64,000 nucleotides of DNA. Origin: Tubulanus polymorphus. Taxonomy: Eukaryota > Nemertea > Palaeonemertea > Tubulaniformes > Tubulanidae. Positions 1-64,000 of this stretch are shown piece after piece. The DNA lies in contig NC_134028.1 in NCBI RefSeq assembly GCF_964204645.1, forward strand, positions 27,006,153 through 27,070,152, read 5' to 3'. Both the position numbers and the translations under genes were made by a program. A model generated the notes under the pieces. It saw only the letters and a list, made by a program, of their open reading frames with translations, did not search any database and had not been told where the DNA came from. How positions within the stretch are numbered: position 1 is the first letter of the stretch; each line of letters begins with the position of its first letter.

Positions 1-429
1 GTTCACCACGTTTGAGTGTGTTTATCGTTCTCTTGTGTCGTTTGTTCAACGATGAGATTAATTCTACTTTATTTGATAATGATTAATGTCGCGGGTGCAA
101 GTTCATGTACAGCGCAGTCGAGACTGGACTTCAATTATTAGACCGGCTTTGTCCGATGCTTTCAGTAAGCAACTGGATCCAGTTGCCAAATAGTTGGTTG
201 AAGTAAACCTTTGGACAAATGACATAGTGACAATTGAAAATACATTGTTATAATGTTATCTGATGGTTAACTTTTACCAACCTTTGAGCAACAGAGTTTC
301 GTTTCGCGAGAAACGTTTAAAGTAGTTTTACCCATTGCTAAGATTAAGTTACCGATAGGTTTTACAAAAAATTGGGATTTTCGTCGAAAAATATTTCATG
401 AAAATTGACAGTGAACCCCTGTATTTTAG
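1..429. other. Intron of the nucleoside hydrolase gene
   Basis: I see no exon here. The stretch precedes the splice acceptor at 428-429 and is therefore most simply intronic. A 29-codon ORF at 52-141 begins with a hydrophobic, signal-like segment (MRLILLYLIMINVAGASS) but has no visible continuation, so I do not call it. Confidence 0.4.
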
Positions 430-774
430 GCTTGGGCTGATCAATGGATGAACACCAACACTGATGTAGGAAGATTTAATAAAGCCATATCTACAAAAGG
501 ATTCAGACATTTGAAGAATATAAACAGCGCCGGATTCCGTTCCTGCGACTCGATGGCGATGGCCACAGTTCTGGAACCTACATCGGTAAGGTCGAGTGAA
601 CGTCATTTCTGTACGGTGGAACTGAAAGGCGATCACACTCGCGGACAAATGATCGTAGATCGTCATAAACTGATCGCTGGTGGCGAGAACAATGAGAAAA
701 ATGTGGAAATAGTTACGAAAATCGACACCGAAATCGTACAGAAGCTGTTAACAGCGGCCGTTAATATGAAATAA
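430..774 (+). CDS. Inosine-uridine preferring nucleoside hydrolase, C-terminal exon (partial gene)
   Basis: The reading frame is open from the acceptor TTTTAG (AG at 428-429) to the TAA ending at 774. It encodes about 114 residues that match the C-terminal part of nucleoside hydrolases of the IU_nuc_hydro family, enzymes that cleave the N-glycosidic bond of purine or pyrimidine ribosides. The recognisable pieces are FRSCDSMAMATVLEP, which corresponds to the family's conserved D-P-L-A segment near the substrate pocket, followed by CTVELKGDHTRGQMIVD, which corresponds to the V-E-x-x-G-x-x-T-R-G-Q segment. The usual Pro after Asp in the D-P-L-A position is Ser here. The N-terminal catalytic DTDxGxDD motif lies in exons to the left of the window. 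The internal ATG at 448 is not a true start; the frame continues upstream to the splice acceptor. AATAAA-like sequence near 886 could serve as the polyadenylation signal. Confidence 0.72.
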   Translation, partial: AWADQWMNTNTDVGRFNKAISTKGFRHLKNINSAGFRSCDSMAMATVLEPTSVRSSERHFCTVELKGDHTRGQMIVDRHKLIAGGENNEKNVEIVTKIDTEIVQKLLTAAVNMK

Positions 775-1563
775 TACGATATCAACAAGTGTCGAGTTTT
801 TCCCAACGAGGATAGAAATATATAATTATACCAATAATCAAATTATGATTCTTATATGTGAAACAAATGCAAGTAAATAGATCTAAATAAACGTGTTGGA
901 TCGAGTTGTAAAACTGTCATATAGGTTTGAATGTATAGTTATAGTTATAGTTTATTTCAAATGATTTAGTTCTCAAATTCTAACCATGAAAAGTGGCACT
1001 GGGTCATAACGGGTGATTCTATATCAGAGTTGTCCTTCCCCCAGCCCGTCAGCGTGAGAGGCCAAAGTACTCGACGATGTCGCCAATCACAACGTTACAT
1101 TGTGGATACGGTTTTTGTTGTCACTGACACTTATCATTGATACCTGTATCATTGATACAACGCTTTCATAATTTGCCAAATATGGAAAACAATGACCGCT
1201 GGATGACCTTATATCAGATGTATAGTGTACGTCATAAACCGTGAGGGAAGTCCTCGCATGCTGAAAGTGCTCGAAACCTCTTGGTAAATTGCCAGTCAGA
1301 CAAAATGCCCCTGGATGGAAACTAAAGTATCAAAACATTTCTGGTTCGCAAATAAACTTTATTAAACATAAATACGGCAAACGCATCGCCTATTTCGGAC
1401 GGAATCATTTAATTATCAAACAATTATATTCGCCAATGAGAGGCCGAGTGACTCAGTTTCCCATAGCTGTGTGTCAGTCATATTTACTGCACAGTTTTCT
1501 ACAGCTGCACGTGTGACTAAATCTATTACACAGTGACGGATTCTGTAAAAAGCTCAGCTGTAT
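775..1563. other. Intergenic, no gene seen
   Basis: This stretch lies between the ends of the nucleoside hydrolase gene (+) and the PHYHIP-like gene (-), which converge. I see no coding exon or RNA gene. It should contain both 3' untranslated regions. Confidence 0.5.
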
Positions 1564-2571
1564 CTAAATGCGAACACTACGATCACTTGTATAGTCGTAG
1601 ATATTGCAAATTTTACAGTCACGTGACTTTATATGATGATCGTGTGTTGATTGGCCTTGTGCTTTTGTACAACGACAACCCCTAAAAAATACTCCTTCAG
1701 TCATCGACAAATTTATATCTTCACCGTACATAACTTCAACGAAAACGTTCCTCGACACGTACAAGCGACCTCTAGCGAAATCCCAGCGCGTAAAGGGATT
1801 ATTGCGGATGTCAATTTTGACGAGAGCAACCGAACATAAACGATCGTTTTCGCTTCCAGCTTTAGTCAGAACGAGCGTCACCCAGTGACGATTCATGCAA
1901 TAGAAATCAGCAAAATATAAATTGCACTTATTTACATCATAAAGTCTCGCGGCTGGAATGTATAATCTCGTGTTACCGAACGGAGACGTTGGTGGAGGTC
2001 GCCCAGTTCTTGGTTGGATACACGTATTGAAGAAAAGCCCTTGAATTCTCTTGTTAATGGGAGATGCAGCGTCGCCATTGTTATCTTTCAAATACTTTCT
2101 CATGATATCATCCGAATTTATAATCCTCTCAAAATATTCCCGTGGTTTATTACGATACAAAAATTTACATGGCGCAAAACCGTAGTTTTTCATGGACGCA
2201 ATATACTCAATGGCTTTGCATAAAAGAGATTTTAGTTCCATCGTATTATAAACTGCGCTAAAACCCACAATATTGCTTGTGAAAGATGTCTTTGAAACGC
2301 GGTTGTTTAAACTATGATCGACGTGAAATAGAGCCTTGTAAAAACAACCAGCAGTTATCTCCAAACGGATACGGTTAGCACTTATAGTACTGCTAGGTGT
2401 AATCATGTATCTGGAACTTTTTGAATGAGTTATGTTTTTTACTTCCAAAATCAATCGGCTTTCACTATCAGTTAATAATGGAACATTCAAACTTAATTCC
2501 ACTTGACGAGAACTCCATTGATTAATCACTAATTCTCCTGGTTTCGGTGCACAGCTATTTGAAGTGTCCAT
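1564..2571 (-). CDS. Phytanoyl-CoA hydroxylase-interacting protein-like (PHYHIP/PHYHIPL family)
   Basis: A single open frame of 335 residues from the ATG at 2571 to TAG at 1564. The frame extends to an upstream ATG at 2739, but the extra 56 residues look unlike the family, so I prefer the MDTSNS start, which also gives a length close to vertebrate PHYHIP/PHYHIPL. The first ~110 residues have the look of a fibronectin type III-like beta domain. The rest is the family's C-terminal domain: a YRNKPREYFERI segment, SPINKRIQGLFFN, TSPFGNTRLYIPAARLY, NLYFADFYCM, HWVTLVLTKAGS and a cysteine-containing end (KSRDCKICNI) that all align with the vertebrate proteins as I remember them. In mammals the family is brain-enriched and binds phytanoyl-CoA hydroxylase and other partners; its biochemical role is poorly defined. 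The gene seems intronless, which could indicate a retrocopy, although the ORF is intact. Confidence 0.85.
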   Translation of the reverse strand: MDTSNSCAPKPGELVINQWSSRQVELSLNVPLLTDSESRLILEVKNITHSKSSRYMITPSSTISANRIRLEITAGCFYKALFHVDHSLNNRVSKTSFTSNIVGFSAVYNTMELKSLLCKAIEYIASMKNYGFAPCKFLYRNKPREYFERIINSDDIMRKYLKDNNGDAASPINKRIQGLFFNTCIQPRTGRPPPTSPFGNTRLYIPAARLYDVNKCNLYFADFYCMNRHWVTLVLTKAGSENDRLCSVALVKIDIRNNPFTRWDFARGRLYVSRNVFVEVMYGEDINLSMTEGVFFRGCRCTKAQGQSTHDHHIKSRDCKICNIYDYTSDRSVRI

Positions 2572-3600
2572 TTTCATTGATTTGCAGTAAACATCCAACC
2601 ACGTTATTACAAGGTACTGGGGAATCCCTATACATGTCTCTTTTTTACTCGTTTTGAAAAACAGGATTTCAAATAGTTCAGTGTATATACATGTATAACT
2701 AACTGGTTGTGCAAACGTATGACTTTCATACGCCTGCAATGTGAACCTCGATTTATTGTCAAGGAGATGGAGGGGAATCCCGTATTGCCTGTCAGGAATC
2801 CCTGTGATACTTTGAATTATGTTTTATTTCACTACATGCGGCCATACTACAGCAAATCGATGAAACTGGATACGACAGAAATCTGTTCACCGCGACCAGT
2901 CGAACGAGGACTCCGTGTGTCACCAGTTATCCCACTAGATGGCGTACGTATCAGTGCGACAACCCTGTCGAAATCTAGTTCATTCTCGATGATCTAGATT
3001 TTTAGCCTCCTTCATCAGAAATTAGGCAAAAATCACTTCTCTTGATAAACTCAGATGATCTTTGGGTTCCTATATATATATGGTGAATTTTACTAATCGC
3101 TATTCAAAGAATTTGAGAAATTATGGATAGATTTTGAATGAATCTGAGAATAAATCCGGGAGTTGTTGTCTTAATGGGCACTAGCGAAACCTGGTGGATC
3201 CTCACTTGCCACGAGTGGAATCCGCGATTGCCACAGTCGAACGTATGTCGCATCCAAGAAGAACTAGGTTTTCGCGATAAACGAAGATAAGAAAACAAAA
3301 ATATTTCATTGAGAATATGATTAGATTTTTCATAGTTTACAATACTACTCATTATTGAACCTTGTTTTAACTCCTATTAAGTCATTACATATTGGGAAAA
3401 AGTGTTCAACATCTTTACAGTCGTTAACGTAAGTGGAATCAGACAACAGCCGCAGATCAATCTGAAAATGATGAAATTATAGAATTAGATGGACCGACAT
3501 TTACGTAACTAGACCCAAAGAAACGTTTGAGAAGCCTAATCCCAACCGCTCGGACGCTACGTAAGCATCGTCTCCACTTGAACACGTCTGAACCGTAATT

Positions 3601-3609
3601 GCTGCTGCA

Positions 3610-3659
<50 letters not shown>
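3601..3659. repeat. (CTG)n/(CAG)n trinucleotide repeat
   Basis: About 19 nearly uninterrupted CTG units with one CAG interruption near the start. On the minus strand the run falls in an 82-residue frame (3457-3705) as polyserine, but that frame has no other protein-like features, so I treat this as a microsatellite. Confidence 0.9.
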
Positions 3660-4763
3660 GTGCGTATGTCGGTGGCCCGAAAGTTTTTGAATCTTCGTTC
3701 ATCATCTACAATCAATTTATTTTCATTGCTAGGCATTAAGATGTCCCATTTGTTCTATGGTATTTGGCACGGATTTCTTTAGCAACGCCCCTGGGAGTGG
3801 GAGGGGGAGAATGCGTCGGTTAAATCTGAATCTCAGTGATTTCAGTCGTGCAAATATCAAACCAAGGAATTGGGCTCCCTGATCAAATAAACAAGTTCGC
3901 CAAACATGTTTATATTCCGTATAGCAGTCAAAACCGAGTCAAAAGGAAATCTATTTGCAAAACTCGTACCGACTACCGGCTTCCAGTGCAAGTCGTACCG
4001 TCATGCGAGGTGTCACTGAGACGCCACGCTTCAAACTCGACGGGATATCACCATCGGCAATCAAAAGACTTTTTTCTTCTTTTTTTGTTTACACAGTTCT
4101 ACCTATAAATCTAATGGTTTGAATTTCGCTAAGATACAGTTCTACTCGTGTGGATTTCTGTCGGTAGTTGTTGCTGGAGAGCTCTTATGTTCGATTTTAA
4201 TTTAGTTTTTACGCGGTTGTTGTATCGGTTTTGTAATGAAATAGCGGTGATTGACTGCGCGTCGCTTACACCGCCGCATATCCACTTAGAATTTCAATAG
4301 CGAAAACACTCCGTTCAGAGAACGGTAAATGTTGTTAACAGAAAAATCAATGCGGTTTCCAATCAATTGCCGCCCGTTGTATGGAAATAACGAATACTGC
4401 TGTTTTGTTATGAAAACGAAATGTGTCGGGCAAATATAAAACAGTGATTTGAATTACACGGATACCATTTGACAGGATTTTCTAATAGGACAATCACAGG
4501 TAATTTATTATCAGTGAAATCTGTTTATTCTGAAGGTTGCCTTTGGTGACAAATCGTAAACGAAGGATTTCATCGGTTTTGAGATAGACTGGATTAATCA
4601 GGAAATTGAGAATCGATTTAGGAGTTAATTTTGGGGGGGGATAGGCTTGAACTGGATACAGCTTTATTTCTGTATTTTTGTTAGATTTTTCTGATCACCT
4701 GTGCAGATATATAAATGGTTACCACACTGACCAAACATCTTAGAAAAATAAGCTGCAGCTAGG

Positions 4764-4850
4764 CGATGTAGTGGTTAGTGTACTGAGCTAGCATGTAGGA
4801 GCCCCAGGTTTGAATCCGATGAAGGTCCAGGGTTTAGCGATCCCCTGGGT
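4764..4850 (+). repeat. tRNA-like SINE head
   Basis: The sequence contains an A-box-like TAGTGGTTAGTGTACTGAGC and, about 30 bases on, a B-box-like GGTTTGAATCC. This spacing is typical of a RNA polymerase III internal promoter in a tRNA-derived SINE. No well-folded cloverleaf or anticodon stem is evident, so it is not called a functional tRNA. The right boundary is uncertain. Confidence 0.45.
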
Positions 4851-7513
4851 GTATATTTTATTGACCCTGCCTTGAAGACACCGATTTGGGGCGATATAGC
4901 ACTATATGTTATATTTTCATATTTGGAAAATATTCTTTCCTCGAAAACGCCGATCGATTTTGTTGTAAACTTCGCCTTTTCTGATAAAAAACCAACCTCT
5001 TTGGACAAACTGTTTATAGCATATTTCTATTACAATGCAGCAGGGCAGCTTTTTTAAATCGTAACTAGATGTACATGAAACTGAGTATGTACGTCTGCGT
5101 ACTCACGTCTTATTCGCGGTAAACAACCATTAGTGAAATGTCATTTCTGTCCGACATTTTATACGGAAAATCGATGCCATTAATTTCACGAAACAACAAG
5201 CATAAATACACGACGCCTCGACAATTTTATAGAGCCGCGATAGGAGTACCGTATGCGTCACTTGTTAGTGATGGAAACAACATATTCACCTGGAAATCTA
5301 AATCTATCGTGTGATGATATCAGCAATTGGTGATATATCGAAATAGATTGAAACAGAAGCAACTACTGCCCAGGGAAATATTACATTGGATTTAACGTAG
5401 AAAGTATTTTATTACAAATTCAATCGCTGCCCAGGGAAATATCACATGTGAAAAGTATTTTGTTTCGGCAAGGATTCGCAATCGAACCAATAAACACCTT
5501 TCCTCGTTATCCTATGGAAATGAAAATGCATCTCCTTGGCTCATATTCCCCAAGACCCCCGTCCCCAACCTCGACCACAACCAGGAAAGATTTTGACTAT
5601 TCGACTCAAATCTATCGAACTTTTACTCATCAAATGAACTAGACAGTGACTTGAAAAACCAGCCCCGATATCCCTTCGGCACTCGCACTATCTGTCTCTC
5701 ATACAAACCAATATAAACCCTGATCACAGAAAACCCTGACTCAACCCTTGCTTGGTAACTATAACATGTCGATATGTTTGAAGTATCACTTTCTGAGAGA
5801 CTGATGCTAATGACACTTTAGTTTAGCTATAAATCAGTCGGCTTATCATCATTCATACTTCCGTTTTCTTCATCTAATCGCATCATGAGATTATCTGTTT
5901 ATAGTCAGTTTACCATATATGTAAATCTAGTAAGCTGCAAACATTTTTGTCCATTTCACCGTCTTAAGATTAACATTTTAGCATATGTTTCGTAGATTCA
6001 TTGGATTTCTAGATATAGAAAGCTGCAAATATATTTTCTAAAATGAATCCTATTGAATGATGTGGACATATAAGATTTTTAGGAAAGGTTTTGTTTTTAG
6101 ATTTATTGGAATCTTTAAAATTGAAAGACATAATGTGTGTTTTGACATGTTTACGGAGGTCATTGCGCTCTATGTGGGCTTCAGACATTTTCTGAATGAG
6201 ACGAACACAAATTTAGATCAGTGCTTTAAATTATAAATTCAAGACAAACAATTCCTGGTGCAAGGTGGAATTTTATTATGTTCCCGTCCTATACAAAACG
6301 ACGGGGCTAGTATAACGTGTGTTTATTAAGGGAGAGAGAGAGTGAGACAGGTTGACTTTATATAGTTAAATACCGGTTCTAAATGGCACGAAAACACTTT
6401 TCATTTGTACCGTCAATAAGCGCCATGAATTCAAGACTATTTGAATAACTTTCTTTGAAATTTCCCCTACGTCAAACTTATTTGAACCGACTATACGCAG
6501 TTCTGAGGTCACTTTGGTAAATACTTCTGCAATATCTCACTTTTTATATCGTGTTTATATGAAAATTTCGTGATAGAATTGAAATTAAAGATGAACAAAA
6601 ACATAACCACATAATATTCGAATTTCTAAAGATATGAACAACGGGTATAGTTCCGAATAGCTGTTTACATAAAGGCTTTCGCTACAAATATTCCGTCGGT
6701 TCGTCGTATTTCGTTTCAATGTTTATTTATCTAATTCGATTATACTTTTACAAAACTGAGAGCTAATAGTCGACAAAGTGGTTTAGCTAGAAACCCTTAG
6801 ACCTGTTTATTTAGGGGGTATTTGAATATTTGGCAGACCTTACCCTCCAGGTATTCAGAGGTTTTCTGATATTTCCATGTCGCACGTCCACTGAAGTGAC
6901 ACGAAGTAGATATACCATTTTTGTAGACAAGTGATAGGTATGTAAGATATATGTGGCATTCCTGTGAAGTTAGAAACGGATTTATTTGAATCAATTAAAC
7001 TAGAAACCTTCCTTGTATATTTCCCGGAGCTCTTCCCCTTATGGGAATATCTATTGATAGGAATGCAATATATATTCCTGCAGATTATCTGTATTCTATT
7101 TTCCAAATAAAGATACGATGTGAACACCCAATTGACCATTTCAAATTCTGTTCGTCACTTTGAATCTATTTTTGTCACAACCTCTTCCTAGCGTAGGTTC
7201 CAGACAATTTACATTTTAGGAGCCAGTTCTAGTTGTGAACATGAATAAGGTCAATTCTACAAGACACATTAACGCATTGCCCTTTAGAAAACCTATTTCT
7301 CAAAAGGAAGTTTCGTGATCATTTCATCATAATCTACTTCTTGATTTAGTGTTTTCTATTTCGATATATACTTAAGGGATTGGTTCAAGTTATTTTATAA
7401 TGGAATCATAACAATATATCCTCCTTGTCATACATAATAGTAACCGAGCTCTTGGTTTTATATCTTTCCAGTAAAATTGACGGTAGCACGTTGTAAAAAA
7501 CACATCTCACGAA

Positions 7514-10500
7514 ATGGAATCGACCGATTTGAGAGATTCAGTTCAACGAGAAGGAACCTACTCGATCGATACAGAATACACACGAACCAAAACCTATCTC
7601 GTCGACGATGAAGAAGATGAAGGAGATGATGACGCGAACGAGGTCATCAAATCACCACCGACAACGAGACGTCAGAATAATGTTACCGCTAGTAATGGAA
7701 ACAAATCAGCCAAGATAAAATCGACAGTGAAATATGGTAATAAAAAGAAAGATAATTTCTTCGTGTCTGAACGGAATGTTTATGCGCCTGTTATTCCTCG
7801 ATATACCGAACACTCACCGCGACCAGTTTCACCTCGTGTTTACCAACAACGTCAACCGAAACCGGCATCGATTCCCGGATATTTCATCACGTTTAACGAC
7901 AAACCGCGACCTCAATCGCCGCAGCCGACTCCACCGAGGCGTAAAACAGTCAGGTCTCTATCACCGAAACCAACCGGCGGCTCGAGAAATAGACCTAATC
8001 AACAAAGCGACAGGAAACGATCGTCGTTTGCGAATCCGAACGGACGATTAGTATCGATAAAAACTAATATGGATGGAAAAAATGTGAAATTCAACGATGT
8101 CGACGAAGACGACAAACCATCAAAACCGCTGTTGTCAGTAGCGACGGAACGGAAAGCGCACTCAATGTCGCAACGAGCGATGGCCACCTTGTCTCCAGCA
8201 GTAATCTCACAATCACATGTTCTTATCGATGACGAAGTAGAACGCGTCGATTCTGCCGCTTCTGTAAACACGGATTACGGTTTTTCGGTAGCCACTCCTG
8301 TGTTTCGCGGTACAAGTCGCGCTGCGGATCCCGTAGTTAGAAACTCTGCCGGTTTTCTAGATGAGTCGAATAGCGATTTGATCCATATCGCCGAGGTACA
8401 ACGCGCCAACCGCACCACCCCCTCGCCTCGCACGAACCGCACCACCCCCTCTCCTCGCGCCAACCGCACCACCCCCTCCCCTCGCTCGTCGGCAAAACTC
8501 AAAAAGAATAGGCCAGCAAATCAGTCTCATATCGAACGCACGAAAACACAAAATGATAATAACCTAGAAAATCAACTCACGCCCAGAAAAGCTAAGCACG
8601 ACCATACCACGAAAAACAGCGTTTCGTTGAAAAATCCCAACGATAAAACTAGTAATCCAGAAGTCACTAAACTGACGATAACCCAGGACGAACTGGAAAA
8701 ACAACCTCAATCACAATTACCATACAGGGATGCCAGATTCATATCAACAGTTCAAACGAGTGGTTTAGACGAGGAGCGCATTGATGATACATCATCGGTA
8801 TCGTTGGAACCTGATATTGTACCGGATAAGGTGGAAAGATCCACCTCAATGCCAGATAATCAGGCATTTCCCCAACCACACGATGACATTATTGATATTA
8901 GTTCTAATCAGTCGTATATTGATAAACGAACCCATGCTACTGATGACAATGATGATGATGATGATGATGAGGAGGAGGACAATAATGAAGTGAAGGATGC
9001 ACCGATGATGACAGATGAAGGAATTCAGACTGACGATGTCCACAATGCTACAACAAATGAAGAATGTCAAACGGATGTGATGACGATGAAAGACGGAGAT
9101 ACTGCAAACGAGGAAATTCAAACTGATGATGTCGTACATACTGTAACAACAAGTGAAGCTTGTCAGACTGATCAGGCTTCTCCCGAACCTCCCTGGACGG
9201 ATCAACCGACCATAGATGACAATCAACCCGAGATCATAACAAGTGTGGTAACAGTAACTGGCAATGACCGAACAGAAAATGATAGTGTTGTCGCGGACGT
9301 ACAGGAAGAATCAGCGAACGACACAGAAATAAATACGTCTGAAAACCTAGAATCGACTGAATCTGATATTGTTAATGATAGTCAGATCGATCAATCTTCA
9401 TCAAACAATGAATCCAGTAAAGATACTAACAACACTAAGCATGCGATTTCTCCATCACAGGAATGTGATAAACAACCAACTGTAGAAACAACGATAGAAC
9501 CGATAGAAGACACTGTGGACAATAGTCATATGACTGATGAAGCACCTGGTGATATTAATTTCACTGACGGAGCACAAAATGTTGCAGTTATTGACAATTC
9601 TCAAGAAGAAAATGATAATACTGATTTTCAAGTAGAGAAAAGCGATCACAAAATTGAAGCGAGTGATAATAAGGTATTAGACCAAGAGCAAACTGAAAAC
9701 GAAGATAAAATGGAAGCAAATATGAATAATGAAAGTGAAAATTCACCACTCAGCGCGCCAGACGAATCGAAAGATAATCGAGAGGAGGAGAAAGTAGTGA
9801 TACCTGACGATCGTTATGAAGAAATCATTGATGAAGAAGTTGACCTCATGTATCCAATACATCATCATGTAAGAAACGATAGTGTTCAGAGAAACGGCGA
9901 ACACAAGAAGGATAATAATCATATATCCGGTTCAGGGCACAAAACTGTGTCTTCCGAATCAAGTCAGGACACGTTAAACAGCATACAAATAGAAGATAGA
10001 GGTTTAATTGCTGAGACTGCAGGTGCAAAGCCTAAAACTAATCGAGTGATAGAAAACGAAAAACGTGAATCGGTAACTTCTGATTTACATGAAGGTAATG
10101 GTGCTGTTGCCGGTAGTGACGAAGTAGAGCCACAACAAACCAACAGCTCAGGCGACGTTGAAGACGGTACGCAATCTAAAACCAAAGTGGATGAACCCGA
10201 AAATGTCATAGAAGAGACTGAATCCACAGAAGTAGTTTCTCATGAAGAGGAGCAGCAAGTACAAAATAATCAGAGTAATGATGACTCCGCAATGAAACGT
10301 CATAGTGAACGAAGTGAAGATATCAATGGGAAAAATCCTCCAACTGATAATGAATCGAGTGACAAGAACGATATCAAAGACAAACAAAATGAAAATATTT
10401 CTGAAGTCATTGGCGAAAAATCTGAAAATGTCGACGATAAAAACTCAATAAAAGAAATTGCAAACGAGGATGTTTCTTCACCTAACACTTCTGATACTGT

Positions 10501-12982
10501 CTCATCAGATGAAGTAGTCAAGGATAATAAGATCGATTATACCCAGTTGGAACAAGCTGATAAAGATGACGCCAAAACAATAGACAATTGTGACAAAGAC
10601 GAAGCACAGAATGAAGTTGGGAAGAATGACGTAAATGTAGAAAGTGAGGTGGACGAACAAAACGAACTGCAAGGGGATAGACCTGCGCAGAGACCTGAAA
10701 ATCAGCTGCGTGAGACTGCGAACGATAATATCGTTCAGGTGCAATCAGAAACAACTGAAAATGAGAGGCAAATCTCGTCACTTGTTGAAAAAGAACAAGC
10801 TGGCAAAAAGAGCCCGGATGAGGGGAAAGCAGCAGATATTCAGATAACAGTGATTAGTCCACCATCGGAAGATGACCAGGTGTCACAAACCGAGAATTGC
10901 GCTGAAGTTGTGGGGCATAACAATACGGAAACCAGCGAGCAAGTTAAAGAAAGTATTGAAAACGAGCAAACATTTCATGAAACAATGAATGGCACGGGAA
11001 AACATGGTGTCGTTCCAGATAATGAATTATCCAGCAATGAAGAAATGATCGAAGATAGCCAACAACCATTTAGTTCACCAGATGTTGAAGTCAATAAAGT
11101 AATTGAAAAGGAAACGGCTTCAAATGAACAAGAATCAAAAGTTAACGTAGCATCTAATAACGAATTACCGAATCAGAATATAGCACCCGGTATAACTGTA
11201 AATAAGATACTCGTGGATGATAAAGAATCTGACGGTGGATTGAAACATTCCCTTGCGACTGATGTCAGTGAGGTCGGTGATAGAGATGCTGGATGTGGAG
11301 ATAGAATGGAGGAGTCCGAAAGCGATAAGTCAGAAAATTTTCATAAGACTGAAAATGACTCATCTTTGGCGAATAAAAGCGAGCATCAACAAGAGAACGC
11401 CAGTGATACAACAACAGAGGATACCTCATTCAAAGATAACCCTGATTCTGATCACAAACCTCCAACTATCAGCACAGACTCAGATGAGTCAGAGCCGGGA
11501 TTTATAGAAAATCATATCGAAAATGATGAAAAACCATTAGATTCACAACAGATCAATACAAATAATGAAACTAATCTTGTAAACAAGATTCCTGATCACA
11601 CAAATCATCGGCAAGTACGGCGACCAACTTCAACACCGATCATAGAGGAAATGAGTTATAGTTCATCATTAGAACCGTCACAGGACATACAAAATAGAAA
11701 TACAAATAATCCTAGTCATTCCGAGACGTCTCGGAAAGTTATAGCCGAAAATCAAAAAGTACCGAAGCAGAAAACGAAAGATAATTTGAATATTAATAAT
11801 AGGAATAAGAGACAACAACAACAAATACGTCGAGATAGTGACAGCAAATCTTCCGTGTCTGATAGTGATAAATCAGCTGAAATAATGAAACGGCTCGAAG
11901 TCATGCAATCTGATAATGACCGACTGCGTGAGGACAACCGTCGAATAACTAGAGACATGGGTTTGATAATGACACGTTTCGAAGATTTCGTTAAAGAAAG
12001 CAAACTAAAAGAGAACGATATTCGTAAAACCCTCGAGAAAAATAAATCAGAGAAAGAAGAACTGACGAATGAACTTCATTCGTCTAGAAAAGAGAATGCG
12101 TTCATGTCGGAAAGAATTAAAGATTTAGAGAAGGATAAACAGAATTTATCCGACGCGCTAGAACATAGTGAAGAAACGTTGGAAAAAACGATGCACGAAG
12201 TCGACGAAATCAGTAAAAAGAATGATTTGTTAGAGGACGAAATAAAGACGTTAATCGATCAAATGAAAACGATGCAAGCTCAGTATAACAGCAGTAAAAC
12301 AGCTCTAGGTCGTTACGAAGAAATGGGTACGCCCAGTTTAGAGACGGAAATGCTTCGTAGGGAATTGGATAAAGTAAAGGATGACAATATTCAATTGAAA
12401 GAGTCTCTCGACGAGCAAATCCAGAGGCGTGGACTAGCGCAAAGCGTTCTCGACGATGTCATCAAAACTAACGAAGGCTTCAGGCGTGAAGTTTCCAAAT
12501 TACGTCATAGAGATGTGAAATTAATCACGTTGGAAACTCCGAATCATCAACTGGAAAAAACCGAATTGAAGCTCATCGTTGACAATGCTAGTATAACCGA
12601 CTTGTTAAAAACGGTTAAAGATAGTAAACAAGCGCCGGACACTCACAGATCGACACATCAGAAACTGGACACGAACGATCGCGAACAACAACTCGTAAAC
12701 AAACTACGTGAATCTGAACAACGAGCCGCGATCGCAAACCGTCGTGTTAAAAACCTCGAGGGTTTACTCGGCGATATTTATCATAACGAACAAATGAAAT
12801 CGTATCCTCGTAAACTACCGTCGACTAAAGAGACGCCGATTACAACTTTTCCGGTAATCAGCGCAAACAAACCGAAACCCGCCGTAAAACAAATCACTGT
12901 CGATCCGAAAGTTTATAATAGTTACGTTCGATTGGCGAAGGATAGAGCGCGACTCACTCAGCGCGATACCGTTAAAAACTAA
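7514..12982 (+). CDS. Large acidic disordered protein with C-terminal coiled coil and QTD motif cluster
   Basis: One uninterrupted 1,822-codon exon; I do not recognise the family. The start at 7514 follows a likely splice acceptor at 7463-7470, so a 5' untranslated exon is probable. Residues 1-280 are basic/proline-rich with SP motifs. Near 296-325 lies a tandem NRTTPSPR repeat of three copies. Residues ~480-1450 are extremely rich in Asp, Glu, Asn, Ser and Thr and almost certainly disordered; a GAT run gives an acidic stretch near 478. Four QTD motifs (GIQTD, ECQTD, EIQTD, ACQTD) sit in about 55 residues at 502-555. Residues ~1452-1665 form a strong heptad coiled coil, with a second short one at ~1722-1760, then a basic tail. 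The layout (disordered scaffold, LC8-like motifs, coiled coil) fits a cytoskeletal or centrosomal scaffold, but this is inference. AATAAA at 13394 is a plausible polyadenylation signal. Confidence 0.75.
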   Translation: MESTDLRDSVQREGTYSIDTEYTRTKTYLVDDEEDEGDDDANEVIKSPPTTRRQNNVTASNGNKSAKIKSTVKYGNKKKDNFFVSERNVYAPVIPRYTEHSPRPVSPRVYQQRQPKPASIPGYFITFNDKPRPQSPQPTPPRRKTVRSLSPKPTGGSRNRPNQQSDRKRSSFANPNGRLVSIKTNMDGKNVKFNDVDEDDKPSKPLLSVATERKAHSMSQRAMATLSPAVISQSHVLIDDEVERVDSAASVNTDYGFSVATPVFRGTSRAADPVVRNSAGFLDESNSDLIHIAEVQRANRTTPSPRTNRTTPSPRANRTTPSPRSSAKLKKNRPANQSHIERTKTQNDNNLENQLTPRKAKHDHTTKNSVSLKNPNDKTSNPEVTKLTITQDELEKQPQSQLPYRDARFISTVQTSGLDEERIDDTSSVSLEPDIVPDKVERSTSMPDNQAFPQPHDDIIDISSNQSYIDKRTHATDDNDDDDDDEEEDNNEVKDAPMMTDEGIQTDDVHNATTNEECQTDVMTMKDGDTANEEIQTDDVVHTVTTSEACQTDQASPEPPWTDQPTIDDNQPEIITSVVTVTGNDRTENDSVVADVQEESANDTEINTSENLESTESDIVNDSQIDQSSSNNESSKDTNNTKHAISPSQECDKQPTVETTIEPIEDTVDNSHMTDEAPGDINFTDGAQNVAVIDNSQEENDNTDFQVEKSDHKIEASDNKVLDQEQTENEDKMEANMNNESENSPLSAPDESKDNREEEKVVIPDDRYEEIIDEEVDLMYPIHHHVRNDSVQRNGEHKKDNNHISGSGHKTVSSESSQDTLNSIQIEDRGLIAETAGAKPKTNRVIENEKRESVTSDLHEGNGAVAGSDEVEPQQTNSSGDVEDGTQSKTKVDEPENVIEETESTEVVSHEEEQQVQNNQSNDDSAMKRHSERSEDINGKNPPTDNESSDKNDIKDKQNENISEVIGEKSENVDDKNSIKEIANEDVSSPNTSDTVSSDEVVKDNKIDYTQLEQADKDDAKTIDNCDKDEAQNEVGKNDVNVESEVDEQNELQGDRPAQRPENQLRETANDNIVQVQSETTENERQISSLVEKEQAGKKSPDEGKAADIQITVISPPSEDDQVSQTENCAEVVGHNNTETSEQVKESIENEQTFHETMNGTGKHGVVPDNELSSNEEMIEDSQQPFSSPDVEVNKVIEKETASNEQESKVNVASNNELPNQNIAPGITVNKILVDDKESDGGLKHSLATDVSEVGDRDAGCGDRMEESESDKSENFHKTENDSSLANKSEHQQENASDTTTEDTSFKDNPDSDHKPPTISTDSDESEPGFIENHIENDEKPLDSQQINTNNETNLVNKIPDHTNHRQVRRPTSTPIIEEMSYSSSLEPSQDIQNRNTNNPSHSETSRKVIAENQKVPKQKTKDNLNINNRNKRQQQQIRRDSDSKSSVSDSDKSAEIMKRLEVMQSDNDRLREDNRRITRDMGLIMTRFEDFVKESKLKENDIRKTLEKNKSEKEELTNELHSSRKENAFMSERIKDLEKDKQNLSDALEHSEETLEKTMHEVDEISKKNDLLEDEIKTLIDQMKTMQAQYNSSKTALGRYEEMGTPSLETEMLRRELDKVKDDNIQLKESLDEQIQRRGLAQSVLDDVIKTNEGFRREVSKLRHRDVKLITLETPNHQLEKTELKLIVDNASITDLLKTVKDSKQAPDTHRSTHQKLDTNDREQQLVNKLRESEQRAAIANRRVKNLEGLLGDIYHNEQMKSYPRKLPSTKETPITTFPVISANKPKPAVKQITVDPKVYNSYVRLAKDRARLTQRDTVKN

Positions 12983-13706
12983 TCAGTCGAATATGCATGA
13001 AATTATCGATGTTTTAAGATCGTGCTGAAATCTACTACACGAGAATGAAAGTTTAATGAATGTGCGTCATTTGCGAAGAATTTTCATAAAGAAACGACTG
13101 TCAAAAATTTGTTGACGGATATTAGGGGTTCGAACTACAAACTCCGTTCCAGTGAGATCTAACTTTTAACATTCACCACACGATTCTGCAGTAAGGTCGA
13201 GTCCCACTTTAGTAAATCTATTTTAATTAATCGATTTCTGTCAATCGTAGCTCCGTGATTATGTAACATTTATGATTAACATTAAGAATCGCAAAATTAA
13301 TGTATGTATAAATTAAAACCTATTGTAAGTATTATTTTTCTAAATATTTATTGAATATATTTTAAGAATCTGGACGTGTCTGTGATAATGTAAAATAAAT
13401 CAATGCGAACATTAGTTATTGAATAATACATTAAAATTGAAGATGAATCACGGGTTTTGTTTGTCTGATTGTGTGCACTGAGAGGATGCCTGAGAACATG
13501 TTTCGTGTTGATACAGAAGGTATTAAGTAAAATGCAGCTGCTGATGGTTTGCGCTATTAAATAACCTATCTTTTATATAGTTCCATTTATCTAATGAATT
13601 TTCACCGATAAGGAGTAATATACAAGGCGCGGTCTAAACGCACCTAGCCATAAATATCCACTCGCAAAAACTATCCACTCGATTTTGTGTCAAGCATTCC
13701 GTCAGA
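12983..13706. other. 3' UTR and intergenic spacer
   Basis: This holds the 3' untranslated region of the preceding ORF, with AATAAA at 13394-13399, and the promoter side of the serine protease gene. No further exon seen. Confidence 0.5.
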
Positions 13707-15779
<2,073 letters not shown>

Positions 15780-16574
15780 TTTGTAGTAAAATACAATTAT
15801 TTCTCTGCAGAATTGAAAATAAGGAAGTCGGTTTTTTTTTCTCATTTCCTCAGTTTTTGTTCTTTTTTCTGATTTCTGTGTTACATCCCGAATCCGGGCG
15901 CGCAACGCTGAGTGAAAGAGGTAAAAAGTGTTACGCTTTAGTCTGTTGTGTAAGCGAACACTTCTTCAGTAGTGCAGATGGCATCCTCGCCTGCCAGAGC
16001 CTCACGACGCTCCTAATCGATTTCAGTGGCGCCCCGTTAGAGGCCGGGATATAATCATCAAAAAACGGTGCAAGGGCTTCTTGAGGGGTTTGACCCCAAG
16101 ATATTTAAAAAAACCGTTAAAAATAATTTAGTAAAATACTAAATAAGGTCAAAATCTCTGTAACTTTCGGAGAAGATAGGACACTTTTCTGGGCTACGCC
16201 GAGTCCGGTTACTTGTTGTTGCCCGGTACCAAGGCTCTGGGGATCTAATTGACCCCTAAACACCGTCAAAATATTCTTTATGAATTGATAAATAAAAAAC
16301 GAAACGGTCAATGTGTCTGAAACGTTGAATTATTTTTAGAGATTAAATCCATCGCGCTTCAGGTTCCAACACGGAACTTATTGCGCGTGGTGCTTTATCT
16401 CAAGGAACCTATATCAAATATTACAAAATATTAAAATGTACAGAAATAGACAAAAATAATTAACACAACTTCAAGTTTCCCCAGCAGCAAAATACAATTT
16501 ATGACCCTTGGATGCCGGTTCACCGAAAATTGAGAGCGAGATGGTCAGCCCTAACCCTCGGACAAGTATAACCC

Positions 16575-16652
16575 TACACCCAACCTAGCCGAGATTCGAA
16601 CCCGGGTTTTCCACGTGCAAACTCAGAGTGCCTACCACTAGACCATAGAATT
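16575..16652 (-). repeat. tRNA-like SINE fragment
   Basis: On the minus strand the sequence reads with an A-box-like GGTCTAGTGGTAGGCAC and a B-box-like GGGTTCGAATCTC at tRNA-like spacing. The anticodon arm does not pair convincingly, so I take it as a SINE or tRNA pseudogene. Confidence 0.4.
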
Positions 16653-16696
16653 CTGATGGTCGAGCCAGTGTAAGTTCAACAGAATAGGTTTATTTA

Positions 16697-17015
16697 GCAG
16701 GCCAACACTAGGGTTTCTGCGTTTATTACCAGGCCAACACTAGGGTTTCTGCGTTTATTCCCAGGCCAAAACTAGGGTTTCTGCGTTTATAACCAGGCCA
16801 ACACTAGGGTTTCTGCATTTATTAAACAGGCCAACACTAGGGTTTCTGCGTTTATTACCAGGCCAAAACTAGGGTTTCTGCGTTTATTCACCAGGCCAAC
16901 ACTAGGGTTTCTGCGTTTATTACCAGGCCAAAACTAGGGTTTCTGCGTTTATTCACAAGGCCAAAACTAGGGTTTCTGCGTTTATTCCTAGGCCAACACT
17001 AGGGTTTCTGCGTTT
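16697..17015. repeat. Minisatellite, ~32-bp unit, 10 copies
   Basis: Ten tandem copies built around AGGCCAACACTAGGGTTTCT plus GCGTTTATT and two or three variable bases. Copies alternate between CCAACACT and CCAAAACT variants. Each contains the string CTAGGGTTT, reminiscent of a telomere-type heptamer, but without uninterrupted telomeric arrays. Confidence 0.92.
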
Positions 17016-17524
17016 AATTGAATTGAATTGAATAAAGATTTATTATTACATCTACCGCAAAACAACTTTGTCAAATTTTATTTTCGTGCATGTGAAATTT
17101 CGCAACGGCGCAAATCCACATCAGATTTAACACTACGAGGTAAAGAAATAGTGATTGATTCATTGTCCTGTTGTGATTTTTAGAATGCATGTTGTTGACG
17201 ACTGAAGGGCACCCGGTGTCTCGTCCTCCTGCTGTTGTTGATCGCACTGTCCAGTGTCGAAGGACGTCGAATAATGATGATAATCGGCTTTTGAATTTGT
17301 TACTGGAAAGAAAAACATTGACTATCCTCCAATATCCACTTTAATTTGTCCTCCTCTATCTATTAGGCCTAGATCATCTTATGAAATTAGTAAAGATCTA
17401 AAATACAGCCCATCATCCAACACTCCTCCCGAGATGATCAGTATTACCCTAAATTACGGTGTATAATGCCTTTGATGCTGATTAACTGTCTATATTTGAT
17501 TTCAGATTGAACATCGTCACAGAA

Positions 17525-20088
17525 ATGAACTCTGAACACGGAGAGACTTCACAGAAGCCTGATGACTTGGACAGTGATGAGGCTGAGGGTATGGAGTGTG
17601 TAGTGATGGATAGCGATGATGATGATAATGTAGATGAGATGGATGATGCTGCAGGCGATGATGACGGAGGAGGGATAGTGGTTGAGAATAAAGTATATTT
17701 GCCTCAGGCTCCGTTAGAAGATGGAGAGGAATTAGTATGTGATGAGTCAGCTTATCTGATGTATCATCAAGCACAAACAGGTAACAGTTCTTCACCCCTA
17801 CCTCTGACTGACTTCATCTCACCCCTACCTCTGACTGACTTCATCTCACCCCTACCTCTGACTGACTTCATCTCACCCCTACCTCTGACTGACTTCATCT
17901 CACCCCTACCTCTGACTGACTTCATCTCACCCTCCAAACTCACCTCATCTCTCCAAACTAGCCTTGCCCCACTCCCTCCTGACCGCCCATCAGACTTTTC
18001 CCTACAGCACATAAAGCTGTTTGTTGATATTTTCAGGTGCGCCGTGTTTGAGTTTTGATGTAATCAATGATAATCTGGGTTTGAATCGTGAGAAGTTCCC
18101 TCTATCTTGTTACCTGGTCGCGGGTACAATGGCGCAGCGAGCTCATACTAATAAAATACTCGTGCTGAAAATGAGCAACTTGTTCAAAACGCAAGAGAAA
18201 CCAGAGGATGAAGGTGAGGATGATGAAAGTGATAGCGATGATGATGGAAATGATGAAAAGAAGCCCGATTTAGACGCTGCAATGATTAACCATAACGGAT
18301 GTGTCAATAGAATTAGAGTAAGTTAGTAGTCTCTAGCACTTGCGGGTATTGATTTAAATAAGTCAGCGCTGAAAGGGTTAATGAGTCAATGATTATAAAT
18401 GATTAAAATTGAAATGATTGATGAATTTGTTGTTTATTTTCACACCCAGACGACAAAGCTCGGTGATACAAACGTTGCAGCGACCTGGTCAGAGACGGGT
18501 AAAGTTCATATCTGGGATTTATCGCGACCGTTCGCTGCACTCGATGACCCGACATTAATGAGTTCATACACGAAAAACCTCGAGTCTCCGGAAGCTATTT
18601 ATACATTCACCGGTCACCTGGTCGAGGGTTACGCGATGGCTTGGTCTCCTACTGTTACAGGTGATACATTGATTTCATATATCACGCAGTCCGATCCCTA
18701 CAACTCCTCAGTTCCTTAGAAACTTTCTAAATTGCAAATACTTTTAAAGGTGCTGAGCAAAATGACTGAGACTCCTTTGAAACTCCTTGAATTTAGAGAA
18801 ATAGGAAATAAGATAGTTTAGGAATTGTAAAGGATAAATTTTTGCATTGGTAACCGCCTGGTTTAATGGTTTACTGAGATAAACAATACCAATTTAGAAG
18901 TAGTCTACAGTAATTTGGATATGAAAGTTATGCTGATGCTCCCTCAAATTTGAAATGTTTAAGAAGTGACCAATGTACTAAATACACCCGCTCTCCATAG
19001 ATTCTCACATCATAAATGGACCATAATTAGTTAGAAATATATTTGGATGCTATTACTGACTGATTTGTATTTGACTATTTGAACAGGTCGATTAGTCACA
19101 GGAGACTGTAATAAAAACATCCACATGTGGACTCCTAAAGAGGATGGAAAGTGGAATGTTGACCAGAGACCGTATAGCGGACATACTGCATCGGTAGAGG
19201 ATTTACAATGGTCTCCTAATGAACCCAATGTAAGTTATCATACGTCGTATTCGGGTCGTTCTCTGACTGTACATGATGATTACCGGGTATGTGATATATT
19301 TTCAGGTAATGGCCTCATGTTCTGTTGATAAATCGATCAGAATCTGGGATGTAAGAGCCGCACCGCACCAGGCGTGTATGTTAACCACGGAGGAAGCTCA
19401 TACGCGAGATATCAACGTAATTGACTGGAATAAAACTGAACCGTTTATAATATCAGGAGGAGACGATGGCGTCATTAAAGTATGGGACCTCAGACAATTT
19501 GCGGTTAGTAGTTTCACACACATTCTATGTATAATTGGCATGAATTCGGAAGACTCCATTTACTCCAGGGTCAATCACCCTGGATTATCACGTGGTCTGG
19601 ACAGAGTATTACCATATTTACAAATATTCTACCTCCCATTCCTGGAGCTTCCTTTGAAAATCCATTTTCTGTTTCTTTTTGCTATTCCAAATCATTCTGA
19701 GTATTTTGTAGTAACCGCAGAGTCTACTGTACTGGAAACGAATGAATGGTTTTATGGTAAATGATATGTTTGTTCATTGTAGACCGGTAAACCAGTAGCG
19801 ACATTCAAACATCATACAGCACCTATAACATCGTTAGAATGGTACTGGCACGATTCATCAGTGTTCGCAGCATCCGGTAGCGATAATCAGCTGACTATCT
19901 GGGATCTAGCGGTTGAGAGAGATAGCGAGGTCGGCACCGACGATGAACCGGATATTCCTCCGCAGTTACTGTTCATTCATCAGGGCCAAAAAGACATTAA
20001 AGAACTTCACTGGCACAATCAGTTACCGGGAGTTATAATCAGTACTGCTTATAATGGATTTAATATATTCCGGACAATTAGTGTGTGA
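17525..20088 (+). CDS. GRWD1: Glutamate-rich WD repeat-containing protein 1 (GRWD1/Rrb1)
   Basis: Six exons, 17525-17780, 18037-18317, 18450-18660, 19087-19229, 19306-19503 and 19783-20088, join in phase to 464 residues, close to human GRWD1 (446). The protein is a ribosome-biogenesis factor and histone-binding WD40 protein; the yeast counterpart Rrb1 chaperones ribosomal protein L3. The N-terminus is an acidic stretch ([19 protein letters not shown]) followed by the conserved [20 protein letters not shown] block. A second acidic stretch lies in exon 2. WD40 blades are seen from [17 protein letters not shown] onward, with [42 protein letters not shown] and [18 protein letters not shown]. The C-terminus FNIFRTISV matches the family end exactly as I recall it. 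I chose the ATG at 17525; the frame is open a few codons upstream to a splice acceptor, so an untranslated first exon is likely. Confidence 0.95.
17797..17932. repeat. 27-bp minisatellite in GRWD1 intron 1, 5 copies
   Basis: Five near-identical copies of ACCCCTACCTCTGACTGACT plus TCATCTC directly follow the exon 1 donor (GT at 17781). Because the period is divisible by three the exon frame stays open into the intron, but homology shows that exon 1 joins exon 2 at 18037. Confidence 0.92.
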
Positions 20089-21496
20089 TACATAGACATC
20101 TATCAGGCTGTCTATCCTCTCCTTCCCTTCTATTTTCATTAAACAATGAATTTTAAACTAAAATAAATTTAGTTATGATGATTATGAAAGCATTCTTTCA
20201 TTCCTTTTTATGAAGGATTTCAGGAATGGATTCTTAAGTTCTCCATGTATACAAAGGCGTGGATTTAGGGGGTGGTCTGGACCCCGGCCTGCCTTCCCAT
20301 CGAGGTTGCCCTTTTTGTCGAGACAGATAGTTAAAAACCTGCAAATTTGACACTCATGCTCTTGGAAATTGCAACCTTTTGGATGCATTTCTTCAAAAAT
20401 ATCCAAAACTGATGGCAGAACCACTCGGAGCACCATTAGTCACTTGACTCCTTTATTTGAGAAATGATTATTCTTCTGGACCCCGGCGTTCTGATATTCC
20501 TAGATCCGCCCCTGATCTGTAGGAGTATCTGAAATGACTAACACGGATATTTAAGACTCGCTACTGAAACTGTATTTGAGATAAACAATAATTTATTCTG
20601 GACGGATATTTCATAAACAACAACATAATACAATCATATATCATTGGACTTGTATAATTAATGTATCACAGAATATAATTAGACCTCATTGATCTTCATT
20701 AAAGCGCTTTAATAAGAAGTGCATTCAGAATTAAATCCAACTCGTTTTTCTGACTTAATACCATCGCTGCATAATGGAAATCCGTTCAACGAACTTCAGG
20801 GGACCAAAAAATATGTTCAACATAACCATAATATGCAGTATGAAATCAATATTGTATCAAATACGAAGAATCTTAGTATTTGATACATGTTGATGTTTGA
20901 TACAAGTTAGATTGATGTTTAACTGTAATGAATTTTGGATGAACCCCATCCCTAAAATGCATAGCCTAACACAGTGTCACTAGAGTACTTTCAGTAACTT
21001 AAATCGCTTAAGATTACATATCCACTGGCGACACTAACACCTCAAACATTGAACTGCAATTACAAATTAGGTCGCGAAATAGGAAATAATAAATGGAACT
21101 GATGCGATGAACGAGTAAAGAAATTTTGACTGTAGTTTGAATACTTTTAAAATGTTGACTTCATTTTTCTGCATCAACTATCAACTCGGTCTATAGAGAG
21201 GTATATACATTATGTGTACACTACACGAAAAAGTATAAATCATTTATAGAAATAAAAAGATATGAATATAACAGAAAATTCACTATCATCGAATGAAGCA
21301 AAGAGGAATATAAGAGGAATACGGTATATAATGTGGTTATATACATGTGTTATAAAATGTTTGTTTAGACTGAAGATAGAAGTACTTTGTACAATAACTA
21401 TCTATTTAATCTTTTGGCCGTTAATTATTCAGACAGAAATTCCTATATTGCAGCAGTTGCTGAGGACGGATTGTTGCGACATCCATCTCCTCGTAT
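20089..21496. other. Convergent 3' region with a TIR element
   Basis: GRWD1 (+) and the large coiled-coil gene (-) end towards each other here. AATAAA at about 20162 can serve GRWD1. Several TTTATT strings (minus-strand AATAAA) near 20590 can serve the minus gene. No exon is seen beyond these untranslated regions. Confidence 0.45.
20250..20515. mobile_element. Non-autonomous DNA transposon with GGGGCGGATCTAGG-type TIRs
   Basis: The left end reads AGGCGTGGATTTAGGGGG and the right end CCTAGATCCGCCCCTG, which is its imperfect inverted complement. Related ends occur at 46.2, 51.8 and 59.9 kb. Ends of the form CAGGGGCGGATCYAGG are familiar to me from hAT-like non-autonomous elements, but the superfamily assignment is inference. 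Confidence 0.5.
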
Positions 21497-21806
21497 TTAC
21501 GTTTTCCCTCCATCTTCATTACCTTTATTTTCATCAGGTTTATTATCATCCTTCTTGTCATCGTCCTTCTTGTCATCATCCTTCTTGTTATCATTATCAT
21601 CATCCTTTTTCTCATCATTATTTGGTTTGTCCTTCTCATCTTCATCATTCGGTTTATCATCACCTTTATCATCATTCTTATCGTCTTTATTCTCCTCGTC
21701 ATTTGTTGGTTCATCGTCATCTGAATCATCGTCGTCTTCATCCTTTTTCGGAGGTTCTTTTTCCGGTTGGTTTAGTTTCATGATCAAATCCTTCCACTTC
21801 AACCAT
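21497..21806 (-). CDS. Alternative terminal exon of the coiled-coil gene: acidic Asp/Lys tail
   Basis: The acceptor TTGACAG precedes 21806 and the frame runs to a stop at 21497. With the last base of the previous codon it begins RWLKWKDLIMKLNQPEKEPP and continues as about 75 residues almost entirely of Asp, Lys, Asn, Glu and Pro. It accepts the phase-2 end of the exon at 24576-24757, so the junction reads TVTR-WLKWKDL. Isoform length through this exon and without the 25.8-26.2 kb exon sums to 980 residues with no frame break, which supports the model. The highly charged tail is likely disordered; its role is unknown. Confidence 0.6.
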
Positions 21807-23327
21807 CTGTCAAGAAAAATAAAAAACAATTATTCAAAAGTTAAAACAATTTCGTGATCAACAGTTTGTAATATCTGATTTGTATCGAGTAGTTTACAAT
21901 TGCATTTAACATTGTTAAATTAATATTTTTGAATTACAACCTTTTCTTATTTCGTCTGGTAGAAACTGATTGATGTTTTATCAAGAGTTTAATCTGCTCT
22001 CCTTACACAGAACACTCCCTTCCGTATTCATTATAACAGTGTGTACTCCGTACAGACAATAGATTCTAAAATACAGTCAAATCTGCTTAATCCAGATTTG
22101 CTTCATCCTAATTTTGATCTTATCCACATACGCTCCAACGCATAAATATACCTAACGTGTTTATTAATTTGGACCATAAACTGAATGGATTTCATCAGTC
22201 CTAAATAATCTGAATTAAGCCGATATTATATTGTATAGCTTATCTTTCAGCCCAGGAATATGCAGTATTCCAAAGTGTCCGTATTGTACACTAGCAAATA
22301 GACCTCAGTCTAGCGGGCCACTGGAGGATACATTATAGTCCGTTCCCCAATGGTATACAACACAATCACAACCAAATTGATTCTTACCATTTATTCATTA
22401 TCAAATATAAACATATCTAGAAATATAAATTTGTTATACAGCTTTTCTATTCTATACATTAATCGAAAAAGTACAACATTGAAATTAAAATGAAATTAAA
22501 CATTATCTAATAACAATAACATAAAACAGAATATAAATCTATATTTCTATGTAGATATCACATTAATGCTATAATTTGGTGCAAGGATCATCCATTGAAG
22601 TAGTTTCTTTCTAATGGATTACAAGATAAGCCGTAAGATAATCTTAATTTATCCAATTTCTGTTTGATCACAGTTTGGCTAATGGTAATTCAATCATTGA
22701 TTCATAGAGATCAAATTACATTCAGCTTCTAACATGTGTTATGTAAGCAGCTTGTTTACAACAACCGTTTTTATCAGATTAGTTTCAAACTTTCAATTAC
22801 CTGATATTACAGTATGTTCAAACTTACAATTGTAATTAGACTGAATATATTTGTAAACTTTTACTGCGTCATTTTAAGGGTGGCCACTGACCTGGGTTAA
22901 ACTCTAGGAATTTCCAAAAACTTGGAAAATTCTGAGAATTTGGATAACGCTATTGAACATGCGTCTTGAACAATACGCGATTCAATGAAAAATGGATGAA
23001 TTGTTACATTTATAACCTGAAATTTTCTCAGATTTATTTAGGGGATATTTCGTGTAACCTTATGGACAAATCAGGGAAACCTAAGGGGGAAAGTGGAGCC
23101 ACCCTGATTTTGTAAGCTTCATTTTAAATTGAGTCTAAAAGACTGTTCTACCAAACAGTGTCATGCGCTAACAGTCCGTGTCCTCGGCCCGGGCACAGGC
23201 TACCAGTCCGTGTCCTCGGCCCGGGCACAGGCTACCAGTCCCTGTCCTCGGCCCGGGCACAGGCTACCAGTCCGTGTCCTCGGCCCGGGCACAGGCTACC
23301 AGTCCGTGTCCTCGGCCCGGGCACAGG
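21807..23327. other. Intron between two alternative 3' exons, with a MITE
   Basis: AT-rich stretch with no exon recognised. It holds the likely 3' untranslated region of the isoform ending at 23328, including most copies of a 32-bp minisatellite, and a MITE at about 22075-22235. Confidence 0.45.
22075..22235. mobile_element. MITE with pogo/Tigger-like ends
   Basis: Starts ACAGTCAAATCTGCTTAATC and ends with an inverted counterpart (AATCTGAATTAAGCCG). Similar ends are found in copies at 51.05-51.21 and 52.66-52.84 kb. The CAGTCAAA start resembles pogo/Tigger-type MITEs; the assignment is by memory of such ends only. Confidence 0.5.
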
Positions 23328-23356
23328 CTACCAGTCCGTGTCCTCGGCCCGGGCAC
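23170..23356. repeat. 32-bp GC-rich minisatellite, 6 copies, overlapping a coding end
   Basis: Six copies of CAGTCCGTGTCCTCGGCCCG plus GGCACAGGCTAC. The copy nearest 23356 lies inside the minus-strand terminal exon and encodes its last residues (ARAEDTDW and stop); the other copies fall in the 3' untranslated region. Confidence 0.93.
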
Positions 23357-23484
23357 GGGTCGGATTACGTCCCGATCGATCGCGTGATATAAGAGATTTT
23401 CGCCGGCCACGTAAACTCTCGACGTCCGGCTCCTCAGGCGGGGTCAGTTCTACTTTAGGCGCCGGGGAACCTTTGCCGGGAAAC
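23328..23484 (-). CDS. Alternative terminal exon of the coiled-coil gene: basic RS-rich tail
   Basis: From the acceptor CACGAAG (AG just above 23484) the frame runs 52 codons to a TAG at 23328. It accepts the phase-2 end of the exon at 24576-24757, giving TVTR-FPGKGSPAPKVELTPPEEP and then a basic, serine/arginine-rich segment (LRGRRKSLISRDRSGRNPTR) before ARAEDTDW. This is the reverse in charge of the competing terminal exon at 21.5-21.8 kb. The isoform would be 929 residues with no frame break. Confidence 0.6.
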
Positions 23485-23891
23485 CTTCGTGATACAAGAT
23501 GCCAACGAACGTACATCAAACGTGATTTCCACACTAACCATCTAAACGGTGAATTAAACAGAAAAATAAAAACAGAGAAACTAAATAAATAACTCACATA
23601 ACAAAACACAAAACATGCTCCTGTCTCCCATCAATCGCTACAGCTTGGATCCGTTGCTCTTAAGTTAGTTAGGCTAAAATTGATACCTCCTTTTTCTGCT
23701 GAGCTTAGATATTGACCCAACCGGCCACCTATCTATCTACCCTGTATATCGCTTGTCTTTTATATCATGATCAAGTAGTTAACCATAAGAGACCTGCCAG
23801 TTATAGAAATTAACTCAAATTTTATTGCAGTTTACAAATGACACGGCTCATTAGGAGAAACAAGGTATCATTTTTGTTTAGATTAATCATT

Positions 23892-24012
23892 AGTTCCACA
23901 GTTGTGAGTTACGTAAGGGACTCATAGTTTAGATATTGAAAAGAACTATTTTTAACTGATTTGAATGAGTTAATTTTGAATCCAATTTTAATTCAACCTG
24001 TGGAACTGGGGC
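23892..24012. mobile_element. Short MITE with GTTCCACAGTTGTGA ends (copy 1)
   Basis: Begins AGTTCCACAGTTGTGAGT and ends AACCTGTGGAACTGGGGC, which is inverted. Similar short elements with the same ends are present near 29.51, 39.26 and 43.30 kb. All are in introns of the coiled-coil gene. Confidence 0.5.
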
Positions 24013-24374
24013 CTGATACATAAATACTGGCTCTGTGAAAATGCAGTTTTTATTGTCACCGTGTCACTTGTGTTAGGTTCATCTTAATAAACTTTTAAGC
24101 AACTGATGCTGGTTGTTTGAGCGAGCTGATTTCATGGAGAGGCAGACTGCTCAATAAACACATACAAAGTAAATCTATGATAAGCCATGTTTTAAATCTA
24201 GGAAAGCCACTAACATTTAAACATACAAAACAAAGTATGCAAGCAGCATGCAACACAACATTGCAGAAAGTGGAAACAAACTGTGAACTGATATCAAAAC
24301 AGACAATTGAAACTTTGATTTTTGATATGGTTATTTAACGCAGCTGTCAATCTGCTGTATGTAGCCCCAGCCTA

Positions 24375-24472
24375 CCACACTAGCCCCCACCCGGTCTAGT
24401 GTGGCAGGGTTCCGTGCTGTGGCTGAGTCTAGCGATGCCATCAGGTTTGAATCCCTGTCGGGATATCTGAAA
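24375..24472. mobile_element. Solo end of the foldback element family
   Basis: The sequence CGGTCTAGTGTGGCAGGGTT through CCATCAGGTTTGAATCCCTG is one arm of the elements at 14.75-15.08 and 41.5-41.8 kb. No opposite arm is visible. Confidence 0.55.
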
Positions 24473-24575
24473 GGGGTGCAGTGGCAGTAAAGATCAAAGT
24501 TTCAGTTGAATCAGTGATGATATCGTGCTAATGAATGCAAATAAGCCCAGAGGGATAGAGAGGATCAATGACTAC

Positions 24576-27500
24576 CTTGTTACAGTATAAAGACTCCACT
24601 TATTGACAGGAGGTGCAATACGCTCAGCTTCAATACGATTCGGTTGACCTTCAGGTTTGATAAATAATCGCGGCTGATTTCCGAGTCGTAGAAACGGTTC
24701 CAGTTGTACTTTCAGTTTATCAAACTCATCCTGAAGTTCTTTTACCTCATCAACTCGCTGTGTGTTGTTAATAGAATGAAAATTGAAGACGGTTTGGTTT
24801 AGTTTGTGAGCGTAGCATTCAATGCAAGAGGTACTCGTACTGGTTAGAGGAAAGTGCACACTTATAGAGTCGTGTTTGTAAAATTCATTCAATTTATTTT
24901 AAGAGCAATATGTAAGCATCTATGGGGAGAGGGTCACTTCTTCATAAGACATGTCAAACGGGGGGACGTTAAAACACTTTCCTCTAAACAGGTGTCTAAT
25001 TCCCGAAGCACACAGCGCAGGGAAACACAGAAATAAAGGATAGAAACATGTTCCATGTGTCATGTGTGTATCCATAAAACAAGAAACATGGTTCCTGAGA
25101 TAAAACACGATGATTACATGTTTCTGTGTTTCCCTGCGTTGCCTGTGTTGGGCTAAAATGCGCAGGTGTATTGAATAATCACAATGGGTTGTTATAATTT
25201 CACTGCAAGGAAAGAATTTATTGAGGAGGTCTTCAAATGCTTCATGTTAGTCGTAAAATCAGTGCTGAAACAAGAAATATTAGCATCAGTAGAAAATAAT
25301 TATGAGCAGTTTGTAGTCTTAAAACCAAGTGATAAATTCCACTGATAAATTCTCAATAAACAAAAGAGTACATTTTGTACACGTAGATGAAGGTTAAGGT
25401 ACCCAAAACATTGAACAATATGAACTGAAAATCATCATGAACGAAAAACAAAACATCTAACGATAAAATCTATAAAAGCTCATATTATTACTCATATTGT
25501 CTAACAGTGGTTTAACGCTTAGACCAGGAGCAAGTGAACACACCTATCCTGGATAGACATTTCAAACTGCTCTAAAAATCACAAATCAATGAATGATAGG
25601 AAACTAATTGTTAATAGTTGCAGTAGGTGAAAGGAGGGAAGGAATGACTGTGCAGCTGATGAGAGAAGGGAAGGATTGACTGTGCAGCTGATGAGAGAAG
25701 GGAAGGATTGACTGTGCAGCTGATGAGAGAAGGGAAGGATTGACTGTGCAGCTGATGAGAGAAGGGAAGGATTATGACTGGTGCTGAGCAGGTGTGAGGT
25801 GTAGTCATCACTTACTCCTCTATCTCACTGAGCCGACGAAGAATCTTTATTCTCCGATGGTTTCTGCTCTGGGTTACTATTACCGGTATTATCATCTGGT
25901 TTTTTGTTCTCATTACCAGCAGCATTTTCATCCGGTTTTTTATCTTTATCAGCAGCTGTATTTTCATCAGTTTTACTATTATTGATAGGTTCAGTTTGAC
26001 TGGCTCTATCGGACATTGGTTCAGTTTGACTGGCTCTATCGGACATTGGTGGTTGTTTGTCAGATGGTTGTTCATTGTCCTCATCTATTTTTGGATTTTC
26101 TTCCGCTTTTCGATTATCATCCAGATCTTTCTCAACGTCGTCGATCGATATTCGTAGTTCTTTAATTTGATCTCGAATTGTGTTTATTTCATCCTTTTTC
26201 TAAACGGGGAGCAGGGTTGGGGTGAAGGAGGGAGGAAAATGGAATTGGAAAAAAACTTAAAATGAATATAAAACATAAACAATTTGAACAAAAAAAAAAG
26301 TTAATATACAGTCAAATTCCTTTATAATAACATAGTTGGGATGGTGGAGAATATGGCACCTTTAAAAATGGTATTTCTGTTGAATTAAACTTAGGTTCTA
26401 CATAAATATTCTTTTGCCATTTAGTGAGCACCGGTAATAACATTAACTAGGGGTCCAGGGACAGCATGCCCACTTCCCATGTCTGAAATGCTCGACATAA
26501 CTCATTTTTGATTTCAATGTAATAGGATAAACAAGAATCTAGATTTTGTCTACAGTTGGATGAACAGATGATGAATAAACAGTAAACACAATAGCCTGCT
26601 GGGGTTTAGCCCCGGGAAGTGTTATAATAGAAGTTGACTGTAAATAAACAAATATAACTAAATCTAAAATTCAAAAACTTTGTGATGTAACTGTATTTGA
26701 ATGTGCTATGTGACAGGGAGGGAGGGGAGGAATATTACTTACCAGTTTTTGTTCCGATTGAATCTTCATTCCGAGCACGGTTTTAACGGTTTGTATCGAC
26801 TCCGCAAGTTTACGAATACTCGCTTGTAACTGTAAAAGTAAAATTGAAAAAAATAACTCTTGATCGACAGTGAAATTCTGTGGGTCAATGATTCAGGTTT
26901 GATTAAATACAAAGAAACAACTAACGATAAATATTTCAATGGAAATACAACTGATAATTTTAGTTCAGTAACCGATCAAACTCTGCCTTACTCAGACAAT
27001 GTTGTTACCGCAAATATTTCTCTGGACACCGAGTCGACTATCAGGGAAATTAGTAGTCATTTCATGAAAAGCGTTTTGTTAAATTCACCGTCTTGAGAGC
27101 AGTTAACAGAGTTGACCGGCACCGAGAAAAGAGTAGCTTCAAATATTAAACTGTAAATGACACATGGATTTAAGACAGTTTACATACAACTAGTGCAGTG
27201 GTAGAAAATGTGCTGAGAAATATTTCACTAGAAATTGATACATTTTAGCAACAGAAGCAAATAAATAGAAAATCCTGTTAGAGAGATGAAGTTACTGATG
27301 AAACACCAGCGTCCAGTTTTATAGATGTGGATGCAAAACAAATCCTGGGAACATTTTGAAATTCGTCAGTTATTACCACGGTTTCTTACTGATACTAAGG
27401 CGGTTGTCACCCGGGTTAAGGATTTACTTACCCCTAGTGGTAATATAGATACAGTCTATGAAACCGGGCCAGGTGTAGTAAACAATGTTAATAATTAGAG

Positions 27501-30347
27501 GGAGTTCCAAGAGAATGGAACGAAAGAGTAACCAATAGAAAAACCAAATGTAGTAGTTTCATTTTGAAAGACACGACCACACAATACACAATATCAATGT
27601 AATATACCTGCTCAATATCTGCCTCAATCTTTGACTGTTTTAGATACATAAAAATATGCATTAAAAAGAAAATACATTCAACCGCATTCGCACTTAATAA
27701 AGCTTTTCGCACAGAAGAATAAGATAATACTTTTGGAAAGCAGTGTGTGTGTATTTTGTTTGTGAAGTTCACTTCAAACAAGGACAACAGGCCTTTTTAT
27801 GAGATTCATAGTGTGCAACCTAATGACTATCATTGAATATGATTTGTGAAGAAACTTATGTAGTTTGTACATGTGTTTGTGTAAGTGTACATGCATATAT
27901 CACAGATGTACATGCATTATGGGCAACAATAAAAGATAGTCGGCCCAGGGGTTTGACTTGATCCCCAAACCTCATGTAAATCCAAACGTATAAACGTACG
28001 CGTGTTACAGATTCTGTAGAAATGAAGATGAATTTGACTACCTTTTACTGCTGCAGCTATCTACAAATATCTATATATGGCCTACAGTGTTCACCAGATG
28101 AAGACGTCAATGCTTACATTATCGAGGTCCTCCCTACTCGGTCCATCACTCGGTTTAGCATTCAATTTTTCGAGTTCTCTACGAATTGATTCCACATCTG
28201 AAACTCTACAAAATATATCATACAAACATTTAGATGATGAAATTGAAAAGTACTGAATCCAGTTCTGACAGAAATTGGACTCGTTTAACACATTTAACTT
28301 ATCAAAAATGAACAACAGTGATTCTAGCTTAAATAATCATCAAATGAGCTGTCTCATTACTGAAAATGACTCAGAGTCAGAACTGTGGACATCAATCCTG
28401 AACTAACACATTATCATAAAACGATACCTGTTATCAATCTCTGATGATATTCGTGCCGACAAATCTCCGTTTAATAAATTATATTTTTGATTCAACTCAT
28501 AAACCTATAAAAGATGAATATAATTTCCTCATTAAACCTATGAATGCCGGTAGATTCTATGGATACACCATGTGTCAGATGCATGTACAGTTAACGTTAC
28601 CCAACTCACACTAACTGCGAATGGCAAAAGAAGTCTGAGCTAAAGATTATTAGAAGAAATCCAAAAAAATAATAATAATAATAATAATAATTGACATTTA
28701 TATAGCGCAGGTATCCGAACTAGAGTCTGTTCAAACTTGGTATTATTACCCCCAGCCTATAACTCTATTCCATGTATCAGTCATCTCTCCCTGGGGAGAG
28801 GTAACATCCGAGCAGCTACTAGGCGCTCAGGAGTCATCTATCAGACCAGGTACCCATTTAATCCTGGGTAGAGAGAGGCAATGAGGATAAGTGTCTTGCC
28901 CGAGGACACTACGGCAATGTACAGAGTTCGAACCCATGACCGGGCTTCCCACAGTCGAATGCTCTAACCGCTCGGCCACACTGCTCCTAAATAATCATGT
29001 CTTTTTCTAAGTGTTTGCCATGTCCAAGTTAGGAGAAAGTTTACCGTGATCACTTTCACAAAAAAGGTTAACCTAAAAACTTAGATAAGTTTGAATTGTT
29101 GTCCGTGAAGTAATAGCAATTAAACCAAAAATCTGAGTTACACCCTTTTGTGAATCTGGACCTCGATGATTGACAGCTTACATCAGTGGGTAATTTAGTC
29201 TGTAATTCCTGTAACTGTTTCAGATTTGCGCTCATATTTTCCTGCCAGCGACTAATTGCTTCGACCTTCTCTCGAATATTCTCTGACATCACATTCGACG
29301 CCTACCGAAGAAAAAATGTACAAAATATTAATGACGTATTTCACTAGAATATTGATTACAGTCGAATGAACAAGTTCTGTTAGATCTCGATTGCTGATCA
29401 CAGACCAATGAATGGAATAGATTACCTCCATCAACTCCTTGTGCTGATGTTATGCAGCAATAATAAAAATGTATCGAAAAATTATTACATTTCAGTGAAA
29501 TTACATTCAGGACCGAGTTCCACAGTTGTGAATAAGAGTTAACTCTGAGTTCATTCTTAATGAGTTGACTCCTGAGCTAAATCTAAACTCTGAACTGTGT
29601 GGGTTCAATCCTATATCAAACACATTTAACATTCTATGCGTTTACTTGTAAAATATCATAAGAATAGTTCTTTTCTAGTGTCTAGCTGTTGTTCCCAAAA
29701 CAAGGTTCTAAGGTTTACATGTTGTAAGATCGGCTGGTATCTCAAGTCTAGTCTAACCTGCTACCACTATCTAGCTAGTCCCCCTTCCCCCGAAATGAGT
29801 TCTAATGACGGATCGGCTTGTATCTAATTTCTAAACATTTATCATGCTAGCCATTTTCCTGAAATGAGGGGGTGTAGCATAAGTTCATCAGCTGGTATCT
29901 CTAGTTTAGCATCTAGCCATTGCCCAGAACATGGGGTTCTAGGTGTGACCCATGAAATCTGTTGGTGTTCATCAGACTATAGGTAGAAATTGCTCACGAT
30001 TCAAACCTCTCGATACTTTGAATTAAGGGCATCGATATAGCTTTAAACATATAAAGCACATACAACATAACGATATAGTATACCTCGGGATTCATTTGTT
30101 GCCTCCTAATTGCCTGCAAGCAGCATTTCATAATAAAACAAAATTTGTATTTAATCGGGTGCTGTTAGTAAAGAGAATGATTTGATAGTCTGGGTAAAAT
30201 ACTTACAGCTTGTATTCGACTTTCAAGTTTATCTTCGATCTGTGATATTTTCACGTTTAGAGACAGAAGTCGGGTATCCATGTCGTTTAACTGACGAATA
30301 GCTGATTGTTGACGCTCTTCGATCGCGTCAGAGAGATCCTTACGAAT
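24576..30347 (-). CDS. Large coiled-coil gene, downstream exon set (isoforms that skip the 3.6-kb exon)
   Basis: Exons, read on the minus strand, at 30207-30347, 30084-30113, 29426-29443, 29182-29301, 28428-28504, 28118-28205, 27608-27634, 26743-26829 and 24576-24757 form one phase-compatible chain with GT-AG borders. Three are microexons (30, 18 and 27 nt; AIRRQQMNPE, HKELME, SKIEADIEQ). The chain encodes further coiled coil (IRKDLSDAIEERQQSAIRQL, EKVEAISRWQENMSANLKQL, IRRELEKLN) and ends RVDEVKELQDEF...IAPPVNKWSLYTVTR. The first exon begins at phase 0 and can receive the phase-0 end of the exon at 35267-35344, bypassing the 3.6-kb exon and the short terminal exon at 30929. The heptad pattern carries smoothly across that junction. 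I do not recognise the family; the many coiled-coil exons resemble ciliary or centrosomal proteins. Confidence 0.65.
25640..25772. repeat. ~32-bp minisatellite, about 4-5 copies
   Basis: Tandem copies of GACTGTGCAGCTGATGAGAG plus AAGGGAAGGATT. It lies in the intron downstream of the alternative terminal exon at 25825. Confidence 0.88.
25825..26199 (-). CDS. Alternative terminal exon of the coiled-coil gene with duplicated SQT motif
   Basis: From an acceptor (AG just above 26199) the frame is open for 124 codons to a TGA at 25825. It accepts the phase-0 end of the exon at 26743-26829 and starts with coiled coil (KKDEINTIRDQIKELRISID), then turns acidic and disordered. A 13-residue unit, MSDRASQTEP with flanks, is perfectly duplicated. 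No in-frame donor is compatible with the phase-0 exon at 24757 except a weak GTTGAG early in the exon, so this reads best as a further alternative 3' end or as an exon with an internal donor. A strong GTAAGT donor at about 25813 belongs to another frame. Confidence 0.5.
   Translation of the reverse strand, partial: KKDEINTIRDQIKELRISIDDVEKDLDDNRKAEENPKIDEDNEQPSDKQPPMSDRASQTEPMSDRASQTEPINNSKTDENTAADKDKKPDENAAGNENKKPDDNTGNSNPEQKPSENKDSSSAQ
26311..26643. mobile_element. MITE with ACAGTCAA terminal inverted repeats
   Basis: The left end is TACAGTCAAATTCCTTTATA and the right end is its imperfect inverted complement, TTATAATAGAAGTTGACTGT. The ~330-bp interior has no ORF. Same type of end as the smaller elements at 22.1, 51.05 and 52.7 kb. 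Confidence 0.6.
28665..28990 (-). mobile_element. tRNA-derived SINE with conserved central domain
   Basis: Read on the minus strand, the head (from about 28987) has GTGTGGCCGAGCGGTTAGAG and GGGTTCGAACTCTG, a Ser/Leu-type tRNA A and B box pair. The body contains AAGTGTCTTGCCCGAGGACA on the plus strand and GGTACCCATTTAATCCTGGG, a block shared by many deuterostome and marine invertebrate SINEs (I think the Nin-type domain). The element ends in a run of ATT units next to GACATTTATATAGCGC. It is inserted in an intron of the coiled-coil gene. Confidence 0.75.
29514..29605. mobile_element. Short MITE with GTTCCACAGTTGTGA ends (copy 2)
   Basis: Starts GAGTTCCACAGTTGTGAATA and contains the AGTTAACTCTGAGTT interior seen at 43.3 kb. 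The far end is degraded. Confidence 0.4.
29675..29965. repeat. Degenerate ~95-bp tandem repeat, three copies
   Basis: Three diverged copies share GATCGGCTGGTATCTCAAGT-like, TCTAGCTGTTGTTCCC-like and GGTTCTAAGG-like blocks in the same order. It is in an intron of the coiled-coil gene. Confidence 0.45.
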
Positions 30348-30928
30348 CTGGAAAAATAAATCATTCAGATATTCACATATCTCTGAGACTCCCGGGTAAT
30401 GCATGATCCTGTATATATAACATTAAAGAAAAACCTATAAATATTTCAATTTTCACCATTCACTATCATATAGAGTAGACAGCGCTTGTCACAGAGCCTC
30501 TTATTCTATGCCCGGAACTATGTTTGCAATGGAGCAACTGATTACCTAGGATTATCATATGCCGTGAACTCTCCTTGACGTAGAGCCAATTGCCTTGGAT
30601 TATCACATGCCAGATGTGACAAAATTTTTAAGATTTTCCAATGTAATTCAGACTTGTAGATTTTATCAATCAGTACCGCGAGATCTGAAGCAAGCGCCAT
30701 CTACCGAGAATAAAAACATTCACAGGCACAACATGAGAAAAAGGAGGTCGTGATTAGAAAATTACAAAATGACAAACAACATTGACGACAGGAGATCAAC
30801 AATTGTTATATATGTTTGTTGTTCATACAAATACTGTAACAATGAAGCCGTTAAAACCTAGAGAAAAATACATATTATATAAATACAATGTTTATGAAAT
30901 GTATATAATGAATGAAATACATATATAT

Positions 30929-33900
30929 TCATCTTGCCTTCTTCAAACGTGTCAATAATTTCTTGTTTTTAGACCTAGGCTGAAAACAAATGAAAATTGT
31001 TCATGCCTTCAGTAATACTCTTGAGTTTCCAATATGAAGTGTATAAATGTGTGTAGTGGTTAGGCAGGTATGTATGATTACCAGTGAAACTGCTGTAGCC
31101 GGTTGCTGATCGGATGCTGGAGGAGATACAGGTTTTACATCAGTTTGAGTACAACCTGTTGTCTTGTTAGAGGAAGTAATGTTGATCATTCTGTCCGGCG
31201 AGGAGGGTGTATCAACAGTAGCTGACAATGGTGAAAATGTCGATACCCTTGATTGACATGCCAGTATCCTATCACCTCCCCGTTCATTAATGGGAGGTTC
31301 TTCTGTACCTTCTCGCTCAGTGTAAGCAGGTCCTCCTCTACCTCCCTGTTCAGCACAAGGAGGTCCTCCTCTACCTCCCTGTTCAGCACAAGGAGGTCCT
31401 CCTCTACCTCCCTGTTCAGCACAAGGAGGTCCTCCTCTACCTCCCTGTTCAGCACAAGGAGGTCCTCCTCTACCTCCCTGTTCAGCACAAGGAGGTCCTC
31501 CTCTACCTCCCTGTTCAGCACAAGGAGGTCCTCCTCTACCTCCCTGTTCAGCACAAGGAGGTCCTCCTCTACCTCCCTGTTCAGCACAAGGAGGTCCTCC
31601 TCTACCTCCCTGTTCAGCACAAGGAGGTCCTCCTCTACCTCCCTGTTCAGCACAAGGAGGTCCTCCTCTACCTCCCTGTTCAGCACAAGGAGGTCCTCCT
31701 CTACCTCCCTGTTCAGCACAAGGAGGTCCTCCTCTACCTCCCTGTTCAGCACAAGGAGGTCCTCCTCTACCTCCCTGTTCAGCACAAGGAGGTCCTCCTC
31801 TACCTCCCTGTTCAGCACAAGGAGGTCCTCTACCTTCCACCTCAGTACATTGAGTCCTACATGATGATACAACCACTGCTGGCAATTCTTCTTCGATTCT
31901 AATTTCTGGAGTTTTGTTGTTTCGAATCAAAACTTTTAAAACTGCTGATTTCCCATCAAATAAATGTCGTCCATGTTGGAATTCTAATTGAGTATGACGC
32001 CTTGACTTGGTTTGTGTCTCAATACTATGAAATGATGGAGTCACATCTGTCTTACACCATGGAGTTGGATTCCTACAAGTAGGAGGCTTGCGATTGGGTT
32101 TCAATTCTGAATTCAGTTGCGGGCTAAGTGTTTGAGGTACTCCAACTGTTCCAGTGTTGTACTGACGCTCCAATCCTCCAGTGTTGTGTAGGAGTTCAGC
32201 TCCTCCAGTGTTGTGTAGGAGTTCAGCTCCTCCAGTGTTGTGTAGGAGTTCTGCTCCTCCAGTGTTGTTAGTTTCTCCTGTGTTGTAGTTTGTTTGAGTG
32301 GAAGTAGTCTGATATTTGTCAGTCGAGTTCCGCATCCAAGATTCCACTTTACTTCGCGCTAATTCTGAAGGCGTACTTTGTCTCGATTTAATGAATTTCT
32401 GTCCGGTCAAAACGGATGAATTTCGTGAATCTTTACGATAAACTTTATGCGAACCGGAATGCGCTGGTTTTACATGGAGCTGATGATAGTTAATCCCTGT
32501 AGTTTCTAGAGAAGGAGAGGTTTGAGTTGTCGCGAAGTTTGTTAGATGAGATAAGCTGAATGTTGTTTGAGTTTGGTGGATCAATGCATTTAGTTGTGAT
32601 GGCGAAGTTTGCGCTGATTTCGTATTGAAATAAACACTTTTCCATGGATTTGAGAAACCATCGACAGGAGTCACTTGAGCTCGGAACCTTCTGCCAACTT
32701 GACTCCCAACAAAATCATACTTACTACCAGTATCAACGTGCTGGTTTGATTCAGTGGTTTTTGGAAGTGCTGCCGACAGCTTCTTTGTTCTGGAGACACG
32801 CCCCTTTTCTTTAACAGAACCGTTTGTTTGAATTGGAATTTTGGAAGTTTTTAAGAAGACTGGGTATACAAAAGTTGTCTGATGATGTATAGGTATGTTT
32901 TTACTGATCGGAGGAGATAGCACAGGTACAGGACTTGTTTGAGTTAGTGTATCCACTAGTTTCCGGTGACCAACACCTGAAGTGATATCCGGGTCCTTGT
33001 TGAGCACAGTGAATTTTTTTGAAAGATGCGTTATTGCGGGGAAACTGATATTTCCAGAAGATCCTGCGATTTTCAGTGGAGGTTGTTTGGACTGAGATTT
33101 TGATGGTGAATTATACAAGGGCTGCTGCTTCGAGGAACTGATATCTTTTGCGATCATTTTTGGAGGCAACTGTTTTGCTGATGCTTGTAGATCCACTTTT
33201 TCTCTTTTAGCAGGATAAATAGTTTGTGTTGTTGAACATTTTGACGCCAATTTAGGAAACATAGTGTTAGTAGATGAGTCAGTCATTTTTGTACGTGTCT
33301 GTTTCACTGAACTGACACAGGATTGAACGTGTTTCGTGCAAGGAAATCTAACAGGAGAACAAGCCTTGTCCAGAAATGACGGTTGAACTGGAGATGAACT
33401 AGAAAAACTATTAGAACAAGAACAGTCATCCGAGGATGTCTCAAAATCCGGAGTTTTAGCAGTTTTATGAATCTTATCACGGCGTTTGTGATAAGAATCG
33501 TCGAGTGACTCAGAGATTTGTGTTTGACACGAGAAGTCTTCAGTTCTAGTAGCATTTGTGTTCGGGACCGGAAGATACCTCGAATCAGAGAGTAACAATA
33601 GATTCGGTTCGTAAACCGTATTCTCGTCGATCGGCGACAACGCGTAGATCTCGATTTTATAAACGTCGGAATTTTCATCATCGTCTGAGTTCGTAGTCGG
33701 GGACGACGCGTCGCTGAAATCTCTGATCGGGGAACAAGCTCGATCTGAGACGTAAACGATCTCTGAATCACGGAATCCAGAATCAGTGAACGCTGAACTA
33801 CTGTGACTGATGTAACTAGATATTGACGAATCGTTTGAGTTTTCGCAGCACGAGATTTCATTCGAGAATCCTCTTTCATCGTCGTTCCCGTCATCGGGGA

Positions 33901-36900
33901 TTGTTATCGGGGAACTACCGTGATCGCAGAATCTTTTATTCTGACTACGGATTAAAACTCTGCGATGAATCCGACGAAGAGAGTTCGTCATTTCGTCGCG
34001 ATCGTCGTCGAGATTCGACGCGAAGTGATTCGCCGATCTCTGACAGGAATTCGCCGCAGAGGAATCGAAACTTCGTAAATTCATGTTCATCGATTGCGAT
34101 GAATCTTTCGGACAAGTTAAGAATCCTTCGATATCTTTATGACAGCCCTCCTCCTTATCAAGGATTATTACTGTGGCGAGTGAGGAGGGCTGTCTCCGAA
34201 AATTCTGGATCGACAACTGAGGAATATCGATTCCAGCGAGTTTCAAACTGGCGAACGACATCGGTGACAGCGGCGAACAGACTTTATCATTCACATCGAG
34301 TAGATCAATACTTCTCACAACATCACGAGTTGTTATAACTAATTCAGCAGAGAGATGGTCAGCGGAGAGATGGTCAGTGGAGAGATGGTCATCAGAAAGG
34401 TGGTCAGCAAAGAGGTTATCAGTAGAGATGTCATCAGCAGACAGTTCATCTGGGGAATTGACAGCTACGTAAGAGTCATTCCTACTTTCTGTTGAAGAAC
34501 TGAAATCTTCACCGATTTCTAGAGATTCAGCGTAAGTCACAGCCGTCAATGAATTCACATGACTCATCGGGGAACAGACCTTGTCATATCTAGTAAATGT
34601 TTGTTGACTAGGTGTCTGTAGAGGTTTTATGCTCGTAATGCTGGTCTCGAGGTCTATGTTGTCGTAAGGTACATTTTTATGCGGTTTTGATGTTACCTGT
34701 ATGAAAAAAGATTTTCAAAAACGTGATTAATTCTGCATGCATTGAAATAATGAGACATACGTCAGATTGGTGAGGGGTAGCAACAATGTGTGTGCTCGTT
34801 AAAAAATCTAGAGGACCCAGTTCCACACAGATAGACCGTCTGTAAAAAGGGCGTTGCCAGTAATTTTTGTGGGGAGATCAAAATCGCCAATAACTCAGCA
34901 ATCAGCAGATGGGGTTCCTCCCTGCATAATATTTTGAATCTTTTAGTGTATTTTTCGAGCATTAGAAACGATTTTGCAATGTGAAAACGTTACTTACTCC
35001 TCCGTCAAAAAAATATAATGATGAATGAGCAGAACTTTGAAATGGTTGTCATTTGAAATCCCCAAACCCCTGGCCCCTTCTGGCAACGACCTTGATAGAA
35101 ACAAATGTGGAACCAGTTCCTGGTGACGAAAACTTCTACATACTTCAAATCTAGTACAAAAGAGAGCAAATATTTCACCGTGTTTTGTAGAAGGAAGGAA
35201 TCTATTCCTAAACAAACAGTGAATGAGAGAGATAGAAACAACATTAAAAACAACATCAATTATTACATCATCTTTCAACTGTTGTTTGATTGTATCTATA
35301 TTGTCAGCTACTAGTTCACCAATTCCATCTTGTAATTTATTCACCTGTCGCGATAAACAAACTCGACCTTAATATAACTGTACGTCACATCATCATCACA
35401 CGTCAAACATATACATGTATATTGATGATCTATAGAAAATGATAGATCCTGACACACGTGAGCTGTGAAACAAACTTCAAACAAACAAAAAAAGTAATGA
35501 TTGCAATAGAAACCTGTAAAGGGTTTAATATGTGTGTTTCATGTGGCACACATTGAGCCCTACCTCACCCCAACCAAAACACTCGCAACCCACCACACCC
35601 CTACCCCACATTAAACACAACCCAATCAAAGAAAATATCCACAGAAGAAAACCTAAGAGAGTATCGATGTTTCACTCAATATTCTCAAAACGTCTCTAAC
35701 ATTTCCTTCATAATTGTGGAGTTTTCTTCGATCAAATCATAAACAGTTACTCGCTTGTGGAAACCAACTGACAATGCACCCTAGAAACTGCTACACCAGA
35801 ATCATAGTGCACAATGTACACATCACACACAGATACAGAACCCAGTTCTAACAAACATTGTTTTATCCTGAACCCGCTGAGAGCCATTCAGGGCATAATT
35901 AGTGGGTTCGATATTTCATTTCACAGTTAAGGGGCGTGAGACAAGAGAAGAACCATCGACCAAGAAACTTCCCCACCAGGATTTGAATCCTGGATTGACG
36001 AGATCAGTGAACTGATGGCTTAAACCACTCGGCCACTTAACACTTCTCCAAAATAAACATCAATCGGTGTTTGTGTAGAACTGAGTCCTGTATGAAATAT
36101 ACTTGTTGTTTTAGATGTTCAAGCACTGATTCAGTTGGTTGTGAGTCTATGATGAACGTTCGATCGTCGCTGTCCTATTAGAAACAGGGATTATAATTAT
36201 ATTCATCACATCCACCCGAAATATAATTCACATTCTTAATGACGAGGAAAACAGCTTTAATTACTGCATCAGGGGCTGATCTAGAGGGTGGTTTAGGATG
36301 TCAGGACCTAATACACAGTGCATGTTATTATTATCATTATTGATATGAATACACTATTTGAATGAGTGATGTTTAATATAGAACTTACCCGCACAGCTAG
36401 AGCATCCACTTTAGCATTAACCCCTCCGATAGCTTCCTGTAGTGTCCCCGTAGCAAGTGATAATTTATCCTGAAGATTATCAACTCTTTCTACAATCTGT
36501 TTCTCGTGTTGCTTCCTGAAATATCACAAAATTAATTTTGAAAAATTGATTTTACACTTTGAACCAGCTGCAAGCTATGTTAGCAAACACCCAGTGTCCC
36601 CATCTCCCACTCCCTCTCCCTCTCCCTTGCTCTCCTCCCTCCCTCTCACTCGCTCTCCCTCTCACTCTCCCTCTCCCTGCTCTCGGCCCTCTCCCTCTCT
36701 CCATCTCCCTCTCCCTTGCTCTCCTCCCTCCCTCTCACTCACTCTCCTCACTCTCCCTCCCCCTGCTCTCCCTCTCCCTCCCTCTCTCTCAGTGTCACTC
36801 ACCTGGACTGTATTTCAGCTGTTATTACACGATCGAGTTGTTTTTTAATCTCCTCTATTTGTTTCTCTAGAAGTCCGACTGATTCATCAAGACGTTTTGA

Positions 36901-39900
36901 ATTATCGTTACATTTATTTCGATCAGTCTGAAAGAGTGAAATAAATCAGTTTTACAATTGAGACTTAACATTCCTGGCAGCCCATAGTCCTCAAATAAAC
37001 ACTCATTGCCACAAAATGTTAGAACGCTGATGTTTGTGGGCTACGTATCCCTGTCACTGAGATACTTACTCTTAATGATTCTTTAATAATAATCAACTCA
37101 TCGTCTGCGATCTTTTTTAAAGACTCCCATCTGCGTTCATTCTCTTCGCGTAGCATTCTCTCGTAATCTAATCGTAATTTCTGTTCAGTGTGAACCAACT
37201 ACAAATACATACAACATCTATCTATCATCAAACACAACTACAGTGGCAAGTGAGGATCCACCGAGTGGCGCTAGTGTGCAGTAGGAAGTCAACTACTGCA
37301 GTGAGGGTTCCACCAGGTGGCGCTGTATAATGCAGAGCTCGGGCTCCACAGTTGCCCTTGAACTTGGACTCCAGATATGTATTTGTACTTCTAAAGGTAA
37401 GTTAAGTATAGATGCTGCTCCTCGCAGGGTTTAATGTGTAACCCAAACACTGGTTCAACGAGTTAGATGTACGTTTAACTTACTCTTTCAACTTCTAAAT
37501 ATTTCTCTTGCGTTTCTTCCCTCAATTTGATCTCTTTCGATAGTATTTTCCTGCTGCATTCCTCGACTAATTCAGCGATACGATTGTGAAGTCGTAATCG
37601 TTCAGCCTCGGCCGCGTGTTCTTTCTCTCGTGCCATCGTATCGAGAGCGTGGATCGCTTCCTCTCGACGTCGGTTCTGTTCCGATATTGATACTTGTAAA
37701 TCATTCAATCTACACAAAATGCACAGAAATCATTCAAAAATCAAAATTCAAGGATTTTTATCTAAACTGGTTTTTGAGTTATTGCGGTAACTTGATTTGT
37801 ATGAGGTACAGTTAAACTATACTCCTCCCGTCCGGGGGATATAATAACCACGAGTAACAGTTTGATACAGTATACCTCACCTACTCACACAAACTAAGAA
37901 TGGCGTGTAAGTCGGCTCCACATAAGAAAATGATTTCTTTTGCGTTAGCCTGCAGGGTTTAATGTATTTGAATTTCGAGGGTTTAGTGTATTAATACCTG
38001 GCTTGTATGGTTTGTTCATTAAGTCTGCGATCAGAAGTTTCACTGTCCTGTCTGTTACGCAATTCCAGTAAAACATCTCTCAGTTCTGAGAGTCTGAAAA
38101 TTAAAATTCACACATCTCGAATCAAGGCTATGCATTCACATGTTTAATACTCATGTATATAATGTTTATCTATGAAATCTTGCGAATCATTGCAATGCGA
38201 TCATCCCCAGGGATGGAGATAATCGCAAGGTCAATCTACGGCGCGCGACTTCAGTTTGAAATTCTACTCGTAACATAGTTAAATCAACGGTTAATTCTTA
38301 CCGAACTTCCACTTGTGAACGTAATCCATGAGTCGTTAATTCTGCCTGATTTTGTGTTTCATTATTCTTGCGAACTGATTGCAACTAAAAATAAACCAGG
38401 TCGAAATAAGAACAATTAGAATTTGCTGATTTTTTTATCATGACGTGAGGGATAAAAATATAATTCATGAAATTCATAGCTGTCAAAATCGTGTGGTCGT
38501 AACGTCTGTAGGAATCATTTTACATCATCTACTAAGTGCATTCGTTCATCACCAGATTTTCAGTTACTACTTTGGGGCAAATGGAAATTTGATGTAATGA
38601 ATGAATCTATCTATTAGTTCAATAATGAAACTCATTCAAACGAATAATTCGCATGTAATTGCAAACACGCACAAAACAGGCTTCAATATCTGGTTTTATA
38701 GATGACATTCATTCATTATAAATGTAATAGATTGAACCGGTCATACAATAGGAAACTATATCGACGGTACAAAAAAAGACTAAAAACGAGTTCTCTCAGA
38801 TCTGTTTAAAATTGTTTCATGCAATAGAAATAATGACGTGTCTAAAAGAAGCGGGTTTGGGATATAGCGAGGTATATACAAAATAAAAACCCTTCACTGA
38901 TATAAAAACAATATTTCATATAAACAAGAAGAAATAGTTATTCGTCACTACGAGTAGGGGGAGCGTAAGGGGAGCGTAAGGGGAGCGTAAGGGGAGCGTA
39001 AGGGGAGCGTAAGGGGAGCGGTAGCAATGTATAAGAATAAAGCAGGGGCTTCGCTGATCCAAGCATAGTTTGAGAATTTTACAGGGAATTAGTTTTTTAA
39101 GCGATTAGGGTTCAGAAATAAGCCTTAAAACCCTCATCCAAATCTACACTGAATGTGTCCGAATATATAGAAAACTTAACTAACACCATTGACTGCATTT
39201 AGACTCGAGATTGTTTCAGTCTATCCCAGCTACACCGTGAAATATCAATCAAATCATGACCTAGTTCCACAGTTCTGAGTAAGCTTTAAAACTCTGAGGT
39301 AAAATCAGTTTGTTTTCTATGTTTCCACATCAAGAGTCAAATTTCAACCCAGAAGTGTGAAACTGGCTCTGGAGGCGTGTGTTGGGATAGACTGAGATTC
39401 AACCCTAGCACAATCCATGCAATACTTACCAGCTAAACACAAGAGAATAGATAGAAATAACAAAATATTTTTATTTTCTTATTTTATTGAGCTGCAAAAT
39501 GTCGAGTCGTTCATGGATGAAGAAAAAGGCGTTTTGTTTGAGGTCCTGGTTTCTCCTGCGCTGACCTTACCTGCAGCTAGCTCAGCTCAGGAGGTCCTGT
39601 TTCAGCTGGACCTGACCTTACCTGCAGCTAGCTCAGCTCAGGAGGTCCTGTTTCAGCTGGACCTGACCTTACCTGCGGCTAGCTCAGCTCAGGAGGTCCT
39701 GTTTCAGCTGGACCTGACCTTACCTGCGGCTAGCTCAGCTCAGGAGGTCCTGTTTCAGCTGGACCTGACCTTACCTGCAGCTAGCTCAGCACAGGAGGTT
39801 ACCCGCAGCTAGCTCAGCTCAGGAGGTCCTGTTTCAGCTGGACCTGACCTTACCTGCGGCTAGCTCAGCTCAGGAGGTCCTGTTTCAGCTGGACCTGACC

Positions 39901-42900
39901 TTACCCGCAACTAGCTCAGCTCAGGAGGTCCTGTTTCAGCTGGACCTGACCTTACCTGCGGCTAGCTCAGCTCAGGAGGTCCTGTTTCAGCTGGACCTGA
40001 CCTTACCCGCAGCTAGCTCAGCTCAGGAGATCCTGTTTCAGCTGGACCTGACCTTACCTGCGGCTAGCTCAGGACAAGAGAAACTTTGAGCGAGCTATGC
40101 TGTGCTCTCTGTGTTGGAATCACTAGGTTATTTTGAACTATATTGCGCAGGAGTTTGTTTACAGAGGGAAAGGATTCTTAGTTCATTGAAAGCAGCAAGG
40201 TCCAGTTTCACAAATAAGTTTAAAATCTCAAAATTGATTTATTTCTTCTTTAATTCAAGTCGATTTAGGCGCAAGTCAGTCCTTGTTGTGGAATTGCCAG
40301 GGGTGGGAAATGGAATTGGTATTAATTGAACAGTTAGTAAGAGAATGTTTACCGTTTGTCTTTGAGCCTCTTCCAGTGATTTATTACGTAGTTTCAACTC
40401 GTTAGCGATACTAGCAAAATCTAATTGTTGATTTTCTGTTTTTGCTTTCAACATTCGAACGTCTTCGATCAGCTGATAACACAATCGTTCCAGTTGTGAT
40501 TTACCTCTCATCGCTTCATCCACTTCATTCTTCAGTTCTTGAATTCTGAGATAGAATTTCAGAAAACAATCTACATTAAACTATAGCCAGGATCAATCAT
40601 CACATGTGGATTATGTGACTCTGGTTAAATTAGCCCGGACCGGTTTGACGCTATGTTTAATTAGAGTCACATAAATCAATGCAAATCATTGAATTAATTG
40701 ATCTACAGGTTGACTATTAACAACTTTTTGAGTCAGAGACAAGAGGTTAAGGGGGAGGGCACGTGGAGAGAGGGATAGGGAGAGAAGAAAGGAAGAGAGG
40801 GGAGAGAAGAGAGAAGCTGATTAGAAATGGGAGAACAGAGAGTGCAGAAGAGGATAGAGGAACCGATGAGGGGAAGGGAGAGAAGAGGAGTGGAGAGGGG
40901 GAGTGGAGAGGGGGAGGGGAGAGGGGGGAGTGGAGATATTTTACGTACCTCGTATTCTGTAGATCTCGTTTTGACAGTAAATCCTGTTGTCCACCGAGAA
41001 CGTTCTGTTCGATAGTTTTACTCTGATTTAACAGATCACCAATGAGTGTTCGTTCCTGAGCTCCTCGTTCCTCAACGCGTTGAAGCCTCATCGCTAGTTG
41101 ATTATACAGATCACTGCCGCCACGTACAGAGTTCTCTAACTGCTGCCGTGAGTTCCTCTCTTCCCTCGCGAGGTCCTCATTTCGACGGATCACATTTTTG
41201 AGTTCACTCTGAAGTCTGACGACCTCCTCTAGTAACGCTCGGTTTGATTTCTCAGTAACGGCGAGACGTGTGTCTAACTGTCTGATTCTGTCGGCTGCCT
41301 CGAGACCCTCGAGGGCAGCGACTTTGTTGTAAGGCACCAGTTGAGTTTCATTGTTAGTTAACGACGATCGACCGTGAATTCCGGGAAGCGTGCTGAATTT
41401 CGACGGAAATTGTTGATTATTCGAAAGCCTGAAAAAAACAGAAAATGTATTTAAGACGAAGCGACTTTCAAAACTTCAACGGCAAACATCGATTGGTCAC
41501 ACCTACATACACCCCCTTTCATCCATCCTCCTCTCGACAGGGATTTGAAACTGATGGAATCACTATACTCAGCCACGGTATGAAACCCCGCCACAATAGA
41601 CCCGGTGGGCAGGTAAACACACAGCTTTAGATGATGTCAATATTATCCAATCAGATATCTCCTCTTTAGCCTGGGTTTTTCCATGATATTTTCCTCAGGG
41701 ATTAAAAAGCGAGCGATCTGATTGGTGCAGCACCAGGTCTAGTGCGGCAGGGTTTCGTACCACAGCTGAGTCTAGCGATACAATCAGGTTTCAATCCCTG
41801 TCGAGAAAGGATTTCATCGGGAAAAAACCTTTTCCAGAATTTCTACAAAATCATGGCTCCATTTTTTCTGATTTCGACAAAACTCAGAAACTTCGCCTTT
41901 TGACATGAAGTGCCTTTACATATAAACATTAGAGACACTCGAAATATTGAGGGTCTCACAAAATTCTCATCCTGGATTCGCCCCAGGCACTCGATATATA
42001 CACATCTATAACGTTTGGACTCTTGAAATGATATTTCTGCGAATATAAATCCGTAAAATCGGCGGAAACAAATTGTAATAATACTTCAATTCTAACAGAA
42101 TCGCGTGAATTATTGATAAACTTCTACCTCTACACGTTAACAGGATTTATAAAACCACTTCAGTTTCACTGCAGGGAAAAAAATAGAAAATATTATCGTA
42201 AAACGCGCTGCGCATGATCTCTATCCCGCTGCAGTCTGTACTCGTGATTGTTGCTATAGTTACACATGATGCTCGATGAAAGCAAGTCACGTTATTGTTT
42301 CCGAGTGTAATAAAAAATTCAAAAACACACGGACCACTCTTTGAGAATGGACCGACTGCGTTAAGGGGTGCGTCTGTACAGCTCTCTCCGAGTGGTGGTC
42401 CGGACCACTTCGTCCGGACCACTATGTACGGGGTAAGTCCGAACCACAGTCTGGACCATTCAGAGGATGAACCTGGTTCAATCTGAGGTTAAGCCAAGTC
42501 ACTGAGAGTGAGCCTGGCCCGGTGTAAGTCTGAACCACCAAGAGCCAGTGTGTGGAGCAGTGTGTGGACCACTTGAAGGCTGGAGATTATAGACAATACG
42601 TGTTACCAGTACCTCTAAACCCATATATCATCAGTTTCACCAAATTCAGTTCTAAATAAACCCTCCTTAAAGCCAAACGCACACAATGCAGACAGAATCA
42701 AACATGTTTCATCTTGTTTCATTTTTGTTTCTTAAAACATATTTCTAGTGCCGTGGTGCGTCCGGCATCAACTCAAATATTCTAATTTGAAAATTAAATG
42801 TAAGTTTAATTATTACAGTTCACTGTATCAATAAATATAGTTATTTCCCGAAATGAAAATACCAAAAAATATGACCTACCGAACTTGTGTTGGTTTCAAA

Positions 42901-45352
42901 TCATATCTGGCAAAAGGGTTCGACATGTAACATGTATTTCCATTGATAAAGAGTAGGTAACTATTTAATCAGTAGCAGCAGTAACTGATGACTGAGAGGA
43001 AACATTCACACCTCACCGTGCCGTACATTACCCCACATATATCCTTGTTCCGACTGTTCAAACGTTTCAAACTGATACGTTTTAACGACTTGAAAATTAT
43101 CGAGTGGTTGAATAATTGAAATCGACATACATACTTCAATATAGCGTCTAACTCGCCTATAACGATATCGCCTAAACCTTATCATAGGCCTACGTATAAC
43201 TTGCCGAATATAACAATTTCTAATCTATGGCAATTTCTTGAATGGGTATTTTGATTATCTCCTGAAGATTGAAATACAGCCCAGATAGGAAACTAAACTG
43301 CAGGACCCAGTTAGTTAAGATTTGACCCTGAGTTAAAACATTGAAAATGAACTAACTTTTACTCAGAGTTAACTCTAACTCACAACTGTTGAACTGGATC
43401 CAGACTGGTAACTGACTAAACCATAGTCCGGTTAGTGACTAAACCACAGTCCAGTTACTGACTAAATTGTAGTCTGGTTACTATTAGAACCAGTCAGCTT
43501 ATAGACACAAAACCTAGTCTGCTTATAGACTATACCTCCAGTCTGGTTACTGACTAAACCACAGTCCAGTTACTGACTAAACCATAGTCCAGTTACTGAC
43601 TAAACCACAGTCCAGTTACTGACTAAACCACAGTCCAGTTACTGACTAAACTGATGGCTCTGTAAACAGCTGTATATAGGAAATACTTACACATCAGCTG
43701 GAACTGTTTTATCAACACGATGACTGTATGGATATTTCGTTGTAGCCATAATATCGACAATTGAAGAACTGTCCATATTCCATCATAAACAACGCAGCTT
43801 CCAGTTCGGTTCCTTAGATTATTAATATCTATTTGAAACTGAAACACTGTGCCGCTGATAACGCGTTCACGACATTGCCTTACAGATCCTGGATACACGT
43901 TGAATAACGGTGGATACACGCGTGCGCTGCTGGTATCGATACACACAGCGCGCAGTCACTGACACTAGTCAATTACACCTTCAATATGACACTGACTTAT
44001 TATCAATTTCCTCTAACTTTTTATGCCTTGATCCGATAACAAATTTCAAAACCCGCTATGTACAGAATTTACAGATTTTGAAAGATTAAAGATGAATTTT
44101 ATTTATCAAGAATTAAGATCAGGTGAACATTTTCAATGTGTTAAATTCTGTGGGTTTTAAACTGATTATCAGAGAGTTTACCGGGTAAACACATCCTATC
44201 GTGAATTCTTATACATGAAATGATATTATCACACTTAGTATTACAGCTATCTCTCTGTCTCTCTCTGTCTCTTCACAAGTGAAATAGTTACTTATTGATA
44301 AACCTCGCGGAGACCACTCAATAATAATAAGTGCTATGTAGAAACGTCCTTTTACAAATAATAGTCGTGGAATCGACATCAGAACAAAGTAAATAATAAT
44401 TCATGAGAGAATTTCACATACCGCGCCACGTATATATATGGTATAGGGGGTAATTCATAAGAATAACAACGTTCTTCATTAAAATAAATATCACAGTTTA
44501 AAACTCATGATCTCAGAACTCATCAAATCGGTATTTCTGGAGATAGAATAGTAAGAAAATACTGAAAATCAGGAACATCATTGGCAGTTGCGAATTTGTA
44601 ACAATTCCTATACAAAGATGTAAAACCTTGGCCTGCGAATAACCTGCAGTAGATTATGATTTAATTTCCGGTTTCCATGGATAAAAAGAAAGTGTTACCG
44701 GTGTAATATTATTACCAGCAGTCTTCATGTTCCGTGAATTATTCATAAATCAAGTCAAATTCATGACAGATTTTTTGTTTATAACACGCAATACTATAAT
44801 AATGAAGTTCTAACAAAACCATAGCAACTATCTCTCTCTCTCTCTCTCCCTCTCTCTCTCCCTCCCTCTCTCTCTCTCTCTCTCTCCCTCTATCTCTCTC
44901 TCCCTCCTCCCCCTCCCCTCCCCTCCTCTCCCTCGCCCTCGCCCTCTCCCTCTCCCTCTTTCTCCGTATCCCGTGGTACAATTATCCAATTACATTCATA
45001 ATGAAATCATCATATTTTTTATCGATCTCGAATATTTTTTTTAATGACTCGATGTTACTCTAGAACTCTACACGCTATTGACGGTACGTCGTTACCGTAG
45101 AAACAAAGACAACAAAAACAACTGTCGGTAATGATGAGTCAATCAAAACTGGAAACTTTCAAAACTGGAAACGGTTATCCCCCAGTTGAACAGTTATCTC
45201 TCTGAGTTGATCAAATCCAAATTGAAAAGTGAAAATTCAAATTGATTTTAAACTTACTTGACCAAATAATACTGGCCATCTTTATCCATAGCCTTAGCAG
45301 TTGATGAATCCAGGCTGAAAGTTAAACCATTTTTGTTCTTTCTCGGATCCAT
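30929..45352 (-). CDS. Large coiled-coil protein, long isoform with LC8-motif-rich C-terminal region (15 exons)
   Basis: Minus-strand exons 45258-45352, 43691-43768, 42880-42960, 40949-41428, 40353-40545, 38302-38384, 37998-38093, 37484-37709, 37070-37198, 36803-36927, 36389-36515, 36103-36174, 35267-35344, 31082-34696 and 30929-30979 all join in phase; their sum is 5,529 nt, 1,842 residues. The start is MDPRKNKNGLTFSLDSS at 45352. A short N-terminal region (SNPFARYDLKPTQVRLSNN) leads into the 159-codon exon with VVRLQSELKNVIRRNEDLAR, and then near-continuous heptad coiled coil through exon 13. The 3.6-kb exon is disordered. The terminal exon encodes PRSKNKKLLTRLKKAR and stop, a basic tail. 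I cannot name the family. The shape (coiled-coil rod plus LC8-like motif array) suggests a ciliary, centrosomal or other microtubule-linked scaffold; this is inference. Confidence 0.72.
31082..34696 (-). CDS. 3.6-kb exon of the coiled-coil gene: TQT motifs, CSP motifs and 11-residue repeats
   Basis: One 1,205-codon exon, phase 0 at both ends (acceptor AG at 34698-34697, donor GTAATC at 31081-31080). It starts VTSKPHKNVPYDNIDLETS. It contains four copies of a [KR]-[AV]-C-S-P motif (DKVCSPMS, DKVCSPLS, DRACSPIR, DKACSPVR), at least five TQT motifs (STTQTI ~33.2 kb, TLTQTS ~32.9, ATTQTS ~32.5, TSTQTN ~32.3, GCTQTD ~31.15) and variants (ETQTK, QTQTT, CQTQI), a run of DHLS repeats, four NTGGAELLH units and about fifteen GRGGPPCAEQG units. 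TQT is the core of the dynein light chain LC8 (DYNLL) binding motif. The exon is flanked by coiled-coil exons upstream and can be skipped. Confidence 0.7.
31332..31832. repeat. 33-bp coding minisatellite, ~15 copies
   Basis: Near-perfect copies of GGAGGTCCTCCTCTACCTCC plus CTGTTCAGCACAA. In the true minus-strand frame it encodes GRGGPPCAEQG, one Cys per repeat. The period is divisible by three and the array is open in at least three frames over both strands, which explains the overlapping spurious ORFs at 31186-31872 (-) and 31253-31864 (+). Confidence 0.95.
32150..32282. repeat. 30-bp coding repeat, four copies
   Basis: Copies of CTCCAGTGTTGTGTAGGAGT plus TCAGCTC encode NTGGAELLH units, with degenerate flanking copies (NTGGLERQY, NTGTVG, TGETNN), on the minus strand in the 3.6-kb exon. 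Confidence 0.9.
35955..36050 (-). repeat. tRNA-Leu/Ser-like SINE head or tRNA pseudogene
   Basis: On the minus strand: TGGCCGAGTGGTTTAAGCCA, then CCAGGATTCAAATCCTGGTG. A and B boxes are good and the T-arm pairs perfectly (CCAGG/CCTGG), but the anticodon arm does not give a clean 7-base loop. It is inside an intron of the coiled-coil gene. Confidence 0.5.
36595..36800. repeat. CCCTCT-rich low-complexity tract
   Basis: About 200 bp of almost pure pyrimidine (TCCCTCTCC-type units) on the plus strand, ending next to the donor of the exon at 36803-36927. On the transcribed minus-strand mRNA it is a long purine-rich intronic run directly downstream of the donor. Confidence 0.9.
38953..39022. repeat. 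12-bp minisatellite GGGGAGCGTAAG, ~6 copies
   Basis: Tandem copies of GGGGAGCGTAAG in an intron of the coiled-coil gene. Confidence 0.9.
39262..39373. mobile_element. Short MITE with GTTCCACAGTTGTGA-type ends (copy 3)
   Basis: Starts TAGTTCCACAGTTCTGAGTA and ends CCCAGAAGTGTGAAACTGGC (inverted and imperfect). Confidence 0.45.
39556..40078. repeat. 51-bp minisatellite carrying splice-donor-like sequence, ~10 copies
   Basis: Copies of GACCTGACCTTACCTGCAGC plus TAGCTCAGCTCAGGAGGTCC and TGTTTCAGCTG. On the minus strand each copy contains a perfect donor consensus GCAGGTAAGGTCAG. The array is in the long intron between the exons at 40353-40545 and 38302-38384 of the coiled-coil gene. Confidence 0.93.
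40740..40935. repeat. GGGAGA-rich low-complexity tract
   Basis: Purine-rich (GGAGAG-type) stretch ending just before the donor of the exon at 40949-41428. Confidence 0.85.
41515..41815. mobile_element. Foldback/MITE-like element with tRNA-like inverted ends (copy B)
   Basis: Left arm CGACAGGGATTTGAAACTGA and right arm CAATCAGGTTTCAATCCCTG are inverted copies. The interior CCAATCAGATATC is the reverse complement of the interior of copy A at 14.75-15.08 kb, so the two are the same family in opposite orientation. Confidence 0.62.
43300..43402. mobile_element. Short MITE with CCCAGTT...AACTGGATCC ends (copy 4)
   Basis: GGACCCAGTTAGTTAAGATT at the left and CTCACAACTGTTGAACTGGA at the right, with AGTTAACTCT inside. 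Related to the copies at 23.9, 29.5 and 39.3 kb. Confidence 0.45.
43404..43652. repeat. ~23-bp minisatellite, about 10 copies
   Basis: Imperfect copies of GTTACTGACTAAACCACAGT plus CCA. The array ends about 40 bp from the donor of the exon at 43691-43768 of the coiled-coil gene. Confidence 0.85.
44825..44965. repeat. (TC)n/(CCCTC)n low-complexity tract
   Basis: Long TC-rich run in the first intron of the coiled-coil gene. Confidence 0.92.
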
Positions 45353-46228
45353 TTTGAAAATATCTTGTTAATAGTTTAACATCGAAGAAAACAGACACAT
45401 TTTATCCGAGATATTAGACTGTTGTAATCCGAAAATAAACTGTTCAAGTTTTAAAAAATATGATCCTAAAACATCCTGAATTTCAAAATAATTCTTATCA
45501 TTTCAGGAATGACTTCCACAATAACGTCGTCTGCCTATATCAATATCACGGCTTAAGTCAGTTTTGTCTAAAAATAAAATCTGAATGCTTCGAAATTAAA
45601 TTTAGGCAAAAGCTATCGAAATCTAAGTTTCTTGAAATGAATTCAACCAATTTTTCACAAGTAATCAATCACTGAAAGTACAATGAATTCTAGAAAGTCT
45701 AAATAATCCCATAGAATCCTAATCAATTACTATTCCATTCTAGAGTTGAAAAAAACCTGTAGAAATTAAGCTTATCAAACTGAGCGAAAGACAGAATTAT
45801 GAGAAAAATGCAAATGGAAATTATCTGTCTAAATCTATCATAGAATCTGGACTCGCTTCTTTAGTTCTTGGTTAAATTTTACTCTCAAGTTAAATAAGGC
45901 CGGAGTTTATATACAATAAGTTCACCTCACAAACTGGTCTAGAAACTAACAAATCATTTCATGGCACTAATTGAAATGTATTTCATGCATCGAAGGTGCT
46001 GCCATAGATAAAATAACAAACGGGTGGGAAATATTCGGCAGTCATGGGAAAATTCATTATACGGCATTCTCTACTGATGAATGTGAATTCGATGATTTAC
46101 TGCGAGTCAAATAGTTGAAAATAAGCATTTCAAAATGAGTTCAAAAATATATTCAAAATTTAAAGAATTATTTCAGGCAATGAAGCTTCTGTTCTAAAAT
46201 CTAAGAACCCAGGGTTAGTTGCACGGTC

Positions 46229-46445
46229 CCAGGGGCGGATCCAGGACGACTGATGAAACATGTACAAGTCCAGCAAACTTTTGGAGTGCACCCTTTTACA
46301 TCAAGGTGCCCTTTCTGTATTTCCAAAAATGAGATTAGTTCTACCAATTAGTTTTGTTTTGGGATGCCCTTATAGCCCTCATGATATGCCTTATTGCGGG
46401 AGGTGCACCATTCTCTGAATCAGACACTAGATCCGTCCAAGTCTC
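46229..46445. mobile_element. Non-autonomous DNA transposon with GGGGCGGATCCAGG-type TIRs
   Basis: Starts CAGGGGCGGATCCAGGAC and ends ACTAGATCCGTCCAAG, the imperfect inverted complement. No ORF inside. Confidence 0.55.
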
Positions 46446-47457
46446 AAACTAATATCAATACATTGAAATTCATGTTTTGACAATGTAAATGTATTCACGT
46501 ACATGACATTTTCCCTGTTACTATGGAAATAACGACGAGTACAGTGAATGTACTCAAGGTTTCCCACTTTTTAAAAACGACCTCAGATAGTCGTACAGTC
46601 ATTGAGTCTAATGGATTTCTAGTCATGTCACAATCTCAGACACAAGAAGGTAAAGTTAATACTTAAAAACAGTTTACAAACTTAACACATAATTACAAAT
46701 TGTGTCAAGAATTTGAATATTATTCATTGATCACCCGTAAAATATGATGCTTTATTTCTTATAATTCTCGAGTGTTCTTAACACTGAATCTCTGATGATT
46801 GGATCGACAATTTCCAAAATACGACAATTTTACTAATTTCATACCTAGTAGGCCTAGATACAATGAACTAGGCCCCCTGTGTTATAACAAACAGATTTCT
46901 TTGAGCCCTCAGTATATGGAGTGCTGCAAACCTGTAATTCTCAGGACTGAAGGGCATCCTCGCTCGCCAGGGTTCGGTTAACCCTGGCGGAATGGTTGCC
47001 GCTAAGTGGCCACTCTTCTGCTGTATAACTTCAGCCAATTGGATGCGTTGTTTTTTGCTCTGGCAAACCGAGGTATCTTATTGATTTTTAATCCCTAGAC
47101 CCTGATAATCAATATGCAGAAAATTTCTATTTTTTATTATTTCAAATAAACAATTTTGGAGGGGTAAAAGTGCAATAGTGCATGTAATGATGTATCTGAT
47201 TGGCTTAAACAACAGGAACAGTGTCAGTGGTTGAATTGAAGTTGGTGGTGTGGCTGCAAAGCGACAACCTCAACAAAGTCCTCAGCTATAGCCTGTCCAC
47301 CCAGGAAGCGCAACCAGAGTTTGTGTTGGCATGAGTTTCCGAGGAAGGCAATAAATCCCTGGAGGATAGGGTCAAGGGCCAGCTGCCGAGGGGATGGATT
47401 TAGGGTTAGGGTAAGGTTTGGTAGTATGTAGTTAAAACATTCAATGGGATTCAATGA

Positions 47458-47520
47458 ACACCATTAGTCTAGTGGGGAGACGGCCTCCACTAGTAATATC
47501 GCCGGATTCAGTCCCCTATT
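47458..47520 (+). repeat. tRNA-like repeat head
   Basis: A-box-like TTAGTCTAGTGGGGAGACGG and B-box-like GGATTCAGTCC at tRNA-like spacing. A related GGGAGACG-containing copy is near 48.97 kb. Confidence 0.35.
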
Positions 47521-48060
47521 CTTAACTCGCACCGATTTACTTTTTTTTGATGGATTGGGGAAACATTTTTCCGTGTGTGAATCGAATGTATAAGTTGTGG
47601 AGTGTGTAGTGTAATTAGTTAGGAATGTATATGAATGAATTTCATACTGTGTGTGTCTGAGGAGCTCATGGAATGATTTCCATTAGGAATGAGTTCTATT
47701 TTTACCTTGAATCCAAAAGTATCGTTTCTAGCTGAGAGTCAGCCATGTTGTTTACAGGTATCGAAGAGAGGAGAGATAGATAGGTGGCAGCACTTACCGG
47801 ACACTATTGGGTTTTCCCCAATGCCAATGAGTAGTATACAATTCAATATGAATTTATTTATGACAGTCAAGCTATGCTTTTAAGTTAATACGTAGTTATG
47901 AAATAAATGATGTTAGAAACAGAGAAAACCTTTTGATAATCAAAATCAAGTTCAAGTTCAAATTTATTTCACAAAAAAATGAAATGGGTGGTAGGAGGGC
48001 GTCAGGAGTTACCGTGACCGTGCCAGCCTCTCCGGTGCTCTCAGCGACGCCGAGTGACGG

Positions 48061-48088
48061 CTAACCCTAACCCTAGGGTTAGGGTTAG
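48061..48088. repeat. Interstitial telomere-type palindrome (CCCTAA)n/(TTAGGG)n
   Basis: A 28-bp perfect palindrome: two CTAACC units, CTAG, then two GGTTAG units. The C-rich strand comes first. This is the animal telomere hexamer. Confidence 0.9.
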
Positions 48089-48937
48089 GATCAGTGCTCG
48101 TTTACGATGTCACAAAAAAATCTTTCGTTACTACCATTTTAACCAAACTTTGGTATTGGACCGCATATTTTGATTTTATTATGATAATATAAGCCAATAT
48201 CAGGCCTTTAAGGTATTTTCAGCGTTTTGAACTGATCGTCGTCGCGCAATAATTGATGTAATGAGTTTATGTTTTTACGCGCTGTGGATAAGGGTCTGTG
48301 ACAGTCGCGTAACGACCCTCGATCCTATCGCGGACTGTCAGTTCGACGGAAGTAGTCCGTTTGACAACTGAGATAAATAAATGCACGGCAGCGCCGGTCG
48401 TAATCATTTTATATTTTTAGTGAGTTCATTGTTTTTATCCATTTTGTCACCCGTGCCTTTCAACTTCTTAAATTCGGATGATACAGTCACAATGTTGACA
48501 AAAGATGCTTTTTTAATGAGATTGAATAATAAGATTATGAAGACGAAGAAGTAATCAATCAATCACGTCATCGCGATTTTATTGCGACACTCAATGACTA
48601 ATGAGTCAATTCGTTTAACTTGTTAGGCTCACACTTAGGGCTCGTATTTGAAGTTTGGGGGCTCGCTTAGAATAAATCGTCCACAGTATCCCTGATGCTT
48701 GTACCAGGTTATACCTGTTATACCAGGGAAACTGATATGATCTAAGCTACTCGAGCCCATGGTAAGGTTAAACTTTCAGTTTCGAACTCGAACGAAGTGG
48801 ATATTTATTTTCTCAATGCAACGTTATTCCAGTTAGGCTGTTTTTCCAACATGTAGCCCTATAATAACATAGTTTAGGGTTTAGGGTAAGGGTTCAGAGG
48901 GATAGGTTTGCTGTTGTGTGTAGCTTTAACATTGCAG

Positions 48938-49025
48938 TCCGATTCACCGAGCCTCAGCGGTCTAAATGGGAGACGCTGCACTAGCAATTTGCTGGCTCTG
49001 GTTCGAATACTGCAGAGTATCTGTC
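48938..49025 (+). repeat. tRNA-like repeat head
   Basis: GCGGTCTAAATGGGAGACGC and, downstream, CTGGTTCGAATACTG give an A/B box pair. It lies just upstream of the FADD coding exon. Confidence 0.35.
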
Positions 49026-49189
49026 TTTTAACTCGTGTAGCTCATGGCACATGTGTTGTTACGAGGCATAAATTAGCTATAACTGTAATAAAGCTGAATC
49101 GGTGAAATGGACTCCAAACACCAAAACAATCTCACGTTCTAATGAAATAAAATTTGATGTTATATTTTCTCGTCGACAGCCTTGCGTGA

Positions 49190-50322
49190 ATGCCGACTAA
49201 ATCAAATACTCAAATGGCGGAAGAAAACGGAGATGGAAAATATCGAGCTCTGATCCTCGATATAAGCAGAAAATTATCAAAAAAGAAAAAAGAATTTGAT
49301 CAGTTGAAATTCTTGATGAATGATGATATAGATGCGTGTGACTGGGACGAGATCGATGGGAGATTCACTGAATTGTGTTTGCACCTTGAACAACAGAAAT
49401 TAATCGGCGCAGACAACATGGAATATCTATCAACTAAACTGAAGGAAATAAAGAGATATGATTTGGCTGAACTGATAGAGATTTATTTCGATCCGACGAA
49501 GAAGAGCAGTCGTAGCAGCAGCAACGCCGGGGGTAAATAAATCAATTCTTTAACGAGTATCGCGTTTATTTAATCGCGACATTTAAATCAGTCGCAGGAA
49601 ATAGAACTTGAACTATCTGATCTGATCTCAGTTGACTTGAGTTGTGAAATTATACGGATTTACCGTGTAGAAAACAACATATAATTTGAACAAAGCCAGT
49701 AGGGGGCGTCTATCGTGAAGTGTTGAGATTGAGATCAAATTTAACGGTTTCCATCTATGTCTCAAGTATTTGACCGTTTTAATTGATTGGATTCTTAGCA
49801 GATCGCGGAATAGTCAGGGAAAAAGCAAGTCAAATATAAAAGTGGCGCCCCCTGTTAAAATAGATCCCGATTAAGCTATTAGTAACTATTGATGGTTATT
49901 TTGTAGATGTAGGAGAATACAGCGAACAATTTGAAGAAGTCAGTTCAACAATGAATGAAGCGATCGGTTATACATCGACACCCGTTCCCGTAACCAACCA
50001 TCCGAATCGCCAAAACGAAATCATCATCGGCGAAAAAACTCGAGAAGCAATCGAACACCTCGTTCTAGAATTAGGAACCGATTGGAAAGACCTCGGGCGA
50101 CGACTTATCAGAAACTGTAAAGAAAGTCTGATCGATTCGATTATTGAGGAAAATCGTAAAACGAAAGATCGCATCAGAAGCATGTTACATTCATGGTTAC
50201 AACAAGACGATCCTCCGCCGGAACAACAAGCTCAACTACTCGAAACAGCTCTTCGAAAATGTCGTTTAAATCGTCTCGCGTCACAAATAAGTAAAATCTT
50301 TTACTTAGAAACCGCGCTTTGA
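49190..50322 (+). CDS. FADD: FADD-like death adaptor (DED + death domain), two exons
   Basis: Exons 49190-49532 and 49907-50322 join at phase 1 (donor GTAAAT, acceptor TTGTAG) to give 252 residues. FADD is the cytosolic adaptor that links death receptors, via its death domain, to initiator caspases, via its death effector domain. Residues ~17-100 are the DED, with helix pattern LSKKKKEFDQLKFLM, LCLHLEQQKLI, and the conserved R-x-D-L motif in KRYDLAELIEIYF. After a serine-rich linker, residues ~155-245 are a death domain: LGTDWKDLGRRL, ESLIDSIIEEN, SMLHSWLQQ, LLETALRKCRLNRLASQI. The order and size match FADD of other animals. The start at 49190 follows a likely acceptor; the ATG at 49214 (MAEENGDG) is a possible alternative start. 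If the intron is retained, translation ends five bases into it plus a stop at 49540, giving a DED-only protein of 116 residues. Confidence 0.9.
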
Positions 50323-51049
50323 ATTCATTTGCTTAAAATGGCTTTTATAAAATTTGTAGATGCAAAATTATCGGTAATCTGATATTCATTTCCCCGATAC
50401 TTTTAGAAGTAAAAATTGACAATTGCATACAGTGTAAAAGTTGCATTAAGCTTGCATTTGGTCGTCAGATTACTTAGTTGTCTCTATTAGATCTATTTAC
50501 TCGCAATTTACAATTCGAGTCATTAATTTGGATAAGTCAAACATTCGACCTAATCAAAGCAGAGACTTTGTAGTTTATGAACGACCCCTTGATGCATTAT
50601 GAATTAAAGTGTCTCTTATGCTGAAATATATTTATGATTATTGAAATAATTTAATCGAATATTTTATCAAAGTACATTATATCATTTTCAAAGGCTGATC
50701 TATGATTTTCAAAGTGGGCATGCTCTGCTGGTGATCTCCTAGTAATCATTGAAAATTAATCTTATTTTCAATCATTCTGAAGACTGTTTTCAGGCACTTC
50801 TTCATCGTCTCATGTTTAAGATATACCTTGTACTCATGACGTGTAGCGTTGAAAAACTGAAAATATATGATAATGAAGAATATTTTTGGGGCCTCCGGAA
50901 GCACCCCCCACATCTTGTTTGGATTGAATGTGAAACATGCTCTTTTATGATATAAACCAGTTTAAACTGGGCATTTATTTTATGTGTACAATGCATTAAA
51001 CCCTAGGTCATGTAGTTGCGCAGTTGTGACGTCCAAAGTGTTCTTAAAT

Positions 51050-51207
51050 CTACAGTAGAATCCGCGTTAATTCGGATCATTTGGGATCAACAAAATTCAT
51101 CCGGTTTACAGGAAATCCCGATTAAACGTCATTTTCTTGTATATTAATGAACAAATGGACTGCAAATATTGTCCGCATTAGGTCAAAATTAGGGTTTGAC
51201 TGTAATT
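51050..51207. mobile_element. MITE with ACAGT..GCGTTAATTCGGA ends
   Basis: Left end CTACAGTAGAATCCGCGTTA and right end GGGTTTGACTGTAATT are inverted, with CCGCATTAGG near the right end pairing with the GCGTTAATTCGG block. Confidence 0.5.
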
Positions 51208-51365
51208 ACTGGATTGGTTATAGATTAGAATATTGGTAAATTGTATGATCGATGAAATTTATATGAGCTTAGCCTGGTCTTACGTTGTGAGATTGGTTTA
51301 TGTAGAAACATGGACTCTAAATCTAAGTTGTTAGTTTGGTTAAAACCAAAATCAGCTAAACTGAA

Positions 51366-51477
51366 TACCAGACATAGCTACATGCTAGACTAGCTTATAC
51401 TGTGCTGCTTACCCCTACCCATACCAGACATAGCTACATGCTAGACTAGCTTATACTGTGCTGCTTACCCCTACCAC
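51366..51477. repeat. 55-bp perfect direct tandem duplication
   Basis: Two adjacent identical copies beginning ATACCAGACATAGCTACATG and ending GCTTACCCCTACC. Confidence 0.93.
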
Positions 51478-51507
51478 TGGGTTGAAACTGGTGCGTATAT
51501 AAAGAAA

Positions 51508-51664
51508 TGCAGTTGTCAATCTGCTGTCTGTATCCCACCTCCCTAATTCATTTTCATTTAGAAAAATATCTGGGGGTCCTATCTCACAGGTGTTGGCGAC
51601 ATCTGGGCAATGTCGAATGTCCGAGTGGTTGTGTGTACAGACAGCAGGTTGATAGCTGTGATGA
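51508..51664. mobile_element. Small TIR element (~155 bp)
   Basis: Left end GCAGTTGTCAATCTGCTGTC and right end GACAGCAGGTTGATAGCTGT are inverted with few mismatches. A single left-end-like copy is at 24340-24365. Confidence 0.6.
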
Positions 51665-51757
51665 GTGTTGGGTGAATTGATATCCCTTATGATGTAAAAC
51701 TGTAATTATTACCTGTGAAATGATTCATTTGGTCAAAATGATGTTTCTAAAATCAGA

Positions 51758-52010
51758 GGCAGATCCAGGACTAGACATGTGGGGATTCCAAGGTTAAAAT
51801 TAATTAGCAGTGTAGCAAGTGCCAAGCACTAGCCTTTTTTTCTATGATAAATAGAAGCCTCCAGATGCATTTTCCTGCATTGAGTGATGGAGGAGTTTAC
51901 TACTGGTTTCTTCAGAATCATTTGGAATAGCAGTGTTAAAAGAAAACATTTTTCAAGACACTGTGGCCCCACCACCCCACTACCCCACCCTGGATCCACT
52001 CCCAAAAACA
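51758..52010. mobile_element. Non-autonomous DNA transposon with GGCAGATCCAGG-type TIRs
   Basis: Left end CAGAGGCAGATCCAGGAC and right end CCTGGATCCACTCCC are inverted. Same family as those at 20.25 and 46.23 kb. Confidence 0.45.
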
Positions 52011-52659
52011 AGCAAGAAAGAAATTGGACTTCCAGTATTGTTCAAATGTGATAGGATTCTGTTATGCAGAATAAAAACGTTTTATAACTAATCTTATCTG
52101 TTGATAATAAAAATTATTTATGATGATCAGTAATATTTTTTTAAATCTTTGTCAACTGGAAATTTTAGTTCATAAGGTCAGGGGCCTGACAGGACTATTG
52201 TCAGATGATTATATATTACAGCTGCGTTCACACTAGGATTTCAGTATGGTACTAAGCGTTCACACTAGGAAATTATTGACTCTTTATAACAAGCCATTTG
52301 GACAGATTTTGGTCTTTTCATAATCTTAACTAAGACAAGTTCTTTCTGGGGGGCACATTCAAATTTTGAAGAGGACCACTCCACTCTTATCATCCTTAAC
52401 GTGTGAGCCTATTGGTTTTACAGTTGGCAATATCGTATGCATGGAGTGGAGCAGCGTGAGCCAGTAGCTTCCAATGAGCGAAACCTATTCAGTCCAAATG
52501 ATGCAAGCAAACAAATTAACTATGAATCAACTGCATACGTACTTTATTTACTTTCATAAATATTTAAATATCAAGAAAAGGCAAAAATATCTGAGTAGAA
52601 TTACAAACATCGGTCACACAGTGATAGACATATTATGTAATTGTATCAACACTTATTCA

Positions 52660-52840
52660 TTCACTATTTATGAGAAAACTGTTGACCCGCTTTATCCAGA
52701 TTTTGGTCTAATTCTGACATTATTTGCAGCCCATTTGTTCATCAAGAAAATGACTTTTTACTCTGGATTTTCATTATTTTGTTGGTCCCAGATGATCTGA
52801 ATTAAGCGGGTTCCTATGAAGCTGACTGCTATGATATTGT
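52660..52840. mobile_element. MITE with CCGCTTTATCCAGATTTTGG ends
   Basis: Left GACCCGCTTTATCCAGATTT and right GATCTGAATTAAGCGGGTTC are inverted. Similar to the element at 22.1 kb. Confidence 0.5.
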
Positions 52841-53070
52841 GTCTGGGGCCATTCAAGTTTTGCCTATATATACATAATGTACTAGAATTGTGTACAATCA
52901 TCACACAAGCACGCAATGAACAATCCTTTCTCGAGTTTAACTATACAGTGATAAATATTGCAACAGAGAGCTGGCAGCAGCAGCAACGACGATCTGGTTT
53001 CTGGACACTGAGTTTTTCAAGAAGGTGCAGTAGAGATTTTGTGGCACGTACGTACAGTATTGGACACATT

Positions 53071-53351
53071 TCATTTACCTGAAAATTCAAATAAATTCTT
53101 TCCAGTCGCCATTTGTGAGTTTACGTCGGCTTAATTCATCATATCACATAACTGAAGTAGTGTAGATTTTTTGGTGACGATATTTGTATTTCCAATTCAA
53201 TTTATTACGAGTCATTTATAAACATCGTCACAACTCACGCGATATTTTCACTAAATATCACGATGTGAGTTTTAATGAATAATCCAATAGGGTTAGTCTA
53301 GGGAACCAAGATCCAAATGACAAAAAGCAAAAAAAACAAAACAAACATACC
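53071..53351 (-). CDS. ASPSCR1: Alternative ASPSCR1 3' end: spliced GK terminus
   Basis: Inside the last exon a strong donor (GTATGT) follows AAA TTG G at 53351. An acceptor TTGAATTTTCAG with the exon beginning GTAAATGA at 53078 would give the ending PKWLKLGK and stop, 676 residues in total. Human TUG ends shortly after the same PKWLKL segment. If the intron is retained the frame instead continues for 16 hydrophobic residues to the stop at 53298; a minus-strand AATAAA at 53201-53206 would fit that retained form. The short spliced exon is a proposal from splice signals and family length only. Confidence 0.4.
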
Positions 53352-56300
53352 CAATTTTAACCATTTCGGTAATTTTTTTGTAGCCCCGTCACTGGAACTG
53401 GTACTGACACTGGAGGAACCGGCTGAGGATTGTGGTTTATCAGTAGAACTCGATAGAGAACGTTTTGAAACTGATAAAGTTGAACATTCATGATGACCCG
53501 GCATACTGTCAATATACAAACAAATTACAATTTCTACTAAGCCTAGAAAACATTTAAAACTACATCTTAAAATTCATGCCTTCCATTGACAAATAATATC
53601 ATCTATAAATCACATGGGGCCCCTAATCACTAAATGCATAAAGCAATTGGTAGACACTAATCTAGTGTCTATCAATTGCTTTATGCATTTGCATCTGCAG
53701 TATTATACATTATTAAAGCGGGGTTGGATCTAGAAAAATTCGAAGGGCCCATTTAAAGCATTTTCACTGGCTACTGGAAGGGTGCCAACCTCAGCGCAAT
53801 GAGCAATTTGAAAATGTGCAATTTCTGAAAGAGCAACCTCAGTGGGCCACCTCAATGGGAAGGCAGGAGTCCGGACCCATGACAGCACTCCTAGATCAGC
53901 CAATGAATAATTAGCCGTTTGGCCAACCATGACAACAGGGATTTATAATGGTATCATATTTAAGCTGGAGGCACGGTATATCTGAGATAAAACCTAGTTT
54001 GAATTTCACGTTTAGACGAAGCGCATCGATTGTTTATTGTGATTAGGAACCTTTTTGAAGCAATATTTCCAGCTTGTTGTTGAGAAGTGATTGACTGTAA
54101 CGCTGTATGAGACAGAAATGGACCGACTGAAAACAACAAAATATACATGTACAGTGTATGAATAATATCAACTATACAATTTCGTATTATTAGTTCTAGA
54201 AGGTAATACGCGTGCTTACCTTTATTTTCTGTTCCAAAATGGACAATAGATGCAGGGACAAGATCGGCCTGTGCGAAATAGAAAATATTACCAAATCAAC
54301 TTCAGTCAAAAGGGGAGCATTCATGGAAACACACGTAACATTAATAGAGGTCTTCGACGCTTTATGCGGGAAATTCCCTTTCTTTTTTCTGGACCCCAGC
54401 CTTCTTAGATCTACCCCCAATCTAGATCTGTCCCTGGTCAAATCAAAAGCCACTCAGTGGGGACCCGTTTTTAATCGAACAGTAAGAAGCCTATTGTAGT
54501 CCGTTTTTGTATTCACCTCGACTAATGTTTCTGACTTATCTTTCAACAGACACCGCGGAGGAGTCGTATCTGAAACAATATAAAAATATATCAGATACTA
54601 CAAAATAATTTATTATCACCTTCATGGAGAAGGTTATTCAGGAAGAGGTCTGAAGTAACCCTAGCACGAATAGAGTCCGGGTGGATATCAGTTACTTACA
54701 AAGATAAAAAGACATTTTCTTATCTTGTAAATTTTCCTTCACAAACTTTTCAACTGCGTAAACTACAAAACATATATATCCAGACATAACCATTTAACTC
54801 AGAGATAACTGTTTAACTCACAGAAATAACTCTTGAATTCATAGAAATAACCACAAGAGATAACTGTTTAACTCAGAGATAACTGTTTAATGCAGTGATA
54901 ACTGTTTAACTCAGAGATAACTGTTTAATGCAGAGATAACTGTTTAACTCAGAGATAACTGTTTAATGCAGTGATAACTGTTTAACTCAGAGATAACTGT
55001 TTAATGCAGTGATAACTGTTTAATGCAGAGATAACTGTTTAATGCAGAGATAAGTCTGAAGTTTGTTGAAATATTTTTGTGACACAAATATGAAATATAC
55101 ATCGTACATCTAAGTCAGATATCACTCCAGGAATTTTCATAGTCCTAAATGGTCCGACTTGAGGTAAGTCTACATGTAAGTAATTTACCAAGTTGTAGGG
55201 AGGATATTTTCACTGATGTTTGGAGACTGTAATATTTACCAGATTCATGAGATCTAAACATGCCCTGTAAAACCATTCGATCAGGAAACTGTATTCGAAT
55301 CACTGTTTTCTTATATCTCGACATTTTTGCCTCTTTCAGCGCCAGTTTCATTGATTTAGTCAATAACGGCTGCTCATTCTCTTCATTTCTATTTAACAAA
55401 ACAGTTTGTTTTTTTTAAATGCAGTCGATTTCATCAAATGCAAGAAATATTCAAATAAAGAGGTTGAAAATAGATTCTATAAAAGGAGACAAAACAACTC
55501 ACAATTTCGCTTTCAAATCTCTCATCATTATTCGTAAATCATCCTGAGTGACTTCGAAAAACTCATCTGGTAAATCATCGTTACAATCATCATCTAAAAA
55601 AAACAGATCACTTCAGCATGGAGGACGGGTGTGGCTAGTATATCAATCAATTGGAGGAGGGGTGTGGCTAGCATATCAATCAATTGGAGGAGGGGAGTGG
55701 CTAGTATATCAATCAATTGGAGAAGGGGAGTGGCTAACATATCAATCAATTGGAGGAGGGGTGTGGCTAGTATATCAATCAATTGGAGAAGGGGAGTGGC
55801 TAACATATCAATCAATTGGAGGAGGGGTGTGGCTAGCATATCAATCAATTGGAGGAGGGGAGTGGCTAGTATATCAATCAATTGGAGGAGGGGTGTGGCT
55901 AGTATATCAATCAATTGGAGAAGGGGAGTGGCTAACATATCAATCAATTGGAGGAGGGGTGTGGCTAGTATATCAATCAATTGGAGGAGGGGAGTGGCTA
56001 GTATATCAATCAATTGGAGGAGGGGAGTGGCTAGTATATCAATCAATTGGAGGAGGGGAGTGGCTAGTATATCAATCAATTGGAGAAGGGGAGTGGCTAA
56101 CATATCAATCAATTGGAGGAGGGGTGTGGCTAGCATATCAATCAATTGGAGGAGGGGAGTGGCTAGTATATCAATCACATGGAGGAGGGGTGTGGCAAGT
56201 ATATCAATCAATTGGAGGAGGGGTGTGGCTAGCATATCAATCAATTGGAGAAGGGGAGTGGCTAGTATATCAATCACATCGATGGTTCATTCGTGAAGTA

Positions 56301-59300
56301 CTGAAATATGTTACGAGATCATCAGCAATGAAAACACACAGGCTAAGTTGTCTAGGAGGTCTGGGGTCCAACCCTGGGAAAATGTTGCAGAAATATTGTG
56401 GGGTGTCCACCTAGGCCCCAGCTCAGTGATAACTGACACTGAAATTGAATATGAAGTACTGTATTATAATTTCAGTAACTGAAGAGTGAAATTGAGCCGA
56501 CAACTGTGGACTGGATCTGAATACAATATTTTCATGGTTTATTCACAGTATATTTACCAGTTTGACTGCGGTCAATCTGTTCATCTAATGAAAATACAAT
56601 TGTTTCTCTATCACAGGGCTGCATATCACAATCTGACACACTATAAAACAATAACATTATCCTTAAAACATTTGTCTGCTACACCAAACTACCAGCAGTA
56701 CCAGCAGTACCAGCACTACCCGCAGTAACAGCAGTACCAGCAGTACCCGCTGTACCAGCACTACCAGCGGTACCAGCAGACCAGCGGTACCAGCAGACCA
56801 GCAGTACCAGCAGTACCCGCAGTACCAGCAGTACCCGCAGTACCAGCACTACCAGCAGTACCAGCACTACCAGCACTACCAGCAGTACCAGCTGTACCAG
56901 CAGTACCCGCACTACCAGCAGTACCCGCAGTACCAGCAGTACCCGCAGTACCAGCAGTACCAGCAGTACCCGCAGTACCCGCACTACCAGCAGTAACATA
57001 CAATCTACGTATGATCCTAGATTACAGATTTACCTGTTTTTATCATTGTAAAGCTCTTTTCCTTTTGTTGATTTCGGAAACTAAAATCCAGAGTAAAGAT
57101 ATTTAATGAGATATTCACATTTTCCATTAAGTGCACGCAGCAATCAGTTTCTCATCAGTATTTTTAAGTACGCACAAAATTTACAACACTCACTTTAAAC
57201 GGAGCAACTTGAGGAGCTGGTTGAGGGGCGGATTGACTGCGTGAGGGTTGAATATGAGGTTTTATTTGCTGACACAAATCATTAACGATCTAAAATCAGA
57301 AACAGCAAGAAATAATTCAAGGGTTAGAGGTCAGGTGGAGGTCATTAGTTAAGTACTTATCAAAAATAAAACTGATTCATTTCCCTACCTGATGATATGA
57401 CACCTTACTTACCTTTTGTTCCTCTGTCGATAGGATGACTGGTGCACCGGGTGTGAACACCTGCAGTCCTGGAATGTTGGCCAACTCTTCAAGAGCGGGA
57501 TTTGTTTGACGTGAAACTGTGTTTGACTGTATTTGACTCGTAACTGATGCTGATGATAGATCGCTGCAGCTAGTATCCATGGGTTCAATAGAACGACTAC
57601 TAGAATCTGTATCCATATTAGACACAGTACTAACTGTGCTAGTTTCATTGGTTGATGTACTAGTTCCACTGGTCGATGTATTAGTTCCACTGGTTGATGT
57701 ACTAGTTTCATTGGTTGATGTACTAGTTCCACTGGGTGATGTATTAGTTCCACTGGTTGATGTACTTGTTTTAGTGGTTGATGAACTAGTTCCACTGGGT
57801 GATGTACTAGTTCCACTGGTCGATGTACTTGTTTTAGTGGTTGATGTACTAGTTCCACTGGTTGACGCTCTTGTGGTTGATAAGTCAGATTTACAAGTTT
57901 TAATCGCTGTTCTCTCGATGCGTTCCTGTTTACTCGCAATATCATCGAGTTTTTGAGAAATTTTAGCCAGAGTTTCGTCGTCGATAGTTCGATACATTAA
58001 TCTGAAAAATACAATTACATGTATCACAAAAAGTTTATAAATTCAACAATGTATTTTTTCACAGTTTGATATGTTTTTTGATATCGACAAATAAAGAGAT
58101 ACCCGGTTTATGATTATATAATTGAACAATGTCTGGGGGTTAGGAAGCTTGAAATTCTATTGTGAAAATAGAAAGAATCTCATATCAATATCTTTCACAG
58201 TATCTGTTTTCATTGCTCTTACCACTCTATATATACAATATACAAGGTATTCACAAAGGACGGAAAATCGAAAACATTTTGCTTTAGGAATCAAAATTGC
58301 ACAGTGTTTCACATCGAACATTTCACCTGTAATTTCAGTAGATACATATATGAGAAATGATAGCAGTTTGAAAGGCAGCTGCATGATGCGCGCGTTTGTG
58401 TGCAGTTTACTGTGCAGCTGTTCAGGTTGCAGACTTCATCCAGACTTAAATCAATGAATAATATCAGTACTATTGTCACTACTACAACTCGCTACGCGAC
58501 GATACCAGCTTTCATCACAGCTTTTAGAAGTTTCTCTAGAAATGTGTATTGGTTTAACCAAAAAGTATGTGCATTGTTAGTATTTCCACTGGGAAGTGTG
58601 TTCAACATTCTGACAATAATTGTACTGATTAAATGTCGCAGATATCAGTCAGTTCGTTACACGTTTCCCTATCTCATATCTCTCGCGTTTGCAGAACTTA
58701 TCGTCGTATTGTTCGAGCTGAGCCTATTTCCAAACAGGCTGAGATATGTACTGGTAGATTATAAATTGTATCCACATATATGTGAAGACACTTATATGAC
58801 AGAAGCTAGACACAGCAAACTATGTTCATCATTGTACTATTATTACTATTATTTTGAATACCTGCCTAAAAAATGGATTCCAAAATGTTTGTTATTGACA
58901 ATTCTCTACAAACAAGCGGTTTCTATATCACATTATATTGTTGTATCACTTGCTGTTGAGAGATTTGTTTCTATTCGTTTTCCATTCTTTCATATGAGAT
59001 ATTTTACCTATAGACGACGTGTAGTCATAGTATCAGTGGTCATCTTCATTTCATATATTATAAACATCTATTCAATGAGTGATCAAATACTAATCTATCA
59101 GTTTCATTTTCGTAAATATAATGAAACATTCACTGAATTCAGATGCACAGAGTTATATGTGTTATACCATCATCAAGTGGCGGCTGTAACAATGTTAACC
59201 ATATTTTTTCAAGAGATATTTCCAGCCGTTGTAATCGTCATAGTATCAATTATAACTGGTTTATCGCGTACGAGGAAATCTATGATGTTGATCAGACAGG

Positions 59301-61873
59301 GAGCTGAACGGTTTAAATCATCAACCAGTAAAACACTTCTTGTTGTTATTTTAGTTTACATAATTTGTGTTTTACCAAACACAGTCGCTAAATTTATGCA
59401 TAACTTAAACACTTTTCTCGACTATTCTCTCTGGAGGAACCATGGTATAATTCTAGTGCATTCTGGATCTCGTATTATTGGATATTTTTACCTTTTAAAC
59501 TTGTGGCGAGGTTTAGAACATATATTCTATGGACTTCGGTACGTCTTGTTCTGCGCAAACTTTTTCATATACGTCACAACAATGAAAGTTTTTAGACAAC
59601 AATTTAAGAAACTGTTCTATTTTAAGACTGGGTCTTGTCATTAAACCTAATACAGCAGCGGATGATCAAATGACTTCTTCACTAAATTCATTCATGACTT
59701 CCTTAAAATTAAAGGAGTTTCAAAGAATTTTCTCTAATTTAGTCGATTAAGCAGTGTTTGAAAAACCTCTTCATTCTAAAACACTTTAAATTCTAGAGCG
59801 ATGAATTCTTGCTGAAAAACTTGCTTGCGAATGGTAAATTGTTGGTGAAAAACACCGTGGTTTTATGTTGTGTATCAATAATTACGGGTAACAGTGCCAG
59901 ATCCATGAGGTCCATGGGGGTTCCATGGACACTTCAAGTAAAAATGTGGAAATCCCTTTAAGTTCTGTGCTTCCTGACTGAACAATGAACAAAATTATTA
60001 TTGAACAACTGAAAAAATACCTAACTTTCATTCTGGTAATTACAGGTGTTTTACTAATTCAAGAAGATCTAAGAAATCAACATGCGAGTGAAAAACGAAA
60101 TTACAACAAAGCTTAGAAAAAGGCCCTAAGTAAACACTGCCCTTTCCTGGATCCATCCCCGGGTAATCAATGTACATTACAAACCAAAGTACAAAAAACA
60201 ACATTATTAACAAGTTACGTGTATTATTGGTATTTCGGAATTGTCACTGATCACAAATGAGTAAAATTTGAATTTGAATCCCACGTTTGATCTGTGTAAG
60301 TCAGACCTCCCCAATTCCTATAGAATCATCTAAATCAAATGATGTCGAAATAGCTGAAGTAAATATTAAGCATCAAACTCGGCTATCACTGTCGAGTCAT
60401 TTCCATAGACATAAAAGGCTAAAATAGAATGATACCTTGTTCTCCTAATAAACCAGGTCAACTGCAATATTTGTAAAAAGTTCATTTCTGCCTGATCTGT
60501 CAAGGTAAGCTCGACTATTTAGTTAAAATAAAAGTAATGTACAGAGTAGATAGGCGACCGGCCGGGTCAACTTTAAAGCTCACCAGAAATGAGAAACAAG
60601 GTATTGATTTTTCTAGCCTTCTAAAACATGCTTCTCTCTCACCTGATAACAGCATTGCCACCAGTCAAACCAAGCTGTTTCAGACTTGTACGTTTCAAAG
60701 CATCTTCACCAATTACCTAAATAAATGCACAAAGTTTTAAATCAATACACCAAGTTTTAAATCAATACATCAAGTTTTAAATCAATACATCAAGTTTTAA
60801 ATCAATACATCAAGTTTTAGATCAAATATAACACGATGAAGACTTGAGAGATTAAGAGAACATTACAAACCTCTTCTCTCATGTAAGTACAAACTGGATG
60901 CATCGACTGTGATTGACTGTAAATAATAATAATTCATATTCATAAAATTGATAAGAAAATGAAGTCAGTCTCAGTTGATACCACCGCGGGTATCAATTTA
61001 CAGCTGGCCCATGCAAACCCCTCATCCTGGAAACCTGGAGCTGATCCAGGGGCTGACTTGATGTTCTTCAAAATTAGCTCCTCTGTGCAGGTGGATTCAC
61101 TTATTACTTTTTGGAAATCTAAGTGCACTTTTAGGATGTGACAAATCCTTCAAAATTGGCCTCTGGGTCCCGCCCTACAGACTGTGTGTTGAGCAATTCC
61201 CTTGAGACATTTTTTAAGATTAACTACAAACACTGAGACATTGGTTCCATGCTGCATATTGATACCTGTGTATAGGGGAGTTAAATGATTGTATCTATTC
61301 TTACGATGCTGGTGCTGCTGCTGCTGCTGGTGCTGCTGCTGCTGGTAGTCTATGTTTATCATGATGATTCAGTATTGTCCACAGTGATGTTGATGGATTA
61401 AACCGATGCTGTAATCGTTCTCCAGACTCGAGCTGTAAACCGATAGTAACAGCCGTCTCGGATCTCGGCTTTGCTGATTTTACTAATTCTAACTTGGCAT
61501 TATTCGTTATATTTGAGAATCGAAAGTGTAAAGTGACGTCTACGACGGTGCGACCGTGTCTGTAATTAATTCAACATTGCTAACTAATTCTGTTTTGTAA
61601 GTTAAAGAGTTCCATAGTAATTTCTACTCAAACTTACTTTAGTTCATATTCTTCCGAAGGTAGGAAACCTTGTTTTTTACAAACCTCCTCTAAAACCTAC
61701 AAACAATATAAATATAGCCAAATACACGAATGTAGATTATGTTAAACCACTAATGGTGTTGTTATGTCTGTTACGGTGTAAATTGATCCTACCTGCAGTA
61801 ATGTTGTATTAGGAGTAACTTTTACAGTTTGACGTCGACCGTTTGGACATAAAACCTGTACACTTGACATCAT
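53298..61873 (-). CDS. ASPSCR1: ASPSCR1/TUG, UBX-domain tether for GLUT4 (16 exons)
   Basis: Minus-strand exons 61793-61873, 61638-61696, 61305-61559, 60871-60916, 60643-60716, 57413-58001, 57194-57289, 57034-57080, 56558-56640, 55503-55593, 55240-55388, 54700-54762, 54517-54569, 54220-54268, 53994-54126 and 53298-53505 all join in phase; with the retained tail the product is 691 residues. TUG binds p97/VCP and tethers GLUT4 vesicles in mammals. The N-terminal ubiquitin-like domain is clear (QVLCPNGRRQTVKVTPNTTL, NNAKLELV), followed by the second UBL-like region (SLKQLGLTGGNAVIR). Exon 6 adds a Ser/Thr-rich repeat linker. The UBX region follows LPDEFFEVTQDDLR and includes VIRIQFPDRMVLQGMFR, MSFYLYTTPP and LVEADLVPASIVHFG. 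The end KLPKWLKLG matches the family C-terminus. Exon 3 ends in a poly-Ala run from a CAG-type repeat. Confidence 0.93.
53632..53690. repeat. 59-bp near-perfect hairpin in ASPSCR1 intron 15
   Basis: Arms AAATGCATAAAGCAATTGGT plus AGACACTA, and the inverted counterpart, pair over 28 bp with a single mismatch around a 3-base loop (ATC). Confidence 0.93.
54795..55048. repeat. ~19-bp minisatellite, about 12 copies
   Basis: Copies of GAGATAACTGTTTAACTCA alternating with GATAACTGTTTAATGCA variants, in ASPSCR1 intron 11. Confidence 0.88.
55615..56285. repeat. 33-bp minisatellite, ~20 copies
   Basis: Copies of TATATCAATCAATTGGAGGA plus GGGGTGTGGCTAG, in ASPSCR1 intron 9. The unit has no stop in three frames, so spurious ORFs of 288, 227 and 221 codons overlap it. 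Confidence 0.95.
56690..56998. repeat. 9-bp-type minisatellite (CAGTACCAG/CAGTACCCG)n
   Basis: About 300 bp of ACCAGCAGT/ACCCGCAGT units in ASPSCR1 intron 8. Open as (AGT)n-like or (VLL)n-like peptides on the minus strand, but inside an intron. Confidence 0.93.
57640..57870 (-). repeat. Coding Ser/Thr repeat in ASPSCR1 exon 6
   Basis: Imperfect 30-bp units encode STSGTSTSP/STTKTSTST-type repeats in the linker between the N-terminal ubiquitin-like domain and the UBX region. Confidence 0.85.
58400..59644 (+). CDS. Rhodopsin-family G protein-coupled receptor, intronless, nested in ASPSCR1 intron 5
   Basis: A 414-codon intact ORF; the second ATG at 58454 (MNNISTIV, with an N-glycosylation site) is the more likely start. 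Seven hydrophobic segments are visible. Helix 1 has GSVFNI with the conserved Asn (N69). Helix 2 has LAFAEL, in which Glu replaces the usual Asp. Helix 3 ends AVERFVSI, an ERF variant of DRY. Helix 6 has CVLP (C-x-x-P). Helix 7 has CANFFIYV, so the NPxxY Pro is Phe. The third loop and the long second loop with YYYYYY are unusual. The peptide-receptor look (FMRFamide-receptor-like group) is a guess; the ligand cannot be told. It lies antisense between ASPSCR1 exons 5 (60643) and 6 (58001). Confidence 0.85.
   Translation: MQFTVQLFRLQTSSRLKSMNNISTIVTTTTRYATIPAFITAFRSFSRNVYWFNQKVCALLVFPLGSVFNILTIIVLIKCRRYQSVRYTFPYLISLAFAELIVVLFELSLFPNRLRYVLVDYKLYPHICEDTYMTEARHSKLCSSLYYYYYYFEYLPKKWIPKCLLLTILYKQAVSISHYIVVSLAVERFVSIRFPFFHMRYFTYRRRVVIVSVVIFISYIINIYSMSDQILIYQFHFRKYNETFTEFRCTELYVLYHHQVAAVTMLTIFFQEIFPAVVIVIVSIITGLSRTRKSMMLIRQGAERFKSSTSKTLLVVILVYIICVLPNTVAKFMHNLNTFLDYSLWRNHGIILVHSGSRIIGYFYLLNLWRGLEHIFYGLRYVLFCANFFIYVTTMKVFRQQFKKLFYFKTGSCH
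59645..60642. other. Rest of ASPSCR1 intron 5 with TIR element
   Basis: No exon seen. A GGATCCATGAGG-type element with inverted ends (CCAGATCCATGAGG near 59900 and CCTGGATCCATCCCC near 60150) is likely a further copy of the GGATCCAGG family. Confidence 0.4.
60737..60822. repeat. 20-bp minisatellite, 4-5 copies
   Basis: Copies of AGTTTTAAATCAATACATCA in ASPSCR1 intron 4. Confidence 0.92.
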
Positions 61874-62935
61874 TAAACTTTAGCTGACTCCCTCCACTGA
61901 AAATTCGAAAAATTTGAACTTATTTTAGTGACTTTTACTTCTTTTCAGGGCATTTGAGGACTTCGTTATAAGTCATGGCAGCTGTGAAACTATGATACAT
62001 AATACTAAATAATGTTTTAAAGCGAATGGACTCTTTCGCTTTCGACATTTTGTTGTGAGGACTGCGACTGGTGTGGGTGAAACCAATTTCAAGAGCTTAC
62101 TAAGACCAACAATTTGATATCTAGCGACGATGCTAGGGCCAAAGTACCAAAATTCCGGAATTTAGAACGGGGGTCTGAAAAATTCTCCCCCAGAAGAAAT
62201 TTTGCGTTTTTGCATCGCCGGAGATGCAGTATCACGATCGGCATCTTTCATCTGAAAATACGACGGCAGACATTCGTTGTGCTTCACATCCCTCGCTGCC
62301 TTCTTATGCCGCGCGCTATCCCGGTGACGAAGAATATCTTTTTTCCAATTCCAGCCACTACCGTATTTGACCTGGTCTTATTGACATCGGCGATCCTAAA
62401 TTTCCGGATATTTCCGGAAAACTAGCATCTCTCTGATCTAGGCTTCTACCTCTACTAGGCTGACTGGGGGATGACCGTTTGATCAAATTTGTCATATTAG
62501 AAAAAGCACTTCAGCGTAGTATTTGAAGTTAAATAAAGTTATGAATTGAATTGGAAGTGTCCCGGCCTCTCTCATCTGCTGCTGGTTGAGTCGTGAGTGA
62601 GTTTTACTCGACTCATGTTTACTGCCAATAGTAGGCTAGGCCTACACAGACATGAATCGACAAAGCTTCCACTTGTCTTAATTAAAGGCAGTAAATCAAG
62701 AAAACGTACCCGAAAAACAAAAAAAATTCGTCGTAAATCGACCGAAGCGCCGCCTACTAGTGTATAGTAAACGTAAATAGCGGATACCGGACTAAGGTGT
62801 GGCACTGCTTCGGATTTAGTTTTCTTTCTTATTCTCAATCGATTTCTCATATTGTAATCATTTATCTTTCTCTTATTTTCCATAATATTATTGTATATAT
62901 TTCAATCCTTTTGTGTTAGGTCTATACATGTAGCG
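61874..62935. other. Divergent promoter region
   Basis: This lies between ASPSCR1 (-) and the unidentified plus-strand gene. The ASPSCR1 start exon may begin at a splice acceptor near 61897, so a further 5' exon is possible here. ORFs at 62114-62425 (+) and 62572-62883 (-) have no protein-like features. Confidence 0.4.
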
Positions 62936-63105
62936 ATGAAATCAAAGTACCGTACAATTTGTATCCCCAAATCTCAGTCCGCCGTTTATAGTTACCTCAA
63001 AGTGTTCGATAAGGTGCATCGTAGTTTATGTTCCGTCGGCGTCAGTAAATCAACAACGTCTTCATTAACTGAACATTTAGATAGTTTACATAGAAATCGT
63101 TTGTG
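62936..63105 (+). CDS. Putative 5' coding exon, family unknown
   Basis: After an acceptor (TTGTGTTAG, AG at 62918-62919) an ATG at 62936 opens a 56-codon frame (MKSKYRTICIPKSQSAVYSY...) that ends at a good donor GTAAGC at 63106. The product is basic and not recognised. It ends in phase 2, and the exon at 63781-63929 cannot accept phase 2 without a stop, so either an exon is missing between them, this is a non-coding leader with a chance ORF, or they are separate transcripts. Confidence 0.3.
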
Positions 63106-63780
63106 GTAAGCGGGTCTGCGAGGACTTGGTTTAACCTGTCGCCGTTTTCTCGGCCTCTAACTAAACCTAGGAACCACTAACAACAGTAGAGTTGCCACAA
63201 CGACGTCAACGGGCCCGCTCTGCTCTAGCCTCTGTGTAAAACGGCCTTTCACACCGGCATCCTCACTTGCCACAATCAACCATCATGGCCAGGCCCAGGG
63301 TTTGATTAGATTAGCTCATGCCAAAACAAATCCTTGCCACAGACCCTTCACTGGTCTATTACACCAAGATTTCTAGGCCTAACCCTATTTCATGAGATCC
63401 ATCTTTGACTGGATCCACCTGGTTCTGGACGGACGGTCGATTCAGGCATCACCTGCCGATCAGTTCCGGCGTATGAGCAGCCTGCGCTCATAGACTAATA
63501 AACCAAACGCTCCCTGATTCCCTGCTGCCAAGTGCCTTATCAGGAGCTTAAAACTATAAATACAGATACAGATAAACAGACAGATTCGTTTTCCTTAAAA
63601 ATGCTGCCCTTTTAGGATGGACCTTAAAGGTTGTGACGGTAGATACGCTCATAGTTCATGGCTTCCTGTGGCCGAGTTCAATACCAGTCCTAAAGTACCA
63701 GGAGTAACCAAGCAAGCCTGGGATTTTATTGAGTTCCTGCAAAATCGCTTTTCAAAATTTCTTAATTTTTTTTTGCATAG
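63106..63780. other. Probable intron, nothing seen
   Basis: Runs from the donor at 63106 to the acceptor TTTTTTTTGCATAG ending at 63780. No exon recognised. Confidence 0.4.
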
Positions 63781-63929
63781 ATAATAATGAAGCATCATCA
63801 GTCTAGTGATACAGCAGGTGCAGGTGCAGCAGTCGTGGTACCGTCCAGTACCAGTAAACGCCGTAAGAAGAAAGCTGATACAGGTATCAGTGGTGCCAAT
63901 GAGGAAACTACAGTGACTGCAGTAGATAG
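63781..63929 (+). CDS. First coding exon of an unidentified gene running off the window
   Basis: After a strong polypyrimidine tract and acceptor (AG at 63779-63780), ATG at 63787 opens a frame (MKHHQSSDTAGAGAAVVVPS, then SKRRKKKADTG) that runs to a donor GTGAGA at 63930, ending in phase 2. The KRRKKK run looks like a nuclear localisation signal. The family cannot be told from 47 residues. Confidence 0.4.
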
Positions 63930-64000
63930 GTGAGACAATATCAGGACCCACATAACCACCTTTCAGCAATCTGTGCAGTTTCTATGAAACTCGAACCAGT

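Follow-up and report, generated by a model that had tools for sequence, protein, structure and literature searches.

A CCDC154 orthologue in Tubulanus polymorphus with a giant in-frame exon and candidate alternative C-terminal exons

CCDC154 (Pfam PF15450) is the mouse ntl osteopetrosis gene. Its loss in mouse causes osteopetrosis and hearing loss; for vertebrates, an osteoclast and bone phenotype and, when the protein is overexpressed, G2/M arrest are described; the molecular and biochemical role of the protein is not known (PMC7889813). Tropomyosin genes swap the end of a coiled coil through an alternative C-terminal exon 9 (9a/9c/9d; PMC8152229), ankyrin-G and ankyrin-B carry a giant optional in-frame exon (PMC5422562), and multivalent LC8 clients such as ASCIZ hold several spaced TQT motifs in a non-coiled-coil segment (PMC5963919, PMC10046861). 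The gene described here resembles each of these in part. As in tropomyosin, a predicted coiled-coil dimer would change its end properties with a swapped last exon, whereas the ends here differ strongly in charge and length. As in the ankyrins, a very large in-frame exon adds a long segment to a common scaffold, its optional use being predicted here. Neither system is homologous to this gene as far as tested. The spaced TQT motifs recall ASCIZ, but here they are attached to a CCDC154 coiled coil and are known as predicted motifs. Given the tropomyosin last exons and the ankyrin giant exons, the term "unusual regulatory design", applied to this locus in an earlier sequence-only reading, was overstated; what appears uncommon is the confinement of LC8-type motifs to alternative exons of one gene.

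The DNA is from Tubulanus polymorphus (assembly GCF_964204645.1, contig NC_134028.1). A stretch of 64,000 nt (the window) was analysed and all coordinates are window positions. After both strands of the region had been read, the exons of the gene were assembled one after another along the minus strand (Table 1). Eleven upstream exons (45352 to 35267) gave a stop-free run of 568 codons that closes in phase 0. The sequence-only reading had recognised these minus-strand coiled-coil exons and had counted 13 exons and 621 residues; an intron scan for the extra exons gave none that was convincing, and the count was lowered. Seven further exons (30347 to 26743) added 190 codons and likewise closed in phase 0. 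Four in-frame models were obtained, all with zero internal stops: the giant exon with its proposed tail (1789 aa), the acidic exon after 26743 (882 aa), and exon 24757-24576 followed by A (889 aa) or by B (921 aa). The four 3' ends, with stops at 30929, 25825, 23328 and 21497, and the main junctions were as originally proposed; the models also proved to be in frame, with the lengths given above replacing the earlier 1842, 929 and 980 residues. Donors at 35267, 24576 and 31082 had ordinary scores. Exons of this gene typically show a CpG excess (1.33 vs 0.63 in introns), and heptad periodicity was strong in both shared halves. An intronic 51-bp tandem array (39561-40080) has a strong donor-like CAG/GTAAGG in each unit and supplies many of the best-scoring unused donors of the gene.

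Table 1. Exons and related features of the CCDC154 gene, in window positions
Feature	Position	Strand	Remarks
Exon 1	45258..45352	-	ATG at 45352, MDPRKNKNGLTFSLDSS...; donor score 9.4
Exon 2	40949..41428	-	LPGIHGRSSL..., start of coiled coil; single copy in genome
Exon 3	40353..40545	-	Inside PF15450 match
Exon 4	38302..38384	-	
Exon 5	37998..38093	-	
Exon 6	37484..37709	-	
Exon 7	37070..37198	-	
Exon 8	36803..36927	-	
Exon 9	36389..36515	-	
Exon 10	36103..36174	-	
Exon 11	35267..35344	-	Closes upstream half (568 codons) in phase 0; acceptor weak
Giant exon	31082..34696	-	3615 nt (1205 aa) of non-coiled-coil type; either a last exon or an in-frame cassette
Coding minisatellite in giant exon	31324..31830	-	33-bp unit, 15.4 copies, 99% identical (GGPPCAEQGGR)
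Proposed basic 16-residue tail	30929..30979	-	PRSKNKKLLTRLKKAR; not above chance
First exon of downstream CCDC154 half	30207..30347	-	Phase 0
30-nt exon	30084..30113	-	
Downstream-half exon	29182..29301	-	
Downstream-half exon	28428..28504	-	
Downstream-half exon	28118..28205	-	
27-nt exon	27608..27634	-	
Final exon common to acidic, A and B forms	26743..26829	-	Phase-0 donor
Acidic exon with stop	25825..26199	-	Two DRASQTEP motifs; donor after 25816 would give 384-nt cassette
Exon alternative to acidic exon	24576..24757	-	RVDEVKELQDEF...NKWSLYTVTR; weak acceptor
Last exon A, basic	23328..23541	-	WLVWKSRLMYVRW...; stop within 32-bp tandem array
Last exon B, Asp/Lys-rich	21497..21806	-	WLKWKDLIMKL...

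A profile search of the kind proposed for naming the family matched the 889-aa model to CCDC154 (PF15450) at 81.3 bits (E 7.4e-23), above the curated Pfam cut-off of 28 bits. Searched alone, the upstream exons matched profile positions 16-366 (E 2.6e-14), and those that follow the giant exon, searched separately, matched 345-529 (E 1.8e-11). As PF15450 is matched on either side, this is one gene with its conserved domain interrupted by the giant exon, and a division into two genes at 31-35 kb is largely excluded. The profile ends about where the alternative ends of this gene begin. No second copy of either gene half or of the giant exon was found across the whole 268-Mb genome. Judged by the profile and genome searches, the minus-strand gene is a CCDC154 orthologue present as a single copy, and a comparison of paralogues was dropped for that reason. 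A search for PDB relatives returned none.

The 3.6-kb giant exon was confirmed as open: in its core no stop occurs over 960 codons (p about 2e-27 at an intron stop frequency of 6.2% per codon), and the core shows the exon-type CpG excess. It contains seven TQT motifs against 0.44 expected, a count reached in 0 of 5000 shuffles, and four D[KR]xCSP motifs where none is expected (likewise 0 of 5000). Synonymous codons differ between the four D[KR]xCSP copies, which argues for selection on the protein. Because the first of them lies ahead of the first Met (residue 44), the giant exon must be spliced from an upstream coding exon. By frame and motif content the giant exon is truly coding; codon-usage scores did not single it out on synonymous choice alone, a coding test that was too weak here. 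Tandem arrays had periods divisible by three in 6 of 6 cases within coding exons (the arrays of the giant, acidic and B exons) and in 1 of 7 outside (Fisher p 0.004). The encoded segment has no heptad periodicity, 23% S+T, a borderline charge-hydropathy value and one SKIP motif of the SxIP type. Motifs of this type bind EB proteins. The minisatellite in the giant exon keeps several reading frames open on the two strands and is probably variable in length between individuals. A transposon or repeat origin of the exon was considered and set aside, no other genomic copy having been found.

For the use of the giant exon, cassette and terminal splicing stand at roughly even odds, the cassette being slightly more likely. 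The sequence-only reading had treated the exon as a terminal swap for a longer coiled coil, closed by a basic 16-residue tail. As a true alternative last exon it would cut the coiled coil at residue 568; its stop would be 30929, or 31001 with read-through. Its acceptor at 34696 is strong (9.7), its frame runs on to a stop, it sits in the largest gap of the gene, and by eye CATAAA and AATATA variants downstream could serve polyadenylation. Against this, there is no AATAAA or ATTAAA between the giant exon and exon 30347 and no canonical poly(A) hexamer downstream of the tail, and exon-like CpG was not seen at the end of the giant exon, in the tail or in the read-through. Within the same 980 nt, three AGs outside exons (30857, 30434 and 30408) reach the score of the tail acceptor (7.0, at 30979), and the tail is not above chance. 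The phase-0 donor and a length divisible by three are what a cassette requires, and no acceptor in the interval after the giant exon scores better than 30347. The absent hexamer, the chance-level tail and the 3615 nt fitting a phase-0 cassette make use as a last exon doubtful, and we put it somewhat below an even chance; the terminal swap is not established, and splicing on to 30347 as a cassette accounts for the exon at least equally well.

That the exon may be skipped is something we infer solely from the family profile, and a constitutive exon, never skipped and producing one long CCDC154 with a large insertion, would also agree with the phase-0 junctions on both sides, the strong acceptor and a genome that itself gives no sign of skipping. 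This is unlikely, as the giant exon splits PF15450 near profile position 366 (of 530), and the stretches matched by the two halves adjoin there, with no room for a giant insertion. Constitutive internal exons of 3.6 kb are also rare. Still less probable is a separate gene nested inside a CCDC154 intron. The exon is self-contained, is not homologous to the rest of the gene and is absent elsewhere in the genome, but the D[KR]xCSP copy before its first Met would demand a private upstream exon; for this role the stretch between 36102 and 34720 offers only short candidates or ones with poor donors, and exon 11 is already in the right phase.

Downstream of 26743, alternative C-termini of opposite charge were supported for this one gene, with tail pI values of 4.4 (acidic), 11.3 (A) and 4.2 (B) and charges at pH 7 of about -13, +8 and -21 respectively. 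Exons A and B begin alike (WLVWKSRLMY, WLKWKDLIMK), follow donor 24576 in the same phase and both carry stops. Their start homology score of 32 was reached by A and B only among 1967 open frames after an AG in the window, and from this common start motif they are probably a pair of last exons that arose by duplication and exclude each other. The start of the acidic exon (KKDEINTIRDQIKELRISIDDVE) aligned in register with that of exon 24757 (RVDEVKELQDEFDKLKVQLEPF) at a score of 30; against 733 common coiled-coil positions the two segments reached at most 29, one point lower. This suggests that the acidic exon and exon 24757-24576 arose by duplication. As the acidic exon has a stop and both need donor 26743, the two would be exclusive. 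No in-frame Met occurs in exon 24757-24576 ahead of its end, and B and the acidic exon resemble their alternatives before the first Met of each. All three therefore need splicing from upstream. Exon 24757 has a very weak acceptor (-3.7 leave-one-out). The acidic, B and 24757 exons each have weak CpG support, 12-15% of intron windows being equally high. In an amphipathic-helix test of the WSLYTVTRWLxWK segment the moment was no higher than in shuffles.

A different arrangement of these ends is possible, though we consider it rather unlikely: the acidic exon would be a stop-containing cassette of 384 nt (26199-25816), and the first 27 nt of A (23541-23515) could double as a microexon joined to B. 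Nine nt past the acidic stop lies a phase-0 donor, GGA/GTAAGT (8.5), so that the exon may be a cassette marking the mRNA for decay (NMD), and the donor GAT/GTACGT (7.2) inside A yields WLVWKSRLI-WLKWKDLIM. However, the scores of these two donors are reached in 24.4 kb by 16 and 33 unconfirmed GTs respectively, AATAAA is present at 600 and 930 nt past the acidic stop, and the CpG density of A beyond its internal donor was matched in 0 of 1239 intron windows. A 32-bp tandem array (23167-23356) provides, in its first unit, the last codons and stop of exon A.

LC8-type sites were counted with the DYNLL consensus motif given in PMC3078936. The giant exon had nine sites against 2.4 expected (0 of 1000 shuffles) and the acidic exon two against 0.19, these two copies being one 30-bp tandem duplication; the coiled-coil halves and tails A and B had none above chance. 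At the level of motifs the LC8-type scaffold of the sequence-only reading was thus supported. With seven TQT motifs in the giant exon and two SQTE motifs in the acidic exon, the function that fits best, as a motif prediction, is optional docking of LC8. Elsewhere in the window, a plus-strand frame of 1831 aa (7487-12982) contains acidic low-complexity sequence, carries several LC8-type motifs (IQTD/CQTD) and has a coiled coil at its C-terminus. It had no Pfam family above cut-off and is a second putative LC8 client in the window.

Our main reading, to which we give a probability of about 0.6, is that of a CCDC154 orthologue with a shared 568-residue half in which the choice of 3' exons would set partners and end charge. 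All products would begin with this common coiled-coil half, and the usual product would extend the family coiled coil through the seven exons from 30347 to 26743. It would then end in the acidic exon with its two LC8-type SQTE motifs, or continue into exon 24757-24576 and finish with A (basic) or B (Asp/Lys-rich), the duplicated pair of last exons. Optional inclusion of the 3.6-kb exon would add about 1205 non-coiled-coil residues, with the LC8-type TQT array, inside the domain, and its SKIP motif could bind EB proteins. In such a dimeric rod, partners (dynein light chain LC8 and perhaps microtubule ends) and end charge would both follow from 3' exon choice. A stronger proposal, in which LC8 motifs lie solely in alternative exons and splicing toggles assembly of an LC8-zippered rod while flipping the charge of its end, is speculative and the less probable by some distance. 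If LC8-type motifs do occur only in alternative exons, CCDC154 gains a testable idea of function, dynein light chain dependent assembly, and an isoform in which to look for it; otherwise the gene is an instructive example of exon duplication and of a giant exon in a coiled-coil gene.

Other genes were identified on the plus strand of the window. A WD40 gene resembling GRWD1 (17486-20088) is convergent with the CCDC154 gene. Exons encoding a Death effector domain and a Death domain (49190-50322) mark a FADD-like gene, and a rhodopsin-family GPCR (7tm_1) occupies a single exon at 58364-59644. Between these, a long minisatellite (55548-56414) has frames open on both strands, with WLVYQSIGGGE repeats.
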